In this document: positions 1 to 64,000 of the stretch, in pieces
Layout: every line of letters starts with the position of its first letter
Position numbering within the stretch: the first letter of the stretch is position 1
DNA from: Anaerolineae bacterium
GTDB lineage: Bacteria > Chloroflexota > Anaerolineae > Promineifilales > Promineifilaceae
Direction of reading: 5' to 3'
Assembly (NCBI GenBank): GCA_030425205.1
Contig: JAUIAP010000008.1
Coordinates: 1 to 64,000 of the forward strand
Length of the DNA stretch: 64,000 bases
Made by a program: the position numbers and the translations under genes
The notes under the pieces: model-generated
The model's database searches: none
What the model saw: the letters and a program-made list of their open reading frames with translations, nothing else
Told to the model about the DNA's origin: nothing

Positions 1-469
1 AGCGACCATCTGGCGTCCAGACGGGGGTGTAGAGTGACAGCCCTGCCTGTTCTGACTCTAAAATCGGGACGAGCGACGTGCTTTCCTCTTCCAGCAACAG
101 CGCATAGATGCCCGCTTTCTGATACGGTTGCTCCCCGTCGGCTGGCACTGGCGAGTAGGATAAGCCAACCGCATTGGCATTGATGGGCGCAATCTGATGC
201 ACCCATGCCTCCGCTGGCATCTCCCAAAGCGGCGTTCGCTCCCCTGTCGTCACGTCAATGCGATTGAGCGTTGCGACCGTCATCGAACGATACTCCATCC
301 CGATGATCTGGTTGGGCGCAAACTCGGCAATCTCTGCCGCGACAATTGCGCTATCACTTTCCACAACGGGGTCACGTTGATTTGAGCAGCGCACAATGAG
401 CAGGCCCACACACAACAAGAGTGGCAACAGGTAGGCACGTAAATGATTCACGATAGTTGAGCGGGGCAT
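1..469 (-). CDS. Membrane-anchored or secreted protein, N-terminal part (runs off the left edge)
   Basis: An open minus-strand frame of 156 codons begins at an ATG at 469 and continues past the window edge without a stop. The N-terminus has a basic residue followed by a long hydrophobic stretch (LLPLLLCVGLLIV) ending in RCSN. That resembles a signal anchor or an atypical lipoprotein signal, since Arg at -1 to Cys is not a normal lipobox. The mature part ends in YTPVWTPDGR, a sequence typical of TolB/WD40-like beta-propeller blades. A GTG at 451 in the same frame is an alternative start. Function is unknown; an extracytoplasmic propeller protein is the best guess. Confidence 0.6.
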   Translation of the reverse strand, partial: MPRSTIVNHLRAYLLPLLLCVGLLIVRCSNQRDPVVESDSAIVAAEIAEFAPNQIIGMEYRSMTVATLNRIDVTTGERTPLWEMPAEAWVHQIAPINANAVGLSYSPVPADGEQPYQKAGIYALLLEEESTSLVPILESEQAGLSLYTPVWTPDGR

Positions 470-489
470 TCACGTATGGAATACCCCGT

Positions 490-752
490 TTAGCTGTTCG
501 ACTGACCGGGTGGCGGCGGCATCGTGCCACTCCCACATTGGGCGATTGCGTTATCTTGCAACACGCCCGCATAAGTCGGCCCGTTGTCGTGTGGGTACGC
601 ATATTCAAGCTCACCGTTCCCCAAATCAACGGACGTTGTGTGGGAATGATAGCTAGTTGATCGGTGTAGTGCCCGTTGTGTTCATCATAGATGGAGGTAG
701 TGATCGGCCGAAAATCCATCAATCGACGACACGCTATACCCATCATCATCAA
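490..752 (-). pseudogene. Degraded coding remnant, at least one frameshift
   Basis: Three pieces of protein-like sequence lie in different minus-strand frames. The right part reads DDDGYSVSSIDGFSADHY. The middle reads IYDEHNGHYTDQLAIIPTQ. The left part reads GELEYAYPHDNGPTYAGV and ends in MPPPPGQSNS before a stop at 490-492. None forms a complete gene, and moving between them needs frame changes. Composition and the embedded SAD codons match real genes of this genome better than the longest single frame does. The parent family is not recognised. It lies just upstream of the cut-off gene at the left edge. Confidence 0.35.
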
Positions 753-866
753 GCTGTTCGCTCAGGCAAGTTGGATTTGAGTGGTTGTGATAGTTGCCCG
801 TTCAGTATGCAAAACCAGAAATAAGTTTCTTGGTTTCTTCTCTCACTATTTGTCGCGGGTTTCCCC

Positions 867-1199
867 CTAGCCATCGACAATATCACTGTTGAGCTCATAG
901 TCGAACTGCATCAATCCATAGGCATGATGGTTAACCATCACGTAATGCTCAAGCAAGGTGCTCGGTCCATTGCCGTTGATCGCGCTGGCGAAGATGCTGT
1001 AATCGCCACCGTTCAGCGCGGACGGGACGCGCGTGATGCTGTGGGCGTGGTTACCCGCTTCGACACCGGGACCTGCGTTGGATTCCACGTTGTATTCGAT
1101 CCAGACAGACGGGTTGTAAATGCGGTAGTAGAAAACAGGGTACTCACTAGAGGTGTCGCCGTCGCCGATCCAGACGAAAAGGATACTGACGTGCAGCAT
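867..1199 (-). pseudogene. DUF3500-like C-terminal fragment
   Basis: This 110-codon frame contains FYYRIYNPSVWIEYN followed by an NHAHSITR segment. It matches, from memory, the C-terminal signature of DUF3500 proteins (YYRI.GP..WIEF, then N.IH...RD). Full DUF3500 proteins are several hundred residues long, and the sequence upstream (1200-1320) has stops in the same frame. The piece is therefore a truncated remnant or a frameshifted gene. A start at the ATG at 1199 lacks a clear Shine-Dalgarno sequence. The family assignment is by pattern memory only. Confidence 0.5.
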
Positions 1200-1484
1200 G
1201 AAAGTGGTTTAGGGGAGGTTTAGATCATGTTTTGGGTTCTTTAGAATCACAACTTGTCGTTAAGCATCTGTAGCCAAGCGTCCGTTCTGCCAAAGATCCA
1301 ATTTCGCGGTTGTGATAGTTTTGTGATACCCCCGCCGTATCCTAAGTTGAAATCTGGATTATTCACGAAGCGTTCTGATTGCATGCGTGAAACGTAAAGG
1401 CGTAATCTTGTTGGTCACCCCGTTACGTTTTACGAATAGCTGCACGCTTCTTGTGACTACTCAACCTGAAAGGAGATGTTTAAA
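1200..1484. other. Intergenic region upstream of the HExxH protein
   Basis: Nothing is clearly coding here. A short minus-strand stretch near 1262-1322 reads KLDLWQNGRLATDA and then stops, possibly another eroded piece of the neighbouring remnant. The right part must carry the promoter of the next gene, and a clear Shine-Dalgarno AAAGGAG lies at 1469-1475. Confidence 0.4.
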
Positions 1485-3257
1485 ATGTTTCGACTATTTC
1501 TATTTCTGACAACTGTCCTAGCGGGGATGCTGTTGCTGTCGCGGCAGCCGATGGTTTCGGCCGATTCCATCACCGCCGCCACCCCCCAACTGCTCGACGC
1601 AGCGTTTGAACGCGGTGAAATCAGCGCAGGGGAGCGTATTCTCTACCTCGCCTACGCCATCTATGAAGATGCGTCATTGCCCGCTCGCTTTCAAAGCGAC
1701 ATTGGCTGGCACGGAACGATGGCCGTGCGCGAAATCCATGAGGCATACGCTCAAGACCGCGCTGGCTACTCACGTACTGTCGGCTCCGAACTTGACCGCC
1801 TTATGAACAACCCAGCCGCAACCATCTGTGATAGACCAGATGGACCGAACGACACGACAACCGAGCACTTTTTTATTAACTACGGCACGATTGGTGGCGG
1901 CTTGACGCTGGACAAATATAAGGTGTCGCTTGAAGCGGCGTTCGACAAGATCGTGACGGAGTATGGGTGGGCGCAACCACCGGTCTGTACGGCCGCTGAT
2001 GTCACAGAAGGCGGCTGTGACTACGAGAATGATTTAGGTGGTTCGGGGCTGTATCCTGTGCAAGTTGTTAACATTGGCAGTTCTGTCTTTGGATACGTCG
2101 CCTCCAACTACGGTGACGGCGACTATGTAGGCGTCGTTGGAGATAATCCGCACACGTCCGAAACCGAAACCGCATCACGGGCGACGTGCATGGTGCTAAA
2201 CAGCGATATGAGCCAGCTTTCCTTGCCACCGCAGCAAGGGCTTGACTCGACGACCAGCCACGAATATGTCCATGCCGTCCAATACGCTTACGGCACACCC
2301 TATGAACCAGAACCCGATAACCTGTGGTTTGAGTCGATTGCGGGCTACTTTGAAGATGAGATGGACGACGCAAGCAACACCGCCAACATCTACCTGTGGC
2401 CGAAAACGACCAACTGCTTGGGAGATTGGGAAAATCAAGGTGATCCAGACGGCGTTTCTGAATACTCTGCCTTCTTGTTCTTCCGCCATATCGCTGAAAA
2501 TACAGGTGGAGCGAACATGGCAGACGGTGGCGAAAATACGATTCAGGCGATTTGGAAAAACATCGGTCAGGGTCAACTGCCATTTGCCGCACTGAACAAC
2601 GCACTACAAGCGGCGACGCCCAGCACGAACCTCAATGATGCCTATCACGACTACGCGATTGCTGTTTATAACAGCAAAAGCTGTACAGGTGACTATGCCC
2701 CCTACTGTTTTACCGAAGGTGCAGAGTACATCGCTGGTTCGGAAAATCCATTACCGCCCGTTCAGGGGTGGATTGACACGATTGGCAGTAGCTACAGCGG
2801 CGACGTCAATGAACATTATGCAACCAACTATGTCGATCTACCCAGCACAGGCAGCTATCTCGTCAATCTGAAAAATGATGCAACGACGGGCATCGGTCAA
2901 CTGCGCGGATCGGTCGTTTGCGATACGGGAGCGGGCTATAACGTCACGCCGTTGCCAAGCGTCGTTGGGCCGAATCAATCGACGGAGGTCAACATCAATG
3001 CGTCATCCTGCACAGAGGGTGTATTCTTAACCATCACCAATCAGGGAACGACACCGGGCGTTGAACCGCCGACTGGCTCCTGCACCGTGCCAGCACCCGG
3101 CCGGGCGGCGACGAATTACACCATCTCAACTGGCACAGTGACTGCCGTCACGTTGCAGCAAGAGAATGTCACCTCGTCACCAAGCTGGATGATGGTAACG
3201 GCTGTCCTGCTCGTTCTGCTCAGCAGCGCAGCACTTCTGACCCGCCGCACACGTTAA
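1485..3257 (+). CDS. Secreted HExxH-type putative metalloprotease with C-terminal membrane anchor
   Basis: The protein has 590 residues. I chose the second ATG because AAAGGAG sits about 9 nt before it, while the ATG at 1476 is immediately adjacent to that site. Residues 1-26 form a signal peptide (LFLFLTTVLAGMLLL, then SAD). HEYVH at residues 259-263 is a zinc-binding HExxH motif. The downstream NLWFESIAGYFEDEM could supply a third ligand, a layout like the MXAN_6640-type putative metalloproteases. The C-terminus is a hydrophobic helix (MMVTAVLLVLLSSAALL) followed by TRRTR, so the protein is probably held at the cell surface. Substrate is unknown. The palindrome TCGGCCGA encodes the residues near the signal cleavage site. 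Confidence 0.75.
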   Translation: MFRLFLFLTTVLAGMLLLSRQPMVSADSITAATPQLLDAAFERGEISAGERILYLAYAIYEDASLPARFQSDIGWHGTMAVREIHEAYAQDRAGYSRTVGSELDRLMNNPAATICDRPDGPNDTTTEHFFINYGTIGGGLTLDKYKVSLEAAFDKIVTEYGWAQPPVCTAADVTEGGCDYENDLGGSGLYPVQVVNIGSSVFGYVASNYGDGDYVGVVGDNPHTSETETASRATCMVLNSDMSQLSLPPQQGLDSTTSHEYVHAVQYAYGTPYEPEPDNLWFESIAGYFEDEMDDASNTANIYLWPKTTNCLGDWENQGDPDGVSEYSAFLFFRHIAENTGGANMADGGENTIQAIWKNIGQGQLPFAALNNALQAATPSTNLNDAYHDYAIAVYNSKSCTGDYAPYCFTEGAEYIAGSENPLPPVQGWIDTIGSSYSGDVNEHYATNYVDLPSTGSYLVNLKNDATTGIGQLRGSVVCDTGAGYNVTPLPSVVGPNQSTEVNINASSCTEGVFLTITNQGTTPGVEPPTGSCTVPAPGRAATNYTISTGTVTAVTLQQENVTSSPSWMMVTAVLLVLLSSAALLTRRTR

Positions 3258-3259
3258 TA

Positions 3260-3312
3260 GGAGCGCGGGCGTCCTCGCCCGCGTTTGCTGCGGACGTCCC
3301 CGTCCGCGCTCC
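3260..3312. repeat. Tandem GC-rich hairpins, REP-like, also possible terminator
   Basis: Two hairpins follow the stop codon by 2 bp: GCGGGCG-TCCT-CGCCCGC and GCGGACG-TCCC-CGTCCGC. An outer GGAGCGC/GCGCTCC pair brackets the whole unit. A related single hairpin occurs at 21286-21311, so this is a dispersed extragenic palindrome as well as a likely transcription stop. There is no T-run. Confidence 0.7.
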
Positions 3313-3322
3313 AGTTCAGATA

Positions 3323-3553
3323 ATGCTCATGGTCAATCCCCACGCCGATTACGTCTCTTTTTTGCTCAAAATGCGGCGCGTGCGTGGGGAATCGGCCGAT
3401 ATTTGGACGGTCACCCTCCAAGACACCCGCACCCAGACCGTTCTCTCCTTTCCCAACCTCTCAACTCTCCTCATCTTTCTCGCAACCACATTCAACGTAG
3501 AAGACGCGACACAACCTGAAACAGCGTCGAAATCAGCACCATCAACAAGTTGA
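3323..3553 (+). CDS. Small conserved-type hypothetical protein
   Basis: The predicted 76-residue protein reads SFLLKMRRVRGESADIWTV, then TLQDTRTQTVLSFPNL and STLLIFLAT. This pattern (S-LLR-WR-R, W-V-LED-RTGE--F-SLE-LF-FL) recalls a family of short uncharacterised proteins that I associate with Chloroflexota, though I cannot confirm this here. There is no signal peptide or metal-binding motif. It is convergent with the PA14-like gene, with only 3 bp between the stop codons. No strong Shine-Dalgarno sequence is visible, and the internal ATG at 3329 is an alternative start. Confidence 0.55.
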   Translation: MLMVNPHADYVSFLLKMRRVRGESADIWTVTLQDTRTQTVLSFPNLSTLLIFLATTFNVEDATQPETASKSAPSTS

Positions 3554-3556
3554 GGC

Positions 3557-4807
3557 TCAGTTCGGCCGATAAAGTCCTGCGGAAAACTGGCGAAAATCAA
3601 AGACCCAAATTAGGTTTGGATCGGCCGATCCCCACAAGTAGTAGATGGTGTCAGAGACAGGAACGACCTGCCAGAACGTCTGAACTTCTGTGGCCATCGG
3701 GGACGTTGCCCAACCGATTTGTTGCTGCAAATCATGTTCGCGCCAAATTTTGCCAAATGCGCCTGTCGGTTGAAAGAGACCTGTGGGGGGCGTGAGGGTG
3801 GGGTCAATATCGGCCGAATCGCCCAGTGGATAAGAGCGCAGCCCCCCATTGGCGGAGATAACAAGCACCGCCTCTGCACCCGGAATTTCATCAAATAACA
3901 CCATCCAACCCCGCTCAAAATGTTGTTCGGCAACCAGTTTTGGCGTGGCTGCCTCTACGGGACAGCCATAATCGCGGCTCGGTTTGTTATCGTTGCGGAA
4001 AAACCAGCCCGTCGCGCAGTTGAACGGCAGCTCAAAAAAGATTTCCTCACTATCGACATCGTTAGTGGCACGCAGGGCAAAGCGGGCGGCTCCCGTCCTG
4101 TCAGCAGGGTTGAGAGTGTAACTGATCGTGTTGCTATTTTGGGAGCCTGTATAGATGCTGACAGGTTCCACGGCACGAATACGCGGGACATAGTGGATCA
4201 CATCAATCTGCGCCGCATTGCGAACGCGCCAACTGACGGTCACCTCTCCGTTCTCGATGGCTGGATTGGGCGTGATGGTAAAGCTATCAATCGTGATAGG
4301 CGCATTGGGGTTGTTTGCTGGTGGGGGTGCGCTGGTTGTCGAGCCAATCGGGTAGAGTTGAATATCCAGCGCGGCGTTGCCGACCATTTCGTAATGTTCG
4401 ACATAGATAGCGTGTCGCCCAGCGGTCAGATAGAAGTCGCTGATGTGCTGTGACAGCGGCGTACCCGAGATTTGATTGATCTGTAACTTGCCATCGATAA
4501 AGACACGATAACCATCATCCCCACGTGTGATCATGCGATAGTGGCTTGGCTGATCGAGTGTCATGTAGTGGCGGAAGCGCGATGAAAAAAAGTTGCTGGG
4601 GATGCTTGAGTGCGGCGTGCCATTGCCCCAATACAGTTTGAGATGGCGACCAGCGTATGTTTCGTGAACGGGTGTGCCAGCATAGTATAGGCGGGGGTAA
4701 TAGTCGGCATACCAAACGTTATCGGCCGTATTTTGCGCTGTGGCACTGCCGGCAATCAGCAGCATTGCGACAATCAGAACTAGTATCAAGCCCACTCTGC
4801 GTGACAT
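3557..4807 (-). CDS. Secreted PA14-like / Ig-like surface protein
   Basis: The 416-residue protein starts with a signal peptide (VGLILVLIVAMLLIAGSATA). Residues about 28-150 resemble a PA14 domain: YYPRLYYAG at the start, then DDGYRVFIDGKL and LTAGRHAIYVEHYE, the usual PA14 core of a displayed strand and a mass-calculation strand. A short linker with PPPANN leads to an Ig/bacterial-fold segment (about 170-265, FTITPNPAIENGEVTVSWRV). The C-terminal 150 residues are of unknown type. No membrane anchor follows. PA14 domains usually bind carbohydrate, so a glycan-binding role is plausible. It is transcribed away from the fasciclin gene. Confidence 0.7.
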   Translation of the reverse strand: MSRRVGLILVLIVAMLLIAGSATAQNTADNVWYADYYPRLYYAGTPVHETYAGRHLKLYWGNGTPHSSIPSNFFSSRFRHYMTLDQPSHYRMITRGDDGYRVFIDGKLQINQISGTPLSQHISDFYLTAGRHAIYVEHYEMVGNAALDIQLYPIGSTTSAPPPANNPNAPITIDSFTITPNPAIENGEVTVSWRVRNAAQIDVIHYVPRIRAVEPVSIYTGSQNSNTISYTLNPADRTGAARFALRATNDVDSEEIFFELPFNCATGWFFRNDNKPSRDYGCPVEAATPKLVAEQHFERGWMVLFDEIPGAEAVLVISANGGLRSYPLGDSADIDPTLTPPTGLFQPTGAFGKIWREHDLQQQIGWATSPMATEVQTFWQVVPVSDTIYYLWGSADPNLIWVFDFRQFSAGLYRPN

Positions 4808-5103
4808 AAACCCTCACTATTACCCGCTGAAACGAACGAACGTTTGATGTGGTGATTCGATACAACAATTGCACAAAAAGATTATTACGGATGGGAACGG
4901 TTGTCAATCATAACACGTTCCTCGCTCCGACAGTTCTGGTGCGTCCAGTATTTGGGATATGACTTGCAGTGTGAGTGCATTTTGTCCGTTTTAGAGATGA
5001 CATTCCTCACTACTATCAACGCGCCAAAATAGCTATCCTTTAAATAGGGTTGTATTGAGTGACGAATACGCTTATACGTCATCGTCAACACTGGAGAGTC
5101 GTC
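4808..5103. other. Divergent intergenic region between PA14-like and fasciclin genes
   Basis: These 296 bp carry the promoters of two divergent genes. The only element I can point to is the AACGAACGAACG block at 4830-4845. A Shine-Dalgarno GGAG at 5093-5096 serves the fasciclin gene. No RNA gene or coding frame was seen. Confidence 0.5.
4830..4845. promoter_or_regulatory. Candidate operator AAACG-N6-CGTTT
   Basis: The 16-bp element AAACGAACGAACGTTT has AAACG/CGTTT arms and lies 23 bp upstream of the PA14-like gene start. The GAACGAACG core closely matches the palindrome directly before the LacI-type gene at 59850. A shared regulator is an inference from that similarity. Confidence 0.4.
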
Positions 5104-6414
5104 ATGTTAGGCACAACTAAATTGTTCCGCTCGCTGGCGACCATGGTGGTGTTCATAGTCATTGCGTTTACACCATCATATGCGTCGGCCGTTGGTCATA
5201 CCGTTCTCGATGTAGGCTATGAAGCGGGCCACACCGCATGGGTCAAGGCAGTCAATGAGGCTGGCTTGATGAAAACTGTTACCGAGCATGGGCCGTTCAC
5301 GATGTTCGTCCCAACGAACGCAGCCTTTGCCAATATGCAAGATCCCGATGCCGCCATTTTGCGACAACTGGTTCTGCACCACACCATTCAAGGAAGATAT
5401 TCAGTTGAACAGCTCGCCGCCCAACCCGTTTGGAAGACCGCGCTAGGGGGTGAGATTGTTGTGGAGATGGTCAGCGGCACGCTCGTGATCGACGGTACGC
5501 TGCGCGTGCTGACCGCGGATCTGCCCGCCAGCAATGGCATTGTTCACATTGTCGATGTGGTCAACACGTTACCACCGGCCTATGGTGAGGTGCTGGTGAC
5601 GGGACATCACATCCGCGACAATTCGCTGCTCGACCTGCTGGCGCATGATGCCGATTGCACCATCTTTGTCAGCGAGCTAGAGGAGCAAGGGCTTGAGCAT
5701 CTATTCAACCAGCACGGCGCGTTTACCGTCTTTGTGCCGAGCGATGCCGTCTTCAATGCGCTACCTGCTAGCACGATGGCGAGTTTGCACAGCGACCACC
5801 GCGTTTTCAAGCAGACGCTGCTCTATCACATCGTGCTTGGCACCGTGGACGCAACCGCCAACGGGGCGTTCAACACCGCACTCGGTAAGCCACTGACGGT
5901 GGCAAATGGCATGGTCAACGGCACGACGCGAATCGTCGGCACGAGCTACGCGGCCAACGGGACGATTCACATGATCGATGCGCTGCAAACGCCGCCAGCC
6001 GATGCACCCTATGCGTCCACGTCCGTCAATCGCGTGACGGACAACTCGCTGATAGGTGTTATCGGCCGAAACGCCAACCTCACCACCTTCACAAACGAAG
6101 TTGGGATGGCGGGTCTCGAAAATCTGCTGGCACGACATGGTGAGTTCACCATTTTTGCGCCAACCGACGCGGCATATGCGGCGATGGATGCAGAGCTGAT
6201 GACCGCTTGTATGGTCGACCATCGCCTGATGAAGCAGTTGACGCTGCACCACATCGTGCGCGGCGCGTGGAATGGCGAGACGACGTCACTCCCGACCGCA
6301 CTTGGCGACATGTTGATGCTCGACAGTGTGCGAATTGTTGGGGAGATTTCGGCCGATAACGGCACGATCTACCTCATTGACACCGTTCAAATCCCGCTCA
6401 TGCTTGCCCGTTAG
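5104..6414 (+). CDS. Secreted protein with three fasciclin (FAS1) domains
   Basis: The protein has 436 residues. The start at 5104 is preceded by GGAG with 7-nt spacing and gives a good signal peptide ending near SYASA. Three FAS1 units follow. Each has the H1 signature (GPFTMFVPTNAAF, GAFTVFVPSDAVF, GEFTIFAPTDAAY), a central H/YH block (LHHTI, LYHIV, LHHIV) and a closing ASNGIVHIVD-type strand. FAS1 domains mediate adhesion and glycan or protein contacts at the cell surface. There is no C-terminal anchor, so the protein is either released or held by partners. It stands alone, followed by a hairpin terminator. Confidence 0.9.
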   Translation: MLGTTKLFRSLATMVVFIVIAFTPSYASAVGHTVLDVGYEAGHTAWVKAVNEAGLMKTVTEHGPFTMFVPTNAAFANMQDPDAAILRQLVLHHTIQGRYSVEQLAAQPVWKTALGGEIVVEMVSGTLVIDGTLRVLTADLPASNGIVHIVDVVNTLPPAYGEVLVTGHHIRDNSLLDLLAHDADCTIFVSELEEQGLEHLFNQHGAFTVFVPSDAVFNALPASTMASLHSDHRVFKQTLLYHIVLGTVDATANGAFNTALGKPLTVANGMVNGTTRIVGTSYAANGTIHMIDALQTPPADAPYASTSVNRVTDNSLIGVIGRNANLTTFTNEVGMAGLENLLARHGEFTIFAPTDAAYAAMDAELMTACMVDHRLMKQLTLHHIVRGAWNGETTSLPTALGDMLMLDSVRIVGEISADNGTIYLIDTVQIPLMLAR

Positions 6415-6433
6415 CTCACGGGCTGTCCACCAA

Positions 6434-6463
6434 CCCCGCTGCCTGAAAGTGGCGGGGCTTCTT
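6434..6463 (+). terminator. Terminator-like hairpin after the fasciclin gene
   Basis: CCCCGC and GCGGGG arms enclose a 12-nt loop and are followed by CTTCTTC. It sits 20 bp past the stop codon. The T-run is weak. Confidence 0.5.
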
Positions 6464-6562
6464 CTGCCGCGGTTGAAGTAAACAGTAAGGCAGTACCGCT
6501 CCCGTCTCGCTCAACGGCTTGCAGCTGTCAGATTTAAAAAGGTGATTGTTGTTTCTGCTATC

Positions 6563-6599
6563 GAAACCCGTAGCTGAGCTTGTCGAAGTCAGCGGGTTC
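6563..6599. repeat. REP-like hairpin with GAGCTTGTCGAAG core
   Basis: Outer arms GAAACCCG/CGGGTTC and inner arms GCTGA/TCAGC enclose the core GAGCTTGTCGAAG, which is common in extragenic palindromes of many bacteria. It lies between the fasciclin and stress-protein genes. Only one copy was seen in the window. Confidence 0.5.
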
Positions 6600-6613
6600 A
6601 ATGTGAGGTTGTC

Positions 6614-7504
6614 ATGTTTGATCGCATTATTGTTCCACTCGATGGTTCTGAACACGCCGAGAATGCGCTGCCCGTCGCCAAGCAGCTTGCGCTGACCTAT
6701 GGTGCAGATTTGCTGCTTGTACAGGCGATCCAAAAGGAGTTTTACGTCGTCGCTGACCCAATCGGCAACATCGCTTTTTGGCCTGACATCTCAGAGGACG
6801 AACTGCGCCAGCACGCCGAAGGGTACTTGAACGCGGTCGTGAACACACACGACCTTCCCGCCACAATTTACGCCGATGTCGGCGAGCCTGCACAGGTTAT
6901 TCTCGACATCGCGGCGCGTAATGGTAAGAATTTGATCGTCATGTCAAAACGAGAGCATATGCGGGTTGAGCGTTGGCTGTATGGCAGCGTGACGGGGCGC
7001 GTCATGCCCTTTGCACCGTGTCCTGTACTGGTCGTGCATGCAGCGGCTCCCCCTCAACACATTTTGCTCACGCTTGATGGCTCTGGCCTTGCCGAAGCGA
7101 TCATTGGCCCCACTATCGCTCTTGCACGTGCGTTTGACGTAAAAGTTACGTTTCTGCACGTTGAAGATGCTGATATTCATCACGATGAAGATGTTGAGGC
7201 ACAGATCGCCAAGAGCGACAAGGGATTAGCTGACGCATATCGCGTCGAATACTATGATAAATCGCATAAGTACCTGCGACAAATCGCAGCACGCTATCCA
7301 GAAGTAGAGACCGAGACATACGTTGCGCGAGGCAAACCAGCTCGGCGAATTATCGAGATTGCAGAAGAGATAGGGTGCGACCTGATCGCCATGAGTACGC
7401 ACGGTCGCACGGGGTTTGCCCGTTGGCGTTATGGCAGCGTCGCCAACAAGGTGCTGCACCATGCGCCTGTTGGGTTGTTGGTCAGTCGGCCGACTGAATT
7501 GTGA
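6614..7504 (+). CDS. Universal stress protein, two tandem UspA domains
   Basis: The 296-residue cytoplasmic protein holds two USP domains (about 1-145 and 150-296). The first opens with FDRIIVPLDGSEHAENAL. The second opens with ILLTLDGSGLAEA and ends in STHGRTGFARWRYGSVANKV, which carries the G-2x-G-9x-G-S ATP-binding motif. In the first domain the equivalent segment (SKREHMRVERWLYGSV) lacks the first glycines, so ATP binding is likely only in the second half. This asymmetry is common in tandem USPs. A role in stress survival is family knowledge. A strong bidirectional terminator follows. Confidence 0.92.
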   Translation: MFDRIIVPLDGSEHAENALPVAKQLALTYGADLLLVQAIQKEFYVVADPIGNIAFWPDISEDELRQHAEGYLNAVVNTHDLPATIYADVGEPAQVILDIAARNGKNLIVMSKREHMRVERWLYGSVTGRVMPFAPCPVLVVHAAAPPQHILLTLDGSGLAEAIIGPTIALARAFDVKVTFLHVEDADIHHDEDVEAQIAKSDKGLADAYRVEYYDKSHKYLRQIAARYPEVETETYVARGKPARRIIEIAEEIGCDLIAMSTHGRTGFARWRYGSVANKVLHHAPVGLLVSRPTEL

Positions 7505-7813
7505 GCGAACAAAGTGCACCTGCTAGACAAATGATGCTGTGGGGTTTGGTCAAACCAGAAGTTGCAGAACGCTTTGGTGTTCGCCCCATCACAATTTAAT
7601 CACTCTTCATTCTAAAAAAGAGAGGGGATGTACTCAAAATGCACATCCCCTTTTTTGTTTCAATCGCCTTTAACATCCAGCAATCATCAAACACACCAGC
7701 GAGACAACTTTCTGTCATGTCAACGACGAGTGACTAGCATAATGCAAGGCTTGGCCTTGCCCGCACTGGCTGAGGCTGCTCGCCCACTGAGTGCGCCAAA
7801 ACCCCATGCCATC
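7505..7813. other. Convergent intergenic region
   Basis: It contains a bidirectional terminator (7614-7656) and a small hairpin (GCAAGGC-TTG-GCCTTGC, 7744-7760) that lies 53 bp past the end of the minus-strand giant gene. A 73-codon plus-strand frame over the hairpin overlaps the neighbouring gene and does not look coding. Confidence 0.5.
7614..7656. terminator. Bidirectional rho-independent terminator
   Basis: GGGGATGT/ACATCCCC arms with an 11-nt loop are flanked by A6 on the left and T6 on the right. It can therefore end transcripts from either strand. It lies between the stress-protein gene and the convergent giant gene. Confidence 0.88.
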
Positions 7814-10800
7814 TTACCCTTTACGACGCTGCCAAGCGGACTGACCTAAACGTACGCGTAACCACAACGAGGCCGCCGCCAATCCGATCATAATCAATAG
7901 TGTCCACACAATCTGCCCTGTCGCCACTGTTTGCTGACCAACGAGACCCAGTGCGGTTGGCACAGCGCCGCCGACGGTGTGCGGCAGATAGCCGGGATGA
8001 TCGACCCAGAGGGTGATGGGCAGTTCGACGCTGTTGGTGACCGCGCGACCGCTATCGTAGCCAGTGAACGTGATGGCGGCATAGTTGAGGGAGCCGCTTT
8101 GTAGACCTGCGGAATCGGCCGAAACCACCACACTTCCCGGCACGCTACCCTCGACCACATCCAACGTCAACCACGCCTGATTGCTGCTGGCCGTCCAGGT
8201 CAAACTGCCGCCCCCCAAGTTGCTCAACTGAACCGTTGCCGTCTCAATCACTCGATTGCCACTCGCCACCGACCACTCGACCTGCGTTGGTGACACGGCT
8301 AGTTGAGTCGCTGGAATGCGCAAGTTGTCACCGATACGCAGCGTGCAGGTTTGGCTGGCGGTGACGCCATAGCTGTTGGTCACAAATAGCTCGACCTGAT
8401 TATCGCCCGTTCGCAATTCATTTTGGAAGCCGACTGTCCCGTAACCAGCAAAGTCGCCGTTGAGATACCATGCCAATGCCTCCCCGTCTAGCGAACCGTC
8501 TTGTGGGTCGTAGACATCGGCCGAAAAGTTGACCGCATCCTTCCAGTTAAACGCTTGCGAACAGTCGGGCGTAAAGTTGCTGATGATTGGTGCTTGCACC
8601 GTCATATTGACCGTCGGGCTGTTGGCGCGGGCTGTCTGCACGCCATCGCTGGCGACGACCTGCACCAGCGTGCTGCCACCCCCCATTTGGCTGAGCGGCA
8701 ACGACTTGTTGTTGCCCGTCACGCCGAGCGCCAGCGCACGGAAGGTCGCGCCCTGATCGTGGCTGACGTGGATAGCAAATGTGAGCGGATTGCTGTCGGG
8801 GTCGCTGGCTGTCCATGTGATGTTGGCATTGCTGCCATTTTGCGCGAGCGTGACGTTGCTGATTTGCGGTGGGTTGACGCTGATCGACTTTGTCGCCAGC
8901 ACCACATTGTCCAACAGACGCACGATCTGCACCGTGCGCGTGCCGGCCGCGAATGGCACGACGAGTTGGAATGCTTCGCGCCCGCTGTCGGAGGGTGTTT
9001 CGGCCGAAAATGCCGTCGCCGCCAACAACGTCCCGCCTACATTACGCAGACGCACCGCATAAGGGCCAGCGACAATTGCCGGTGGGGCTGCCTCGTCCCA
9101 GCGTTCAACCACCGTCAAGGCTGCGCTGTTGTCCGCATTGGAGAGCGACCCAAACACCGCCAACCAATCACCCGCCTGCAATGTCGCATCCGTCTCGCGT
9201 CTGGTGGCAGACAAGTTGTTGATCATGCGCTCGTAATTTTGATCGCTGACCCACTGTCTGGGGTAAGTGCCATTGTTGCAGTAGCCCATCAAATCGTTCC
9301 ATACGCTGCCTTGCAATAGCTGCATGGGCGAGCCAAAAAAGTTAAAGCTCAACCCATTGACGCTGTTATCGGTTGGGCCAATACGGGCGTTGGGATGATT
9401 CGGGGTTGTGTCGGAGCCATCCAACCCGCACTGCCCATTGGCGTTCAGCGGATGGCCGAGACCTGCCGTGTGGCCGACTTCATGTCCCGCGTAATAGCCA
9501 TCCCAACTTGTGCCGTCGGGACCGGTGGAGGTTCGGCCGACGCCCGCCTGTCCACGCGGAAAGCGGTTTGTCCCACCTGGATCACGGATTTCGCCATACA
9601 GGAACATCTGTGATCCGACCGCTCGTTGGGAACGCAACGCATTAAGCCGTCCATTGACATAGTCGCTGGCGCACAAATTGCGGTTATCGACCGTCATCGT
9701 GCCAGCCATATCGCAAGTGTAGTACGCCCCGCAGACATGGGTCGCTTGATTGGTACACGTCGCCAATCCCCAATCGATCCGTGCCGTCAGGTTGGCATCG
9801 TCGATCTCCCAAATCTCCCAATCGAGACCAGACTCATACGCGCCATTGCTATAGGTGTAGCCAACTGGATAGACGTGGCGAATCCACGCCGCATTCTTGC
9901 TCGTCCCTTGCGGCCGCTGCGTCGCGTTGTTGAGTGGGTAACTGAATTCGGCAAAGATAATGTCCATCTGGCGTGAGGCGACCAGATTGAAGGTGGCGGA
10001 GGAGAGGGTGTTATCGGCCGTGCTATTGGCTGGCTCCAGCGGATACCCCAACGGATTGACAACTGCCTGCACGCGCAGAGAAGTTCCGTCCACTGCATAC
10101 AGCGGCAAGTGAAAGATAAATTGATGGTTGAGATTGTTGCGGTCGGGTGCGCTGCGAACGGTGATGCGCCGTTCAGGGTTGAGCGTCGTGTGCAAGACGC
10201 CGTTGCGATAGACGTGGAGAATCGCCGACACATCGCGCACATCAGCACCATCGGCCGCCACAAAGACCCGCGCCACCGTCTCCTTGCCGCTAATCAGGCG
10301 CACACTGTTGGTCGTGCTTTGGATGCCCTGTGTCACCTCGATCCCCGTCACGCGCAGATTGATGCGCTGCAAGGCGGCGGCGTTGACCGACAACTGTTGG
10401 AGACGACGCTGTTCATTATCGCGCCAATGGATAAATTCTTGATCGTTGCCAAATTGAATGTCGGCATCGGGGGGATAGTTGTAGGTACGCTGATCGACGA
10501 ATAATTCGGCCGAACTTCCCCCACCATACCCCTTAAACACATCGCGTGTCAGCGGCAAGCGACGAAACGTCGTGCGTGTCGTCGTCACAAAACAGCCAGA
10601 GGGTGACGTACAGTAGAATTTGTAGCGTTCCGCCAAAAAGTAGTAGTTGTCCGTTGTGGCGATGTCCGCATAGCTATCAAATTCGGCAAACGGCTGATTG
10701 CTGGAATTGAATAGTTCACGCGGGTTGGTGTAGAGCGTACCGTTCTGCCCAGAGTTGAGGTCGTGCCAGCGTGCAGGGCCACCGTAGAGTGCGGCTGAAA

Positions 10801-12445
10801 TCGAGCCCGCTGGATACTCATACCCATAAAAGACGGGGCGCATTGTGCGGCAAAAGTCGCGTGAGGAGACTGCGAACACATCCGTTTTTGCGTCTCCGAT
10901 CAGCTTGCCAAAACGCAACGCCTCAAGTGGTTGGGAAGCATAGGCGACATTTTGCAACGCGCCACTGCCGCCGTCCGACACCTTCCACTGCCAGTTGCCA
11001 TCTGGACGCGCCTCAGTCACGAACACATCGTCAAACCCGTTACCCACAAAGTCGCCAAAGCGCACGTCATCAATTCCATATGGCTCTTGGCGCAAGTTGG
11101 TGTAGCTATAGAAACCGCCTGACGAAAAACGCCATTGATACAGGCCATTGCCCAAATCGCTGGCAACGAACACGTCCGTCTTGTTATCCGCGTTGAAGTC
11201 ACCAAAACCCAATTGATCAATGGTAAGCCCATCGTAGGCGATATTGATAAATGCCCCCGTCCCTCCCGGAGAGTACGCCCACTGTTTAATTCCATTGGGT
11301 TGCGGAATGACGGTAAAGACATCGGTCTTATTATCACCATCAAAGTCGCCAAAGCGCAGGTCGCTTAGAGGAATAGTCGATTGTCTGAGATTGACATAGC
11401 TCGCCGCACCGCCCGACGAGTATTTCCACTGGTAGTTGCCACCGCCAATGTCAAAGATCGCAAACACATCCGTCTTGCCATCGCCGTTGAAGTCACCAAA
11501 ACGCAGGTCTTCTGGTGCGGTAAAGTCGTAAGCGATGTTGATGTAGCTGCTCTGACCGCTAGCTGAATAGACCCACTGCCATGCGCCATCCTGACGCAAC
11601 AGTGTGCTGAACACATCGTCCGTGCCATCCCCATTAAAATCCCCCAGATGCAGTTGGTCAATCGGGTTGCCCGCGTAGTTCAGGAAGCTATAACTACTAT
11701 TGCCGCTGGCTGAGACCATCCATTGATAGGTGTTTGGCGCACCGCAGACTGTTTGCAATCCGGGAACGTGATAGGACTGCACATCGTTGAGCAGGTGCAG
11801 TTGCGCGTGTCCGTTGATTGGGTCAAGCCATTTCAAGCTACCACTGGCGATGAAGTAGAGATAACGTCCGTCAAATTGCAGGTTGCTGGCAGGTGGTGAT
11901 CCAGCGTAAACGATGGTGACTGCGCCCGTCGCCTTGTTGTAGGCGCGAATGACACCGCCCAGCATAACGTACACATAGCCATCGCCCACCATCACCTGCC
12001 GACCGATATTGGGATCGGTATTGGGTAGGCTAAACAACTGTGTGGGCGCATCCCCCACGATGGCGGTCAGCGGCAGACGTTGCAGGCCGGCGGTGTCGAG
12101 CCAATAGAGATAGGTTCCATCGATACTCAGATTGGTGCGAATTTCGTAGGGGTTACAAACATTGACGGGACGCGGATCGTTGCGTGAAAAAAGCACGCGC
12201 ACCTCACCCCCGCTGCTGCGTCGTCGCTGAATAGTGACGGGATCACCAGCCGCGCGATTGGGGCCAATCGGCGGACAAGTCGGGTTGGTGTACCAGTAGA
12301 GAACGTTCTCGTACATCGTAAACCCGCTCATATCATTGGCAATGGGCGTGGGGATGTCGGTGGGCTCGGCGTGGATCGTTTCGGCCGAAATTCCCCCCAT
12401 CAATAACACAAATAGTAATAAGCCAAAACATTTACGAATCGACAT
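7814..12445 (-). CDS. Giant secreted FG-GAP / metzincin-type protease with BACON-like domain and C-terminal anchor
   Basis: The 1543-residue protein has a Shine-Dalgarno AAGGAGAT before its ATG and a signal peptide. Residues about 265-525 hold at least six FG-GAP/VCBS-type repeats of the form LRFGDFNGDGKTDVFA, alternating with QWxYSxGG segments; the D-x-N/D-x-D-G loops are calcium-binding in this family. At about residue 987, HEVGHTAGLGH matches the metzincin zinc motif HExxHxxGxxH exactly, so a protease is likely. Ig/fibronectin-like segments follow. A BACON-like unit (about 1380-1480) carries SLTWTASSNQAWLTL. The last 35 residues are a membrane helix plus a basic tail (WLRVRLGQSAWQRRKG). 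It is divergent from the Xre-type regulator. Confidence 0.85.
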   Translation of the reverse strand: MSIRKCFGLLLFVLLMGGISAETIHAEPTDIPTPIANDMSGFTMYENVLYWYTNPTCPPIGPNRAAGDPVTIQRRRSSGGEVRVLFSRNDPRPVNVCNPYEIRTNLSIDGTYLYWLDTAGLQRLPLTAIVGDAPTQLFSLPNTDPNIGRQVMVGDGYVYVMLGGVIRAYNKATGAVTIVYAGSPPASNLQFDGRYLYFIASGSLKWLDPINGHAQLHLLNDVQSYHVPGLQTVCGAPNTYQWMVSASGNSSYSFLNYAGNPIDQLHLGDFNGDGTDDVFSTLLRQDGAWQWVYSASGQSSYINIAYDFTAPEDLRFGDFNGDGKTDVFAIFDIGGGNYQWKYSSGGAASYVNLRQSTIPLSDLRFGDFDGDNKTDVFTVIPQPNGIKQWAYSPGGTGAFINIAYDGLTIDQLGFGDFNADNKTDVFVASDLGNGLYQWRFSSGGFYSYTNLRQEPYGIDDVRFGDFVGNGFDDVFVTEARPDGNWQWKVSDGGSGALQNVAYASQPLEALRFGKLIGDAKTDVFAVSSRDFCRTMRPVFYGYEYPAGSISAALYGGPARWHDLNSGQNGTLYTNPRELFNSSNQPFAEFDSYADIATTDNYYFLAERYKFYCTSPSGCFVTTTRTTFRRLPLTRDVFKGYGGGSSAELFVDQRTYNYPPDADIQFGNDQEFIHWRDNEQRRLQQLSVNAAALQRINLRVTGIEVTQGIQSTTNSVRLISGKETVARVFVAADGADVRDVSAILHVYRNGVLHTTLNPERRITVRSAPDRNNLNHQFIFHLPLYAVDGTSLRVQAVVNPLGYPLEPANSTADNTLSSATFNLVASRQMDIIFAEFSYPLNNATQRPQGTSKNAAWIRHVYPVGYTYSNGAYESGLDWEIWEIDDANLTARIDWGLATCTNQATHVCGAYYTCDMAGTMTVDNRNLCASDYVNGRLNALRSQRAVGSQMFLYGEIRDPGGTNRFPRGQAGVGRTSTGPDGTSWDGYYAGHEVGHTAGLGHPLNANGQCGLDGSDTTPNHPNARIGPTDNSVNGLSFNFFGSPMQLLQGSVWNDLMGYCNNGTYPRQWVSDQNYERMINNLSATRRETDATLQAGDWLAVFGSLSNADNSAALTVVERWDEAAPPAIVAGPYAVRLRNVGGTLLAATAFSAETPSDSGREAFQLVVPFAAGTRTVQIVRLLDNVVLATKSISVNPPQISNVTLAQNGSNANITWTASDPDSNPLTFAIHVSHDQGATFRALALGVTGNNKSLPLSQMGGGSTLVQVVASDGVQTARANSPTVNMTVQAPIISNFTPDCSQAFNWKDAVNFSADVYDPQDGSLDGEALAWYLNGDFAGYGTVGFQNELRTGDNQVELFVTNSYGVTASQTCTLRIGDNLRIPATQLAVSPTQVEWSVASGNRVIETATVQLSNLGGGSLTWTASSNQAWLTLDVVEGSVPGSVVVSADSAGLQSGSLNYAAITFTGYDSGRAVTNSVELPITLWVDHPGYLPHTVGGAVPTALGLVGQQTVATGQIVWTLLIMIGLAAASLWLRVRLGQSAWQRRKG

Positions 12446-12511
12446 GGATATCTCCTTGTTTGGTCAGCAAATAAGCGCAAGCATACGCCCCAATCAAACG
12501 CAAAAGGTGAC

Positions 12512-12526
12512 ATTTTGTGACAAAAT
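12512..12526. promoter_or_regulatory. Palindrome in divergent promoter region, candidate operator
   Basis: ATTTTGT-G-ACAAAAT is a perfect 15-bp palindrome in the 88-bp gap between the giant protease and the Xre-type regulator. GTGACA also occurs just before it (12507-12512), giving two GTGACA steps. Binding by the adjacent regulator is an inference from position. Confidence 0.45.
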
Positions 12527-12533
12527 TACAAGT

Positions 12534-14831
12534 GTGATAAATAGTCAACCGTTTTCCCACTTTGGCGAAGCGTTGCGCTATCTCCGCAAGCGCAATCGCA
12601 TGACCCAAGATGAGTTGGGGCGTGTCGTCGGCTACAGTCGGGAGCAGATTGCACGGCTCGAAAATGGATCGCGCCACCCTGACGTGACGGCGGTGCGGGC
12701 ATTGTTTGCGCCTGCGCTCAAACTCGACGCGCAACAGGTGGATGCATTGCTGCAACTTGCCCAGCAAGCCCGCACCAAGCGCACGGCTACCTATCAACTA
12801 CCCGCGCCGCTGGTGGCGTTGATCGGCCGATCGGCCGAACTGCGCCACCTAACCCACCTGCTACCACAAACCCGTCTCTTAACGCTTGTGGGTGCACCCG
12901 GCATCGGCAAGACACGTCTCGCGCTTGCCGTTGGTCGAGAGTGTCAACCACGCTTTGCGGACGGGGCGGCATTTGTTTCGCTGGCGGCTGTGGAAGCGGT
13001 GGTCGATGTGTCGCGTGCCGTCTTGACCGCGCTTGGCATCACGCAGCGGCAAGATGATGAGGCAACCGTGTTGAGCCAGCTTGCCAATCAACAGGTGCTG
13101 CTCGTTCTCGATAACTGTGAGCAGTTATTACCCGAGCTCAGTCTCGTCGTGGCGGGATGGCTGGAACAACTGCCCCATCTGACGCTGCTCTGCACGAGTC
13201 GCGAACCGCTCGACCTGTATGGGGAACAGCTTTACACCGTGCCGCCGCTGGCGGTGCCGCAGGACAATGGCGATTTGCGCCATCTGGCGACGGTGCCGGC
13301 GTTGGCGTTGCTGTTGGTACGTATTAAGGCGTGGGATTCGTCGTGGGTGCTATCGGCCGAAAACGCCCACGACCTGACCGCGCTCTGTCGTCTGCTCGAT
13401 GGGTTACCGCTGGCACTCGAACTGGCCGCCGTGCGCTTGCGCGACCAGTCGGCCGCCACCATCCTGAATCAACTCAACAGCGTGCCAGACACGTCGTGGC
13501 TACGTCAACAGCAGCACAACATCGCGCCGCGTCATCGCACGTTGCAGCGAGCGATTGAGTGGAGCGTGCGGCTACTTTCGGCCGAACAGCAGCAAACGTT
13601 CGCTCGCCTAAGCCTCTTTCGTGGCGGATGTGACGAGGCAGCCGCGCTAGCAGTGACCAACTGCGAGCGTACCAGCCTGCTAGCACTGACACACGCCAAC
13701 CTGATCCAATGGCACGACGAGCGCATCAACCTGCTCGAACCCCTGCGGCTTGACGCATACATGCGGCTGGTGGCGGGCGGGCAACTTGCCATCTACCAAG
13801 AACGGCACGCCGTCTACTATGCCAGCGTCGCCGCCGACATTTGGCACGGTATGTTGGGCGACGCACAAGCGATCTGGGCAGAACGAGCGTTGCGCGACCA
13901 TGACAATTTGCTGACCGCATTGCGTTGGGCAATCGACACACAAAACGGTGAACTGGCGATTGAGATTGCGGGGCGACTTTGGTGGTTTTGGTATCGACAT
14001 GGCTTTCTGACGCTCGGCCGCGACCTCCTGACGGCGGCGTTGCAACTGACAACCCCCAACCTCAACCAGCGGGCGATTGCGCTTAACGGTCTCGCCTCGA
14101 TCTGCATGGAGCAGGGCGATACGACCGCTAGTCTCTCCTACCATCAAGCAGGCTTAACCCTACGCCGCCAGTTGAACGATGAGACGGGCGTGGCGACCGT
14201 CCTACACAACATGGGGCTGACCGCCCATCGCATGGGGGATTACGAACAGGCGATTGATTGGCTGTTGGAGTCGATTTCACACGATGAGCAGGAGAACGCG
14301 CTCAACTACGCCCATCTGGGGCTGATTGCGCAGGAGATTGGGGATCTACAGCAGGGGCAACGCTGGCTGGAACAGGCGTATGCGTTGGCACAATCGGCCG
14401 ATTCGTGGACACAAGCGTTCGTCGCCTGTAACTACGCCGATCTGCAATGTGCCAGCGGGGACGTGACCCATGCGCGACAGTTGGCGGAACGCAGTCTGCA
14501 ACTCTTCAGTGAGCAGCAGGACGAGCTGTATATCAGTGATGTCCAACTGGTATTGGCACAGATCGCGTTGGCTGAGGGGATGCTGCAAGAATCGGCCGAT
14601 TGGTGTGAACAGGCGGTGAGTGGCTATCGGCGGCGGCAGCAAGCACCATCGTTGGTGATGGCGCTTTTAGTACAGGCGCAGGTGGCGTGGCAGATGGCAG
14701 ATCGGCCGATGGCGGCACACGCGCTTGCTGAAGCGGAAACGACACAACAGCAAGCCGCAGTCATACTGACACCACGTTGTCGCTTGCTGATGCAGCAGGT
14801 TGCAGAGTTAATCCACAACCGCTCAAAGTAG
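12534..14831 (+). CDS. Xre-type HTH / NTPase / TPR transcriptional regulator
   Basis: The protein has about 765 residues. The frame is open further upstream, but the HTH alignment and the divergent promoter favour a GTG start near 12534; the exact start is uncertain. Domains in order: HTH_XRE (about 8-65, YLRKRNRMTQDELGRVVGYS and QIARLENGSR), a STAND-type NTPase with P-loop GAPGIGKTR near 118 and Walker B LLVLDNCEQLL near 190, and C-terminal TPR-like repeats (for example LNGLASICMEQGDTTASLSY). Such proteins sense an unknown ligand and control neighbouring genes. Its divergence from the giant protease suggests regulation of that gene and of itself. The palindrome TCGGCCGA occurs twice back to back at 12823-12838. 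Confidence 0.85.
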   Translation: MINSQPFSHFGEALRYLRKRNRMTQDELGRVVGYSREQIARLENGSRHPDVTAVRALFAPALKLDAQQVDALLQLAQQARTKRTATYQLPAPLVALIGRSAELRHLTHLLPQTRLLTLVGAPGIGKTRLALAVGRECQPRFADGAAFVSLAAVEAVVDVSRAVLTALGITQRQDDEATVLSQLANQQVLLVLDNCEQLLPELSLVVAGWLEQLPHLTLLCTSREPLDLYGEQLYTVPPLAVPQDNGDLRHLATVPALALLLVRIKAWDSSWVLSAENAHDLTALCRLLDGLPLALELAAVRLRDQSAATILNQLNSVPDTSWLRQQQHNIAPRHRTLQRAIEWSVRLLSAEQQQTFARLSLFRGGCDEAAALAVTNCERTSLLALTHANLIQWHDERINLLEPLRLDAYMRLVAGGQLAIYQERHAVYYASVAADIWHGMLGDAQAIWAERALRDHDNLLTALRWAIDTQNGELAIEIAGRLWWFWYRHGFLTLGRDLLTAALQLTTPNLNQRAIALNGLASICMEQGDTTASLSYHQAGLTLRRQLNDETGVATVLHNMGLTAHRMGDYEQAIDWLLESISHDEQENALNYAHLGLIAQEIGDLQQGQRWLEQAYALAQSADSWTQAFVACNYADLQCASGDVTHARQLAERSLQLFSEQQDELYISDVQLVLAQIALAEGMLQESADWCEQAVSGYRRRQQAPSLVMALLVQAQVAWQMADRPMAAHALAEAETTQQQAAVILTPRCRLLMQQVAELIHNRSK

Positions 14832-14917
14832 GGCGCATGTGACGCGAGCATCACGCACGGTAGATGCAACTATTCGGCCGAATTCCCGTATCGTAGATAA
14901 ATCAATCCTAAACAATC

Positions 14918-15172
14918 ATGGAGCATACCGTGCCTAAAGTGATCAACATTCTCGCTAAAGAATTTATCTGTACGAAATGCCACAGCAGTGGCGCCTCCGT
15001 CGAAAAGCTCGCCATGTCAGGGACAGGCATTTCACGTTTTCTCGACATCCAACCCTACCGCTACGTCTTCGCCTCCTGCAACCATTGCGGATACACTGAA
15101 ATTTTCAACCTCAAAATGCTCGAAGGCAAAGACGATCTCGGCACATTCATCGACATTCTATTCGCGGGATAA
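14918..15172 (+). CDS. Small zinc-ribbon protein (DUF2082-like)
   Basis: The protein has 84 residues. CTKCHSSG near residue 18 and CNHCGYTEIF near residue 54 form a four-cysteine zinc ribbon. The intervening SGTGISRFLDIQPYRY and the trailing LGTFIDILFAG fit the short DUF2082 zinc-ribbon proteins, which are described as nucleic-acid-binding by prediction only. The Shine-Dalgarno sequence is weak; the ATG and a GTG four codons later are both possible starts. The gene follows the regulator by 86 bp and may have its own promoter. Confidence 0.75.
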   Translation: MEHTVPKVINILAKEFICTKCHSSGASVEKLAMSGTGISRFLDIQPYRYVFASCNHCGYTEIFNLKMLEGKDDLGTFIDILFAG

Positions 15173-15186
15173 ACCGCCCTTTTTCA

Positions 15187-16140
15187 TCACTCTAACCGAT
15201 TATGTAGCTCTGCTACGGAAATCAGGTTGCCATCCTTGGCAACAATCAGCTTTGCGGTGCGGGCCTGGCTGATTAGTTTTTCCTGTTCAATTTCCAACAC
15301 CAACCGGATAAAGGGGCTGTCGGTATTTTTATCGCGTCCGCGCGCCAGCCGATGCGCCAACGTTTCGGCCGGCGTGCTGAACAAAAATATGGGGAAGTCT
15401 ACCCCTTCAAGCAGCGGGTTGTTGCCATGCGTCCACTCAATGATCAGCACCTGCACGCCAGAAAAATCGACCGCTTCAAAACGAATATCGTCACTCGTTC
15501 TGCCCATCCGTTTCAAGTTGATTGTGTCTTCGCCGCTCTTAAATGAATTGATGATGTGGTTGACCATTGAAAAATCGGTCTCATTTTCACTCCCCAAGTA
15601 GCTCATCAACCCTGTCTTTCCTGCATCAAAGTACACGTTCATCCAGGTAGATTCTTCATCGACAATCGCTGTGGGATTAAAATCTTCCATTTCGGGCCAC
15701 AGTTGCTGGAGCTTTTCCATCCTGTCATTTGAAAACTCGCTGATTCTAGCGAGGGCGTTTAACCCAGCGTTTCTAAAGACCGTCATCCGCTCGTTATCAT
15801 TGAATTGTGGCACTCGATGTGGGTAGTTGTCTCCCGACAAAATATAGGCGGGGTAACCCTGCTCGTTGCAGTAATGTCCCAGCACAGAGCCAAGTTCAGA
15901 TTTCCCGACACCTGATCCACCATAGACAGAAACAACGAGACGCTGACCGCTCATGCTTTCCAACTCTTGCAGCAGATGAGGGAAAACGGTGTTGGCCTTG
16001 TCAATGTGCGATTGGTTAATTTGAATTTTATCACCCGGCATATCGCCCGTCTTGACTGAACTTATATCAATCTGTGGTGGGTTCCATGCAGGCAATTCGT
16101 TCACACTGTTTTCGTTGTTGGAAGTAGATCTCTCACTCAT
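15187..16140 (-). CDS. P-loop NTPase, uridine-kinase-like small-molecule kinase candidate
   Basis: The protein has 317 residues from the ATG preceded by AAGGAA. VVSVYGGSGVGKSELG (P-loop at 74-81) and ILSGDNYPHRVPQFND resemble the ATP and lid regions of uridine kinase/phosphoribulokinase-type enzymes. VQVLIIEWTHGNNPLLEGVD would be the Walker B region with a nearby H. HRLARGRDKN may bind phosphate. The substrate is not identifiable. As the last gene of the sugar locus, 36 bp after the GH13-like gene, it may phosphorylate the sugar released by that enzyme, but this is inference. No TCGGCCGA palindrome occurs in it. Confidence 0.6.
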   Translation of the reverse strand: MSERSTSNNENSVNELPAWNPPQIDISSVKTGDMPGDKIQINQSHIDKANTVFPHLLQELESMSGQRLVVSVYGGSGVGKSELGSVLGHYCNEQGYPAYILSGDNYPHRVPQFNDNERMTVFRNAGLNALARISEFSNDRMEKLQQLWPEMEDFNPTAIVDEESTWMNVYFDAGKTGLMSYLGSENETDFSMVNHIINSFKSGEDTINLKRMGRTSDDIRFEAVDFSGVQVLIIEWTHGNNPLLEGVDFPIFLFSTPAETLAHRLARGRDKNTDSPFIRLVLEIEQEKLISQARTAKLIVAKDGNLISVAELHNRLE

Positions 16141-16176
16141 GTTCATTTCCTTATCTTTAATCAGTTTCAAAATGGT

Positions 16177-18279
16177 TTAACCAATGCGGTATACACGGCC
16201 TTCGCCGGGCAACATCTGCTGGACTTGATAATGTCGGCCGTTGTAAACCAACTGTTCTTCGCCTGAATCGGCGGTCGAAAAATCGAGGGTAAGCGGCACG
16301 TCCGTAGTGACATTTGGAATCAGGGGGATGCCAAACTTCCCGCTGGTCGCCTTGGTGTTGAGATTGACTACAAAGAGATGGGTTGGATGGTCATCCCCCT
16401 GTGTCCAGGCAATCTCTTTCCGCTCACCAAGCGCATCGGGTGGCAGCAGCCAGCGGCACGGCCGACCCTTGATCTGTGCAAACATGCTGTCGAGGTAGAG
16501 GCGCAAGCGCATAATCGTATGGAACAGATGCCCATTGCGTCCCCACACATAGTCACCGTGCGTTGCTTGCGGCCCCTCACTCTGCTGAAAGACGTACAGC
16601 TTGCTGTAATGCTCATTAGGCGCGGGCTCATAGTGGGCATCCCGCACCTCAAATCCTAAGCCCATATAGCTGGGCATATCGGTGAGGAACAGCGCCATAA
16701 ACAGACGCGCCTCGTTGCCGTCTAAATAGAATTCGTCAAAACGGGGATCATCTTTGTCCGCCGTCATGACGGTGAAGCTGGGGGTGCAACTGCGAGTCGC
16801 CGCTAGGTCATCATATTGGCGCAACCGCTGCACAAAGACGGGCGTGCCGACTGGCACAGACTGCAAGTCACCAAGCGTTGTATCGGCATCGGCCGCTTCT
16901 AGGTGATCAAATTCTTCGCCGTAGGTCATGATGTCGCGCGGCGCGATGAATGTTTCGGCAAAGTAACCAAAGTAGCGGGCTCCTTTTTCTTGACGGATGT
17001 AGTTTTTAACCGCCGCTAGAATATCATAATAGTCGTCAATTTCTGAAGGAACCCCATCGGGTCGCATTTGCACGTGCGCCATATCGCCACGCATAAAGTC
17101 AAAGCCATATTTTTGCTGTACGTCCGCGTAATTCTCACAGACATATTGCCAGACGTTTTGGCGCGGCGCGGCGAAGTCAACGGCCCAATCGCGATTGTCG
17201 TCTAGGCGATCATACAGCTTGTAGCGGCTAAGCGGGCCGAAGACGCGGGACATTGACTGGGGCTGGGTGATAAGATAGTCACGCCAGACCATCCCATTAG
17301 AATCGACCGTTTTGGCTTTCGGGTGCTTATTTACTTCCAGCCCGCGAAAAGGGGGTGCCATCGTGCCGGGAACGGGTTCATACCCATACAAATACAGGTG
17401 TTGAATCAGCTGATTGCGGCGGCCGTCGCGTCCAGATTTGTCTTCGGTGGTACCAAACAACAGAAGAATGCGGCGAGATTCGTCTAGGTCGTTGAAGAAG
17501 ATTTCGGCCGAAACTGGCAGTTCTTCCCCAGCCACAGCGGAACCATTTTTCTGTAGAAACGCCCAAATTTGATCCTGCACCGCTTCGTGCAAGTCTGCCC
17601 GCTGGTTGACGATCAGGGTATCTTGTCGTTGCAACCATTCAAAGAGCTGCGGCGAGGCAAGCACGATCTGCGAGTAGCGGTCGGTATGGGGGATCACATC
17701 CATGCCTACCGTTTTGCCAAGTGCGTGCAGAATGTTAATGACGGCTTTCAACTGCTTACCCGTCGTGTTGAGATGCGGTTTTATTTCTGCTAGCTCCGCG
17801 CTGTAAAATTCGTTGTTTAACTGCCAACTGCTCATGCCATAGAGGCTGCCCACAACGCCCGCCTCCCAAATGGGTAGGATGTGGATAGCATCTTGCGCCG
17901 CTGGTAGCGTGAGTGCATATTTGACGATATTCCAAAAACTTTGCACCGTGCGAACGTTAAGGCCGACCATATTGGCCTGTTTAAGCCAGCTACCGTCTGG
18001 CTGGTCTACCACGGGACTGCGGATGGCTGCGGGAAGCGTCGCGGACAGATCTTCGGGATTGCTGTACTGGGGGTCAAAAGCTACGCCCAAGGTTTCCCCT
18101 AAGCGGCTGTTTAAGATAGATAGCGTCTCAGCAGCGGTTAGATTGACAGCCGTTTCTGGCAGCAAGTTGGGAATAAAAGAGGTTTCCCCTTCCTGATAAG
18201 CCGCCAGTAAATCGGTCTTTTCACTTTGCCATTGGTCATGGAACTGTTGATGGACGGTAGGAATCGTAAATCGTTGCAT
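16177..18279 (-). CDS. GH13-like glycoside hydrolase, cytoplasmic
   Basis: The protein has 700 residues and no signal peptide. Three clan GH-H-like motifs are visible: GMDVIPHTD (192-200, region I), FDFMRGDMAHV (393-403, with D399 as likely nucleophile) and GYFAETF (438-444, with E442 as likely acid/base). TDMPSYMGLGFEV could be near region IV. The N-terminal 100 residues and the long insert between regions I and II are atypical, so specificity cannot be assigned. Being intracellular and beside a GH32 enzyme and a sugar importer, it may act on an imported oligosaccharide. The 296-bp leader holds its own candidate LacI site. Confidence 0.65.
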   Translation of the reverse strand: MQRFTIPTVHQQFHDQWQSEKTDLLAAYQEGETSFIPNLLPETAVNLTAAETLSILNSRLGETLGVAFDPQYSNPEDLSATLPAAIRSPVVDQPDGSWLKQANMVGLNVRTVQSFWNIVKYALTLPAAQDAIHILPIWEAGVVGSLYGMSSWQLNNEFYSAELAEIKPHLNTTGKQLKAVINILHALGKTVGMDVIPHTDRYSQIVLASPQLFEWLQRQDTLIVNQRADLHEAVQDQIWAFLQKNGSAVAGEELPVSAEIFFNDLDESRRILLLFGTTEDKSGRDGRRNQLIQHLYLYGYEPVPGTMAPPFRGLEVNKHPKAKTVDSNGMVWRDYLITQPQSMSRVFGPLSRYKLYDRLDDNRDWAVDFAAPRQNVWQYVCENYADVQQKYGFDFMRGDMAHVQMRPDGVPSEIDDYYDILAAVKNYIRQEKGARYFGYFAETFIAPRDIMTYGEEFDHLEAADADTTLGDLQSVPVGTPVFVQRLRQYDDLAATRSCTPSFTVMTADKDDPRFDEFYLDGNEARLFMALFLTDMPSYMGLGFEVRDAHYEPAPNEHYSKLYVFQQSEGPQATHGDYVWGRNGHLFHTIMRLRLYLDSMFAQIKGRPCRWLLPPDALGERKEIAWTQGDDHPTHLFVVNLNTKATSGKFGIPLIPNVTTDVPLTLDFSTADSGEEQLVYNGRHYQVQQMLPGEGRVYRIG

Positions 18280-18381
18280 AATATATTTCGACAGGCAAAA
18301 TCAAACGTTTTTAGAAATTTACTCACGTTTTGCAGCTTATTGTAGAGGCTAGGTAAATGGCATCGAGTATCAAACATTGCG

Positions 18382-18392
18382 AGCGTTTACGC
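18382..18392. promoter_or_regulatory. Candidate LacI-type operator AGCGTTTACGC
   Basis: The core CGTTTACG is shared with the site at 26224-26231 before the substrate-binding protein gene of the same locus. Position and shared core suggest the local LacI regulator, but this is untested. Confidence 0.4.
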
Positions 18393-18398
18393 CATTTG

Positions 18399-18436
18399 TC
18401 TCGCCCTGTTTGTGCAAATGGTCAAACGGGGCGAGA
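18399..18436. other. 14-bp stem hairpin in the leader
   Basis: TCTCGCCCTGTTTG pairs with CAAACGGGGCGAGA around a 10-nt loop, with a single T-G wobble. There is no T-run in the direction of transcription, so it may be an mRNA structural or extragenic element. Confidence 0.5.
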
Positions 18437-18517
18437 TAGACGGCATGTAAGCCGCGTTTGTGTAAAACCAATAGCCGTTTACCTAGTCCCCACGACGGGA
18501 CTGCGCAGCATGAGTTA

Positions 18518-18548
18518 GAAAAGCCCCATCTATGAAGATAGAGCCTTT
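18518..18548 (-). terminator. Terminator after the ABC ATPase gene
   Basis: On the minus strand a GGCTCTATC-type arm pairs imperfectly with GATGGGGCTTTTC, ending in a short T-rich run, 28 bp past the ATPase stop. It would separate the importer transcript from the GH13-like/kinase pair. Confidence 0.5.
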
Positions 18549-18575
18549 CGCAAAGTTTCAATCAGAAGAAGCGCC

Positions 18576-19700
18576 TCAAATAATCCGTAGCTCGGTCTCT
18601 TTGTCAAACAGGTGCATGTTGTCTGAATCCATAATCAGATCAACTTGATCGCCCACTTTTGCCTCAACGCGGATGTCAATCGTCGCCACAAAGGTGCTTT
18701 TGCCAGAATTGACATAGATATGTAGCTCATGTCCCAGCAGTTCAACGACCTCAATCACACCGCGAATTTTGGATTGCGTCGTGATGGGTGGCGCGTAGTC
18801 GGGCGCGTAGATGTGTTCTGGGCGAATACCAAACGTGACGGTTTTGCCAATATACGGCGTGTATGCTTTGGTGCGGTCTGGGGGCGCTTGAACGCGGAAG
18901 TCGCCCGTGTCGATCCAGATGCGATCATCCTCTTTGACCAACGTGGCCTCAAAGAAGTTCATGCTAGGGCTGCCGATAAAGCCAGCGACAAATATATTGC
19001 TCGGTTCGCTATACAGCTCGCGTGGGGAGGCACACTGTTGCAGCGAAGTCGTTTGCACCGTGCCACCTTCGAGTGGTTTCAAAACGGCGATGCGGTCGCC
19101 CATCGTCATCGCTTCGACTTGGTCATGCGTCACGTAGATAAAGGTGGTCTGCAAATCTTTGTGCAGTTTGGAGATGAACGCCCGCGCCGTCACGCGCAGC
19201 TTTGCGTCGAGGTTGGAGAGCGGTTCATCCATCAAAAAGACGGCGGGGTTACGCACGATGGCGCGGCCAACTGCGACACGCTGCCGCTGTCCACCAGAGA
19301 GCGCCTTGGGCTTGCGGTCGAGCAGTGGGTCTAAGCCGAGACTTGCCGACGCATCGCGCACGCGCCGGTCGATCTCGTCTTTAGGCGTTTTGCGCAGCTT
19401 GAGGCCAAACGCCATGTTGTCATAAACGGTCATGTGAGGGTAGAGCGCGTAGGATTGAAACACCATTGCAATGTCCCGATCCTTCGGTGGCACATCATTG
19501 ACGACGCGATCCCCAATGCGGATTTCGCCGTCTGTCACCTCTTCGAGCCCAGCCAACATCCGCAATGCAGTCGATTTGCCACACCCAGAGGGGCCGACAA
19601 ACACGACAAACTCTTTATCTTTAACCGCTAACTCGAAATCACGAATGACGATCACATCGCCAAAACTCTTTTGCACATTATTAAACGTTACGCTTGCCAT
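18576..19700 (-). CDS. Sugar ABC transporter ATP-binding subunit (MsmX/UgpC type)
   Basis: The protein has 374 residues from MASVTFNNVQKSFG. Key motifs are Walker A GPSGCGKST, Q-loop VFQSYALYPHMTV, signature LSGGQRQRVAVGRA, Walker B VFLMDEPLSNLDAKL and switch His in YVTHDQVEAMTMG. The C-terminal 130 residues form the TOBE/regulatory domain typical of CUT1 importers (FGIRPEHIYAPD). It energises the two permeases of this locus. The upstream frame extension lacks a Shine-Dalgarno sequence, so the start is the internal ATG. No TCGGCCGA palindrome occurs in this conserved gene. Confidence 0.93.
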   Translation of the reverse strand: MASVTFNNVQKSFGDVIVIRDFELAVKDKEFVVFVGPSGCGKSTALRMLAGLEEVTDGEIRIGDRVVNDVPPKDRDIAMVFQSYALYPHMTVYDNMAFGLKLRKTPKDEIDRRVRDASASLGLDPLLDRKPKALSGGQRQRVAVGRAIVRNPAVFLMDEPLSNLDAKLRVTARAFISKLHKDLQTTFIYVTHDQVEAMTMGDRIAVLKPLEGGTVQTTSLQQCASPRELYSEPSNIFVAGFIGSPSMNFFEATLVKEDDRIWIDTGDFRVQAPPDRTKAYTPYIGKTVTFGIRPEHIYAPDYAPPITTQSKIRGVIEVVELLGHELHIYVNSGKSTFVATIDIRVEAKVGDQVDLIMDSDNMHLFDKETELRII

Positions 19701-19727
19701 TTTGATTTTCCCTGTCCTATTATTGAG

Positions 19728-19745
19728 GTGGTCAGTCTTGACCAC
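19728..19745. promoter_or_regulatory. Palindrome GTGGTCA-N4-TGACCAC
   Basis: A perfect 7-bp dyad lies in the 83-bp gap before the ATPase gene. It may be an operator or an intercistronic hairpin. No regulator can be assigned. Confidence 0.4.
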
Positions 19746-19783
19746 AAATTGTCGTCATCCGCTTCATTGCGGGAATCATCTAT

Positions 19784-21208
19784 CTACCAAATACTCGCCA
19801 TTTGCCACACGTCGAGCGAGACAAATTCACCGTGATCATTGAGCAACTCAATCCCGACACTCTCAGCACATGCAGGATAAACGCGCCCCGTCAACGCGAC
19901 TTGACCATTGACAAACACTTCAATGATCGACTTATCAATAAAAATCCGCATATCGAGCTGTTCATCGGCTGGCAAAACAAACGTGCCTTCCAACACGCTC
20001 AAATCATACTCTTCGCGCTGCTGACAGGTGCTGTGTGAACGGTCAATCCCAACAAGCCCATAGCGACGGTCGTAGAAGATAGTTGTGTGTTCATCGGCCG
20101 AACACAATACGCGTAACCCCACGCGCCCTAATCCCGGCTCAAACACTGCTCGCAATTCTACTGCATCACCCTTGATGTCACCAAGCGCGTCCAAATTTTC
20201 AGGCGTGATCTGCACATGGTCATGCCGCAACAACTCCAATTCAGGTGCTGGTTTGAAGCCCAATAGACCATTCTCTTGCAACGTCACGATGCGTGGTATC
20301 GCCATCGCACCAGCCCACCCCGCCTGCTCAAGTAACTCATCAGAACGCCCTTCCTGAATCCAGCCCCACATCACGGTACGCCCCCGATCATCAACAAATG
20401 CTTGTGGCGCGTAGAAGAAACGACCCCCCAAATCCAAATGATGTGCGCCAGTTGGCGTAAACAAATTGTCTTTGTACTCGCCTGTTAAATAGGCCGTCCC
20501 GTAACCACGACTGTTGTCCGACACAGAGATGACCAGCACTTTCGTCCCGTCAAAATCGAGTAGCTGCGGACATTCCCAAATCGTGCCGAGCCACATGTCG
20601 TCAAATGTCTCACCCAATGGCGGCGTTAGCGATCCGAGATATTCCCAGTCAATTAGATTTGTGCTGCGATAATGCGGGGCAATTCCCCCTTCACCATGAA
20701 TACCTGCACCGATAATTTGCCGCCACTCATCTCCTTCGCGCCAGACATCATGATCACGAAAACCAATTAAATCATGGTCAGATGGGGAATGAATGACGGG
20801 GTTGCCCTTATATTTTTCCCATTTTTGCAGCGTTGGATCACCTGTGGCAAGATTGGCGTGTTGCGTAAATGGCATTCCATTGACTGGTGCAAGCTGTGTT
20901 CCCGTGTAAAGCACAGTTGGCACACCATCGTTGATGACCATACAGCCTGAGAAGCAGCCTTCTTCATCAAACTCCCCTTCAGTTGGGGTAAAGGCGATGG
21001 GTAAATGTTCCCAATGCACCAAGTCATCGCTGACTGCGTGACCCCAGTGCATGTTGCCCCACAGTGCACCGAATGGGTTATATTGATAGAAAAGATGATA
21101 GCGACCTTGCCACTGAATGACGCCGTTAGGGTCGTTCAACCAGTTACGTTCGGACAGGAAATGATATTGCGGACGATGAGTTGTATCAATCGGAGGTTGC
21201 GTGTCCAT
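19784..21208 (-). CDS. GH32 beta-fructosidase (sucrose hydrolase / levanase type)
   Basis: The protein has 474 residues from ATG; an in-frame TTG 24 bp upstream is less likely. The three GH32 motifs are present: WLNDPNG (23-29, nucleophile D26), FRDHDVW (150-156, a variant of RDP with the stabilising D152 kept) and WECPQL (211-216, acid/base E212). There is no signal peptide, so it acts inside the cell on an imported fructose-containing sugar, for example sucrose or a fructo-oligosaccharide. The C-terminal beta-sandwich is intact (KSIIEVFVNG). The RDH variant might reflect altered substrate. It sits between permease and ATPase genes of the same locus. Confidence 0.9.
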   Translation of the reverse strand: MDTQPPIDTTHRPQYHFLSERNWLNDPNGVIQWQGRYHLFYQYNPFGALWGNMHWGHAVSDDLVHWEHLPIAFTPTEGEFDEEGCFSGCMVINDGVPTVLYTGTQLAPVNGMPFTQHANLATGDPTLQKWEKYKGNPVIHSPSDHDLIGFRDHDVWREGDEWRQIIGAGIHGEGGIAPHYRSTNLIDWEYLGSLTPPLGETFDDMWLGTIWECPQLLDFDGTKVLVISVSDNSRGYGTAYLTGEYKDNLFTPTGAHHLDLGGRFFYAPQAFVDDRGRTVMWGWIQEGRSDELLEQAGWAGAMAIPRIVTLQENGLLGFKPAPELELLRHDHVQITPENLDALGDIKGDAVELRAVFEPGLGRVGLRVLCSADEHTTIFYDRRYGLVGIDRSHSTCQQREEYDLSVLEGTFVLPADEQLDMRIFIDKSIIEVFVNGQVALTGRVYPACAESVGIELLNDHGEFVSLDVWQMASIW

Positions 21209-21285
21209 GTAAAAGGAAACAACTGTTGACAATGGAGCCGCAGACCCACATCATCAACAGCCGTTAGAAAAATGCAGAAAAATTT

Positions 21286-21311
21286 GGAGCGCGGACGCCT
21301 TGTCTGCGCTC
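21286..21311. repeat. REP-like hairpin, second copy of the GGAGCGCGGACG family
   Basis: GAGCGCGGAC and GTCTGCGCTC arms with a 4-nt loop form a strong stem between the second permease and the GH32 gene. It matches one half of the tandem unit at 3260-3312. Confidence 0.6.
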
Positions 21312-21318
21312 TGCATGA

Positions 21319-22197
21319 TTAGCCCTTCACGCCACTTGACGCGATGCTTTCGACAAATGCGCGTTGCAGTGAGAGGTACAGAATTAGCACGGGAACGGTG
21401 ATGATGGTCAGATAGGCCATAATCTCACCCCACGCCACATCAAGCTGGAAGAAGTAGGACACCCCAATCATGACGGGTCGCAGACTCTCCGACTGGACGA
21501 CCATAATAGGCCAGAGGTACTGTCCCCACATGGCGAGGAAGTTGAGAATGGCAACCGTGGCAAAGGTAGGGCCAGAGATGGGAACAACGATGTTGCGATA
21601 AATCTGGAACCATGTTGCACCATCTATTCGCGCTGCTTCAACCAGTTCATACGGGATCGACTTGAAGTTTTGCACAAAGAGGAAGATGGCAAATGCCCCC
21701 GCAATAAACGGGATGATCTGGACGTGATAGCTATCGAGCCAGCCCTGTGTCGCGCAGATAAACGCGCCACTGTCGCAGGTCGTCGAGAGCCACGGCAACT
21801 TGCTGACGATCAGCAGCAGCGGAATGGCAATCGTCTCAAACGGCACGATCAGGGTCGCGATAATCAGCGAGAGAACGACATTTTTGCCCCGCCAGCGCGG
21901 AATCGCCAATGCAAACCCTGCCATTGAATTGACGAGCAGACTGAGCAAAACGGTCAGCGATGTGACAAAGACCGAATTAAAGATAAAGCGCACAATCGGC
22001 ACACGCGAAAACGCTTCTCTGTAGTTATCGAGTGAGAGGTCCCCATACGGCAGGAACGCCAGCAGAGAGCTCGTGTCGCGCAGAAACTGTTCGTCAGGTT
22101 TGAACGACGAGACGATCATAAAGACGAGTGGAAAAAGGAAGATCAGCGCGACAACAATGAGCAGCGCGTAACGGAGAGCGAGTGTTAATTGTTTCAT
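21319..22197 (-). CDS. Sugar ABC transporter permease (MalG type)
   Basis: The protein has 292 residues with about six membrane helices. The EAA loop reads EAARIDGATWFQIYRNIVVP, which docks to the ATPase subunit. It forms the channel with the other permease; its start overlaps that gene's stop by 4 bp (ATGA), so the two are translationally coupled. A long extracytoplasmic loop carries the cysteine-containing TTCDSGAFICATQG segment, unusual for this family and possibly a disulfide. Confidence 0.92.
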   Translation of the reverse strand: MKQLTLALRYALLIVVALIFLFPLVFMIVSSFKPDEQFLRDTSSLLAFLPYGDLSLDNYREAFSRVPIVRFIFNSVFVTSLTVLLSLLVNSMAGFALAIPRWRGKNVVLSLIIATLIVPFETIAIPLLLIVSKLPWLSTTCDSGAFICATQGWLDSYHVQIIPFIAGAFAIFLFVQNFKSIPYELVEAARIDGATWFQIYRNIVVPISGPTFATVAILNFLAMWGQYLWPIMVVQSESLRPVMIGVSYFFQLDVAWGEIMAYLTIITVPVLILYLSLQRAFVESIASSGVKG

Positions 22198-23351
22198 CGT
22201 GCATCATCCTCCCGTGTCAAATAACGTTGAACAAGCGCAATTGACAGGACAACTAAAAAGAAGAAAACGGAGATGGTTGACCCGTATGCAATGTCCTGTT
22301 TGGCAAAGCCACGCTGCACCATCTGGTGGATCACTGTTGTGGTCGAGTCGAGCGGACCACCGCGTGTCATAATATCAACCTGCACGAAGAGGCCAAACGC
22401 CGCCATCGTGATGGTGATAAGGACAAAGACGAAGGTGTTGTGTAAGCCCGGCCATGTGACAAAGCGGAACTGCTGCCATTTGGTTGCGCCCGCGACCTCG
22501 GCCGCCTCATACAGTGAAGTCGGAATCGTCTGCAAACCTGCCAGCCAAATAACCATATGGAAGCCGACCGCTTGCCAAACAGACATGATGATAATGGCGG
22601 GCATGGCTGTGTATTCGTTGCCGATCCAGTCGATGGGTTCATATCGGCCGAAAGTCGCCGCTCCCAACAGATTGTTCAACAACCCGTTATTCCCATCGTA
22701 GATAAACCGCCACAGAATCGCCACGATCACCATCGAAACGACGACAGGTATAAAGTAAATCGCGCGAAAGATATTGATCCCGCGCAGCTTCTGATTGACC
22801 ATCACCGCCAAGGCCAACGCCAATCCAGCTTGCAGCGGAATGACAATCACGGCGAAGTACAAAATGTTGATGATCGAGCGTATAAAGACAGAATCTCCCG
22901 CCATCCATAGACGCTGTGTCGGCCCACTTTGGAAAGAATAGACCTCTTGCAAGCCGTTGTATTGTGGATATTCGGGGTTGTCACGGGTGAATGTACGTGC
23001 GCGAGGAAAGACATAGTTACCCTCGTCGTCCAAAATATATTCCCCCGTGTCAGGGTCGGTCTCTGCCTCAATCGTTAAGATTCGCATCTCGAGCAGTCGC
23101 TCAAAGTTGCGCGTACCGACAAATTCTGTCGGATTGGGTGAAATCAGGCGTTGATTCGTAAAGGCGAATCCAAACGCCATAATAAATGGAATGATCAAGA
23201 ACCCCAGTAAGAGCAGAATCGCGGGGAGCATCATCCCCACGCCCGCACGCGCCTCTTGTGAACGCGCGGGAGAGCGACTGGGACGGCGAGGCGTTTTTAC
23301 GTCTACATGAGCGGGAACCGCTGCGGGACGGTGTGGGCGTGGTGTTGTCAT
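22194..23351 (-). CDS. Sugar ABC transporter permease (MalF type) with extra periplasmic insert
   Basis: The protein has 385 residues. A basic, proline-rich N-terminal cytoplasmic tail (about 40 residues) precedes the first helix (MMLPAILLLLGFLIIPFIM). Between helices 1 and 2 is a roughly 90-residue insert (with ETDPDTGEYILDDEGNY), somewhat as in MalF P2, which may contact the binding protein. The EAA loop is EAAEVAGATKWQQFRFVTWP. It pairs with the MalG-type subunit downstream. Confidence 0.92.
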   Translation of the reverse strand: MTTPRPHRPAAVPAHVDVKTPRRPSRSPARSQEARAGVGMMLPAILLLLGFLIIPFIMAFGFAFTNQRLISPNPTEFVGTRNFERLLEMRILTIEAETDPDTGEYILDDEGNYVFPRARTFTRDNPEYPQYNGLQEVYSFQSGPTQRLWMAGDSVFIRSIINILYFAVIVIPLQAGLALALAVMVNQKLRGINIFRAIYFIPVVVSMVIVAILWRFIYDGNNGLLNNLLGAATFGRYEPIDWIGNEYTAMPAIIIMSVWQAVGFHMVIWLAGLQTIPTSLYEAAEVAGATKWQQFRFVTWPGLHNTFVFVLITITMAAFGLFVQVDIMTRGGPLDSTTTVIHQMVQRGFAKQDIAYGSTISVFFFLVVLSIALVQRYLTREDDAR

Positions 23352-23375
23352 GATGAATGTGGCTAGTGGTTAGTG

Positions 23376-23419
23376 GCTAGTGGCTAGTAAGAAAATAACT
23401 CTCTTACTAGCCCACTAGC
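23376..23419. other. Intercistronic stem-loop between binding protein and permease genes
   Basis: A GCTAGTGGCTAGTAAG arm pairs with CTTACTAGCCCACTAGC, with one bulge and an 11-nt loop. The left arm is part of a run of imperfect GTGGCTAGTG repeats from 23360. Such hairpins after binding-protein genes often raise the binding protein to permease ratio by protecting upstream mRNA. Confidence 0.6.
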
Positions 23420-23432
23420 GACTAGCAACTAT

Positions 23433-25991
23433 TTACTGATTTGCAATCGCGTCGTTCTGAATGTCAGGGCCAACTTCTGACCCGTCAAAGCCGTAGTTGC
23501 TGTTGGCTTCCAAGTCGGCGTTGATTTCGTCGGCCGCTGCGTCGAGCGCATCGAGGACATCCGCACCGTTGGCGATGTCGGCCAGTGCCTTTTCAAAGGT
23601 CAACGCTGCTGAGAGATACGCAGGTGTGGGTGGGCGCAAGGTTGCTTGCTCATCGCTGAGTGCGAAGAACACTTCAAGCGGGCCGCCTTCTGCGTAATTT
23701 TCTGTCAATGCCGCCGCGCTACGTGTTGATGGAACGAGACCCGTGCCGTCAGAGAAGGCAGCGAGGAACTCGTCTTGAATCGCGTGGGCGATGAAGGCGT
23801 TGGCACATTCTGGCTGCTGAGAATCGGCCGAAACACCGAACTGCCAACTACCGGCACCGATGCGGCTGCCGTTGCCAAAGTCTGGAGCTGGCAAGAACAG
23901 CACGTCGTCGCCAAATGCTTCGACTGCACCAAGTGCCGCCCAGTTACCGTTCCATTGCAGGGCGTATTTGCCATCGAGGAAGCCAGTGTCACGGTCTGCA
24001 CCATCTTGTGAGGTTCCGGGAACAAGGCCACGGTCAAACAGTGATTGCCACCATTCGCCAAACGCAATCGCCTCGTCACCGTTGATTGCGCCTTCGGCCG
24101 TTGTGAAGGTTGAACGGTCGATGATGTCGCCGCCGAATGACTGCATCAGGGGAGAGAAGGCATAGGGATACCATTCACCCGTCCACGCCATGCCGACATC
24201 AAGTGCGTTGTCGAAGTCGCCCGTTGCCTGCAATGTTTCCAATGCCGCGTCGAACTCTTCCAACGTCCATGGGTTGTCGAGCGTCGGGATGCGAATGTCA
24301 TTTGCTTCTAAAACAGAGCGGCGTGCGAACATCGCAATGGCTGCGTCCCAGAGACCGACTGAATACAGTTCGCCATTCCATTCACCCAATGCACCCGCCA
24401 AGAAGCCATCTGTCGCGCCTGCTGGTAGGTCGAGTGGCTGCATGTATTCTGCCCATGCCCAGTTCGGCATCACGGGGCCATCTACGTCGATGATGTCTGG
24501 CAAATCACCAGCCAACGCTGCCGCAACGATTGATTCGTTATAGCTTTCCTGTGGAAAATCTTGGATGCTGACTTCGCAAGAGGTTTGTGAGCTATTGAAG
24601 CTATCGACGATGCTCAACAAAATAGCACGCTCGGTCTCATTACCTGCACCGTGATACCACATTGAGACGGGCGCCATCTCGCCGTTGCCTTCAGGCATTG
24701 CGTCGTCTTCGTCCGTTACGCCGGCATCTTCCATTGGAGCCACAGTCCCTTGTGAAATGGGGTCGTTCTGGATGTCGGGGCCAACTTCTGACCCATCAAA
24801 GCCGTAGTTGCTGTTGGCTTCCAAGTCGGCGTTGATTTCATCGGCCGCTGCGTCGAGCGCGTCTGCAACATCTGCACCATTGGCGATGTCGGCAAGCGCT
24901 TTTTCAAACGTCAATGCGGCTGAGAGGTAGGCTGGTGTTGGTGGGCGCAATGTCGCCTGTTGGTTGCTAAGCGCGAAGAACGGTTCCAGTGGACCACCGG
25001 GCGCGTAGTTTTCAGTCAATGCAGCCGCGCTGCGTGTTGATGGAACGAGACCCGTGCCGTCAGAGAAGGCAGCGAGGAACTCGTCTTGAATTGCATGGGC
25101 GATAAAGTCGTTGGCACATTCGACGTTTTGCGAATCGGCCGAAATACCAAACTGCCAGCTACCTGCACCGATGCGGCTGCCGTTGCCAAAGTCTGGGGCT
25201 GGCAAGAACAGCACGTCGTCGCCAAACGCTTCGAGCGCGCCAAGTGCCGCCCAGTTACCGTTCCATTGCAGGGCATATTTGCCATCGAGGAAGCCAGTGT
25301 CACGGTCTGCACCATCTTGTGAGGTTCCGGGAACGAGGCCACGGTCAAAAAGTGATTGCCACCATTCGCCAAACGCCATTGCCTCTTCGCCGTTGATTGC
25401 GCCTTCGGCCGTTGTGAAGGTTGAACGGTCGATGATGTCGCCACCGAATGATTGCATAAAGGGCGAGAATGCGTATGGATACCATTCACCTGTCCATGCC
25501 ATACCGACATCAAGTGCGTTGTCGAAGTCGCCCGTCGCCTGCAATGTTTCCAATGCCGCGTCGAACTCTTCTAACGTCCATGGGTTGTCGAGCGTCGGGA
25601 TGCGAATGTCATTTGCCTCTAAAACAGAGCGGCGTGCGAACATCGCAATGGCTGCGTCCCAGAGACCAACTGAATAAACTTCGCCATTCCATTCACCAAC
25701 TGCGCCGGGCAGGAAGCCGTCGAGCGCACCCGCTGGCAGGTCGAGAGGCTGCATATACTCCGCCCATGCCCAGTTCGGCATCACGGGGCCATCTACGTCG
25801 ATGATGTCTGGCAAGTCACCAGCCAACGCCGCCGCAACGACCGATTCGTTATAGCTTTCTTGCGGGAAATCTGCGATTTCGACCATGCAAGAGCTTTGCG
25901 AGCTATTGAAGCTATCTACGATGCTCAACAAAATAGCACGCTCTGTCTCGTTACCTGCACCGTGATACCACATTGAAACAGCCGCTGCCTC
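23433..25991 (-). repeat. Intragenic tandem duplication (unit offset 1311 bp)
   Basis: The left copy (about 23433-24680) and right copy (about 24744-25991) share most bases, with mainly third-position differences. The TCGGCCGA palindrome is kept at equivalent places (23824 and 25135, exactly 1311 bp apart). Confidence 0.9.
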
Positions 25992-26171
25992 ACCGCTGTC
26001 TGTTGGTTCATCATCTGGTTCTGATGCATCTTCCTCGGTTGGGTCTGTCTCGCCGCCTGTATCGGGGGCGACCGTTGGGTCTACTTCCGGTGTACTGCCA
26101 CCGCAAGCGACCAAGAGTAAAAGGGCAATAAGCATGGCGGTTACAAGCCGCCACTTTCGTGTGGATAACAT
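23433..26171 (-). CDS. Sugar-binding lipoprotein with two tandem family-1 binding domains
   Basis: The protein has 912 residues from the ATG preceded by AAGGAG. The lipobox LLLVACGGS fixes a lipid anchor at about residue 23. An acidic linker leads to two nearly identical binding domains of about 415 residues each. The first begins VSMWYHGAGNETERAIL, ends GPDIQNDPISQG, and is followed by a short acidic linker. The second begins with the same VSMWYHGAGNETERAIL and runs to the stop. Both keep DNPWTLEEFDAALETLQ, QWNGNWAALGA and PAPDFGNGSRIGAGSW. Ordinary members have one domain of about 430 residues, so this is an internal doubling. It feeds the two permeases. The copies are offset by 1311 bp. 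Confidence 0.92.
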   Translation of the reverse strand: MLSTRKWRLVTAMLIALLLLVACGGSTPEVDPTVAPDTGGETDPTEEDASEPDDEPTDSGEAAAVSMWYHGAGNETERAILLSIVDSFNSSQSSCMVEIADFPQESYNESVVAAALAGDLPDIIDVDGPVMPNWAWAEYMQPLDLPAGALDGFLPGAVGEWNGEVYSVGLWDAAIAMFARRSVLEANDIRIPTLDNPWTLEEFDAALETLQATGDFDNALDVGMAWTGEWYPYAFSPFMQSFGGDIIDRSTFTTAEGAINGEEAMAFGEWWQSLFDRGLVPGTSQDGADRDTGFLDGKYALQWNGNWAALGALEAFGDDVLFLPAPDFGNGSRIGAGSWQFGISADSQNVECANDFIAHAIQDEFLAAFSDGTGLVPSTRSAAALTENYAPGGPLEPFFALSNQQATLRPPTPAYLSAALTFEKALADIANGADVADALDAAADEINADLEANSNYGFDGSEVGPDIQNDPISQGTVAPMEDAGVTDEDDAMPEGNGEMAPVSMWYHGAGNETERAILLSIVDSFNSSQTSCEVSIQDFPQESYNESIVAAALAGDLPDIIDVDGPVMPNWAWAEYMQPLDLPAGATDGFLAGALGEWNGELYSVGLWDAAIAMFARRSVLEANDIRIPTLDNPWTLEEFDAALETLQATGDFDNALDVGMAWTGEWYPYAFSPLMQSFGGDIIDRSTFTTAEGAINGDEAIAFGEWWQSLFDRGLVPGTSQDGADRDTGFLDGKYALQWNGNWAALGAVEAFGDDVLFLPAPDFGNGSRIGAGSWQFGVSADSQQPECANAFIAHAIQDEFLAAFSDGTGLVPSTRSAAALTENYAEGGPLEVFFALSDEQATLRPPTPAYLSAALTFEKALADIANGADVLDALDAAADEINADLEANSNYGFDGSEVGPDIQNDAIANQ

Positions 26172-26223
26172 TTGATATTCTCCTTCAGTTGAATGAAGTT
26201 GTAAGGTGGGGTTTATTCCCCAA

Positions 26224-26231
26224 CGTTTACG
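26224..26231. promoter_or_regulatory. Candidate LacI-type site CGTTTACG before the binding-protein gene
   Basis: The CGTTTACG core lies in AACGTTTACGG, next to a GGGG-N6-CCCC mini-hairpin at 26211-26222. It matches the site at 18382-18392 in the same locus. It is about 50 bp upstream of the start codon. Confidence 0.4.
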
Positions 26232-26349
26232 GCAATTCCTGAATAAAACGTAACGCGAAGAGCATAAGAAATGATAACTGGTAAGTGACAAGCAAATGCT
26301 TAGCACCTATCACATATCGCTTACGGCCACGCTGCATTACAATTACATG

Positions 26350-27369
26350 TCATGTAGATTCCCGCACCACAAGCGGACAATCCAACATTTTCTGCTTCGG
26401 TTCATTATCTGCACCCTCAATCAGGCCAAGCAGATGTTCCATCGCCCACTTTCCCATCGCATAATGGGGTAACGCCATTGTGGTTAATGCGGGATAAAGA
26501 TGGGCTGCGATGATTTCGTGGTTGTCAAAACCGACAATGGCGACATCATCGGGGATAGATAAATTCAAGTTATGGAGCGCGTTGTACACGCCCATCACAA
26601 TTCGGTCGTTATAACAGAACAGTGCAGTCGGCCGATCTGCCCGCTGCATCAATTCCTTCGTCGCATCATAGCCACCGACTGGCAACGCTTCCCCCATGAC
26701 AACGAGCGTGGGGTCAAACGGAACGTCAAACTCGGCGAGTGCTTGGCGGTAGCCATTTAATCGGCCGATTTTCGCCGCCGTATCTTTAATTGCTGTGATA
26801 TGCCCGATCCGTCGATGCCCTTTTTCTAGCAGATGTTTCGTCGCATCATAACCACCCTTGACCTCGTTTGGCACAACGGATGGCAACGATTGATCTTCTG
26901 CGTAGCAATCTAATAAGACGGTTGGGACTTCTAAAATATTGGTGGGTGGGGTCACGGGGCGGTGGTACATGGCACCGTAGATGATGCCATCCACCTGACG
27001 ATCCAGCAGCATGTTCACCGCTGTCTGCTTGAGATCGCCCTTTCCGTTGGTGTTAATCGAAAGCAGTAAAACTTTGTCTTCCCACGCACGATCTTGTGCG
27101 CCTTGCAAAATTTCGCCTGCGTAGGGGGTTGTGCCAATGCTGTCGGAGATAAAGCCGATGGTGTTGGTGCGGTCAGCGCGGAGGCTGCGGGCGAGCGTAT
27201 TCGGCCGATAGCCTAGCTCGTTCACCGCATCCCAAATTCGCTCTTTGGTCGAATCTGGAATGTTCATGTCGCGGCCGTTCAGTACAAAAGAAACCGTCGT
27301 GCGCGAAACCCCCACTTTTGTGGCGACATCTTGCATGGAAGGTCGTTTGGTGCGTTTTTTCGTCTTCAT
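26350..27369 (-). CDS. LacI-family transcriptional regulator of the sugar locus
   Basis: The protein has 339 residues. The HTH and hinge helix are at about 11-66 (SMQDVATKVGVSRTTVSFVL, then LGYRPNTLARSLR). The effector domain follows, with TNTIGFISDSIGTTPYAGEI and the dimerisation segments typical of periplasmic-binding-like LacI proteins (PTALFCYNDRIVMGVYNAL, VAIVGFDNHEI). It heads the locus in the same orientation, upstream of the binding-protein gene, and is therefore the likely local repressor responding to the imported sugar. Candidate targets are the CGTTTACG sites at 26224 and 18384. Confidence 0.93.
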   Translation of the reverse strand: MKTKKRTKRPSMQDVATKVGVSRTTVSFVLNGRDMNIPDSTKERIWDAVNELGYRPNTLARSLRADRTNTIGFISDSIGTTPYAGEILQGAQDRAWEDKVLLLSINTNGKGDLKQTAVNMLLDRQVDGIIYGAMYHRPVTPPTNILEVPTVLLDCYAEDQSLPSVVPNEVKGGYDATKHLLEKGHRRIGHITAIKDTAAKIGRLNGYRQALAEFDVPFDPTLVVMGEALPVGGYDATKELMQRADRPTALFCYNDRIVMGVYNALHNLNLSIPDDVAIVGFDNHEIIAAHLYPALTTMALPHYAMGKWAMEHLLGLIEGADNEPKQKMLDCPLVVREST

Positions 27370-27401
27370 GGTGACGGATTGTACTGTCTCGGTGCGCTTT
27401 G

Positions 27402-27453
27402 TGTTACTAACAGCTAATCGGTTTACTATAACGTGTTAGTTACTCGTGTTAGT
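27402..27453. promoter_or_regulatory. Palindrome and direct repeats upstream of the LacI gene
   Basis: TGTTA-C-TAACA is a perfect palindrome at 27402-27412, and CGTGTTAGT occurs twice (27432-27440 and 27445-27453) with 13-bp spacing. The placement, 33-84 bp before the LacI start, fits an autoregulatory operator, but the sequence differs from the CGTTTACG sites. Confidence 0.4.
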
Positions 27454-27558
27454 AGTTTACAGGAAATTCTTATGCTGTCAAGAATTTATTGATTTTCAAT
27501 TTCTCCCCGACGACAGCAATTAATTCTTGCCAGCGACGACATTGCTGTCATGACTAAC

Positions 27559-27632
27559 TACAGCGTAAAGTAAGTCCTGTCATACCTGCGCAGGCGGGAA
27601 TGACCATGCCATAAAATTTACTTTACGCTGTA
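27559..27632. repeat. 74-bp inverted-repeat element (MITE-like), copy 1
   Basis: The ends TACAGCGTAAAGTAA and TTACTTTACGCTGTA are perfect 15-bp inverted repeats. The interior holds the palindrome CCTGCGCAGG between GTCAT/ATGAC steps. CTAAC flanks both sides directly, a possible 5-bp target duplication. Two related copies occur at 47782-47855 and 49181-49227. It encodes nothing, so any mobility would be borrowed from an enzyme elsewhere. Confidence 0.75.
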
Positions 27633-27760
27633 CTAACGCGACGAGGGCTTACACTGCCTATTGTTGGGTAGCTGGCAGCAGCAGTGGGTGGTTTGCAAGA
27701 TCCCAAGCTCGTGCGGGATGCACTTAGAGACGGGCAAATGGGGCAATGGCATTACGACAT

Positions 27761-30685
27761 TTAGAGAGGCAAATGCTTGAGTTGCGGCGAAAGAAGCTGG
27801 TCAATCAATCGCAAAATCGACTGGGGCTGCCCGCGAACGGGCAAATTAGCGGCAAAGTTCTGTACCGTTTCCAAAATAAATGGGTAGACATTCTCTGTGT
27901 GCAGGACGGTTGCGAACAGATCGGCCGCGAACTGCTGCTGTTGGGAATCGGCCGATTCTCCCAAACATCGCCCCATTATCACGCACAACCACTGCTGTGC
28001 CTTACGGTCATCATCGATCACCGCATACAGCAACGCTTCCCGCACAAGCTGCCAGCCACTCTCCCGCTGACCGCGCATCACCCTGACCTCTCCCAAGTTT
28101 GCCAACGCCTGCGTTGTATGCTTGCGTAAGCCCGCCCGTCGCGCCAGCAGCAACGCCTCGCTCATCATGCGCTCAGCATCGGCCAAATCTCCCCACTTGT
28201 AGGCCAGCGATCCGCGATTTTGCAGATTGTCGATGATGCTCGGCAGATGCCCGATCTTGCGAAACAGTGCCAACGCTTCCTCAAAAGAGTTAACGGCCAG
28301 CTCGCGATCCTCTTTAAGTGTCGCCCAGTTGCCCATCCATTTGAGCGTATGGGCGATCTGTGCGCTCTCCCCAAGCTGATAGGCGAGACGCAAACTGCGC
28401 GTCAGATATTGCCATGAGAGATCAAAATCACGTGGCTGTGTAAAAAGCAGTGCCGCCGCCTGTGCGCGTAATGCCAGCACCATCCCGCGTCGCTCAGCAC
28501 AGCGTTCAAAGATAGCAAACGCCTGCCCAAACTTGCTGACCGCATAGGCGTGATTATTTTGACGGGTGGCGATATTGCCCAGCAGATAGTGTGTGAGCGC
28601 AATTTCGGCCGAATCCTCCCCCACCCCAATCATCGCTTCCAGTCGCTCGTCATCGACCGAACTGCGCAGCGCCTGTTTCAACAACCCGATCCGATTGAGC
28701 AACACGTGGCGCACCGCGACCGTTTCTGTGGCCGCAATCCCCTCCTCAAACAGCGTCATCGTGTGGCTCAAATTGGTGTCGCCAAGCGCATATTCAACCA
28801 GCGCATCCGCCGCCAGCAGTTGCAGCGCGTCCGCCCCGTTTCCCACCGCCCACCGCCACGCCTGCCGCACATTCCCAATCGCCCGCGTCATCGCCTCCCG
28901 CTTCCCACGCCGCATGTCGGGGAGCTGCTGAGCCGCAAAATTCAGGTAGTATGCGGCGTGCTCTTGGGCATATCGCGCATGATTTTGTGTGGGTAGGGAG
29001 CGAATCCACTGGCTCAACAGGGGATGAATTTGATACTGCTGCTCGCTGAGATGGAGCAAGGCGTGCTGCACAAGTTGCCTTAGCTCAGACAGTGTGATAC
29101 CCGTGATCTGGCACGCGGCGAGCGTATCAAAATCGGCCGAAAACAACGCCAACGCCCCCATCTTCTCCTGTAGCGATGGTGACAACGCCCCCCAAGTCTG
29201 TTCAAACAGCCGCGTCAGACTGCGATGACGCGGTGCGATGTCGCGCCAGTGGCTGCTCAATACACCGACATCCTCCTGTAAAAGCGCGATCAGGTGGCGG
29301 GGCGAACTGTACGCTAAGGCGGTGGCGCATAGCTCAATCGCCAGCGGCAGACCCGCCGTGAGGGAGAGTAGCTGCTGCAATTCGGCCGAATCACCCGCCT
29401 GTCGCTCGTCGGGCAGTCGCTCACGCAAAAGCTGCATCGCGGGAGAGTTCTCGCCCTGCAACGCCAATCCCGTGAGCGTCTCAACATGCTCGTTCTTTAA
29501 TCCAAGCGGCACCCGCGAGGTCACCAAAATTTTTAACTGTGGCAGCGATTGCAACATCTGCGTAATCAGCGGCGACGCGGGATGCAGGTATTCAAAATTG
29601 TCGAGGATCAACAACGCGCTCTTCTGTTTAAAGTAGTGAAGCAGGCGCGTCAGGGAATCGACGTTTGTGTCTTGCGGCAGTCGTAACGCGCTTGCAATGG
29701 TATCGGCGACTGCGCCAATCATGTCGGCTGCATCCGCCGCGACCGATGCCAGCGGCACAAACCAAACACCGTCGAAAAACTGTTCAATGACCGCGTACCC
29801 AATTGCCTGTGCGAACGTCGTTTTGCCGCTGCCACCCATCCCTGTCAGCGTGATGAGCTGTGGCGTTGGCTGTTGTAACAGCGTGATGAGGGATTGGAAC
29901 TGGAATTTTCGACCGAAAAATAGCGGCGCATGACCGGGCAAGTTGCCGCGCTGTCCGAGCTGCCTCTGCTGCTGCAACTGCGCGCGCACCGTCTCAACGA
30001 GCGACTCAGTCGCCTCACTCAGCTCGCTCCCCAGCCCCTCGACAAGCAGTTTGCGACACAGTTCATACTGCGTCAATGCCGCATCATAGCGTCCTGCCTG
30101 ACTGTATAGCTCGATCAGATGACGATGGGCTGGCTCATGCCAATCGTCCAGCTTGAGCCGCCGCTGCGCGACCTTAATCGCCTCGCCAAGCTGATTGCCA
30201 TACGCCAACGCATTGGCTAAACGGTACAAAAGTTCATGCACGCGCCGTTCCCAATAGGTCACCTGCTCTGACTGCCAATTTTCTAATTCTGGCAGGTCAT
30301 CTATTTCTAACCCCGCCAAAAATCGCCCCTGATAAAGCGTTTCAGCCTGCCTCAAATCACTGACGGCGACCGACTCTGCCAGCTTGTCAAATTGCAGCAC
30401 GTCAACCCTGGCCAACATTTCTGGCGCGATGGCAATGCTGTCACCATGTAGCGTGACCCATACCCCCACACACTTCTTGATGTTGTTCAATGTCCAGCTA
30501 AGATTGCGCCGTCCTTTCTGTTCACTCTGCGTCGGCCAAAAAAGATCGACTAAGCGGCTACGTGTGTAGCTGCTCTGCTCAACCGCCAAGAATGCAAGGA
30601 AAAGCAGAGATTTCGGCCGAAGTTTTGAGACAGTCACCCCATCGACCAACAGTTGCGGCGTGCCAAATAGCTGTAATGATTGCAT
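27761..30685 (-). CDS. SARP-type regulator: DNA-binding / BTAD / NTPase / TPR
   Basis: The protein has about 974 residues, starting at MQSLQLFGTPQLLVDG, the usual beginning of an OmpR-like winged-helix domain (about 1-90: KSLLFLAFLAVEQ, RSRLVDLFWP). A BTAD domain follows (about 95-240, ENWQSEQVTYWERRVHELLY). A STAND NTPase then carries P-loop GMGGSGKTTF near 285 and Walker B LLILDNFEYLHP. C-terminal TPR-like repeats follow. The frame is open 243 bp further up, but that part lacks homology features. SARPs activate target promoters; the adjacent giant surface-protein gene is a candidate target on the same strand. Confidence 0.87.
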   Translation of the reverse strand: MQSLQLFGTPQLLVDGVTVSKLRPKSLLFLAFLAVEQSSYTRSRLVDLFWPTQSEQKGRRNLSWTLNNIKKCVGVWVTLHGDSIAIAPEMLARVDVLQFDKLAESVAVSDLRQAETLYQGRFLAGLEIDDLPELENWQSEQVTYWERRVHELLYRLANALAYGNQLGEAIKVAQRRLKLDDWHEPAHRHLIELYSQAGRYDAALTQYELCRKLLVEGLGSELSEATESLVETVRAQLQQQRQLGQRGNLPGHAPLFFGRKFQFQSLITLLQQPTPQLITLTGMGGSGKTTFAQAIGYAVIEQFFDGVWFVPLASVAADAADMIGAVADTIASALRLPQDTNVDSLTRLLHYFKQKSALLILDNFEYLHPASPLITQMLQSLPQLKILVTSRVPLGLKNEHVETLTGLALQGENSPAMQLLRERLPDERQAGDSAELQQLLSLTAGLPLAIELCATALAYSSPRHLIALLQEDVGVLSSHWRDIAPRHRSLTRLFEQTWGALSPSLQEKMGALALFSADFDTLAACQITGITLSELRQLVQHALLHLSEQQYQIHPLLSQWIRSLPTQNHARYAQEHAAYYLNFAAQQLPDMRRGKREAMTRAIGNVRQAWRWAVGNGADALQLLAADALVEYALGDTNLSHTMTLFEEGIAATETVAVRHVLLNRIGLLKQALRSSVDDERLEAMIGVGEDSAEIALTHYLLGNIATRQNNHAYAVSKFGQAFAIFERCAERRGMVLALRAQAAALLFTQPRDFDLSWQYLTRSLRLAYQLGESAQIAHTLKWMGNWATLKEDRELAVNSFEEALALFRKIGHLPSIIDNLQNRGSLAYKWGDLADAERMMSEALLLARRAGLRKHTTQALANLGEVRVMRGQRESGWQLVREALLYAVIDDDRKAQQWLCVIMGRCLGESADSQQQQFAADLFATVLHTENVYPFILETVQNFAANLPVRGQPQSILRLIDQLLSPQLKHLPL

Positions 30686-30784
30686 GGAAATAGGTTCTTC
30701 GGGATTACGTATTGACCTCTGGTTTTGCGATACGGCTTCCCAACCCGCTTGTCTTCTCAAAAACCCTTGAAATATAGCATAAAA

Positions 30785-30861
30785 GTGCTGCGTATTTTTT
30801 GTACGCAGCACCTTGGAAAAGTGGTGCGTGGTGCGTGGTGCGTAATCCACGCACCACGCAC
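30785..30861 (-). terminator. Two hairpins after the giant surface-protein gene
   Basis: Hairpin one pairs GTGCTGCGTA with TACGCAGCAC around a TTTTTTG loop. Hairpin two pairs GTGCGTGGTGCGT with ACGCACCACGCAC, a perfect 13-bp stem with a 5-nt loop. They lie between the stop of the giant gene and the start of the SARP-type gene, so they probably end the long transcript. Confidence 0.6.
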
Positions 30862-30869
30862 TATGCATG

Positions 30870-33800
30870 TTACAAGTGTTGTTTTCGGCCGATTCTCCGC
30901 CGTCGTCCCACGCTCCATGCGCTCCCAATCAGCAACACACCCGCCAGCACACCGATGATGGCCGCGTTGCTGTGTGACAACCCGACCTGCACGAGATCAA
31001 CCGCCGTCTTTTCGCGGTCAACAAAGAACGGCCCGACAAAGCGTGCGTTGTCCGCCATATCATACGCCTCAACCGTCAGCGTATAGCGTTCGGTGTAGCG
31101 CACCGTTGTCGCGTCAAACGACCATTGATCGCCGTTGACCGTCGCCTCCGACCATGTTGTGTCTTCATACTGCCGCTCGACGCGCACGAAGATTTTGTCC
31201 AGTTCACCGCCGTCGCTGACCATTCCCTCCAGCATACCACTCGCAACCACGTCGCCAACCATCGCGTTGGTGACAGTGATGACGGGTGCAACGGTGTCGA
31301 TGCGGAAATCGCTTGTGATAGGCTGCGACAGATTGCCGACCGCGTCCGTCCCCGTCACGACGAGCGTAACGGTCAGGCCGTCTGTGTCGGCGATCGGCAG
31401 GTCGGTCGCCCAGCGGCCAGATGCCGCGCTGTCTGGATTGACGTCGAGCGTTTGGCACGCGCCGTTGAGACAAATTTCGGCCGATTCCGCCTCCCGATCA
31501 TCCGTCACCAGTCCAGTCAGTCGCCCTTCACCCATGCCGATATACCCATCATCCAGTGCGCCGTCTTCAAACGTTACCGTCGGCGCGTTGGTGTCCACGA
31601 TCAGCGTCTTCCATGCCGACCAATCGCCCACGTTGCCGTATTCGTCCGTGCCGCGCACGCGAGTGTCAATCGACGCAAGCCCTGTCAAATCGCCCGGATT
31701 CCATTCGCACGTCCACTGCTTATCAGCGGGGCGTGGGTCGGGACACTGGATCAGGGCGCGTGCCGCCTGTGGTCGCGTTTCGAGTTCGACCAGCGGAACC
31801 CCGCTTTCGTCTTCGACCGTTCCCACAATCGTTTGCGTGATTGGGCGCACGTAGGTCGTCGGTGCGTCAATCGTGATGGCGGATGGCGGCGCGGTGTCCA
31901 CATCGTGTTGCAGCCAGAACCAGTCGTAGCTTCCGTGTTCGCCGTCGCTGAGGGCGGCGTTAAGTTCGGCCGAATCTCCATCCAGACCACTATCGATCCG
32001 CCCCGTCACGACAACTTCACCACTTTCGCCCGCCGCAACATCCCCAATGCTCACCGTTGTGCCGCCGTCTAGCACCAGCGCACCATATTGCGTCAAGTCG
32101 AGCGTCACGTCCGTCACCGTCTCCGCGCCGTTGTTGGCGTAGCGAATCGTATATGTCACGACTGCGCCATCCCCCAGCGGCAGCGGGTCAACGTCAAACG
32201 GCAGGGCAACATCGATCTCGCCATCGCTATCCGCATCGAGCGGCACATCGGGTGTCAAAATGTCGAGCAGATCGCTTTCCAAGTAACCGAGCGAGACCGC
32301 CGCCTGTTCGCTTTCAATTGAAAGCACGAGGTCGCTATCGGCAAAGCGTCCCGCGTTGGGAACTTGTCCAAACGCCAGCGATGACCACTCGTGATAGAGC
32401 GTTAAGTCGTAGTCGCTCAGATCACGTCCAGCGGCGAGGCGGTTGATGACGCGCTCGCTGTTGAGCGGATTATGGTCAGGCGCGGCCGCCCATAATTTCA
32501 GTGCATCTTGCTCACTGGCAACCGCCAGCAAGCCGAGCGGCGAACTGTTGTCGATGCCAAGTTGGGCAAACGGCAGCAGCGCGTCAATCGTCAAGTCGTC
32601 GCGCTCAAACTGCGTCGCGTCGAGCGTGGCGACGGCGTTCCAACCAGCCGTCCATTCGTAGAGCGTCGCCGTTTTGGTCACGATGAGCATGTGGTTGGGT
32701 GTCATGCCAGCGGGGAAGCCGATGTTGCTGCCGCTGTTATAGGGATCGTAGAGCGTCGTCGCGCCTAGAATGGCGGTGTCGAGGTAGATGTAGAGATCGC
32801 CCTGCGTCTCCCAGTTGCCCCCTTCCCAACGCAAGCGCAGCGCGTCAGCATCCCAGCTTGCAAACAGCTTTTGCGTTCGGCCGATATCGCTATAGGCGCG
32901 TGAGCCAGCGGTGATTTCATTATCGGCCGAAAGCTGCGCCCCTTCCACTGCCCATCTCTCATAGCTCAAATCGTCGATCAGATCGGGCGTTTGAATGCTG
33001 TCGAGGTAGATGGGACCAATCGTCGTCACGTCTTCGTTGCCATGCACGTCCACAAGCACGACATGCCCATAGACTATCTCCGCCTCACCACGCTGTTCAC
33101 TATGCGAATCAGCTGTACCCCCAGCAATGCGCGTCAGCTCAGCCAACGTCGCCGTCTCACTAATTGTCCAGCCAGCGTAAACTGCGTCTACGCCGCTGCC
33201 GTCCGTGACCGCGCCCCACGCTAGCGTAAGCGTCGGATTGAGCGTTTCAATTGTCTGGTACGCTGTGATTACCTGGCCAGCGTGCAAGGCGGTTATCTCC
33301 GCGCTCGGCGGTTCGACATCGACCGTGACCGTTTCGTTGATCGTCGTGACGTTGCCGCCTCTGTCTCTGGCGATGATGGTGACGTTGAGCGATCCGCCGT
33401 CGTTGTTGGCGACATTGAGGGGGAGTTGCCATGTACCGTTGTTGTAATCGGCCGAAATCGCCGCCCCACCATCCAAACGCACCAACACCTGCACAATGCC
33501 CACGTTGTCCGTCGCCGTGCCACTCAAGCGCACGCCGTCAAAGCTGACCGCTGCGCCCACGCCCACAAACAAATTCGCGTCTAGCGTGACCGTCGGCGGC
33601 GTGCCGTCAATCACGACTTCCAGCGGATGCGTCTCCGTTTGGGTGCGCCCCGCCCAATCCTGCACGAGGGACTCGACCGTATAAATGCCATCGCTCGGCG
33701 CGTTCCAGACCGTCGCGTAGGTCGTCTGCGTGAGCGTGCCGGCCGCCCACGTATCGCTGTAAATCTCCTGCCCGTCGACGCGCACCGATAACGCTTGGAG

Positions 33801-36800
33801 GTAGTCACGCGCATACGCGCCACCCTCTAGCAGCACACCCGCACTGCGGCGTGGCGTGCTGTCGTCAGCAAACACGCTGCTGTCGAGAATCGGTTTTTCG
33901 TACGCATCGCTGTCGGGAACAGGGGGTAATTCGGCCGATGCCCCGACCGACCCAAACGCATACCCAACGCTGTACTCGGTGTTGCACGCATAGGTGGTGA
34001 TCCCGTTCGTCACACGCAGGTAGTAACGACCCGTCTCCGCCGCGATTAATTTGAGTGATGGAAGATCGCCCCCGTTGCTTGCGACTAGCGTTGTCCCGTC
34101 GCTGGCAAACAGGTCGATTTGTGGCACGAGCGCGTTGCCGCTTGCATGCACGTCGATCCCAATCGTATGTCCCGCCGTCAGGTCGAGCGCGAACCAGTCG
34201 GCATCATTTGGTGCGCTGATAGTGTGCGCCATACTGCGGACGTTGCGCGTGAGTAAGGTCGCGCTGCCGCTGTCGTTGTCTGGCTCATAACTGTCTGGTG
34301 AACAGGTGGGGGCAGGGTAACCGAGCGCAATGTCGCCGACAAACGCAACGCCACCGACAACGAGCGTGGGCGCACCGCTGCCGTTGATCGGCGCGACTTC
34401 GATTTGCTGCGTGCCACCGTCAAACGCCGACCAGTACAGTTCGGCCGTTACGCTCGACACGGCAAAATCATTATAGCCGCCGCTGGGCTTTTGATAGGTC
34501 GCAAAGACGCACGCATTGACGTTCGCACAGTTCAGGTCTGCCCGGCGCAGTTCGCCGCCGTCGCTCTGCCAGAACAGCCAGTTGCGCTGTGCGTCTATCT
34601 CCAATCGGCTGACGATTGCGCCGCTGAATTGACCGATCACACCCGCACCGTTCACCACCGTCTCGACATTGCTACCGTCGCTCAGGCTGGCCCGCTGGAT
34701 CGCCTCGTCTGCTTGGCTGTGCCAGTAGATGTAGCCATTCGGCCGATCCACCACCATCGCCGGTACAAAGTCGGTTGGAATCGTCAGCAGCGACTCTGTT
34801 ACCAGTGTGGTCATGTCCATGCGCACGATGTCGCCATTCGCGCCTTGTCTATTGAAGTAGTAAAGCGAATCTCCCTCCGCGTCGAGCGTAAATGCAGAGA
34901 TGGAGAAGTCGCCGCTTTCGACCAGCAGCTCGTCATTGAGCCCACCAACGGGAACCCGCTTGAGCGAATTTGTGCTGTCAGCCGTCAGCCAGTAGAGCGT
35001 CTGGTTGATGTTGTCTACGGCGAACTGGTCGATGTTGTTGCTTGCGTCGGTGTAAATGCCGCTGACGCAGCTTCCATCGGTGCAGCCCGTGATGGGCGCA
35101 CGCCTGATGGTGTCGTCGTTGACGAAATAGATTGAATCGGCCGATCCCACCACAGGGGGTGCAACCGTCGGCAGTGGGGTCGGTAGCGGGGTCGCCGTCG
35201 CCGATGGCTGCGGAACGGGTGTCTGCGTCGGCGCGAGAGTCGGCTGGACATACGCTTGCGCGATTCCCGCGTTAGACGGTAGCGCATTCTCAATCACGAC
35301 CTGCGCCACGCCGCCGTTGACGCTCACGCGCATCAGATCGTTGTCAAACACCTGATCGCCGCGTCGTAAGAAGTAGAGATTATCAGCCGCCGCATCGACA
35401 AACAGACCGCTCACATAGCCGCTGTGGTTCGTTACCGTTTCGACGCTGCTGCCGTCTCCTGCGTTGGCGCGTTTGATCGCCTTATCGCCCAAGCTCGCCC
35501 AGTACAGCTTGCCGTCAAACTCATCCAGCGTCAGATGTTGCGTCAGCAGTTCGCCGACGACGAGCGGCGTGACGTTTGAGCCATCGAGGTCGGCTCGCAT
35601 GATCGATGGCTTATTGACAATGCGTGCATCCAAGCCCGCAAAGAAAATGTGACCCCGTGCGCTACTGACGTGCAGCGCGGTTGGGGCGTTGTTTAACGCT
35701 AGCACAACGCTGTCGTTGCTGCTGTTGAGGTCGTAACGATGGATGTCGTTGCCGTCGATCCAGAAAAGGTAGCGTTGCGTCGCGTCGCGGTAGAACGAGA
35801 GGGCGGTCGGTGCGTTGCCCGTGGCGATACGTGCGCCGTTTGTGCCGTCGAGATCGGCGCGTTTGACGCTCCCATCGCTCTGCGTCCAGTAAACCTCTCC
35901 CGCCACGTCATCGACGGCAATTCCGCGAATCAGGAAGTTGGCGTTGTCAATTGCGGGATAGCCGATGATGCCAAACTCCTCGCCGTTGGTTGCGAGATTT
36001 AATCGGCCGATTGCCCCATTCGCGCCCAAATAAACTGACTGTATTGCCGTCTCTGGCGTGGCGGTCGGCTGCGGCGCGGCGACGGTGTATGCGACCTGCG
36101 CACTGTTGTTGCTATAGTTAACTTCGGGCGTGTCGCTGCTGACGGTCGCCTGATTGACGAGCGTTCCCGTCGCACCCGCGTCAACCGCCGCCGTCAATGT
36201 CAACGTCAACGTCTCGTTTGGGGCAAGGTCGGGCAGCGTGCAAATGCCCGTCGGTGTACAGGTGACACTGCTGCTCTGATAGCTCAATCCCGTCGGCAGC
36301 GTATCGGCCAAGACGACGTTGCGTGCTGGCAACAGACCGCTATTTTGCACCGTAATTTGATACGTGATCGTTCCGCCCTGCGGCGCAAGTCCGTGCGGGT
36401 CTGACTTGCCGAGAATTAGGTCGGTCGTCGTGATCGCCCTGCCTGAAATGATGCCAATCGCGGACGCTTCCGCCACGCCGCCAAACGGCACGCTGTCCAT
36501 ATCAAAGAAGGTGCCGACCGCGTTGGAAGACAAATCTCCCTGCTCGATCAGGTTCAAATTGCTCCAATAAGCGTACCCGTTATCGAGTTCGAGCATCCCA
36601 GAGAATCCCTGTGTTTGGACAGAAATGCCGCTATTCTGCACGTCGCTGCCGTCCAGATTTGCGCTGAGAATCGCGTCGCCGCCCGTCGCGCCTAAGCCAA
36701 CAATGGTGCGTAGCCAGTAGATGCGGCTGTCGTCAATGGCGATGTCGGCCGCTGCAAAATCGGGCGCGAGCTCCACGATCATCTCCGCGTTGGAGCCGTC

Positions 36801-39800
36801 CAAGTTGGCACGCCATAGCCGCGATTGGATAAACGTGCTGTCGGTTGGCGACCCCGCTGCACTCCAGTACAGCATTGCGCCGACGCGATCCACGACGATA
36901 CGCTCGCTGTTAAAGTTGGTTTCGCCGTCTGGGTTGGGCGTGGTCAGCAGTTGCGCCTGCGCGGAGCCGTCCAGATTTGCCCAGAAGATGGCCGCGCCCG
37001 ATGACCAGTATAGCTTGCCGCCATCGGGATCAACGGCGAGGCCGGGACGGTCAAACGCATCGCCGCGACCGAGCGCGATATTTTCGATCAGCGTGATCAC
37101 GCTGTTGCCGTCAAGCGTCGAGCGGAAGATGGTTCCCGTGTCGGTGGCGCGATCTTCTTCGAGCCAATAGAGATGGTTGCGCCCCGTGTCGAGGTCGAGC
37201 GCACGAATTTCGCCGTCGCGTCCGTTGGTTTGCAGCGGCGGCTCATAGGCGAAAACCGGCGTGTGGCTGTCGCCTGAGAAGAGGCTGGCGCGGTCGATGC
37301 GGTTAGACGTGACGCCCGTCTGGTTTGATCCCCAGTAGAGCAATTTGATGTTGGGGGTGACGGCGGCGCAGCGTCCCGCGAGGTCGCAGACGCGCACGAA
37401 CAGATCGGCCGAATCGACAAACCCCTCAACGGCACAAGTCTGCGTCAGGCCAGTGGGTCGCGCCTGATCGCCGCTGATGTTGCGCCACCACGCTTCTTCT
37501 GAATAGGTGATGTCCAGCGGCGTTTCGCATGGGCTGGTGAGGGAGTCGCTGTCGATGTAGAAATCTTCGGCCGAAATGTCAATCTCCGTCCGCGCCGACG
37601 CGCCGAACCCCGTGTAGGTCAGGTCAAAGTCGATGCGTGGGGCGGTGATGTCGATGATGCCGCGCCATTCACGCCAGAAGTTGCGTTCCGCGTCGCTGCG
37701 GTTGCCCAAGCGATCCGCGCCGCGCACGTCGATTTGGTAGTAGCCGTCGAGACCAGCGGGGAGGTCGAGCTGCCACGTCGTCGCGGTGACATCTGCGCCG
37801 GTTGCGGCGAGCGTGGCGGGTTGCCAGCGTTGGGCGATGGCGAGAACTTCATCGGCCGAAAGCGCACTGTCATAAACCGCCACGTCGTCCAAACGTCCAG
37901 CAAAGTATGGCTGCGAAGCCTGCTCGGCATACCCTAGGTTGAAGCTGTTTTGCGTCGTCAGACCAGACGCAATCGCCGCGCCTGTTGCGGCAACCGTGCC
38001 GTCAACATAGAGCTTTTGGCGTTCTGCGCTGTCTAAAATGTGCGCGACGTGATGCCAGTTGTCATCCGCGTAGTTTGTGCCGCTGGTACAAACGTCCACG
38101 TCTCCCTGCACGAAGACGCACAGGTTGCCGTTGGAAAGATAGATGTCGCGGTCGTGGTCGGTTCCGTCGCTAGCGGAGAGAATGCCGCTGTTGAGCGCGT
38201 CGCTTCTAAACCAGAATGAAAGCGTTGCCTGATTTTCTGGCAGGTCGAGCGTGGACGTGATCACGTCATTCACGCCGTCAAATTCGACCGCGTTGCCGTA
38301 CACACCCGCAACCGTTGCCATTGGACAGGTGGTTCCCACACATGTGCCGTCATGCTGCCCAATCGTTTCTGCGAAGCGGTTGCTTGTCAATCCGTCATTG
38401 AGCGGGAAGAGGGCGAGTGCGCCTTCGAGATCATCGAGCAGCGAGGCGGGCGTGAACGCCACTTCGACGCTGCCCAGACCGCCCGAAATGTCGCCTACAT
38501 CGGTGATGAGGCCAGAAAGTTGGATCGTGTCGGTGATAATGCTGGTGTCGCTGTCGAGCGAGGTGAGTGATGTGGTGGGTGCGTCGTCATCAACGCGCAC
38601 GGTAAATTGGATCGGGGCAGTTTGGTTGTTGACGTTGTCAACTGAGCGCACCGACACGGTGTAATCGCCCGTCGCCGTCACCTGCAACTGACCGTTTGCA
38701 ATCGAGGAAAGCGGATAGTAGAGCGTCCAGTCGTCCCCTTCGAGGGTTGCCGTGACCCAGCCAGAACTGCGCGGCTCGACCATTACTTCAACCTGCTGGA
38801 CACCGCTGCCCACGTCCGCGCCGATGGCGGGATCAATCGCTGTGCCGTTCAGGCGCATGGCGAAGCGGTCGTTGAGAAATTCGACGGCGGGGATAATCGG
38901 ATCGCCGTCCATGCCGGTCAGCACGGGGGCGGTTGCATCGACGATGACGCTCGTCTCGGCGGCGGGTGTTTCGATAAAACCGACCGCATCGGTAGCGCGA
39001 CTGCGGATGGTGACGCGCCCTTCGGTGGCGGGGGTGAGCCATTGATAGGCCCACTGTTCTGCGCCCGTCGCGGCGACAAAACCGCTGCCCGTGTCGATCT
39101 CTACGCCCGTGACGTAGGAGGTGGGATCGGCCGATGTGCCGCCGATGATGTTAAAGGTGTCAGCTTGGTAGTAGAGACCCGTCGTGATGGTGGAATTCGG
39201 CCGATCATTGTCGATCACAATCGGCAGTCGTTCGTCGAGTGTGAGGTCGGGGTAGGCGTTGGCTGTGGTGGTTTCGGCCGAATTGGAGAGCGACCCCATT
39301 ACAGGATTGACGATCTCGACCGTCTGCGATGGGCCGCTCGCGTTTAAGCGTTGGGCGTGCTGCGTTGCTTGTCCGCTGCCTAAGCTGAACTGTGTCGTTT
39401 GGTCAGCCGCCAAGAGTGCAGCTGGGTAATTGGTGCGGAACGTTCCGTTGATGTAGAGCGCGTCGGTGACGAGTTCGTTGCGGAGCGTTGCCGTGTAGTC
39501 GAAACCTGTGCCAGAGCGCACGACATTGTCAAAGTCGCTTGTCTGCATGTCGAGCGCCAGTGGATTTTCGTTGACGACATCGGGATGGAATTTATAGGTT
39601 GCGCTGTCCGTCAGATGGAGGAGGCGTTCGGCGCGGTCGCTGAGGCCGTCGTTGTCTCCGTCGCGCTCGGCGGGGGCGGTGTTGACGCGCGTGCTGTCGC
39701 TGGCGTTGTAGCGAAACAGGTAGCCGCCCGTCCATTCGCCCGTCGCGCAATCCTGATGCCAAAGCTCCTCGCCGTCGCTCAGCCCGTCGAGATCGGTGTC

Positions 39801-42800
39801 GGGCATGTCGGCGCGTGCGCCCAAGCGGGCTTCGTCGCTGTCGCAAATGCCGTCGCCATCGGTATCGGCCTGCGTCGGGTCATAGGCGATACCGCCATCC
39901 TCGCGTGCCGTGCCGCGCATGTCGATTTCATATTTGTCCGAAAGTCCGTCGCCGTCGGTATCCCATTCGAGGTCATTCGGGTCGGTTGGTGGCAAGACAC
40001 CATCCCCATCAAAGTCGCTGATATTAGTAAATGGGCGACCATTCGTGACAGTGTAGTATTTCTCGAATTCTTCTTCCTCAACGTTATAACGCTCCTTCTC
40101 CTCTGGCAGATATGTTCCCCAGTTGCGGGCGTAGAAGCTATCGAGATCGGTGGGCAGAATGTCGTAAGCGAGCAATCCGCCATCATCGACCAGCAGGACA
40201 GAGAAGACAGCATCTTGATAGTCGTAATCGCGTTCTTCCGAGCAATCCCCTCTGAAACAGGAAAAGGCGGGGATTTTCATACCGACGTTGAGATAGAGCG
40301 GGAACATGTAGTCGGCGTCGATACCCGTTTTGGTCAGCTCGATAAATTCTGAGCGCACCGCAAGCTGCGGCACTTGCGCATTGTAGAGCCGCACGGTGTC
40401 GGCTCCGTCTTGATTGTCAAACAGGCAGCTAAGCCCTGTGGTACAGCGCGTGGGTGGCGGGTAGGAACGGGTGCCGACGAGCTCAAACGCCCATCCATCG
40501 TGGTTGACGAGCGTATTAGCGGTCGCGTGGTATGCCTCCTGATCCTCTTCCTCCAAATCTTCAGCTTTGACATCGCTGATCTCATAGCGCAAGCCAGTGG
40601 TGCGAATCGCATCAGGTGTAAAGGTGAAGCTGACGGGGGCGGTGGGGTCGTTTGGCACGAGGATGCCGCCAATATCGGCCGAAATCTGCACCGCATTGCC
40701 CTGCACCAACCCGACCTCCGAATCGCGCAGATCGGAGCTAAAGTTCAACACCTGCGGGAAGGGGAAGTTGGTGCGCTGCTGGGCATTTTCAAAGTCGAAG
40801 ATCACGTCACCCACATAGAATGTTTCAGCAATTGCCTTCGTCATCTTATTGGTGACGCTAAAGCACTCGCCATCTGTGACCAGCGCATCGACCCCAACTT
40901 CACACAGGAAGGCGAGTAGGCCGTCGATAATGGCGATTAAACCGGTGATGATGGGGCCGATGATGGGGATAGAGTTGATGACAAAAAACAGGATTGCCAC
41001 AATGGTGGCGGCGATGGTGAAGGCGAGTGCACTCTCAAATTCGAGCGTGCCGAGCGAAATCTGCCCTGACCCCCACGCATAGAAAAAGTAACCCCACGCA
41101 ATTGCCAGCGTGATGATTAGGCCAACCACGCCCGCCTTGAGATTACTGGTGAGCGACGCACCGAGTCGGCCGGCCGCATTGGCGACGCCATTGGCAATGC
41201 CACGCAGCAGGGAAATCACCTTGTAGATGGAGTAAATTGTCAGCGCAAGCGATATGGCAAAGGTTAAAAACTTAAATGTCGCTATCGCCTCTGGTATCTC
41301 CTCAATGTAGGCAAGAACGAGTGTCGTCACGATCAGCGTGATCAGCACAAGCGCAGCCAGCACGAGCGCAGCCGCCACGGCCCCCTGCTTGACGGGTGAT
41401 GCCGTGCGGAAAAAGTCGCGTAGTCCAGCAATCGGTTTTGCATTCTTTACCGAATTGAGCAAATCTTTGAAGCCGAACTTGAAAAAGTCGCGTGCTGATG
41501 AGGCGACATTTGTATCACCTGACGCAAATGCCAGCACCTCACCGACGTAGTAGACCTTCACGACAAATTTGATGGCACTGCTGATACCAGAGCCAATCGA
41601 CAAGAGCGAGCTGCGAATGGTGTTGTTGATCTCTCTGTCGAGTCGCTCATTTTGAGACAGCACGTAATCGCCGATCTGCACGGTGGTCGTGACGCTGCTG
41701 TAGAGCGTGTAGTAGTAAAGCATGAAGGCGTTGATCTGCCCTTTTGCAACGTCGATGTCGGGTTCGTCGCTCAGGTTGCTGAGCTGCGCCGCCTGCTGGG
41801 AAACCCAATAGTCGGCAAGCGACATCTCGTCCCAACTGTCCCCCTCATATTGGTACGGCTTCCAAAGCATGTTGGCATCGGTGATGACGGGGGCGAGGTT
41901 GGCATCGGCCGAAAAATCCCCCGTAAACGTCGCGCCGTCAAAGCGGACGCCGGGTGAACTATCCACGACGTTGAGACCCAGTGCGCGATAGCTGCGCTCA
42001 TACGCTTGCATGAGGGTGGGCGTGAAGGCTTCCGTTTGGCGAATTGGCGTGAACTCGTCCGCCAAAATTTGTTTGGTCGTTTCGACGGAGCCTGCGATCA
42101 GGTCATCGAGGGAATCGTAATCGGCCGATTCGACGCGCAGTGTGTCAGTGATCAGCCAGCGTTCTGCGAGCGACACACCATCATTAGTGGGATGGTTGAA
42201 GCGGCGTGCGATTTCGTCAATTGTCACGTCGCGCTCGTCCGCATCGGTGCGACCTGCCAGAAAGGTCTTGTCAAGCCCGTATGATAGCTGCACGAGTGCG
42301 CCGTCGTCCTGCAAGTTTGTGTCGATGGCGGGGTCTTCGTAGATGGTCGCCAGCTGACTGCCGTGTTCCTCGCTGACGTTGAGCGCGGTCAGCTTCCACT
42401 GTTCGGGATAGGTGTGGACGACCTGCGGCACGTTGTTGCGGACGATTTGACAGCCGCTATCCAACCGGTCATACACGCAAACGGTGTCCGTTTCGATTTG
42501 GACAACCCACACCATGCGAATTTCGTGGGCGGCTCCCCATTCGGCCGATCCTGCATACGGAATGCGTGCCGCAAATCCGACGTTCATGCCCGTCTGTTGG
42601 TCGTTCATCAATCCGAGCGGTGCATAAAGAGCGATATTATTGTTCTCAAGCTGTCGCGCCGACACCTGATAGCGTTGCAGCGCGAGACGATCAACGATCT
42701 GATTGCCAACAAAAATCTCCTGCTCGATCTGACCACAACTGACGACCACGCCGTCCTGCTCCACCGTCAACACATAGCCGCCGTCGGTGTTGGTTCGCAT

Positions 42801-44897
42801 GTTGAAGTTGTTGATTACGCGCACCTCGCCACCTGAAGTATCGACGCGTGATTCATCTATGACGGTGGACTCGTTCGGCTGTAGTGTGGCGATTGGGTCG
42901 GGATTGTTGCCGCGCTGCAACGCGCCACATGAGCCGGGACGCACATGAATGGCGGCGGGCAGGGTTAGTCCAGAGGTCACCGTATACCGCCGACCGACCG
43001 ACAGTTCATTGATCGGCGTGATGGTGATGGTTCCAGCTTGGATGCTGTCAAAACGGCTGGGGTTTAGCGTGACGGTGAACGTTGGGTCAGTCAGCGGCAG
43101 GTTGGGTGTGTTGGCGGGCGCGATCACTTCGAGCATCGGGATCAGCGCGATCTCGTCGGTCGAACGGTCAATATCTTTGATGTTGCCGCGTCCATCGCTC
43201 GGCCAGTCGAGCTTGTTGGTTGTGTACCAGAGATGCTTTTCGTCGGTGGGGCGCAGTTGAATATCGACAAATATCGGCCGATTTTCCACCAACCCATCCA
43301 GCACCAGATTGAGCGGTTGTTCATTGCTGAACGTCGTGTCGAGTACGACCAAAGGTGAATGATCCAGTTTGTCTGGCACGCCGTCACCATCGTTGTCGTT
43401 GTCGTAGAGATCGGGCGTGCCGTCCCCATCACTGTCGCGCACGCCGTTGGGCAACCACTCCTCCCCATCGGGCATATAGTCGCGGTTGGTGTCGATCTCA
43501 AGCGGGTCGCCGTACCACTGGACGCCAGCATACTCAAACCCCTGAATTTCGTCAAAGTCGCTGATGCCGTCTTGGTCGGTGTCGCTGCGCGTTGGGTTTG
43601 TGCCGAGCAGACCCTCCTCGTAGTCGGTCAGACCGTCGGCGTCGCTGTCCGCACCCGTCTCGACAGGGGGCGGCGCGTTGAAGAAGACGAACGTCTGCGG
43701 TGCGGCGTCAAACTGGTCGGGTTGCGTCTCCTGAATCTGTTCAACCGCATCGCTGCGCCCGTCGCCGTCGCTGTCTGTGCCGTCGTCCGCTTGGATCAGC
43801 TCATACCGTTGACGCGGTGTGAGGCCAGTTGGCGGCGTGTATTGCGCTTCCTGCATCGTGCGCTGCTCGTCTGCGTCTGTCTGCAAGCGTTGCTGACGCT
43901 GACTATACGAAGAGAAGCGGTCGTGCGCCGTGCCCTGTGCCCAGACAGAGAGCGGCGTTCCCAACACCATCGACGCGACGAGCCCGACGATGACGGCGGT
44001 GTAGAGTCGCCGCGAGTGGGAGCGGCGCATCAGCAAATAGGCCGCGCCGAGCGTCAAACTGCTGATCAGCATGCCGTTCAGCACGCGCCCGACTGCGATG
44101 GTCGGCATGGCAAACGTCGGCAGCCAGCTAAACGCCCCTGCTTGCGCATCAATCGTGAAGGTCGCGTCGATGTTGACATGCACGCGCTCGCCCTCCACTT
44201 CTGGGAAGTCGAGCGACATCAGTTGGCGCAGAGGGTAGCCATCGGCCGAAATCCACAGTTCGCCGCTGCCGCTCATTTGGCGCACCTGTTCAGACAATCC
44301 CAACGTTGTGCCAGCGGGCAAAAGGCTCTGCTCCCGTAGCTGCTGCGTGTTCTCGGCTTGCAGATAGGCGGCAAACTTTTCGCCACTCACGTCAAAGGTG
44401 TAGCGAGTGAACGTAATGCCTTGCCGCGTCTCCTCGCCCACGCGCTCGATATTTTCAGCGGCGGCAAGAAAGCTCAAAAAGTCGCCGTCAGGCATGAAGC
44501 TGTCGGTGACGTTGGTCATCTCCTCCCATGCCGATTCGTGGGAAAATCGGCCGAAAGTCCGCCCATCCTCCACTTTCAGCGCCATCCCGCTCGCGCTATC
44601 CAGCACATGACCGCCTTGCGACCAGAGCGTGAGCGATGCCCGCTCATTCTTGAGATCGGTTGCGCCTTCAAGTCGCAAATGGTGCTTTTTACCCTGCTTG
44701 CCAACGTTGGACGCACTGGCGGCGGGAATGACGTGCTGCGTAATATCTGTCTCAAATTGATAGGAGCCAACACGCTGGACGCTTTGCCAGAGGTTGGAAA
44801 GTGGATCAGATGAATGTACGCGATTTGCTAGTAAAAGCAGTAATGCAATGAGCAGTGGAAGCGGTAGAAGTTTGAGAGTTAGTGTGTCTTTTTTCAT
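30870..44897 (-). CDS. Giant multidomain surface protein (about 4675 residues)
   Basis: The start at MKKDTLTLKLLPLPLL gives a signal peptide; ATGs at 44921 and 44939 are alternatives. Approximate domains in order: LolA/LppX-like N-terminus (30-270), two membrane helices (270-330), thrombospondin-3/EF-hand-like DxDxDG repeats (370-510), a region with several membrane helices (1180-1340), more DxDxDG repeats (1630-1715), LamG (2155-2360, LALFPLNDGL to VDDVAVYDS), YWTD-like propellers (2565-2780, 2955-3200, 3250-3530) with a DUF11 unit between (2830-2940), a PPC domain (3535-3650), Ig/Big repeats and a DOMON-like part (4000-4170). A C-terminal helix plus GRRRRIGRKQHL closes it. It probably binds calcium and glycans at the cell surface; no catalytic site was recognised. 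Confidence 0.85.
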   Translation of the reverse strand: MKKDTLTLKLLPLPLLIALLLLLANRVHSSDPLSNLWQSVQRVGSYQFETDITQHVIPAASASNVGKQGKKHHLRLEGATDLKNERASLTLWSQGGHVLDSASGMALKVEDGRTFGRFSHESAWEEMTNVTDSFMPDGDFLSFLAAAENIERVGEETRQGITFTRYTFDVSGEKFAAYLQAENTQQLREQSLLPAGTTLGLSEQVRQMSGSGELWISADGYPLRQLMSLDFPEVEGERVHVNIDATFTIDAQAGAFSWLPTFAMPTIAVGRVLNGMLISSLTLGAAYLLMRRSHSRRLYTAVIVGLVASMVLGTPLSVWAQGTAHDRFSSYSQRQQRLQTDADEQRTMQEAQYTPPTGLTPRQRYELIQADDGTDSDGDGRSDAVEQIQETQPDQFDAAPQTFVFFNAPPPVETGADSDADGLTDYEEGLLGTNPTRSDTDQDGISDFDEIQGFEYAGVQWYGDPLEIDTNRDYMPDGEEWLPNGVRDSDGDGTPDLYDNDNDGDGVPDKLDHSPLVVLDTTFSNEQPLNLVLDGLVENRPIFVDIQLRPTDEKHLWYTTNKLDWPSDGRGNIKDIDRSTDEIALIPMLEVIAPANTPNLPLTDPTFTVTLNPSRFDSIQAGTITITPINELSVGRRYTVTSGLTLPAAIHVRPGSCGALQRGNNPDPIATLQPNESTVIDESRVDTSGGEVRVINNFNMRTNTDGGYVLTVEQDGVVVSCGQIEQEIFVGNQIVDRLALQRYQVSARQLENNNIALYAPLGLMNDQQTGMNVGFAARIPYAGSAEWGAAHEIRMVWVVQIETDTVCVYDRLDSGCQIVRNNVPQVVHTYPEQWKLTALNVSEEHGSQLATIYEDPAIDTNLQDDGALVQLSYGLDKTFLAGRTDADERDVTIDEIARRFNHPTNDGVSLAERWLITDTLRVESADYDSLDDLIAGSVETTKQILADEFTPIRQTEAFTPTLMQAYERSYRALGLNVVDSSPGVRFDGATFTGDFSADANLAPVITDANMLWKPYQYEGDSWDEMSLADYWVSQQAAQLSNLSDEPDIDVAKGQINAFMLYYYTLYSSVTTTVQIGDYVLSQNERLDREINNTIRSSLLSIGSGISSAIKFVVKVYYVGEVLAFASGDTNVASSARDFFKFGFKDLLNSVKNAKPIAGLRDFFRTASPVKQGAVAAALVLAALVLITLIVTTLVLAYIEEIPEAIATFKFLTFAISLALTIYSIYKVISLLRGIANGVANAAGRLGASLTSNLKAGVVGLIITLAIAWGYFFYAWGSGQISLGTLEFESALAFTIAATIVAILFFVINSIPIIGPIITGLIAIIDGLLAFLCEVGVDALVTDGECFSVTNKMTKAIAETFYVGDVIFDFENAQQRTNFPFPQVLNFSSDLRDSEVGLVQGNAVQISADIGGILVPNDPTAPVSFTFTPDAIRTTGLRYEISDVKAEDLEEEDQEAYHATANTLVNHDGWAFELVGTRSYPPPTRCTTGLSCLFDNQDGADTVRLYNAQVPQLAVRSEFIELTKTGIDADYMFPLYLNVGMKIPAFSCFRGDCSEERDYDYQDAVFSVLLVDDGGLLAYDILPTDLDSFYARNWGTYLPEEKERYNVEEEEFEKYYTVTNGRPFTNISDFDGDGVLPPTDPNDLEWDTDGDGLSDKYEIDMRGTAREDGGIAYDPTQADTDGDGICDSDEARLGARADMPDTDLDGLSDGEELWHQDCATGEWTGGYLFRYNASDSTRVNTAPAERDGDNDGLSDRAERLLHLTDSATYKFHPDVVNENPLALDMQTSDFDNVVRSGTGFDYTATLRNELVTDALYINGTFRTNYPAALLAADQTTQFSLGSGQATQHAQRLNASGPSQTVEIVNPVMGSLSNSAETTTANAYPDLTLDERLPIVIDNDRPNSTITTGLYYQADTFNIIGGTSADPTSYVTGVEIDTGSGFVAATGAEQWAYQWLTPATEGRVTIRSRATDAVGFIETPAAETSVIVDATAPVLTGMDGDPIIPAVEFLNDRFAMRLNGTAIDPAIGADVGSGVQQVEVMVEPRSSGWVTATLEGDDWTLYYPLSSIANGQLQVTATGDYTVSVRSVDNVNNQTAPIQFTVRVDDDAPTTSLTSLDSDTSIITDTIQLSGLITDVGDISGGLGSVEVAFTPASLLDDLEGALALFPLNDGLTSNRFAETIGQHDGTCVGTTCPMATVAGVYGNAVEFDGVNDVITSTLDLPENQATLSFWFRSDALNSGILSASDGTDHDRDIYLSNGNLCVFVQGDVDVCTSGTNYADDNWHHVAHILDSAERQKLYVDGTVAATGAAIASGLTTQNSFNLGYAEQASQPYFAGRLDDVAVYDSALSADEVLAIAQRWQPATLAATGADVTATTWQLDLPAGLDGYYQIDVRGADRLGNRSDAERNFWREWRGIIDITAPRIDFDLTYTGFGASARTEIDISAEDFYIDSDSLTSPCETPLDITYSEEAWWRNISGDQARPTGLTQTCAVEGFVDSADLFVRVCDLAGRCAAVTPNIKLLYWGSNQTGVTSNRIDRASLFSGDSHTPVFAYEPPLQTNGRDGEIRALDLDTGRNHLYWLEEDRATDTGTIFRSTLDGNSVITLIENIALGRGDAFDRPGLAVDPDGGKLYWSSGAAIFWANLDGSAQAQLLTTPNPDGETNFNSERIVVDRVGAMLYWSAAGSPTDSTFIQSRLWRANLDGSNAEMIVELAPDFAAADIAIDDSRIYWLRTIVGLGATGGDAILSANLDGSDVQNSGISVQTQGFSGMLELDNGYAYWSNLNLIEQGDLSSNAVGTFFDMDSVPFGGVAEASAIGIISGRAITTTDLILGKSDPHGLAPQGGTITYQITVQNSGLLPARNVVLADTLPTGLSYQSSSVTCTPTGICTLPDLAPNETLTLTLTAAVDAGATGTLVNQATVSSDTPEVNYSNNSAQVAYTVAAPQPTATPETAIQSVYLGANGAIGRLNLATNGEEFGIIGYPAIDNANFLIRGIAVDDVAGEVYWTQSDGSVKRADLDGTNGARIATGNAPTALSFYRDATQRYLFWIDGNDIHRYDLNSSNDSVVLALNNAPTALHVSSARGHIFFAGLDARIVNKPSIMRADLDGSNVTPLVVGELLTQHLTLDEFDGKLYWASLGDKAIKRANAGDGSSVETVTNHSGYVSGLFVDAAADNLYFLRRGDQVFDNDLMRVSVNGGVAQVVIENALPSNAGIAQAYVQPTLAPTQTPVPQPSATATPLPTPLPTVAPPVVGSADSIYFVNDDTIRRAPITGCTDGSCVSGIYTDASNNIDQFAVDNINQTLYWLTADSTNSLKRVPVGGLNDELLVESGDFSISAFTLDAEGDSLYYFNRQGANGDIVRMDMTTLVTESLLTIPTDFVPAMVVDRPNGYIYWHSQADEAIQRASLSDGSNVETVVNGAGVIGQFSGAIVSRLEIDAQRNWLFWQSDGGELRRADLNCANVNACVFATYQKPSGGYNDFAVSSVTAELYWSAFDGGTQQIEVAPINGSGAPTLVVGGVAFVGDIALGYPAPTCSPDSYEPDNDSGSATLLTRNVRSMAHTISAPNDADWFALDLTAGHTIGIDVHASGNALVPQIDLFASDGTTLVASNGGDLPSLKLIAAETGRYYLRVTNGITTYACNTEYSVGYAFGSVGASAELPPVPDSDAYEKPILDSSVFADDSTPRRSAGVLLEGGAYARDYLQALSVRVDGQEIYSDTWAAGTLTQTTYATVWNAPSDGIYTVESLVQDWAGRTQTETHPLEVVIDGTPPTVTLDANLFVGVGAAVSFDGVRLSGTATDNVGIVQVLVRLDGGAAISADYNNGTWQLPLNVANNDGGSLNVTIIARDRGGNVTTINETVTVDVEPPSAEITALHAGQVITAYQTIETLNPTLTLAWGAVTDGSGVDAVYAGWTISETATLAELTRIAGGTADSHSEQRGEAEIVYGHVVLVDVHGNEDVTTIGPIYLDSIQTPDLIDDLSYERWAVEGAQLSADNEITAGSRAYSDIGRTQKLFASWDADALRLRWEGGNWETQGDLYIYLDTAILGATTLYDPYNSGSNIGFPAGMTPNHMLIVTKTATLYEWTAGWNAVATLDATQFERDDLTIDALLPFAQLGIDNSSPLGLLAVASEQDALKLWAAAPDHNPLNSERVINRLAAGRDLSDYDLTLYHEWSSLAFGQVPNAGRFADSDLVLSIESEQAAVSLGYLESDLLDILTPDVPLDADSDGEIDVALPFDVDPLPLGDGAVVTYTIRYANNGAETVTDVTLDLTQYGALVLDGGTTVSIGDVAAGESGEVVVTGRIDSGLDGDSAELNAALSDGEHGSYDWFWLQHDVDTAPPSAITIDAPTTYVRPITQTIVGTVEDESGVPLVELETRPQAARALIQCPDPRPADKQWTCEWNPGDLTGLASIDTRVRGTDEYGNVGDWSAWKTLIVDTNAPTVTFEDGALDDGYIGMGEGRLTGLVTDDREAESAEICLNGACQTLDVNPDSAASGRWATDLPIADTDGLTVTLVVTGTDAVGNLSQPITSDFRIDTVAPVITVTNAMVGDVVASGMLEGMVSDGGELDKIFVRVERQYEDTTWSEATVNGDQWSFDATTVRYTERYTLTVEAYDMADNARFVGPFFVDREKTAVDLVQVGLSHSNAAIIGVLAGVLLIGSAWSVGRRRRIGRKQHL

Positions 44898-45288
44898 GTC
44901 AGTTGAGGGCGGATGCTGCATTTTGCCAGTGGTAAACAACGTTCGTGCACGTAAAACTTACACTTATAAAAAGTATATATTTGCCTGTTGGCAAGGTGTT
45001 GGCAGATAGGCGAAAAAAGTGGTACAGGGAGAAACACGACGTAAAAATGACGTGATTATGCGCTCCCGGCACTGGTTGCGTGAAGATCGTGGCACTACGA
45101 CACGCAGGTATAGATTCTTGTGCAGTTTGGCGTGCCAATAGTTGCTATGAGACAGGTGTGTGAAAGCGAAAGTGCAGACAGCGCATCATGATTTGTCTGT
45201 TTCACTATTGTCATTGCGCTGTCCTAGACGATCTCTTAACGCTTGCTGTTTAGAGTGATGGTCAAACTCACATTTCAAGGAACGTCTT
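44898..45288. other. Divergent intergenic region
   Basis: This is the promoter region of the giant surface-protein gene and the divergent beta-helix gene. Direct repeats of GTTGGCA occur at about 44987-45005. A Shine-Dalgarno AAGGAAC precedes the beta-helix gene. No RNA gene was seen. Confidence 0.45.
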
Positions 45289-47472
45289 ATGTTAAAACAA
45301 CTACTTCTACTAATCTGTTTGTCCATCTTGTTTGTCACTTCGGCCGAAGCCAGCCCCACGTCCGTGGTCGATTACGTCGTTGATCGTTACGATAGCGAGC
45401 CAAATTTGGCTTGTGACCGTTTCACGCCCAACGACTGTTCACTGCACAGCGCGATCCAACTTGCCAACGCCAATAACAGCGACCTCAAGCGCATCAGCTT
45501 TTTTGAAGATGCGACCGTCAAACTGAGCGACCTACTTCCCATCATCGCCAACAGCGACATCTTTATCTACGCCTCCCCAAATATTGATGTCACGGTGGAC
45601 GGCACGCAACTATTCCCCGTCTTTCGCATTGAGGCAGAAAATACGACAATTGATGGCTTGACAGTGGTCAATCAGGTGGGCAATGTCCTGGCGATTCAGG
45701 ATGATGCAGCCGGCACGACGATTCGCAACAGTGTGATTGGCGGGATTCTGTCAGACGGAACCTGTGAAACGTATGACAAATTGCCAAATAATGCGATTGC
45801 GCTTGAGGGTACGGCGGGGACAGCGTGGATTTATGCCAACGAGATTGGCTGCACCGTCAACGCAGGTGTGCGGATCAACTCGACGGGTGGCATTGTCTAT
45901 GTCGGTGAATCGGCCGATGGTGCGAGCAGCCAAAACATTTTGCGCGACAACGGGCAGAGCCACACCATCTTTTCAGGAGGCGTTACGGCCCAAACGAACA
46001 GTCACATCATTCGCGGTAATCAGTTCATTGGCAACAGCCGCGCTGTCAACATCTATCAGGCCGATGGGGTGCAGGTGTTCGACAATGAAATACGCGAGAA
46101 TAGCGTCGGTATCACGGTGTCAGGTGATAGCAACTGGGTGCGGCGCAACTTCGTTAGCGGCAACAGCGATATTGGCATTCAAATCTCTGGTGATTCCAAC
46201 TCGATTGGCTGTAACCTATTCGGCCCCTACGATGCCAACGAGGGCAACTACGTCTACGACAATGGGTATCACGGGATCGAAGTTAGAGGGCAGACAGACA
46301 ATTCGGCCGAAGGCAACGCCATTCTCTGTAACAAAATCGGTCTGTCGCCATTTGGGACGCTTGGCAATGCGTATTATGGCATCTATGTGCGCGAGGGGAA
46401 CAACACCAATATCGGGCTGAGCGGCGCATCGGGTAACGTAATCGGGGGCAATGGGAATACGGGCGTTTCCATTGTCGACAGTGACGACGTCGGAATCATC
46501 GGCAACTGGATCGGTTTGAACGTCGATGGTTCAGACATTGGCAATGGGAATAATGGCGTGGCGGTGTGGAATTCGGCCGATACCATCATCGGCGGTTCTA
46601 TCCAAGCGGACGCAAACCACATCGGCAACAACACGGGAGATGGTGTGAGCAGCCTCGACGCGGTCGGCATAGCGATTCGCTGGAACTACATCGGCTTCTA
46701 TGTAAACGATCTGACCATCGCGCCCAATCAGGACGGGATTCGCCTCAGCCGCAGCGATGAAGCGACGGTCGGCGTCGATTGTGCTGTGGTCTGCACACAC
46801 ATTGGCAACAATGCACAGTGGGGGATTGATGTGAGTTCGGCCGATAATGTCACCATCGGCCGCTACACCGCGATCATCCAAAATGCCAGCGGTGGCGTTC
46901 AACTCAACACCGTCGCCCTTTCCACGATTACCCCCGCCAATCTCAGCCAAAACGGCAGCGGCATCAACCTGCTTTTGTCGGGAGAGAGCAACGTGATACA
47001 ACCACAAGCGGTCACACAAAGCGGTGCGTTGCCCATCGACTATGGCGCAGATGGCTACACAGCAAATGCCGCGAATGACGACGTGCCAGACCATCCCCTC
47101 ATCACAACGCAGCAGGACACACTCATCAACGGAACGACCTGCCCCAACTGCCAAATCGACATCTATGCGGCAACATTCAACGCAAATGACGACATCACGT
47201 CAGCGACCTACCGCGCCTCGCTGTTCGCCAACGGCAACGGCGATTTCAGTGTCGATCTCGCCATCTACAACCTTGCACCAGATGGCACAGCACTGACGGC
47301 GACCCAATTCGGCACATCGGAGATGGTCGGCCTGATCATGAGCAACGAGCTTCCCACCGCCATCACGCTTGGCAGTGCAGCTGCAACATCCGCCCACCCC
47401 TTCCGGTTGCTGACCGTGCTGCTCGTCCTATTGTGTGCGATGACCTTCTCACTTCGTCGCCAAAACGTCTAA
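45289..47472 (+). CDS. Secreted right-handed beta-helix (NosD-like) protein with C-terminal anchor
   Basis: The protein has 727 residues. The signal peptide ends near TSAEAS, where TCGGCCGA encodes SAE. After a variant CSLREA-like N-terminal segment (NDCSLHSAIQLANAN) come about 25 beta-helix coils of the type NVIGGNGNTGVSIVDSDDVGIIGNWIG. A Cys-rich element reads TTCPNCQID. The C-terminus has a membrane helix (LLTVLLVLLCAMTFSL) followed by RRQNV. Beta-helix proteins of this class are often polysaccharide-binding or lyases; no catalytic residues are evident here. A strong hairpin terminator follows. Confidence 0.85.
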   Translation: MLKQLLLLICLSILFVTSAEASPTSVVDYVVDRYDSEPNLACDRFTPNDCSLHSAIQLANANNSDLKRISFFEDATVKLSDLLPIIANSDIFIYASPNIDVTVDGTQLFPVFRIEAENTTIDGLTVVNQVGNVLAIQDDAAGTTIRNSVIGGILSDGTCETYDKLPNNAIALEGTAGTAWIYANEIGCTVNAGVRINSTGGIVYVGESADGASSQNILRDNGQSHTIFSGGVTAQTNSHIIRGNQFIGNSRAVNIYQADGVQVFDNEIRENSVGITVSGDSNWVRRNFVSGNSDIGIQISGDSNSIGCNLFGPYDANEGNYVYDNGYHGIEVRGQTDNSAEGNAILCNKIGLSPFGTLGNAYYGIYVREGNNTNIGLSGASGNVIGGNGNTGVSIVDSDDVGIIGNWIGLNVDGSDIGNGNNGVAVWNSADTIIGGSIQADANHIGNNTGDGVSSLDAVGIAIRWNYIGFYVNDLTIAPNQDGIRLSRSDEATVGVDCAVVCTHIGNNAQWGIDVSSADNVTIGRYTAIIQNASGGVQLNTVALSTITPANLSQNGSGINLLLSGESNVIQPQAVTQSGALPIDYGADGYTANAANDDVPDHPLITTQQDTLINGTTCPNCQIDIYAATFNANDDITSATYRASLFANGNGDFSVDLAIYNLAPDGTALTATQFGTSEMVGLIMSNELPTAITLGSAAATSAHPFRLLTVLLVLLCAMTFSLRRQNV

Positions 47473-47493
47473 CACTGAGACGATATGTGAGTT

Positions 47494-47532
47494 GTCGGCG
47501 CGACAGGGTAACTGTCGCGCCGACTTTCTTTT
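47494..47532 (+). terminator. Terminator after the beta-helix gene
   Basis: GTCGGCGCGACAG pairs perfectly with CTGTCGCGCCGAC (13 bp, 5-nt loop), followed by TTTCTTTT. The core GTCGCGCC recurs in the terminator at 63586. Confidence 0.9.
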
Positions 47533-47895
47533 CAAAAATGCATTGCATCCAATGTGATCGATTGTTGCATGCGACATCGGCCGAATTTCAACCTCTCTTG
47601 CCATCCCGCTACTGCCTTTCATCTCGCAACACTTGTTCGAGACGCACTCTTGTCGTATAAGCATGACAAAGCTACAATAGAACATGCGTACCAGAGCTTT
47701 TTCAGAGCTGAAAAACAACACGTTAACTTGCGTAGACTTAGAAGGAGAGCTATGAACGGCGAAATATAACTGCTCAAACAGTTAAGTGTAAAGTAAATTG
47801 AATGGCGTGGTCATTCCCGCCTTCACAGGTATGACAGGACTTACTCTACGCTGTACTTATGCTATAAAGCAGCGAAGATAATAGGAGAACAGCAA
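47533..47895. other. Intergenic region with inverted-repeat element
   Basis: It contains an extragenic TCGGCCGA palindrome (47577) and copy 2 of the 74-bp element. A 71-codon plus-strand frame (47554-47769) reads weakly protein-like near its end but has no recognisable family or Shine-Dalgarno sequence, so I do not call it. Confidence 0.45.
47782..47855. repeat. 74-bp inverted-repeat element, copy 2
   Basis: It is the same element as at 27559-27632 but in the opposite orientation. The interior GTCATTCCCGCC...AGGTATGAC is well conserved and the left terminal repeat is partly degraded. It lies 40 bp upstream of the isochorismatase-like gene. Confidence 0.75.
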
Positions 47896-48456
47896 ATGGC
47901 TACAATTCGCGAAGGCAACAAACAGGTCTTAGTCGTCGTTGACGCACAGGTTGGCGTGATGCGGGAGACGTGGGAAGCACCCCGCATTATCAAGAATATC
48001 GGCCTTGCCGTTGAAAAAGCACGGGCAAGCAATGTCCCCGTCGTGTGGGTTCAGCACGCTGATGAAGAGCTTGTCCACGGAACACCTGAATGGCAATGGG
48101 TGCCTGAACTGTCCCCCGCCAAGGATGAGGCGCGCATTGACAAACAGTTCAATTCATCGTTTGAGCAAACAACACTCGAAGAGACGCTGGCCCAACATGA
48201 CGCAAGCCATATCGTGCTGGCGGGGGCTGCCACCAACTGGTGCATTCGCGCAACGGCGTATGGTGCATTGGAAAGGGGCTATGATCTGACCCTGCTCAAA
48301 GACGCCCATACAACAGAGTCGATGGAATTGGCAAATGGCGTCACAATCGAGGCGGCTCGCGTCGTGGATGAGCTAAATATTGGGATAAGGTGGGTGAGCT
48401 ATCCTGAGCGCACAAATAACACGGCAACCGTTGAGGAGATCAATTTTGCAACCTGA
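47896..48456 (+). CDS. Isochorismatase-family cysteine hydrolase
   Basis: The protein has 186 residues with Shine-Dalgarno AGGAGAA before the ATG. The family triad is visible: D16 in VVVDAQVG, K83 in IDKQFNSSF and C116 in ATNWCIRAT, following the GAATNWC stretch. The members hydrolyse amide or ether bonds of small molecules, for example nicotinamide, isochorismate or ureas. Specificity cannot be read here. The end overlaps the AlkD-like gene by 11 bp, indicating coupled translation. Confidence 0.93.
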   Translation: MATIREGNKQVLVVVDAQVGVMRETWEAPRIIKNIGLAVEKARASNVPVVWVQHADEELVHGTPEWQWVPELSPAKDEARIDKQFNSSFEQTTLEETLAQHDASHIVLAGAATNWCIRATAYGALERGYDLTLLKDAHTTESMELANGVTIEAARVVDELNIGIRWVSYPERTNNTATVEEINFAT

Positions 48457-49174
48457 AAGCGATCTGCTTGAGCTGACCGCAGCCCACTTTCTCGAACAGT
48501 TGCTGGGCTTGCAATCGGCCGATCCCGCCGACAGCAACATGGGCGCGTTTCGAGACGATGACGGCGCAACCGAATCGCTCGGCATTGCGCACAAAGTGGT
48601 GTTTGAGCTGGCAAAAACGTTCAGCGACATGCCAATCGACCAGATTGATGCGTTGCTTTCTAGCCATTTTTACGAAGCACGGATGGGGGCGGTCAGCATC
48701 ATGGATTTTCAGGCGCGGCGCAAGCGGATTTCGGCCGAAATGCGCCAAGAGCTGTTCCACCTCTATATCAGTCGCCACGACCGCCTCAACAATTGGGGAT
48801 TTGTCGATCGCGCTGCCCCCTACGTCGTTGGCGGCTATTTGTATGACAAACCACGAGACATTCTCTACCAGCTTGCCCAATCAGAAGACGTATGGGAACG
48901 ACGGACGGCGATTGTCAGCACCTACTTTTTTATTCGACAAAATGATTTAGACGACACCTTTGCCATCGCAGAGATTTTGGTCAATGACGCGCACGACTTG
49001 ATCAACAAGGCGGTTGGTAGCTGGATACGCGAAGCAGGGAAGCGGGATGAGGCGCGTCTCCTGCAATTTTTGGATCGTCATGCGGCGACGATGCCGCGCG
49101 TGACGTTGCGGTATGCGGTTGAAAAGTTAGATAAGGCGGTGCGGGCGCAATATATGCGGAAATCCAGTCATTAG
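48446..49174 (+). CDS. DNA alkylation repair protein, AlkD-like HEAT-repeat glycosylase
   Basis: The protein has about 242 residues. I place the start at a TTG that follows GAGGAG by 7 nt, inside the end of the upstream gene. The sequence has AlkD/DUF1061-type motifs: FYEARMGAVSIMDF, HDRLNNWGFVDRAAP, VWERRTAIVSTYFF, NDAHDLINKAVGSWIREAGKR and MPRVTLRYAVEKLDK. AlkD enzymes excise positively charged alkylated bases using a HEAT-repeat superhelix. The W/D residues of the active cleft appear kept (NWGFVD). Coupling with a cysteine hydrolase is unexplained. Confidence 0.88.
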   Translation: MQPESDLLELTAAHFLEQLLGLQSADPADSNMGAFRDDDGATESLGIAHKVVFELAKTFSDMPIDQIDALLSSHFYEARMGAVSIMDFQARRKRISAEMRQELFHLYISRHDRLNNWGFVDRAAPYVVGGYLYDKPRDILYQLAQSEDVWERRTAIVSTYFFIRQNDLDDTFAIAEILVNDAHDLINKAVGSWIREAGKRDEARLLQFLDRHAATMPRVTLRYAVEKLDKAVRAQYMRKSSH

Positions 49175-49180
49175 AAAAGA

Positions 49181-49227
49181 ATGGGGACCTGCCTGCGCAG
49201 GTATGACAGGACTTACATTACGCTGCA
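49181..49227. repeat. Inverted-repeat element, copy 3 (truncated)
   Basis: It retains GCCTGCGCAGGTATGACAGG and ACTTAC...TTACGCTGCA of the 74-bp element, but the left third is missing or diverged. Copies 2 and 3 bracket the isochorismatase/AlkD gene pair. Confidence 0.6.
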
Positions 49228-49299
49228 CTTACTTGCATTGCAATCGAATGTCTTTCATAGTTGTAGGAAAATTTGTCAAACAGAAACAGTAGGCAACCT

Positions 49300-50619
49300 A
49301 TGAATGATCTCGCTCGCTATCAGCCAGCTCCTCCCGTCCAAATAACCCATCCAGAGTGGAGCAAAACGGCAACCATTTATCAAATCAACACGCGCCAATT
49401 TACGCAGGAGGGGACGTTTCGATCGGCCGAAAGCCACTTGCCCCGTCTGAAAGAACTCGGTGTCGATATTTTGTGGATCATGCCGATCAGTGAGATCGGC
49501 GCAGTCAATCGCAAGGGTAGCTTGGGCAGCCCCTATGCGGTCAAAGATTACTACAGCGTCAATCCAGAGTTTGGCACACTGGACGATTTTAAGCATTTTG
49601 TCGACGCGGCACACGCGCACGGCATGTATGTGATCGTCGATTTTGTGCCAAACCATACGGCATGGGACAGCGTCTTGGTTGACCAGCATCCTGAGTGGTA
49701 TGTGCGTGATTACAAGGGGGATTTTCGGCCGACGGCGTGGTGGAATTGGTCGGACATCATCGAACTCAACTATGATTTGCCAGAGGTGCGCCAATACATG
49801 GCGGAGGCGATGTGCTACTGGGTGCGCGAGGCGGACATCGACGGCTATCGCTGTGATGTGGCCGGGTTTGTGCCGACTGACTTCTGGAACAACGTGCGCC
49901 AAGAGCTAGACGGGATCAAGCCCGTTTTTATGCTGGCAGAGTGGGAGTCGCGTGACCTGCACTATGCCGCCTTTGATATGACCTATGCATGGTCATGGAA
50001 TGAGATTGTCCATAAAATCGCCATGGGCATTGCCGATGTGAGTGCGCTCTTTATCTACTACTCTTGGAATGAAAAGGCGTTTCCGCGCGACATCATGCGA
50101 ATGATGTTTACCAGCAACCACGACAAAAATGCGTGGGAAGGGACGATGTTTGAGCAGTTTGGGGATGCGCTGCCCGCCGCAATCGCGCTTTCGGTTGTGG
50201 GCGAGGGCATGCCGCTGATTTACAACGGACAGGAGGCGGGGAACGCGAAACGGCTCGAATTTTTTGAGCGCGACCCGATTCAGTGGCAAGAACATCCCAT
50301 TGGCGAGCTATACAAAAAGCTGTTCGCGCTCAAGAAAGCGAACAGCGCATTGTGGAATGCGGCGTGGGGAGCGCGGATGATTCCCGTGGTCAACGATGTG
50401 GAGAAGAAGGTGTTGAGTTTTGTGCGACAGAATGACGAAGATAAGGTGTTTGGGGTGTTTAACTTTTCGGCCGAAACCCAATCCCCCACGTTCACCTGTA
50501 CGCTCCACGCTGGAACCTACACCGACTATTTTACAGGTCATCAGGTGACCTTTTCCGCCCCAACGCAAATTGTTTTGCCGCCGTGGGGCTTTCATATTTT
50601 TGTGAAACAGCATTCTTAA
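49300..50619 (+). CDS. GH13 alpha-amylase-family glycosidase, cytoplasmic
   Basis: The protein has 439 residues from ATG preceded by AGTAGG; a TTG 27 bp upstream is possible. There is no signal peptide. GH13 motifs: DFVPNH (114-119), GYRCDVA (182-188, nucleophile D186), LAEWE (212-216, acid/base E214) and SNHDKN (272-277, D275). The (beta/alpha)8 barrel is compact, and a short C-terminal beta-domain is present. The family acts on alpha-glucans; maltogenic or neopullulanase-like action is possible. It is isolated from the sugar locus, 80 bp after the inverted-repeat element. Confidence 0.92.
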   Translation: MNDLARYQPAPPVQITHPEWSKTATIYQINTRQFTQEGTFRSAESHLPRLKELGVDILWIMPISEIGAVNRKGSLGSPYAVKDYYSVNPEFGTLDDFKHFVDAAHAHGMYVIVDFVPNHTAWDSVLVDQHPEWYVRDYKGDFRPTAWWNWSDIIELNYDLPEVRQYMAEAMCYWVREADIDGYRCDVAGFVPTDFWNNVRQELDGIKPVFMLAEWESRDLHYAAFDMTYAWSWNEIVHKIAMGIADVSALFIYYSWNEKAFPRDIMRMMFTSNHDKNAWEGTMFEQFGDALPAAIALSVVGEGMPLIYNGQEAGNAKRLEFFERDPIQWQEHPIGELYKKLFALKKANSALWNAAWGARMIPVVNDVEKKVLSFVRQNDEDKVFGVFNFSAETQSPTFTCTLHAGTYTDYFTGHQVTFSAPTQIVLPPWGFHIFVKQHS

Positions 50620-50756
50620 CGGTGACAAGCGCAATGGTTGCTACCCCAATGAATCTGGTTCACGGCAACTCAAATCTAACTTTGTAATCAACAATTGGAT
50701 TGGTTAGAATGGTGATGCAACGTGGAAGTCAACTAGGTAAATATAGGAGTGATGCG

Positions 50757-51734
50757 ATGAGACGTTTATGTTCGAGCCTACTTTTGTTGGGTTTATTGTT
50801 ATTGACGAATCGTTCCTACGCGAATCGAGCGGTTACGGTCGATGGAACAGGCGATGTTGCGGAGAATTACAGTGTTCTTGCCCTGCAAAACACACAAACT
50901 GGTTTTGGCAACAATAGTGATGATAGCGTGGAGCAAGCCAATGGCTCGGAGCTAAATGGCATCTATTTGGTTGATGATGGCGAAAATTTCTTTTTGCTTA
51001 TCACTGGCAATATAGAAACAAACTTCAATAAATTGGACATCTTTCTCGACTATGAAGCGGGAGGACAGAATGTACTTCGCAATGATAATCCTGTTGTCGA
51101 CTTTAACGGTCTGAATGCAATGGCTGGATTGACTTTTGATGCTGGGTTTGAGGCGGATTATTTTCTCAGTGTGACAAATGGCAACAACCCAGTTGAGACA
51201 TATGCGAATTATGCGAACCTAGAGACAGCGGGTGGCGGAACAGGTGGCTTTGTTGGGGGTGGAACTGGTTCAACCGTCGATGGTACATCACCAGATATTG
51301 ATGTGGCCATTAACAACAGCAACACAGGGGGTGTGGAGAGCGGGACGGGAACGTCAACAGGTGATGCAGCAGCGGTCACAACTGGCGTGGAGATAAAGAT
51401 CGCCAAATCTGCACTAGGCATTGTGAACGGGGCACGCGCAACCGACTTAAAGATCACGGCATTCATCAATTCCAGCGACCATACATTTCTGTCAAATCAA
51501 GTGTTAGCGGGGATTGGTGGCGGCAGCAATTTAGCGAACCCAGCTGCCGTTAATTTTGCCGACATACCGGGCAACCAGTTTGTACAAACACAAGTGACGA
51601 GTGTGACGTTGACCGATTATGCGACTTCAACCAACGGTGTGCGTTTGATCTGGATTGGCGTTGCCACGCTCTTATTAAGCTTGCTAATGGTGCGACACTA
51701 CCGGACGATTAACGGGCGCAATGCGCAGATTTAG
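50757..51734 (+). CDS. Secreted protein with sorting-like C-terminal anchor (PEP-CTERM-like architecture)
   Basis: The protein has 325 residues. AGGAG with 7-nt spacing supports the start. A signal peptide ends near SYANRA. The mature sequence (VTVDGTGDVAENYSVLA, then NFNKLDIFLDYEAGGQN and a Gly-rich GTGGFVGGGTGSTVDGT) resembles surface proteins of planctomycete/PEP-CTERM style. The tail NGVRLIWIGVATLLLSLLMV followed by RHYRTINGRNAQI is a helix with a basic end, but no PEP motif is present. Function is unknown. No TCGGCCGA occurs in it. It overlaps the convergent permease gene by about 4 bp. Confidence 0.8.
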   Translation: MRRLCSSLLLLGLLLLTNRSYANRAVTVDGTGDVAENYSVLALQNTQTGFGNNSDDSVEQANGSELNGIYLVDDGENFFLLITGNIETNFNKLDIFLDYEAGGQNVLRNDNPVVDFNGLNAMAGLTFDAGFEADYFLSVTNGNNPVETYANYANLETAGGGTGGFVGGGTGSTVDGTSPDIDVAINNSNTGGVESGTGTSTGDAAAVTTGVEIKIAKSALGIVNGARATDLKITAFINSSDHTFLSNQVLAGIGGGSNLANPAAVNFADIPGNQFVQTQVTSVTLTDYATSTNGVRLIWIGVATLLLSLLMVRHYRTINGRNAQI

Positions 51735-52555
51735 GATCGATATGGGTCAAGCGCATCACGCAACCCATCACCGAGCAGATTAAAGCCCAACACGGTTAGG
51801 CTAATGAGCGCACCGGGATAAATCATCAGTCGTGGCGCGAGTTGAAAAAAGGGTCGTCCCTGATTCAGCATCGCGCCCCACTCCGGCGTGGGCGGCTGAA
51901 TCCCCAATCCTAAAAAGTTTAGCCCTGCAATGGTGAGCATCAGGATGCCCATCTCTAGCGTCGCCAGCACAATCACGGGAGAGATAATGTTGGGTAAAAT
52001 GTGTCGATAAATGACACGCCGCGTCGTTGCCCCGCTGGCAACAGCAGCCTCAACATAAAGCCCATTGCGCACTTCCAAAACCGCCGCACGCACAACCCGC
52101 GCATAACCCGCCCATGAGACAAGCACGACCCCGATGATCACGTTGCGAAGTCCCGTGCCTAACATCCCCACAATTGCCAGCGTTAAAATGAGCCCTGGAA
52201 ATGCCAGCAGGACATCGACGAGCCGCATCACGAGCGTGTCAACCATGCCACCGATATAGCCAGAGAGTACGCCGATGATCGTGCCGAGCAAGACAATCGT
52301 TGTGGTTGCAAACAGGGCGACCCCCAACGATGGGCGCGCGCCATGCAGAAGCCGACTTAGCAAATCGCGTCCAAGATTATCTGTGCCAAGCGGGAATTGG
52401 CGACTAGGTGTCGCAAGGGGTTGACCAAACTGCTGGAGTGGATCATGCGGCGCGACGGTGGGGCCGAGAAGCGACAGAAGCAACATTGTCAACACGATCA
52501 CAATGCCAATCGCTGCGATGCGATTGGTTAACAGACGGCGAAGTAAAGGGGGCAT
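51731..52555 (-). CDS. Peptide/nickel-type ABC transporter permease (DppC type)
   Basis: The protein has 274 residues with about six helices. The N-terminal pattern PHDPLQQFGQPLATPSRQFP-LGTDNLGRDLLSRLLHGAR is characteristic of DppC/OppC/NikC. The membrane-embedded region LVLVSWAGYARVVRAAVLEV followed by GATTRRVIYRHILPN is the coupling loop. It is the last gene of a three-gene operon with no ATPase gene inside, so the ATPase must lie elsewhere or be shared. Confidence 0.93.
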   Translation of the reverse strand: MPPLLRRLLTNRIAAIGIVIVLTMLLLSLLGPTVAPHDPLQQFGQPLATPSRQFPLGTDNLGRDLLSRLLHGARPSLGVALFATTTIVLLGTIIGVLSGYIGGMVDTLVMRLVDVLLAFPGLILTLAIVGMLGTGLRNVIIGVVLVSWAGYARVVRAAVLEVRNGLYVEAAVASGATTRRVIYRHILPNIISPVIVLATLEMGILMLTIAGLNFLGLGIQPPTPEWGAMLNQGRPFFQLAPRLMIYPGALISLTVLGFNLLGDGLRDALDPYRS

Positions 52556-52576
52556 TGTTCGTTAAGTCAGCGGCGG

Positions 52577-53530
52577 TTAGGCAACGCTTTCGCCAAGCTG
52601 GATGCGTGGATCAAGCCAACCGTAGGAGAGATCGACACAGAGGTTAAGGAGGACAAACAGCGTGCCAGTGAAGAGGACGAAGCCTTGAATCACAGGATAG
52701 TCACGGAAAACAATCGCATCAATAATCAATCGGCCGATTCCCGGCCACGCAAAAACAGTCTCAACAACGACCGCACCCGACAGCAAATATCCAAACAGGT
52801 TGCCACTGACCGTCACAACGGGAACCAGCGCATTTGGCAAGGCATGGCGCAAAAAAACGCCACGCCAATAAGATAGCCCTTTTGATTGGGCAGTCCGAAT
52901 ATAATCCTGATTGAGCACTTCCAATAGTGATGAGCGTAGCAAGCGGCTCAGCACGGCCGCCCCACCCAACCCCATCGTCACGGCAGGTAGCAACAAATGT
53001 CGCCAACTGCCCGTACCCGCAACCGGCAACCAGCGCAGTTTGACAGAAAACAGCAAGATCAACATGTACGCAAGCCAATAGGCAGGCACAGAAACGCCAA
53101 TCAACGCAGCGACACGCGCCACAAAGTCGGGCAGCTTGTCTCGCCAGTGTGCGGCGACCACGCCTAACGGAATCGCCACGATGATCGCGACGAAAAATCC
53201 GCTGAGCGCGATTTTGAGCGTACTGCCAAAGTGGACAATTAGCTCCTGCATGACGGGCTGACCGCTCTGGTATGAGTTGCCCAAAGAGCCCTGCGCCGCA
53301 TCCAGCGTCCAGCGTCCATAGCGCAACCAGAACGGGTCATCAAACCCATACTCAGCACGCAGCTCATTCAAGGCACTCTGGTCAGAATGCGGCTGACCGT
53401 AGAGCCGAATGTAGAGCTGTGCGGCCGGGTCGCCGGGAGCCAACGCGCTTAGGCTAAAGGCTAGCAGCGATATGCACAGCCACACGGGAATGAGTGCCAG
53501 CAGTCGGTTTAATAATTTTTGTAACGCCAT
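52577..53530 (-). CDS. Peptide/nickel-type ABC transporter permease (DppB type)
   Basis: The protein has 317 residues. N-terminal helix, then LAPGDPAAQLYIRLYG and YGFDDPFWLRYGRW, then the coupling segment LLRSSLLEVLNQDYIRTAQSKG, are standard for DppB/OppB/NikB. It follows the binding-protein gene by only 1 bp and precedes the DppC gene by 21 bp. Confidence 0.93.
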   Translation of the reverse strand: MALQKLLNRLLALIPVWLCISLLAFSLSALAPGDPAAQLYIRLYGQPHSDQSALNELRAEYGFDDPFWLRYGRWTLDAAQGSLGNSYQSGQPVMQELIVHFGSTLKIALSGFFVAIIVAIPLGVVAAHWRDKLPDFVARVAALIGVSVPAYWLAYMLILLFSVKLRWLPVAGTGSWRHLLLPAVTMGLGGAAVLSRLLRSSLLEVLNQDYIRTAQSKGLSYWRGVFLRHALPNALVPVVTVSGNLFGYLLSGAVVVETVFAWPGIGRLIIDAIVFRDYPVIQGFVLFTGTLFVLLNLCVDLSYGWLDPRIQLGESVA

Positions 53531-53531
53531 G

Positions 53532-55142
53532 TTAGGGAACGGTCACGTCATCCCAGCGAATCATGACAAAAATTGGATGTGGCGTGAAATTTGTCACGCT
53601 ATCGGTCGTTGCCCAGACGCGATAAAGCCCAACGAGCGGGAGTGCCGTGTGTGCCTCATCCACGAGAACTCGAATAGCGGCAGCGGCGTTTTCAGCAGCG
53701 GTGACAGGATCGGCCGAATTGTTGCACGCATCCATCGCGCTATCAAATCCCGTCACCCCCACATACGTAGGCGCAAACGCAGACTGATAGTTGTTTGGTT
53801 CGTCATTGCCTCCGTAATAGAGAAAGCCGGGCAAAAAACAGGGGGATGCGCTGTTTTGGTTGCCGATCTCAACCCACAAATCACCCTGCTGCGCCGTTAA
53901 GCGATCGTTATACGCGGCACTGTCGTTGATCGCGGTGATGGTTGACGCGATCCCGACCTCCCGCAATTGAGCCTGCAAGACCTCTGGCGTTTGCCCGTTG
54001 TCGTTGGCGGTTGGATAGCCGCTGACGATTTCAAGTGATAGTGTGCGCCCCTCTTTTTCGCGGATGCCATCCCCGTCTGTATCATGCCAGCCCGCATCCT
54101 CAAGCAGCTGCATCGCACGGTCGGGGTCATGTGAAAAGCCGCGAATCTGATCGGCCGAATCTCCCAACACCGCCGCGGGAATTAGCGTCTGACTCATTTC
54201 AGCCATACCGCCCAGCGCGATGTCGACGATCGCCTGTCGGTCAATCGCGTAACCAATTGCCTCACGCACCAGCGGATCTCGACCAATATCATAAGGCGCT
54301 TCCCCCGTCGCCAGCACGGAAACAGCTTGATACGCGCCGACGGCGGCAGGCAATACGTTCAGTTCTTCCATCCCCATCAACAGGGTGGCCGATTCACGCG
54401 GCACATCGTAAACAATGTCCACCTCTTGCGCTTGCAACGCCAAAACGCGCGTGTTGGGGTCAGGCATAAAGCGGAAAATGATCTCGTCCACGTTAGCCGG
54501 ATCGCCCCAATATGCCGAATTCTTAGTCACGGTAATGTGATCATCTGGCACATATTCCTTGAACACAAATGGGCCTGTGCCGACGTGCTCACCCGCCAGA
54601 GGGTCTGTTCCCGGCGCACGCAATCCAAAGTGTGGGTGGGCAATTTGTCCGGGAAGTTGGACGTTTGTCTGCGTTGGGATGATATCTACGGTGTAGTCGT
54701 CAACGGCAACCGCAGAGTTCTCATCGACGCGCAGAATGATTGAAAATCCACCCTGCGACACGCGCTCAATCATCTCGACGACCGCCAGCGAAGTCAGCGG
54801 CGTGCCGTCGTGAAACGTTACGTCCTGCCGCAAATTAAATCGCCACCCCCCGTTCTCAGGCATGTATTCCCAAGATTCTGCCAATGCAGGTTGGATTTGG
54901 AAGTCGGTGTCCATGCGGGTCAACCCTTCAAAGATGTTGGTGTTAACCTGACTCATGCCAACCGTAATTCGGCCGATATCTTCTGCGTCCAGTCGGTAAT
55001 CATCCGCCGGTGCGCCAACGCGCAGCACTGTCGTTGGCGCGGCTGGTTCATTGGTAATCTCGTTCGTCGGTTCGACATTGCCATCGCTACAGGCAATGGC
55101 AAGACTCATTATGGCCAGAAAAAGAAGGTGTCTTAGATTCAT
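53532..55142 (-). CDS. Family-5 extracellular solute-binding lipoprotein (peptide/nickel type)
   Basis: The protein has 536 residues from the ATG preceded by CGGAGA. The lipobox LAIACS anchors it to the membrane. The SBP_bac_5 core has NTNIFEGLTRMDTDFQIQPALAE-type and WRFNLRQDVTFHDGTPL segments, and PFVFKEYVPDDHITVTKN. It captures a substrate, probably an oligopeptide or metal complex, for the two downstream permeases. It is the first gene of the operon, and two tandem palindromes lie 27-70 bp upstream. Confidence 0.93.
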   Translation of the reverse strand: MNLRHLLFLAIMSLAIACSDGNVEPTNEITNEPAAPTTVLRVGAPADDYRLDAEDIGRITVGMSQVNTNIFEGLTRMDTDFQIQPALAESWEYMPENGGWRFNLRQDVTFHDGTPLTSLAVVEMIERVSQGGFSIILRVDENSAVAVDDYTVDIIPTQTNVQLPGQIAHPHFGLRAPGTDPLAGEHVGTGPFVFKEYVPDDHITVTKNSAYWGDPANVDEIIFRFMPDPNTRVLALQAQEVDIVYDVPRESATLLMGMEELNVLPAAVGAYQAVSVLATGEAPYDIGRDPLVREAIGYAIDRQAIVDIALGGMAEMSQTLIPAAVLGDSADQIRGFSHDPDRAMQLLEDAGWHDTDGDGIREKEGRTLSLEIVSGYPTANDNGQTPEVLQAQLREVGIASTITAINDSAAYNDRLTAQQGDLWVEIGNQNSASPCFLPGFLYYGGNDEPNNYQSAFAPTYVGVTGFDSAMDACNNSADPVTAAENAAAAIRVLVDEAHTALPLVGLYRVWATTDSVTNFTPHPIFVMIRWDDVTVP

Positions 55143-55395
55143 GTGTTGTCTCCGCGCAAAGTTATAGCGCAATAATTATTTATTGCAATTAATCGCAATA
55201 AGCAATTATTGCAATGGAGACGTAGAAACTCGATTCCACGCTAATTCCACGCAAGGTTTTTATCCTTCAGCACTGACCAATTTTGCGCTGACAGGATGGC
55301 CGCCAATTGTGATTTTCGTTGGGCTGTTCTGATAGTGCGGCTACCTTCAATCGGCGCAAATTGCGAAATGACCTAAACAATAATTGGAGCGATAA
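55143..55395. other. Divergent intergenic region with duplicated operator
   Basis: It separates the peptide-type importer operon from the double CSLREA gene. Apart from the two GCAATAA palindromes (55169-55212) it holds an AT-rich stretch and the Shine-Dalgarno TTGGAG of the CSLREA gene. No RNA gene was seen. Confidence 0.55.
55169..55212. promoter_or_regulatory. Two tandem 18-bp palindromes GCAATAA-N4-TTATTGC
   Basis: 55169-55186 and 55195-55212 are each a perfect GCAATAA/TTATTGC dyad with a 4-bp spacer. Their centres are 26 bp apart, about 2.5 helical turns. They lie just upstream of the importer's first gene and look like a duplicated operator for a dimeric regulator. The regulator is not in this window as far as I can tell. 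Confidence 0.7.
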
Positions 55396-58300
55396 ATGAT
55401 CCGTTTAACCCAACCCTTCCATAATTTCAGCCACCTTTTCCGATATCTGTTACTTACACTGGTGTTTGCGAGTGTGTTTGTGATCGGCCGAAATGCCAGC
55501 GCAAACAGCGCAAAAACGTATGTCGTCAATACACGCCTCGACTCTCTCACGGTGGGTGAGTGCACAAAGACAACGCAGGGATGCACGCTTCGTGAGGCGA
55601 TTGCCGCCGCCAACAGCAACACAGGGCAGGACACAATCACGTTTAACATTCCTGTCGGCAGCGGGGTTCCGGTCACCGTTGCCCTCACTGCCCCCTTGCC
55701 AGCCCTGACAGATAGTGCCGGTGTCATTATCGACGGCACATCGCAAGCAGGGGCAAGCTGCGACATGCTGCTGGTCACGCTTGACGGCAGCAATCTCAAC
55801 GCGGCAAACGCGACTGGCGTGCGCGTCGCAGCGGGGGCCGATGGCAACACGATTAAAGGATTGGCAATCGTCAATTTTAGCGGCAACGGTATCACGATTA
55901 AGGCGGCAGATCAGAACGAAATCTACTGCAATCACATTGGTGTCGATCATAGCGGCACGCACGCCGCAGGAAACGGTGAAAACGGTATTGCTGTCACCGA
56001 GAGTGGTGACACGACGATTGGCGGGGTGGATATGGGGAACCTAATCGCCGCAAACAGTCGAAGCGGCATCTCTTTTATTGATCATCTTTCGTCGGGCGGA
56101 AAGGTTAAGCGTGGAAACGCAATATATGCCAATCAGATTGGTGCAGCAGGTCTGGGGAACGGACATCACGGCATCCTGATCGCGGATGCGGCAAACATCG
56201 TGGTGGGTGACGCGACAATGGTCGATATGGAAAACACGATTGGCGCAAATGGCTTGAGCGGCATTCGTCTTTACAAGGCAGATGACAACATTATTGAGCG
56301 TAACTTTATTGGGACGGATGCGGGGGAATCGGCCGATTTGGGTAACAACTTGCACGGCATCCTGATCGATGAGGAGAGCAGCAACAACCGCATTGGTCTC
56401 CCCTTTAGTGTGGGTAATTCCCTCATCACTGGCAATGTCATCGCCAACAATGGCGCGGACGGCGTCGCGGTAACAGACGGCACCAGCATCAATAACAGCA
56501 TTCACGCCAACAAAATCTACGATAACGCGGGTCTCTCCATTGACCTGAACAACGACGGCACGACCCCAAACGACAGCGACGATAGTGACAGCGGGGCAAA
56601 TCGTCTGCAAAACTATCCAACTTTGAGCAACAGCAGCGCGGATGAGCTGCTGATTGAACTCATCAGCCAGCCCAGCACCACCTACACCGTCACACTTTAC
56701 GCCAGCCCAACCTGCGCGGGCGAGGCTACTGATCTACTTGGAGAAGTCACTGTCACCACAAACGTAGACAACTATGGCAGCAGTACAGCAGCACTAACTT
56801 CTACCCAAGTCACCCAATACGCCGTTGCAACAGCGACCGATCCAGACGGCAATACGTCCGAACTATCGGCGTGCCATGAAATTTTGAATGTGGCTCTCGT
56901 CAACAGCGCCAACGATATCGATGACGGGTTGTGCAGCATCGGTCACTGTTCACTGCGGGAAGCGATTGATGAAGTCAATGCAGGTAGCGCAAATGCGATC
57001 TTTTTCAATATGACGGGAGCTGGTCCTCACATCATCACGCCAACAACGAGCTATCCTGCAATAACAAATCGGGTGGTGATCGACGGCACGACGCAAGGTG
57101 GGACGGTTTGCCCCACAGGTGGAGCGAGTGCGTCCCTGATGATCGAGCTGGACGGCTCATTGGCGGGGGAATCGGCCGATGGGCTTCTCATCAAAGAGGG
57201 TGGCACAGTGCGGGGTCTGGCGGTCTATCGCTTTAGTTCAAATGGTATCTCACTCGACCAGGTAGACGGTTTCGCGCTGACCTGCACCCATCTTGGGACA
57301 GATGGAAGAGGCGTTACGCCCGGCTTATCAAACGGACGTGACGGCATCTGGCTATTTAACGCCAATCATGTCACGCTTGGAGGCAACGCATCCGGCGCAG
57401 GGAACGTGATTATATCTGCGAGCGAAGATGCGGTCGAGGTTTTTAACGGTACGGAACTGACTATCGCGAACAATTTCATAGGGGTCGGTGCAGATGGCGT
57501 GACGCCGCTTGAAGGCGGACTAAGTGGCTTGAGTTTGTACAGTGTCAGCAATGTGCAGATTACGAACAATGTGACGGGTATCAGTAGCGTTGGAATCGAA
57601 ATTTCACGCGCGGACCAGCTAACAGTTGCGGGAAACTATGTGGGGATTTCGGCCGATTTAGCCACAAACTTCGGCCACTCTACTCGCGGCATCTCGCTCT
57701 ATGACACGTTAACCACGACCATTGGAACGATAGACGACCCAAACACCATCGCTCACAATGGCACGGGCATTCTCATTGATGGTCAGTCTAGTGAATCGAC
57801 GACCGTCAACGCCTCCATCAACCATATTTTCAACAATGACGATTTGGGTGTTGATATTGTCCCTAGTGGGGTCACGGAAAATGATCTACTCGACAGCGAT
57901 AGCGGTATAAACGATCTGCTCAACTTCCCGACCCTCACGCAGCTTTCTCTTGAAAATAATCAGCTAATCGTGACGGGAACGCTCGCCGCAGAGCCGTCTA
58001 CGCAATACACGCTCCACGTCTACGCGAGCGATGCGTGCGATGACTCTGGCAACGGCGAAGGACAGCAGTGGCTCGGACATTTTTCAGGCACAACGGATGC
58101 GAGCGGGGTTTACGCGTTCAGCGCAACCTTCAACGTAGATTCAACCGTGAGCGCTGCGTCGCACGTTACGATGGTCACATCGCGCCAATACACCTCATCT
58201 GAATTCTCAGACTGTGCCGCCATCTCCGTCCCAACAAACGTTGGATTAAGTGATCAATTTGTTTTTGCTGGTGACAACTTGACGCTCTGGTTTGCGCTTA

Positions 58301-58446
58301 GCCTTGCTGCTGTCACCAGCCTGTGGCTGGCGCGGGACAGATTCAGGCGCGTTATCACAAGCCGCATCATGAAGTCGGTAATTATTCGGCCGAAAAATAG
58401 TACACCTCACCATTCGCGCCGACACACAACGCACATGATCCGGTGA
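55396..58446 (+). CDS. Secreted protein with two CSLREA / beta-helix halves and C-terminal anchor
   Basis: The protein has 1016 residues. TTGGAG precedes the ATG. A signal peptide ends near NASANS. Two copies of a CSLREA domain occur: TYVVNTRLDSLTVGEC...CTLREAIAAANS (about 35-75) and VALVNSANDIDDGLCSIGHC-SLREAIDEVN (about 498-530). Each is followed by right-handed beta-helix coils (GNLIAANSRSGISF-like and NVIISASEDAVEVF-like) and a beta-sandwich region (TYTVTLYASPTCAGEAT and QYTLHVYASDACDDSG). The C-terminus has a helix (LTLWFALSLAAVTSLWLAR) followed by a basic tail. The duplication of the whole architecture makes a two-headed surface protein. Confidence 0.88.
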   Translation: MIRLTQPFHNFSHLFRYLLLTLVFASVFVIGRNASANSAKTYVVNTRLDSLTVGECTKTTQGCTLREAIAAANSNTGQDTITFNIPVGSGVPVTVALTAPLPALTDSAGVIIDGTSQAGASCDMLLVTLDGSNLNAANATGVRVAAGADGNTIKGLAIVNFSGNGITIKAADQNEIYCNHIGVDHSGTHAAGNGENGIAVTESGDTTIGGVDMGNLIAANSRSGISFIDHLSSGGKVKRGNAIYANQIGAAGLGNGHHGILIADAANIVVGDATMVDMENTIGANGLSGIRLYKADDNIIERNFIGTDAGESADLGNNLHGILIDEESSNNRIGLPFSVGNSLITGNVIANNGADGVAVTDGTSINNSIHANKIYDNAGLSIDLNNDGTTPNDSDDSDSGANRLQNYPTLSNSSADELLIELISQPSTTYTVTLYASPTCAGEATDLLGEVTVTTNVDNYGSSTAALTSTQVTQYAVATATDPDGNTSELSACHEILNVALVNSANDIDDGLCSIGHCSLREAIDEVNAGSANAIFFNMTGAGPHIITPTTSYPAITNRVVIDGTTQGGTVCPTGGASASLMIELDGSLAGESADGLLIKEGGTVRGLAVYRFSSNGISLDQVDGFALTCTHLGTDGRGVTPGLSNGRDGIWLFNANHVTLGGNASGAGNVIISASEDAVEVFNGTELTIANNFIGVGADGVTPLEGGLSGLSLYSVSNVQITNNVTGISSVGIEISRADQLTVAGNYVGISADLATNFGHSTRGISLYDTLTTTIGTIDDPNTIAHNGTGILIDGQSSESTTVNASINHIFNNDDLGVDIVPSGVTENDLLDSDSGINDLLNFPTLTQLSLENNQLIVTGTLAAEPSTQYTLHVYASDACDDSGNGEGQQWLGHFSGTTDASGVYAFSATFNVDSTVSAASHVTMVTSRQYTSSEFSDCAAISVPTNVGLSDQFVFAGDNLTLWFALSLAAVTSLWLARDRFRRVITSRIMKSVIIRPKNSTPHHSRRHTTHMIR

Positions 58447-58505
58447 TTACGATTCTGTTATCAAAATGAAACTGTTCGGTAATCAGCTAGTGGTATGTTA
58501 CCGAG

Positions 58506-59456
58506 ATGAAGCAACTTTCCTCCCCAATCATTATTCTGTTCCTACTGCTGCTTGGACAGCGACCAGCCGAGGCGATAATCTATCGTCACGACATCAATCC
58601 CGCGGATGTTTTGCAAGCAGATGATGCGTATCCGGCCGTTTTTGATGTTTTTCCCGGCAATGGGGCGGCGACACTAATCGCACCTGAATGGGCGATTACC
58701 GCTGCACATGTCGCCCGCGACATCCCACAAGACGAACCGTTTTTCGTGACGATTCAGAACACACAATACGAAGTGGCGGAAGCGATTCCCCATCCAGAAT
58801 GGGCCAACAATCGAATCGACTTCGACATCGCGCTGTTGCGCTTTGCCGAGCCGATTGAAGCGATCGCCCCGATTCCGCTATATGGGTTGAATGATGAGGG
58901 GGGCGCAGTTGCCACCATTGTCGGGCGTGGCGACTCTGGCACAGGGCTGACGGGTGCGGTTGCGCGTGATCAGCAATTGCGAGCCGTCACGAATCAGGTT
59001 GCCTTTTTTGAGGATGACCGACGCATCGTGTTTGTCTTCGACCCGCCCGAACATGATCCCGAAAATATGTTTACCGCCGAACCGACCCCGCTAGAAGGGA
59101 TCGGTGGTCCCGGTGACAGCGGCGGCCCTGCCCTGATCGCCGTCAATGGTGCTGATCGCGTCGCGGGCATTAGCATATTCGGAGCTGAGCTTGGCGATCA
59201 GGCGCCGGGAACATACGAGACAATTGATATCTACACGCGCGTTTACACCCATCTTGCATGGATCGCGGAGACAGCGGGGGTCACACCGCCAGAGCGGGTT
59301 GAGGGTGTTTCGGCCGAAACGCCCACCGTTGACAATACACCTGAAGTTGTAGTGGAAGTAGCGGCCGACGAAACACCGTTCAATTGGCGTCGCATGCTGC
59401 TCCCAGTCATCGTCGTTGCGCTCATTGCGGTTGGCGCGGTGTGGTGGTGGCGGTGA
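58506..59456 (+). CDS. Trypsin-like serine protease with C-terminal membrane anchor
   Basis: The protein has 316 residues. A signal peptide is followed by a catalytic domain with H68 (ITAAHVAR), D107 (RIDFDIALL) and S205 (GPGDSGGPA), a complete chymotrypsin-fold triad. A linker with VSAETPTVDNTPEVVVEVAA leads to a membrane helix (LLPVIVVALIAVGAVWWW) ending in R. It is anchored outside the cell and may process surface proteins of this window. It follows the CSLREA gene by 59 bp. Confidence 0.92.
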   Translation: MKQLSSPIIILFLLLLGQRPAEAIIYRHDINPADVLQADDAYPAVFDVFPGNGAATLIAPEWAITAAHVARDIPQDEPFFVTIQNTQYEVAEAIPHPEWANNRIDFDIALLRFAEPIEAIAPIPLYGLNDEGGAVATIVGRGDSGTGLTGAVARDQQLRAVTNQVAFFEDDRRIVFVFDPPEHDPENMFTAEPTPLEGIGGPGDSGGPALIAVNGADRVAGISIFGAELGDQAPGTYETIDIYTRVYTHLAWIAETAGVTPPERVEGVSAETPTVDNTPEVVVEVAADETPFNWRRMLLPVIVVALIAVGAVWWWR

Positions 59457-59698
59457 GGCGGCGCATCTGTCCCTGTGCGATTGTCCATTGCCGTGCTGAA
59501 TAGATTAGGGTCGCCATAAATAGCAACAATAACACCACCTGCAACGTCGAGTTCGGCCCCATAATCGAAGATTGCAATGCCCCAACTGACGTCGGTGTAA
59601 AGGTTGCGTCGTCAACAATAAAGCCCTGAACGTAGAGACGTGCTGGACCCGGCGAAGTTGAACTTCAGATGCTCTGGACGCATCGCGATGCGGCGCAT
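59422..59698 (-). pseudogene. C-terminal remnant of an anchored surface protein, frameshifted
   Basis: Minus-strand sequence reads RRIAMRPEHLKFNFAGSS in one frame. In another frame it reads GPARLYVQGFIVDDATFTPT, then GALQSSIMGPNSTLQVVLLL and FMATLIYSARQW, with a stop at 59422-59424 inside the end of the protease gene. The last part is a membrane helix followed by RQWTIAQGQMRR, the same tail type as in the neighbouring surface proteins. The rest of the gene has been lost. Confidence 0.5.
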
Positions 59699-59811
59699 GG
59701 TGTGTATCTTAACATAACCGGCGCGCATCAATGTGTCGTGAGTTGATTTTACTGCTTTGACTGCGCTCCCCATCTGCTTTGACATTTCGTTATAAGCGTG
59801 TTAATCTCACT

Positions 59812-59832
59812 CGAACGAAAGCCGTTCGTTCG
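59812..59832. promoter_or_regulatory. Palindrome CGAACGAA-N5-TTCGTTCG before a LacI gene
   Basis: A perfect 8-bp dyad lies 17 bp before the start codon of the LacI-type gene, followed by one more TTCG. It probably binds that regulator. The element at 4830-4845 shares GAACGAACG. Confidence 0.55.
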
Positions 59833-59849
59833 TTCGCTGTGGAGCAATA

Positions 59850-60884
59850 ATGCCGTCTGTAAGCCAAATTGCCAAGCACGCCAATGTATCCAAAAGCACG
59901 GTGTCGCTAGCCCTTAACGACAAACCCGGTATTTCTTCAAAGATGCGTCAGCACGTCCTTTCGGTTGCAGAAGAGCTGAATTCGGCCGAAAAACTCACCT
60001 ATTCCGTCCCCCAAAATCACAAGAACAACGGCGCAACACCGCTCACCGTGATGGTGCTGCATCCAACTATTTTGCACTCAAGCCATATCTTTGGCGAATT
60101 CTTGCGTGGCATCGAGGCGTGTGCTTCCGCGCTCAACGTACAGTTGCGAATTGCGATTAACGCACCCGACATGGCACAAAATCACGCCACCCGCCTCTAC
60201 CTTTCGCAAGCCTCACTGCTGCCCGATGGGGTTCTCATGATTGGTGCGCGTCGGCAAGAGCCGCTGATCGATGAGGCGAACGCGATGGGGATTCCCTGTG
60301 TCTTGATGGGGTGGGATTATCATGGAGGCGAGTCGCCTATCAACCTCATTCGCCGTGATGAAATTGCAATGGCGCGTGAGGCGACCAGCTATCTCGTCTC
60401 GCTTGGACACCGCGCCATCGCCTTTCTCGGTGGCGATATGGACTATCTTTTTACGACAGATCGACTGGCGGGTTATCGCGCTGCCCTCGCAGAACATGGC
60501 ATTGCTGCAAAAGCGGAGTGGGTTGCGCTGGGGGGCGGCAAGGGGGCGGCTGAGGTGATGGTGGGGCGGATAAAATCGGCCGAAATCACCGCCGCCGTCT
60601 TCGTCAATGAAGCCTACGCGAAGGATGGGCTACCCATTTTACGCGCCGCCGGTTGCGCCATCCCCGATCAACTGTCCGTTCTCTGCTTTGACGACACAAC
60701 TTTTACCAAGAACTACGACCCACCGTTAACGACCGTTCGTTACCACCAATTTGAGGAAGGGTATTGGATGCTCAAGACGCTTGTCGAACAGATTCAACAA
60801 CCTTTGCTCAAAAGCACACAGATCACATTCCACGGCACGCTCGTCAAACGCGACTCGTGCAAACCGCCAAAGGAGAGCTTATAG
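59850..60884 (+). CDS. LacI-family transcriptional regulator (second sugar locus)
   Basis: The protein has 344 residues with GGAG before the ATG. The HTH is PSVSQIAKHANVSKSTVSLA, the hinge lies near residue 45, and the effector-binding domain includes HIFGEFLRGIEACASALN, DGVLMIGARRQEPLIDEA, GHRAIAFLGGDMDYLFTTDR and LSVLCFDDTTFTKNYDPPL. The hinge region (VAEELNSAEKLTYSV) lacks the usual GYRPN sequence, so minor-groove contact may differ. It is followed by a duplicated sugar-binding lipoprotein gene in the same direction and probably controls that importer. Confidence 0.92.
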   Translation: MPSVSQIAKHANVSKSTVSLALNDKPGISSKMRQHVLSVAEELNSAEKLTYSVPQNHKNNGATPLTVMVLHPTILHSSHIFGEFLRGIEACASALNVQLRIAINAPDMAQNHATRLYLSQASLLPDGVLMIGARRQEPLIDEANAMGIPCVLMGWDYHGGESPINLIRRDEIAMAREATSYLVSLGHRAIAFLGGDMDYLFTTDRLAGYRAALAEHGIAAKAEWVALGGGKGAAEVMVGRIKSAEITAAVFVNEAYAKDGLPILRAAGCAIPDQLSVLCFDDTTFTKNYDPPLTTVRYHQFEEGYWMLKTLVEQIQQPLLKSTQITFHGTLVKRDSCKPPKESL

Positions 60885-60909
60885 TTAATAGCGCACCAAA
60901 CGTTACGCC

Positions 60910-60933
60910 GATTGAGTCCGATCCGACTCGATC
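60910..60933. promoter_or_regulatory. Inverted repeat GATTGAGTC-N6-GACTCGATC
   Basis: Nine-base arms with one mismatch lie in the 86-bp gap between the LacI gene and the binding-protein gene, 37 bp before the next start codon. It could be an operator or an mRNA hairpin. Confidence 0.4.
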
Positions 60934-60970
60934 ATCACTGTCTGGAGTATCAGTTAATATGGAGAAGAAA

Positions 60971-63577
60971 ATGAAGACTTACATATCGAGATTGTTGATG
61001 TTCATACTGCTGCTGGTGCTTGTCGCCTGCGGTGGCACACCCGAAGTAGACCCAACCCAGCCACCAAGCGATGGTGGCGCGACCGAAGAAGCCCCAGTCG
61101 AAGAGACCCCCACCGACGACACGGGCGACAGCGTCGAACTACGCATGACGTGGTACACCGATGGCAATGAAGATGTCGCCATGCGTGCGCTACTCGACCG
61201 CTTTGAGGCTGAAAATCCCGGCATCACCGTCGTGATGGACAACGTCGCCTACAACACGATTCTTGAAAATCTACCGATTCAGTTGGCGGCTGGTGAAGGC
61301 CCCGACCTCGCCCGCGTCACCAATTTGGGCGGTTTGTCCGAGTACTATCTCGACATCAGCCCCTATGTCGATACCGCCTATTGGGAAGACAGCTTTGGCC
61401 CCTTCCTCAACTGGCTGCGTCCGCAGGGAGACACAGACGGCATCTACGGCATGATGACCCAGTTAACCGTCACCGGCCCCTATGTCAACAAGACGCTCTT
61501 CGACCAAGCGAGCATCGACGTTCCGACGGGCGACACCACATGGGAAGAGTGGGCAGACTTGACACGCCAAGTTGCCGACGCGACGGGAACCCCTTTTGCA
61601 ATGGCGATGGATCGCACAGGTCACCGCTTTGCAGGCCCCGCGATTAGTCAGGGCGCACAGTTCTTTGACGCGGACGGTCATCCCGTGCTTGATGATGAAG
61701 GGATGCGGACGATGTCACAACTGCTGCTCGATTGGCACGCCGACGAGACGATGCCGCTCGACGTGTGGGCCAGCAGCAGTGGCAGCTATGTTCCCGCCAA
61801 CGACCTGTTTGTGAATGGTCAAATCGTGATGTACATGTCGGGTAGCTGGCAGATCGGTCAGTTTGCCGACAGCATCGGTGATGCGTTCGACTGGCAAGTC
61901 GTGCCAAATCCATGTGGCCCCGCCGCTTGCTCTGGGATGCCCGGTGGTGCGGCACTTGTGCCAATTGATGGAACGGATCATCCCGAAGAGGTCGCTAAGT
62001 TGATGGACTTCTTGGCGCAAGCAGACGTGTTGGCTGAGTTCTCTGGCCAGACGCTGTTTATTCCCGGACACTTGGGATTATCGGCCGATGACATCACCTA
62101 CGAAACAGACGTGCAGGCTGCGGCCGATGCGCTCTCCGTCTTCGTCGGTCAAGTCGGCGCACTCGATCAAACCGCCTACGATTTGCAAGCGTATCCCGTC
62201 AACTTCGCAATCTTCAACGCCGTGCGCGACCGTCTGACCCAAGCCATCTTGGGTGAATTGACGCTCGACCAAGCCCTCGAACGCGCCCAAGCTGATGTCG
62301 ATGTGGCGGTCTCTGAAGCGCTCGGCACACCGACGGAAGAAGATGGTGAAGAAGAGATGGATGAAGAAGCGATGGAGCCAGTCGAGCTACGCATGACCTG
62401 GTACACCGATGGCAATGAAGATGTCGTCATGCGCGACCTGCTCGACCGCTTTGAAGCAGAAAATTCACACATCACCGTCATGATGGACAACGTCGCCTAC
62501 AATACGATTCTCGAAAATCTGCCGATTCAGTTGCAAGCGGGTGAAGGGCCTGATCTCGCCCGTGTCACCAACTTGGGTGGTTTGTCCGAGTTCTATCTCG
62601 ATATCAGCCCCTACGTCGATACCGCCTACTGGGAAAGCAGCTTTGGCCCCTTCCTCAACTGGCTCCGTCCTGCGGGTGACACAGACGGCATCTACGGCAT
62701 GATGACACAGTTGACCGTGACAGGCCCCTACATCAACAAGACGCTCTTTGACCAAGCGGGTGTCGATGTCCCAACGGGCGACACGACTTGGGAAGAGTGG
62801 GCCGCATTGACCCAGCAAGTTGCCGATGCAACTGGCACATCGTTCGCAATGGCGATGGATCGCACAGGCCACCGCTTTGCTGGCCCCGCGATTAGTCAAG
62901 GCGCGGCTTTCTTTGACGCAGACGGTAACCCCGTCATCGACGACGAAGGGTTCCGCACGATGTCACAACTGTTGCTCGACTGGCACGCCGACGGCACGAT
63001 GCCGCTCGACGTGTGGGCAAGCAGCAGCGGCAGCTATGTTCCCGCCAACGATATGTTCGTGAATGGCGAAACGGTGCTGTACATGTCGGGTAGCTGGCAG
63101 ATCGGTCAATTTGCCGACAGCATCGGCGATGCGTTCGACTGGCAAGTTGTGCCGAATCCGTGTGGCCCCGCCGCATGTTCTGGAATGCCTGGTGGTGCGG
63201 CACTTGTGCCAATCGCGGGAACAGAACATCCAGAAGAGGTCGCAATGTTGATGGAATTCCTCGCGCAAGAGGAGATTCTCGCCGAGTTCTCTGGACGCAC
63301 GCTGTTTATTCCGGGGCATTTGGGATTATCGGCCGATGACATCACCTATGACACCGACGTACAGGCTGCGGCCGATGCGCTCTCCGTCTTCGTCGGTCAA
63401 GTTGGCGCACTCGATCAGACCGCCTACGATTTGCAAGCCTACCCTGTCAACTTCGCCATCTTCAACGCCGTGCGCGACCGTCTGACCCAAGCCATCTTGG
63501 GCGAATTGACGCTCGACCAAGCAATTGAGCGCATCCAAGAGGATGTCGATCAAGCGGTTGCTGAATCTGGTAGTTAG
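60971..63577 (+). CDS. Sugar-binding lipoprotein with two tandem family-1 binding domains (second locus)
   Basis: The protein has 868 residues from the ATG that follows GGAGAAGAAA. The lipobox LVLVACGG sets one lipid anchor. After an acidic linker, domain one (about 55-450) begins VELRMTWYTDGNEDV; after the linker TEEDGEEEMDEEAMEP, domain two begins with the same VELRMTWYTDGNEDV and runs to the stop. Both keep ILENLPIQL.AGEGPDLARV, TWEEWA, AMDRTGHRFAGPAISQGA and GSWQIGQFADSIGDAF. The copies differ at many synonymous bases but few residues. It belongs to a different subfamily from the lipoprotein at 23433-26171. A permease gene follows. Confidence 0.92.
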   Translation: MKTYISRLLMFILLLVLVACGGTPEVDPTQPPSDGGATEEAPVEETPTDDTGDSVELRMTWYTDGNEDVAMRALLDRFEAENPGITVVMDNVAYNTILENLPIQLAAGEGPDLARVTNLGGLSEYYLDISPYVDTAYWEDSFGPFLNWLRPQGDTDGIYGMMTQLTVTGPYVNKTLFDQASIDVPTGDTTWEEWADLTRQVADATGTPFAMAMDRTGHRFAGPAISQGAQFFDADGHPVLDDEGMRTMSQLLLDWHADETMPLDVWASSSGSYVPANDLFVNGQIVMYMSGSWQIGQFADSIGDAFDWQVVPNPCGPAACSGMPGGAALVPIDGTDHPEEVAKLMDFLAQADVLAEFSGQTLFIPGHLGLSADDITYETDVQAAADALSVFVGQVGALDQTAYDLQAYPVNFAIFNAVRDRLTQAILGELTLDQALERAQADVDVAVSEALGTPTEEDGEEEMDEEAMEPVELRMTWYTDGNEDVVMRDLLDRFEAENSHITVMMDNVAYNTILENLPIQLQAGEGPDLARVTNLGGLSEFYLDISPYVDTAYWESSFGPFLNWLRPAGDTDGIYGMMTQLTVTGPYINKTLFDQAGVDVPTGDTTWEEWAALTQQVADATGTSFAMAMDRTGHRFAGPAISQGAAFFDADGNPVIDDEGFRTMSQLLLDWHADGTMPLDVWASSSGSYVPANDMFVNGETVLYMSGSWQIGQFADSIGDAFDWQVVPNPCGPAACSGMPGGAALVPIAGTEHPEEVAMLMEFLAQEEILAEFSGRTLFIPGHLGLSADDITYDTDVQAAADALSVFVGQVGALDQTAYDLQAYPVNFAIFNAVRDRLTQAILGELTLDQAIERIQEDVDQAVAESGS
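61133..63568 (+). repeat. Intragenic tandem duplication (unit offset 1248 bp)
   Basis: Copy one starts near 61133 and copy two near 62381. The offset of 416 codons is constant along the unit, and TCGGCCGA is kept in both (62081 and 63329). Most differences are at third codon positions. Confidence 0.9.
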
Positions 63578-63585
63578 TTTGTTAC

Positions 63586-63623
63586 GAAAGTGTCGCGCCG
63601 ATGGCGCGACACTTTCTGGTTTT
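63586..63623 (+). terminator. Terminator or attenuator after the binding-protein gene
   Basis: GAAAGTGTCGCGCC pairs perfectly with GGCGCGACACTTTC (14 bp, loop GAT), followed by TGGTTTTTT. Placed between binding protein and permease genes, it probably reduces downstream expression. Confidence 0.9.
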
Positions 63624-63906
63624 TTGTGGCTATTTGGATGCGTTTGCAAGTTAACAAATAAGATGGGTACAAAAATCCTACCGTTAAAACCGAAGGCTGT
63701 TACACAAAGTGCGTTCAAACGCACTGGAAGACAACGCGCTTTAGCGTGTTTTGCGTGTCAGCCTCTGGTTTTAACCATAGGAGGCCTCATTCCCGTTTGT
63801 TTTGTAAACCCACAATTGCATCCAAATACCCACGTCGTGCATTCAATGAAAACAGCCCCTCAATTCGTGTCATTCACGTAATTTGTGGCTAACAGGAGAA
63901 GGTTCC
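63624..63906. other. Intergenic region before the permease gene
   Basis: It holds small inverted repeats (AGTGCGTT-CA-AACGCACT at about 63708-63725, and a GCCTCTGGTT...AACCATAGGAGGC type near 63761-63785). A Shine-Dalgarno AGGAGAAGG lies before the GTG start. No gene was seen. Confidence 0.45.
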
Positions 63907-64000
63907 GTGTTAGATGCAATTTTCAATCGCTTACAAAGCCGCATCGGGGTCAACAACATGGCGTATTTTTTCTTGCTGCCAAACATGTTGATCTTCGGGA
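63907..64000 (+). CDS. Sugar ABC transporter permease, N-terminal part (runs off the right edge)
   Basis: Thirty-one codons begin at GTG after AGGAGAAGG. The sequence LDAIFNRLQSRIGVNNMAYF, then FLLPNMLIFG, is the cytoplasmic tail and first helix of a MalF-type permease. It would be the channel partner of the duplicated lipoprotein upstream. Confidence 0.7.
   Translation, partial: MLDAIFNRLQSRIGVNNMAYFFLLPNMLIFG

Follow-up and report, generated by a model that had tools for sequence, protein, structure and literature searches.

Why should a single short palindrome be written about once per 760 bp into the DNA of an uncultured Chloroflexota bacterium? The window analysed here is the whole 64,000-nucleotide stretch (positions 1 to 64,000 of contig JAUIAP010000008.1, assembly GCA_030425205.1) of an Anaerolineae bacterium. 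A sequence-only reading of the window had proposed that it is saturated with WTCGGCCGAW, that the constraint acts on DNA, and that the element resembles the highly iterated palindrome HIP1 of cyanobacteria. To examine whether this observation is real, we counted 8-mers against a third-order Markov model fitted to the window itself. TCGGCCGA occurred exactly 84 times against 2.5 expected and had the highest z-score of the 8-mers, and 80 of the 84 copies had A/T on both outer sides. The one-end variants TCGGCCGC, TCGGCCGT, and TCGGCCGG were found 10, 7, and 2 times, respectively (19 in total, compared to about 20 in the sequence-only reading), and the mirror forms GCGGCCGA and ACGGCCGA were found 3 times and once, respectively. 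CGGCCG totaled 119.

Table 1 Coordinates of the palindromes in the window and of the candidate methyltransferase gene in the same genome (G000).
Feature	Position	Strand	Remarks
TCGGCCGA, 84 copies (first bases)	704..63336: 704, 1557, 3392, 3562, 3621, 3810, 6062, 6349, 7486, 8115, 8517, 9000, 9533, 10506, 12381, 12823, 12831, 13353, 13578, 14394, 14592, 14702, 14874, 17504, 20094, 22644, 23824, 25135, 26628, 26761, 27201, 27948, 28605, 29133, 29382, 30613, 30885, 31477, 31966, 32877, 32923, 33448, 33931, 34739, 35137, 36003, 37405, 37567, 37852, 39127, 39197, 39274, 40675, 41905, 42121, 42541, 43274, 44242, 44547, 45340, 45910, 46303, 46573, 46837, 47577, 48515, 48731, 49423, 49725, 50467, 52730, 53710, 54151, 54969, 55484, 56329, 57172, 57649, 58386, 59310, 59982, 60576, 62081, 63329		palindrome, so no strand; last copy at 63329-63336
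Two directly abutting copies	12823..12838		12823-12830 and 12831-12838
Sparse stretch	14874..22651		only 14874, 17504, 20094, and 22644; three successive gaps of about 2.6 kb
Methyltransferase M	G000:C103:27465-29417		roughly 650 aa, N6/N4-type

To examine whether the excess extends beyond the window, we counted the palindrome in the whole genome from which the window derives (G000). We found 9,414 copies in 7,787,621 bases (1 per 827 bp, or 1,209 per Mb), against 27 for the same letters read backwards. In a 432-kb sample consisting of the window and 20 stretches of the same genome, there were 529 sites, with a density of 1.25/kb in ORFs of at least 120 aa and 1.29/kb outside, noncoding DNA being defined here by ORF length and not by a gene caller. 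The coding copies were distributed over the three frames as 324/81/58, and the outer flank was A or T in 96% of half-sites. Synonymous-codon shuffling within 245 ORFs left 34 copies (maximum 46 in 30 shuffles) against 463 observed, so codon preference for Ser-Ala-Asp/Glu does not explain the density. The dependence runs the other way, since this tripeptide is itself about fourfold over its residue-frequency expectation in this genome.

We next examined 52 genomes of a Promineifilaceae-like family. Of these, 28 use ACGGCCGT, 2 use TCGGCCGA, and 1 (G015) uses GCGGCCGC; 6 have CGGCCG with any flank, 1 has TGCCGGCA, and 14, including the Promineifilum clade (g4), have little. WTCGGCCGAW is not phylum-wide but is one of at least five states (hereafter, dialects) of a mostly CGGCCG-centered element in one family, and another genome of the same genus as G000 (G001) has the core with no flank preference. 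The flanks of the core-only genomes were read in samples of G001, G006, G026, and G037, whereas those of G043 and G046 rest on whole-genome counts. Except for pattern counts and family searches, relatives were sampled by stretches and not as whole genomes; overlapping or duplicate loci were removed before most k-mer counts, and stretches with N and alignments under 500 bases or 75% identity were excluded. No other iterated palindrome stood out in 163 kb of the Promineifilum clade, where the top-listed k-mers are non-palindromic.

To determine whether the sites stay in place between species, we compared aligned loci of three genome pairs, counting a shared site from both sides. Between G044 and G047, which are 83% identical, 64 sites were shared and 18 unshared (0.88 retained), compared with 558 of 1,714 same-composition 8-mers and 16 of 58 CGGCCG with a wrong flank. 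Between G022 and G044, 60 were shared and 12 unshared (0.91) against 566 of 1,537, and between G002 and G023, 48 were shared and 5 unshared (0.95) against 732 of 1,206. In eight genomes the sites fill 67-91% of protein-permitted places, and in seven genomes the bias per site is similar (odds 46-96 over codon usage, 3.8-4.6 log units). Their main tripeptides, Thr-Ala-Val, Ser-Ala-Asp/Glu, or Ala-Ala-Ala according to dialect, are 3.5- to 7-fold over expectation, showing that a DNA motif can reshape proteins. A lack of sites in fusA is no anomaly, since there is only 1 permitted place in 9 genomes. In RpoB, a supposed Glu-to-Arg change forced by a site shows nothing, because the residue varies among the 13 genomes without the site (5 Glu, 3 Lys, 2 Arg, 2 Asp, and 1 Gln).

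Deviants were concentrated at the first and last positions. GCGGCCGA was enriched 3.5- to 4.5-fold and ACGGCCGA 2.1- to 2.6-fold, CCGGCCGA was not enriched, and most inner variants were at or below expectation. The pattern was similar in the ACGGCCGT set but was not seen in the smaller G015 sample. A few gains seem to involve several base changes at once, although some duplicated loci were counted twice in this analysis.

The spacing of sites (CV 0.87-1.02) showed no periodicity and only weak repulsion between neighbors. In the ACGGCCGT sample, sites 20-50 bp apart numbered 69 against 61 expected, and a deficit was clear only below 20 bp (8 against 25). In contrast, short gaps were under-represented in the G000 sample (16 against 29 expected below 50 bp and 40 against 58 at 100-200 bp, with an excess at 800-1,600 bp; KS p 0.02). 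Gaps of 1.6-3.2 kb, such as those in the sparse stretch of the window, were not in excess (46 against 58 expected).

A tailed phage and plasmid-like elements carry the ACGGCCGT dialect at host density or above. A phage contig with head, portal, and terminase genes (L367) had 48 sites against 0.64 expected. This segment (3.5/kb) and a plasmid-like contig (L360, 3.7/kb) exceed the genome-wide ACGGCCGT density of any family genome counted (at most about 2.1/kb), although the scan that found them favors dense contigs. The dialect offers a sequence-only hint for linking phages and plasmids to these uncultured hosts.

The link to an orphan methyltransferase, for which the sequence-only reading had suggested a search, gained suggestive but not decisive support. 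Cytosine-5 methyltransferases (PF00145) are not the general cause: there are 4 in G000 and 1 in G008, but none in G002, G003, G005, G006, G007, G011, G018, G019, and G023, which all have a palindrome. This search and the main PF01555 search covered 29 of 51 family relatives, G000, and 20 genomes of other families. Of the 26 PF02086 loci read with a visible motif, 25 carry what appears to be a Dam-like DPPYxP(L/V) box, but such hits also occur in HIP-poor genomes and are absent in four of the five genomes of group g6 (G026 has one). The best candidate found for the reader of the 8-bp dialects is the methyltransferase M. M was present at least in part in 29 of 31 genomes with an 8-bp CGGCCG dialect and in 11 of 21 without, and was absent in all 6 core-only genomes, including G001 beside its sister G000 (Fisher p 0.0015, and 0.0047 for the 34 genomes at least 90% complete, not corrected for kinship although the genomes are related). 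Partial hits (for example in G005, G016, G028, G031, and G038) were counted, whereas a 5e-7 fragment in G012 was not. There are clear exceptions: M is missing in G013 (95% complete) and G003 (78%), both with ACGGCCGT, and is present in all 8 genomes of the Promineifilum clade and in G020, G039, and, partly, G028, which have no strong dialect. In 6 of 20 neighborhoods read (G000, G002, G008, G014, G015, and G027), M lies near a NurA nuclease gene on the same strand, and in the first three also near a HerA-like helicase gene; however, NurA was found in 48 of 52 family genomes and is not discriminating. M was not found in viral contigs, and a comparison with solved structures gave only weak generic methyltransferase hits.

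Taken together, WTCGGCCGAW is best explained as the local dialect of a HIP-class element, a short palindrome that a DNA-level process has driven to near-saturation in the DNA of the lineage. We infer that a sequence-specific protein reads the palindrome, most likely an orphan DNA methyltransferase or a partner that reads its mark, and biases mismatch or recombination repair locally. A replication error that makes a site would then be kept and one that breaks a site corrected, so that sites ratchet up one by one, and the dialect would be rewritten when the recognition specificity changes. No methylation data were available, this cause is unproven, and we hold the reading only tentatively, with a probability of about 0.4. 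M has a DPPY motif, which may indicate N6-adenine methylation, yet neither the core nor the G015 palindrome contains adenine. G006 has CGGCCG at about 3.5/kb with no hit in PF00145, PF01555, or PF02086, so methylation may not be needed for the core. The under-representation of short gaps in G000 is not predicted by a purely local drive. Additionally, weak positive selection of about 4 log-odds units per site predicts nearly the same patterns and fits almost as well. It is also conceivable, though doubtful, that the drive is independent of any benefit to the cell: one unidentified DNA-reading protein, or M with NurA-HerA, would rewrite accessible near-sites in chromosomes, plasmids, and phages, overriding protein sequence at thousands of places, and HIP1 would be a second, independent instance of the same drive.

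Among the alternatives, the one that comes closest, although we consider it unlikely, is a self-marker in which each palindrome protects the DNA carrying it, either by Chi-like attenuation of a resident end-resecting nuclease such as NurA-HerA or through a defense system that spares DNA written in the dialect. The dense sites on L367 and L360, the wide occurrence of NurA and its position near M, and the strong retention of sites are in line with this idea. However, Chi sites are probably strand-asymmetric, whereas a perfect palindrome cannot be oriented, and if only density mattered, sites near another site should be clearly less favored, which holds only below 20 bp in the ACGGCCGT sample and somewhat more in the G000 sample. 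The data weaken explanations that need only a certain density of sites. A C5-methyltransferase locus shared by an A-dialect and a T-dialect genome also carries no CGGCCG at all in 2.76 kb.

Less likely still is a binding site of an abundant nucleoid or chromosome-organizing protein with a lineage-variable outer contact, kept by selection. The palindromic 10-bp consensus with graded tolerance of outer bases, as for a homodimer, the chromosome-wide spread with slight regularity in G000, and G006, where methylation may not be needed, fit this view, but there is no candidate protein (none was searched for), selection should weaken near an existing site, which is only weakly seen, and complete rewriting of thousands of sites when one protein changes is hard by selection alone. 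DNA-uptake-sequence dialects, spread by preferential import and recombination as in Neisseriaceae and Pasteurellaceae, appear improbable. Drive of this kind would explain the conservation and the amino-acid changes, and uptake sequences, at an order of one per kb chromosome-wide (PMC1939737), seem to have dialects with a shared core as well. However, they are presumably not palindromic, saturation in the ACGGCCGT sample continues with sites tens of bases apart, where one site per fragment should suffice, and a tailed-phage genome segment is saturated too. An artefact of composition, codon pairs, or contamination (estimated at 7.7% for the assembly) is refuted by the Markov, synonymous-shuffle, and reversed controls, the noncoding density, the positional conservation, and independent assemblies with different dialects.

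The element behaves like HIP1 (GCGATCGC) and the alternate HIPs of cyanobacteria, an open puzzle since HIP1 was described in 1995 (PMC4390886), and we found no description of it for Chloroflexota among the open-licence papers searched. As in cyanobacteria, one dominant 8-bp palindrome, here mostly at about 1,000-2,100 per Mb, has deviants concentrated at positions 1 and 8 and is replaced by other palindromes in some genomes. To compare saturation directly, we applied the same test to two cyanobacterial plasmids, where HIP1 fills 62% and 71% of protein-permitted places and Ala-Ile-Ala is 3.0- and 4.9-fold over expectation. HIP1 on these plasmids thus shows the same saturation, indicating, as far as could be tested, a HIP-class element in a second phylum. 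It differs from HIP1 in its core (CGGCCG, no GATC), and GCGATCGC itself occurs once in the window. Here most of a family keeps the core while the outer pair changes by lineage (A..T, T..A, G..C, or any), whereas variants such as TCGATCGA and GGGATCCC are reported in a few cyanobacteria; as with G006, which has the core without any of the three searched methyltransferase families, some HIP1-rich genomes lack the CGATCG enzyme (PMC4390886). Since dialects differ within a family and even within a genus, gains, losses, and specificity changes can be mapped against candidate genes.

M.Ssp6803II of Synechocystis frequently methylates GGCC, the center of the present core, to N4-methylcytosine; its target is 4 bp, and its authors link it to replication and repair (PMC6560206). 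The G015 palindrome, the core, and HIP1 appear to equal the recognition sequences of NotI, EagI, and AsiSI/SgfI, respectively. Restriction sites may usually be avoided, whereas TCGGCCGA is about 33-fold over-represented in the window and GCGGCCGC in G015 has odds about 60-fold over codon usage at permitted places.

The window contains exactly 84 copies of TCGGCCGA, 80 of which are WTCGGCCGAW, whereas 2.5 copies were expected from a third-order Markov model. The whole assembly under study (G000; 7.79 Mb, 108 contigs) contains 9,414 copies, while the same letters read backwards occur 27 times. In 432 kb of this genome (the window plus 20 other stretches), 529 copies were found, with the same density in ORFs (1.25/kb) and outside them (1.29/kb). 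The three reading frames hold 324, 81, and 58 copies, and shuffling of synonymous codons inside 245 ORFs left 34 of 463. The outer neighbor was A or T in 96% of half-sites. Other palindromes one symmetric change away were nearly absent from this sample (TTGGCCAA, 0 against 21 expected; TCTGCAGA, 0 against 7; and TGGGCCCA, 1 against 11).

RpoB placed the genome in a clade of Anaerolineae/Ardenticatenia MAGs that contains two records named Promineifilum sp. (L185 and L190). Therefore, the family is most likely Promineifilaceae, although the genomes themselves are unnamed. To examine the distribution of the palindrome, we counted it in the 52 whole genomes of the family and used k-mer counts from sampled stretches for some of them. 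ACGGCCGT was dominant in 28 genomes (437 to about 2,100 per Mb), TCGGCCGA in two (G000 and G008), and GCGGCCGC in one (G015; 137 of 153 CGGCCG in a 93-kb sample). CGGCCG with any flank (hereafter core-only) was found in six genomes, G001 and the five genomes of genus g6, at 3.0-5.1 per kb genome-wide. In three of these six (G037, G043, and G046), TCGGCCGA accounts for 8.5-10% and ACGGCCGT for 3-4% of CGGCCG, indicating a mild T bias. In G012, a differently centered palindrome, TGCCGGCA, is iterated (3,665 copies in 4.0 Mb; stretches L106, L107, and L348) while CGGCCG is down to 447, representing a HIP with an inverted core in the same family. The remaining 14 genomes have little: eight in the Promineifilum clade (g4), where both 8-mers run at roughly 80-180 per Mb, three of group g20 with weak CGGCCG enrichment, two of group g10, and G021. 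In 46 genomes from other families of the order and class, neither 8-mer exceeded 451 copies (about 100 per Mb at most). G000 and G001 share a genus and differ in state. Additionally, GCCGGC, the core read backwards, is extremely rare in some genomes (51 in 8.0 Mb of G015, 132 in 4.1 Mb of G001, and 949 in 7.8 Mb of G000, against 4,000-14,000 in many relatives), which looks like restriction-site avoidance.

To evaluate how strongly the sites are held, nine pairs of related ACGGCCGT genomes were aligned after removal of duplicate loci, and the retention of sites (shared sites counted from both sides) was compared with that of same-composition 8-mers. The shared and unshared sites, and the retention of sites against that of the control 8-mers, were 57 and 10, 0.92 against 0.60 (G022/G034); 60 and 12, 0.91 against 0.37 (G022/G044); 55 and 13, 0.89 against 0.40 (G034/G044); 48 and 5, 0.95 against 0.61 (G002/G023); 64 and 18, 0.88 against 0.33 (G044/G047); 40 and 11, 0.88 against 0.29 (G022/G047); 47 and 9, 0.91 against 0.45 (G022/G049); 3 and 1, 0.86 against 0.19 (G011/G029); and 4 and 0, 1.00 against 0.42 (G005/G025). 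CGGCCG with a wrong flank was near background (16 of 58, 34 of 61, 20 of 42, and 2 of 9) or somewhat above it (34 of 49, 26 of 55, 28 of 56, and 10 of 26), and was high in one small pair (20 of 22, G005/G025). In the alignments of G022, G034, G044, G047, and G049, some sites appear where relatives differ at four or more of the eight positions (for example, TCAGTCAT and TCAGTCGC in two relatives), as if gained by a multi-base replacement. In an rpoB alignment of 20 genomes, ACGGCCGT sits at the same column in 7, 15, 10, and 7 genomes at four columns, and G000 and G008 have it at none of them.

We then counted every place where the encoded residues would permit the palindrome. It was used in 518 of 771 places (G000), 69 of 97 (G008), 115 of 141 (G015), 159 of 182 (G044), 181 of 198 (G022), 159 of 176 (G002), 92 of 109 (G018), and 44 of 49 (G036), against 31.0, 4.1, 9.7, 17.5, 19.8, 20.4, 11.5, and 3.0, respectively, expected from codon usage. 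The odds ratios were 46-96 for the first seven genomes. For comparison, ACGGCCGT takes 28 of 50 places in core-only G001 (2.8 expected) and 8 of 75 in G024 of the Promineifilum clade (3.7 expected). Since sites create their own peptides, occupancy is inflated, and we therefore separated amino-acid change from synonymous replacement. As to the former, Thr-Ala-Val is at 26 and 35 per 10,000 codons in two sets of ACGGCCGT genomes (expected 4-5; 1.3-5.7 in the other groups and 9.5 in G001), and Ser-Ala-Asp/Glu is at 22 and 29 in the two TCGGCCGA genomes (expected 6-7; 3.9-10.1 elsewhere). Ala-Ala-Ala is at 33 in G015 (expected 7.4), but it is at 36 in the GC-rich g4 clade, where the palindrome encodes few of them. 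In the second frame, [YHND]-Gly-Arg is 2.5- to 3.5-fold and [FLIV]-Gly-Arg 1.3- to 1.5-fold over expectation. As to synonymous replacement, other spellings of [YHND]-Gly-Arg are at 2-3 in ACGGCCGT genomes against 6-13 elsewhere, and other spellings of Ala-Ala-Ala are at 2.5 in G015 against 5-33. For Thr-Ala-Val (0.9-1.2 against 0.6-5.2) and Ser-Ala-Asp/Glu (3.0-3.1 against 1.4-7.0), the ranges overlap, so those two alone do not show replacement. Cyanobacterial HIP1, tested in the same way on 150 kb of one plasmid and 50 kb of another, gave 62% and 71% occupancy and Ala-Ile-Ala at 3.0- and 4.9-fold, respectively.

The spacing of sites was close to exponential (CV 0.87, 0.94, and 1.02 for G000, an ACGGCCGT set, and G015, respectively). 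In the ACGGCCGT set, only gaps under 20 bp were clearly rarer than chance (8 against 25), and gaps of 20-50 bp were not (69 against 61). G000 was slightly more regular than chance (KS p 0.02), with 16 against 29 gaps under 50 bp, 40 against 58 at 100-200 bp, and 165 against 123 at 800-1,600 bp. A function that needs one site per stretch should show more repulsion than this, but the G000 result leaves room for some. One-mismatch relatives of the palindrome were enriched at the outer position for two of three bases (2- to 5-fold) and mostly at or below expectation inside, in G000 and the ACGGCCGT set; G015 does not show this.

To search for a responsible gene, we compared the occurrence of candidate families with that of the palindrome. 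C5 methyltransferases, Dam-like enzymes, and NurA do not follow it. In contrast, a methyltransferase of roughly 650 aa of the N6/N4 type (M), whose best profile hits were DUF1156-type antiphage methyltransferases, well below their NCBIfam cut-off, and generic type II enzymes, does so partly. M was found at least in part in 29 of 31 genomes with an 8-bp CGGCCG dialect and in 11 of 21 without. It is absent in the six core-only genomes and in G012, G021, G010, and G033, and is missing against expectation in G003 and G013. NurA lies near M on the same strand in G000, G002, G008, G014, G015, and G027 (6 of 20 neighborhoods), and a HerA-like gene in G000, G002, and G008. The DPPY motif of M may suggest adenine as the target, which fits the A- and T-spelled dialects but neither G015 nor the core. 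We regard M as the best lead, although its role has not been shown. The element belongs to the HIP class outside cyanobacteria, with a different core and true dialects, and no description of it was found in partial searches of open PMC text. A per-site process acting at the DNA level, either a drive or weak selection, shared with HIP1 is better supported than any named protein.

Coordinates of loci noted in the window, in G000, and in related genomes.
Location	Position	Strand	Feature
Window	30870-44939	-	Very long ORF of 4,689 aa with DUF11, laminin-G, Ig-like, and TSP3 domains, probably a giant surface protein
L328 (stretch of G000:C103)	9465-15438		Same-strand run of methyltransferase M, NurA, two unknown small genes, and a HerA-type helicase
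L071 (G025) and L059 (G008)	about 1450-4200		Shared C5-methyltransferase locus

The C5-methyltransferase locus is shared at 84.6% identity between an A- and a T-dialect genome of distant genera, and it has no CGGCCG in 2.76 kb while its flanks carry the local dialect. In contrast, phage and plasmid-like DNA carries one of the dialects. A scan of IMG/VR for three copies within about 90 bp, which favors dense contigs, found 19 stretches for ACGGCCGT and 8 for TCGGCCGA. Five of the 27 stretches (L359, L360, L367, L371, and L375) have ACGGCCGT at 2.0-3.7/kb over more than 6 kb. L367 is a tailed phage (major head protein, portal, terminase, and head morphogenesis) with 48 sites in 13.6 kb of a 65.5-kb contig, against 0.64 expected. 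Five of its head-module genes contain 18 sites, against 1.2 after synonymous shuffling, though none is in the major head gene. L360 and L375 carry partition and FtsK- or terminase-like genes, and L371 carries endolysin-like and RecT-like genes, whereas L359 gave no PHROG hit in the two proteins tried. The hosts of these elements are inferred from the dialect only. Additionally, in two viral stretches of IMG/VR (L387 and L389), GCGGCCGC makes up 13 of 15 and 8 of 9 of their CGGCCG, respectively, and these are possible phages of G015-dialect hosts.
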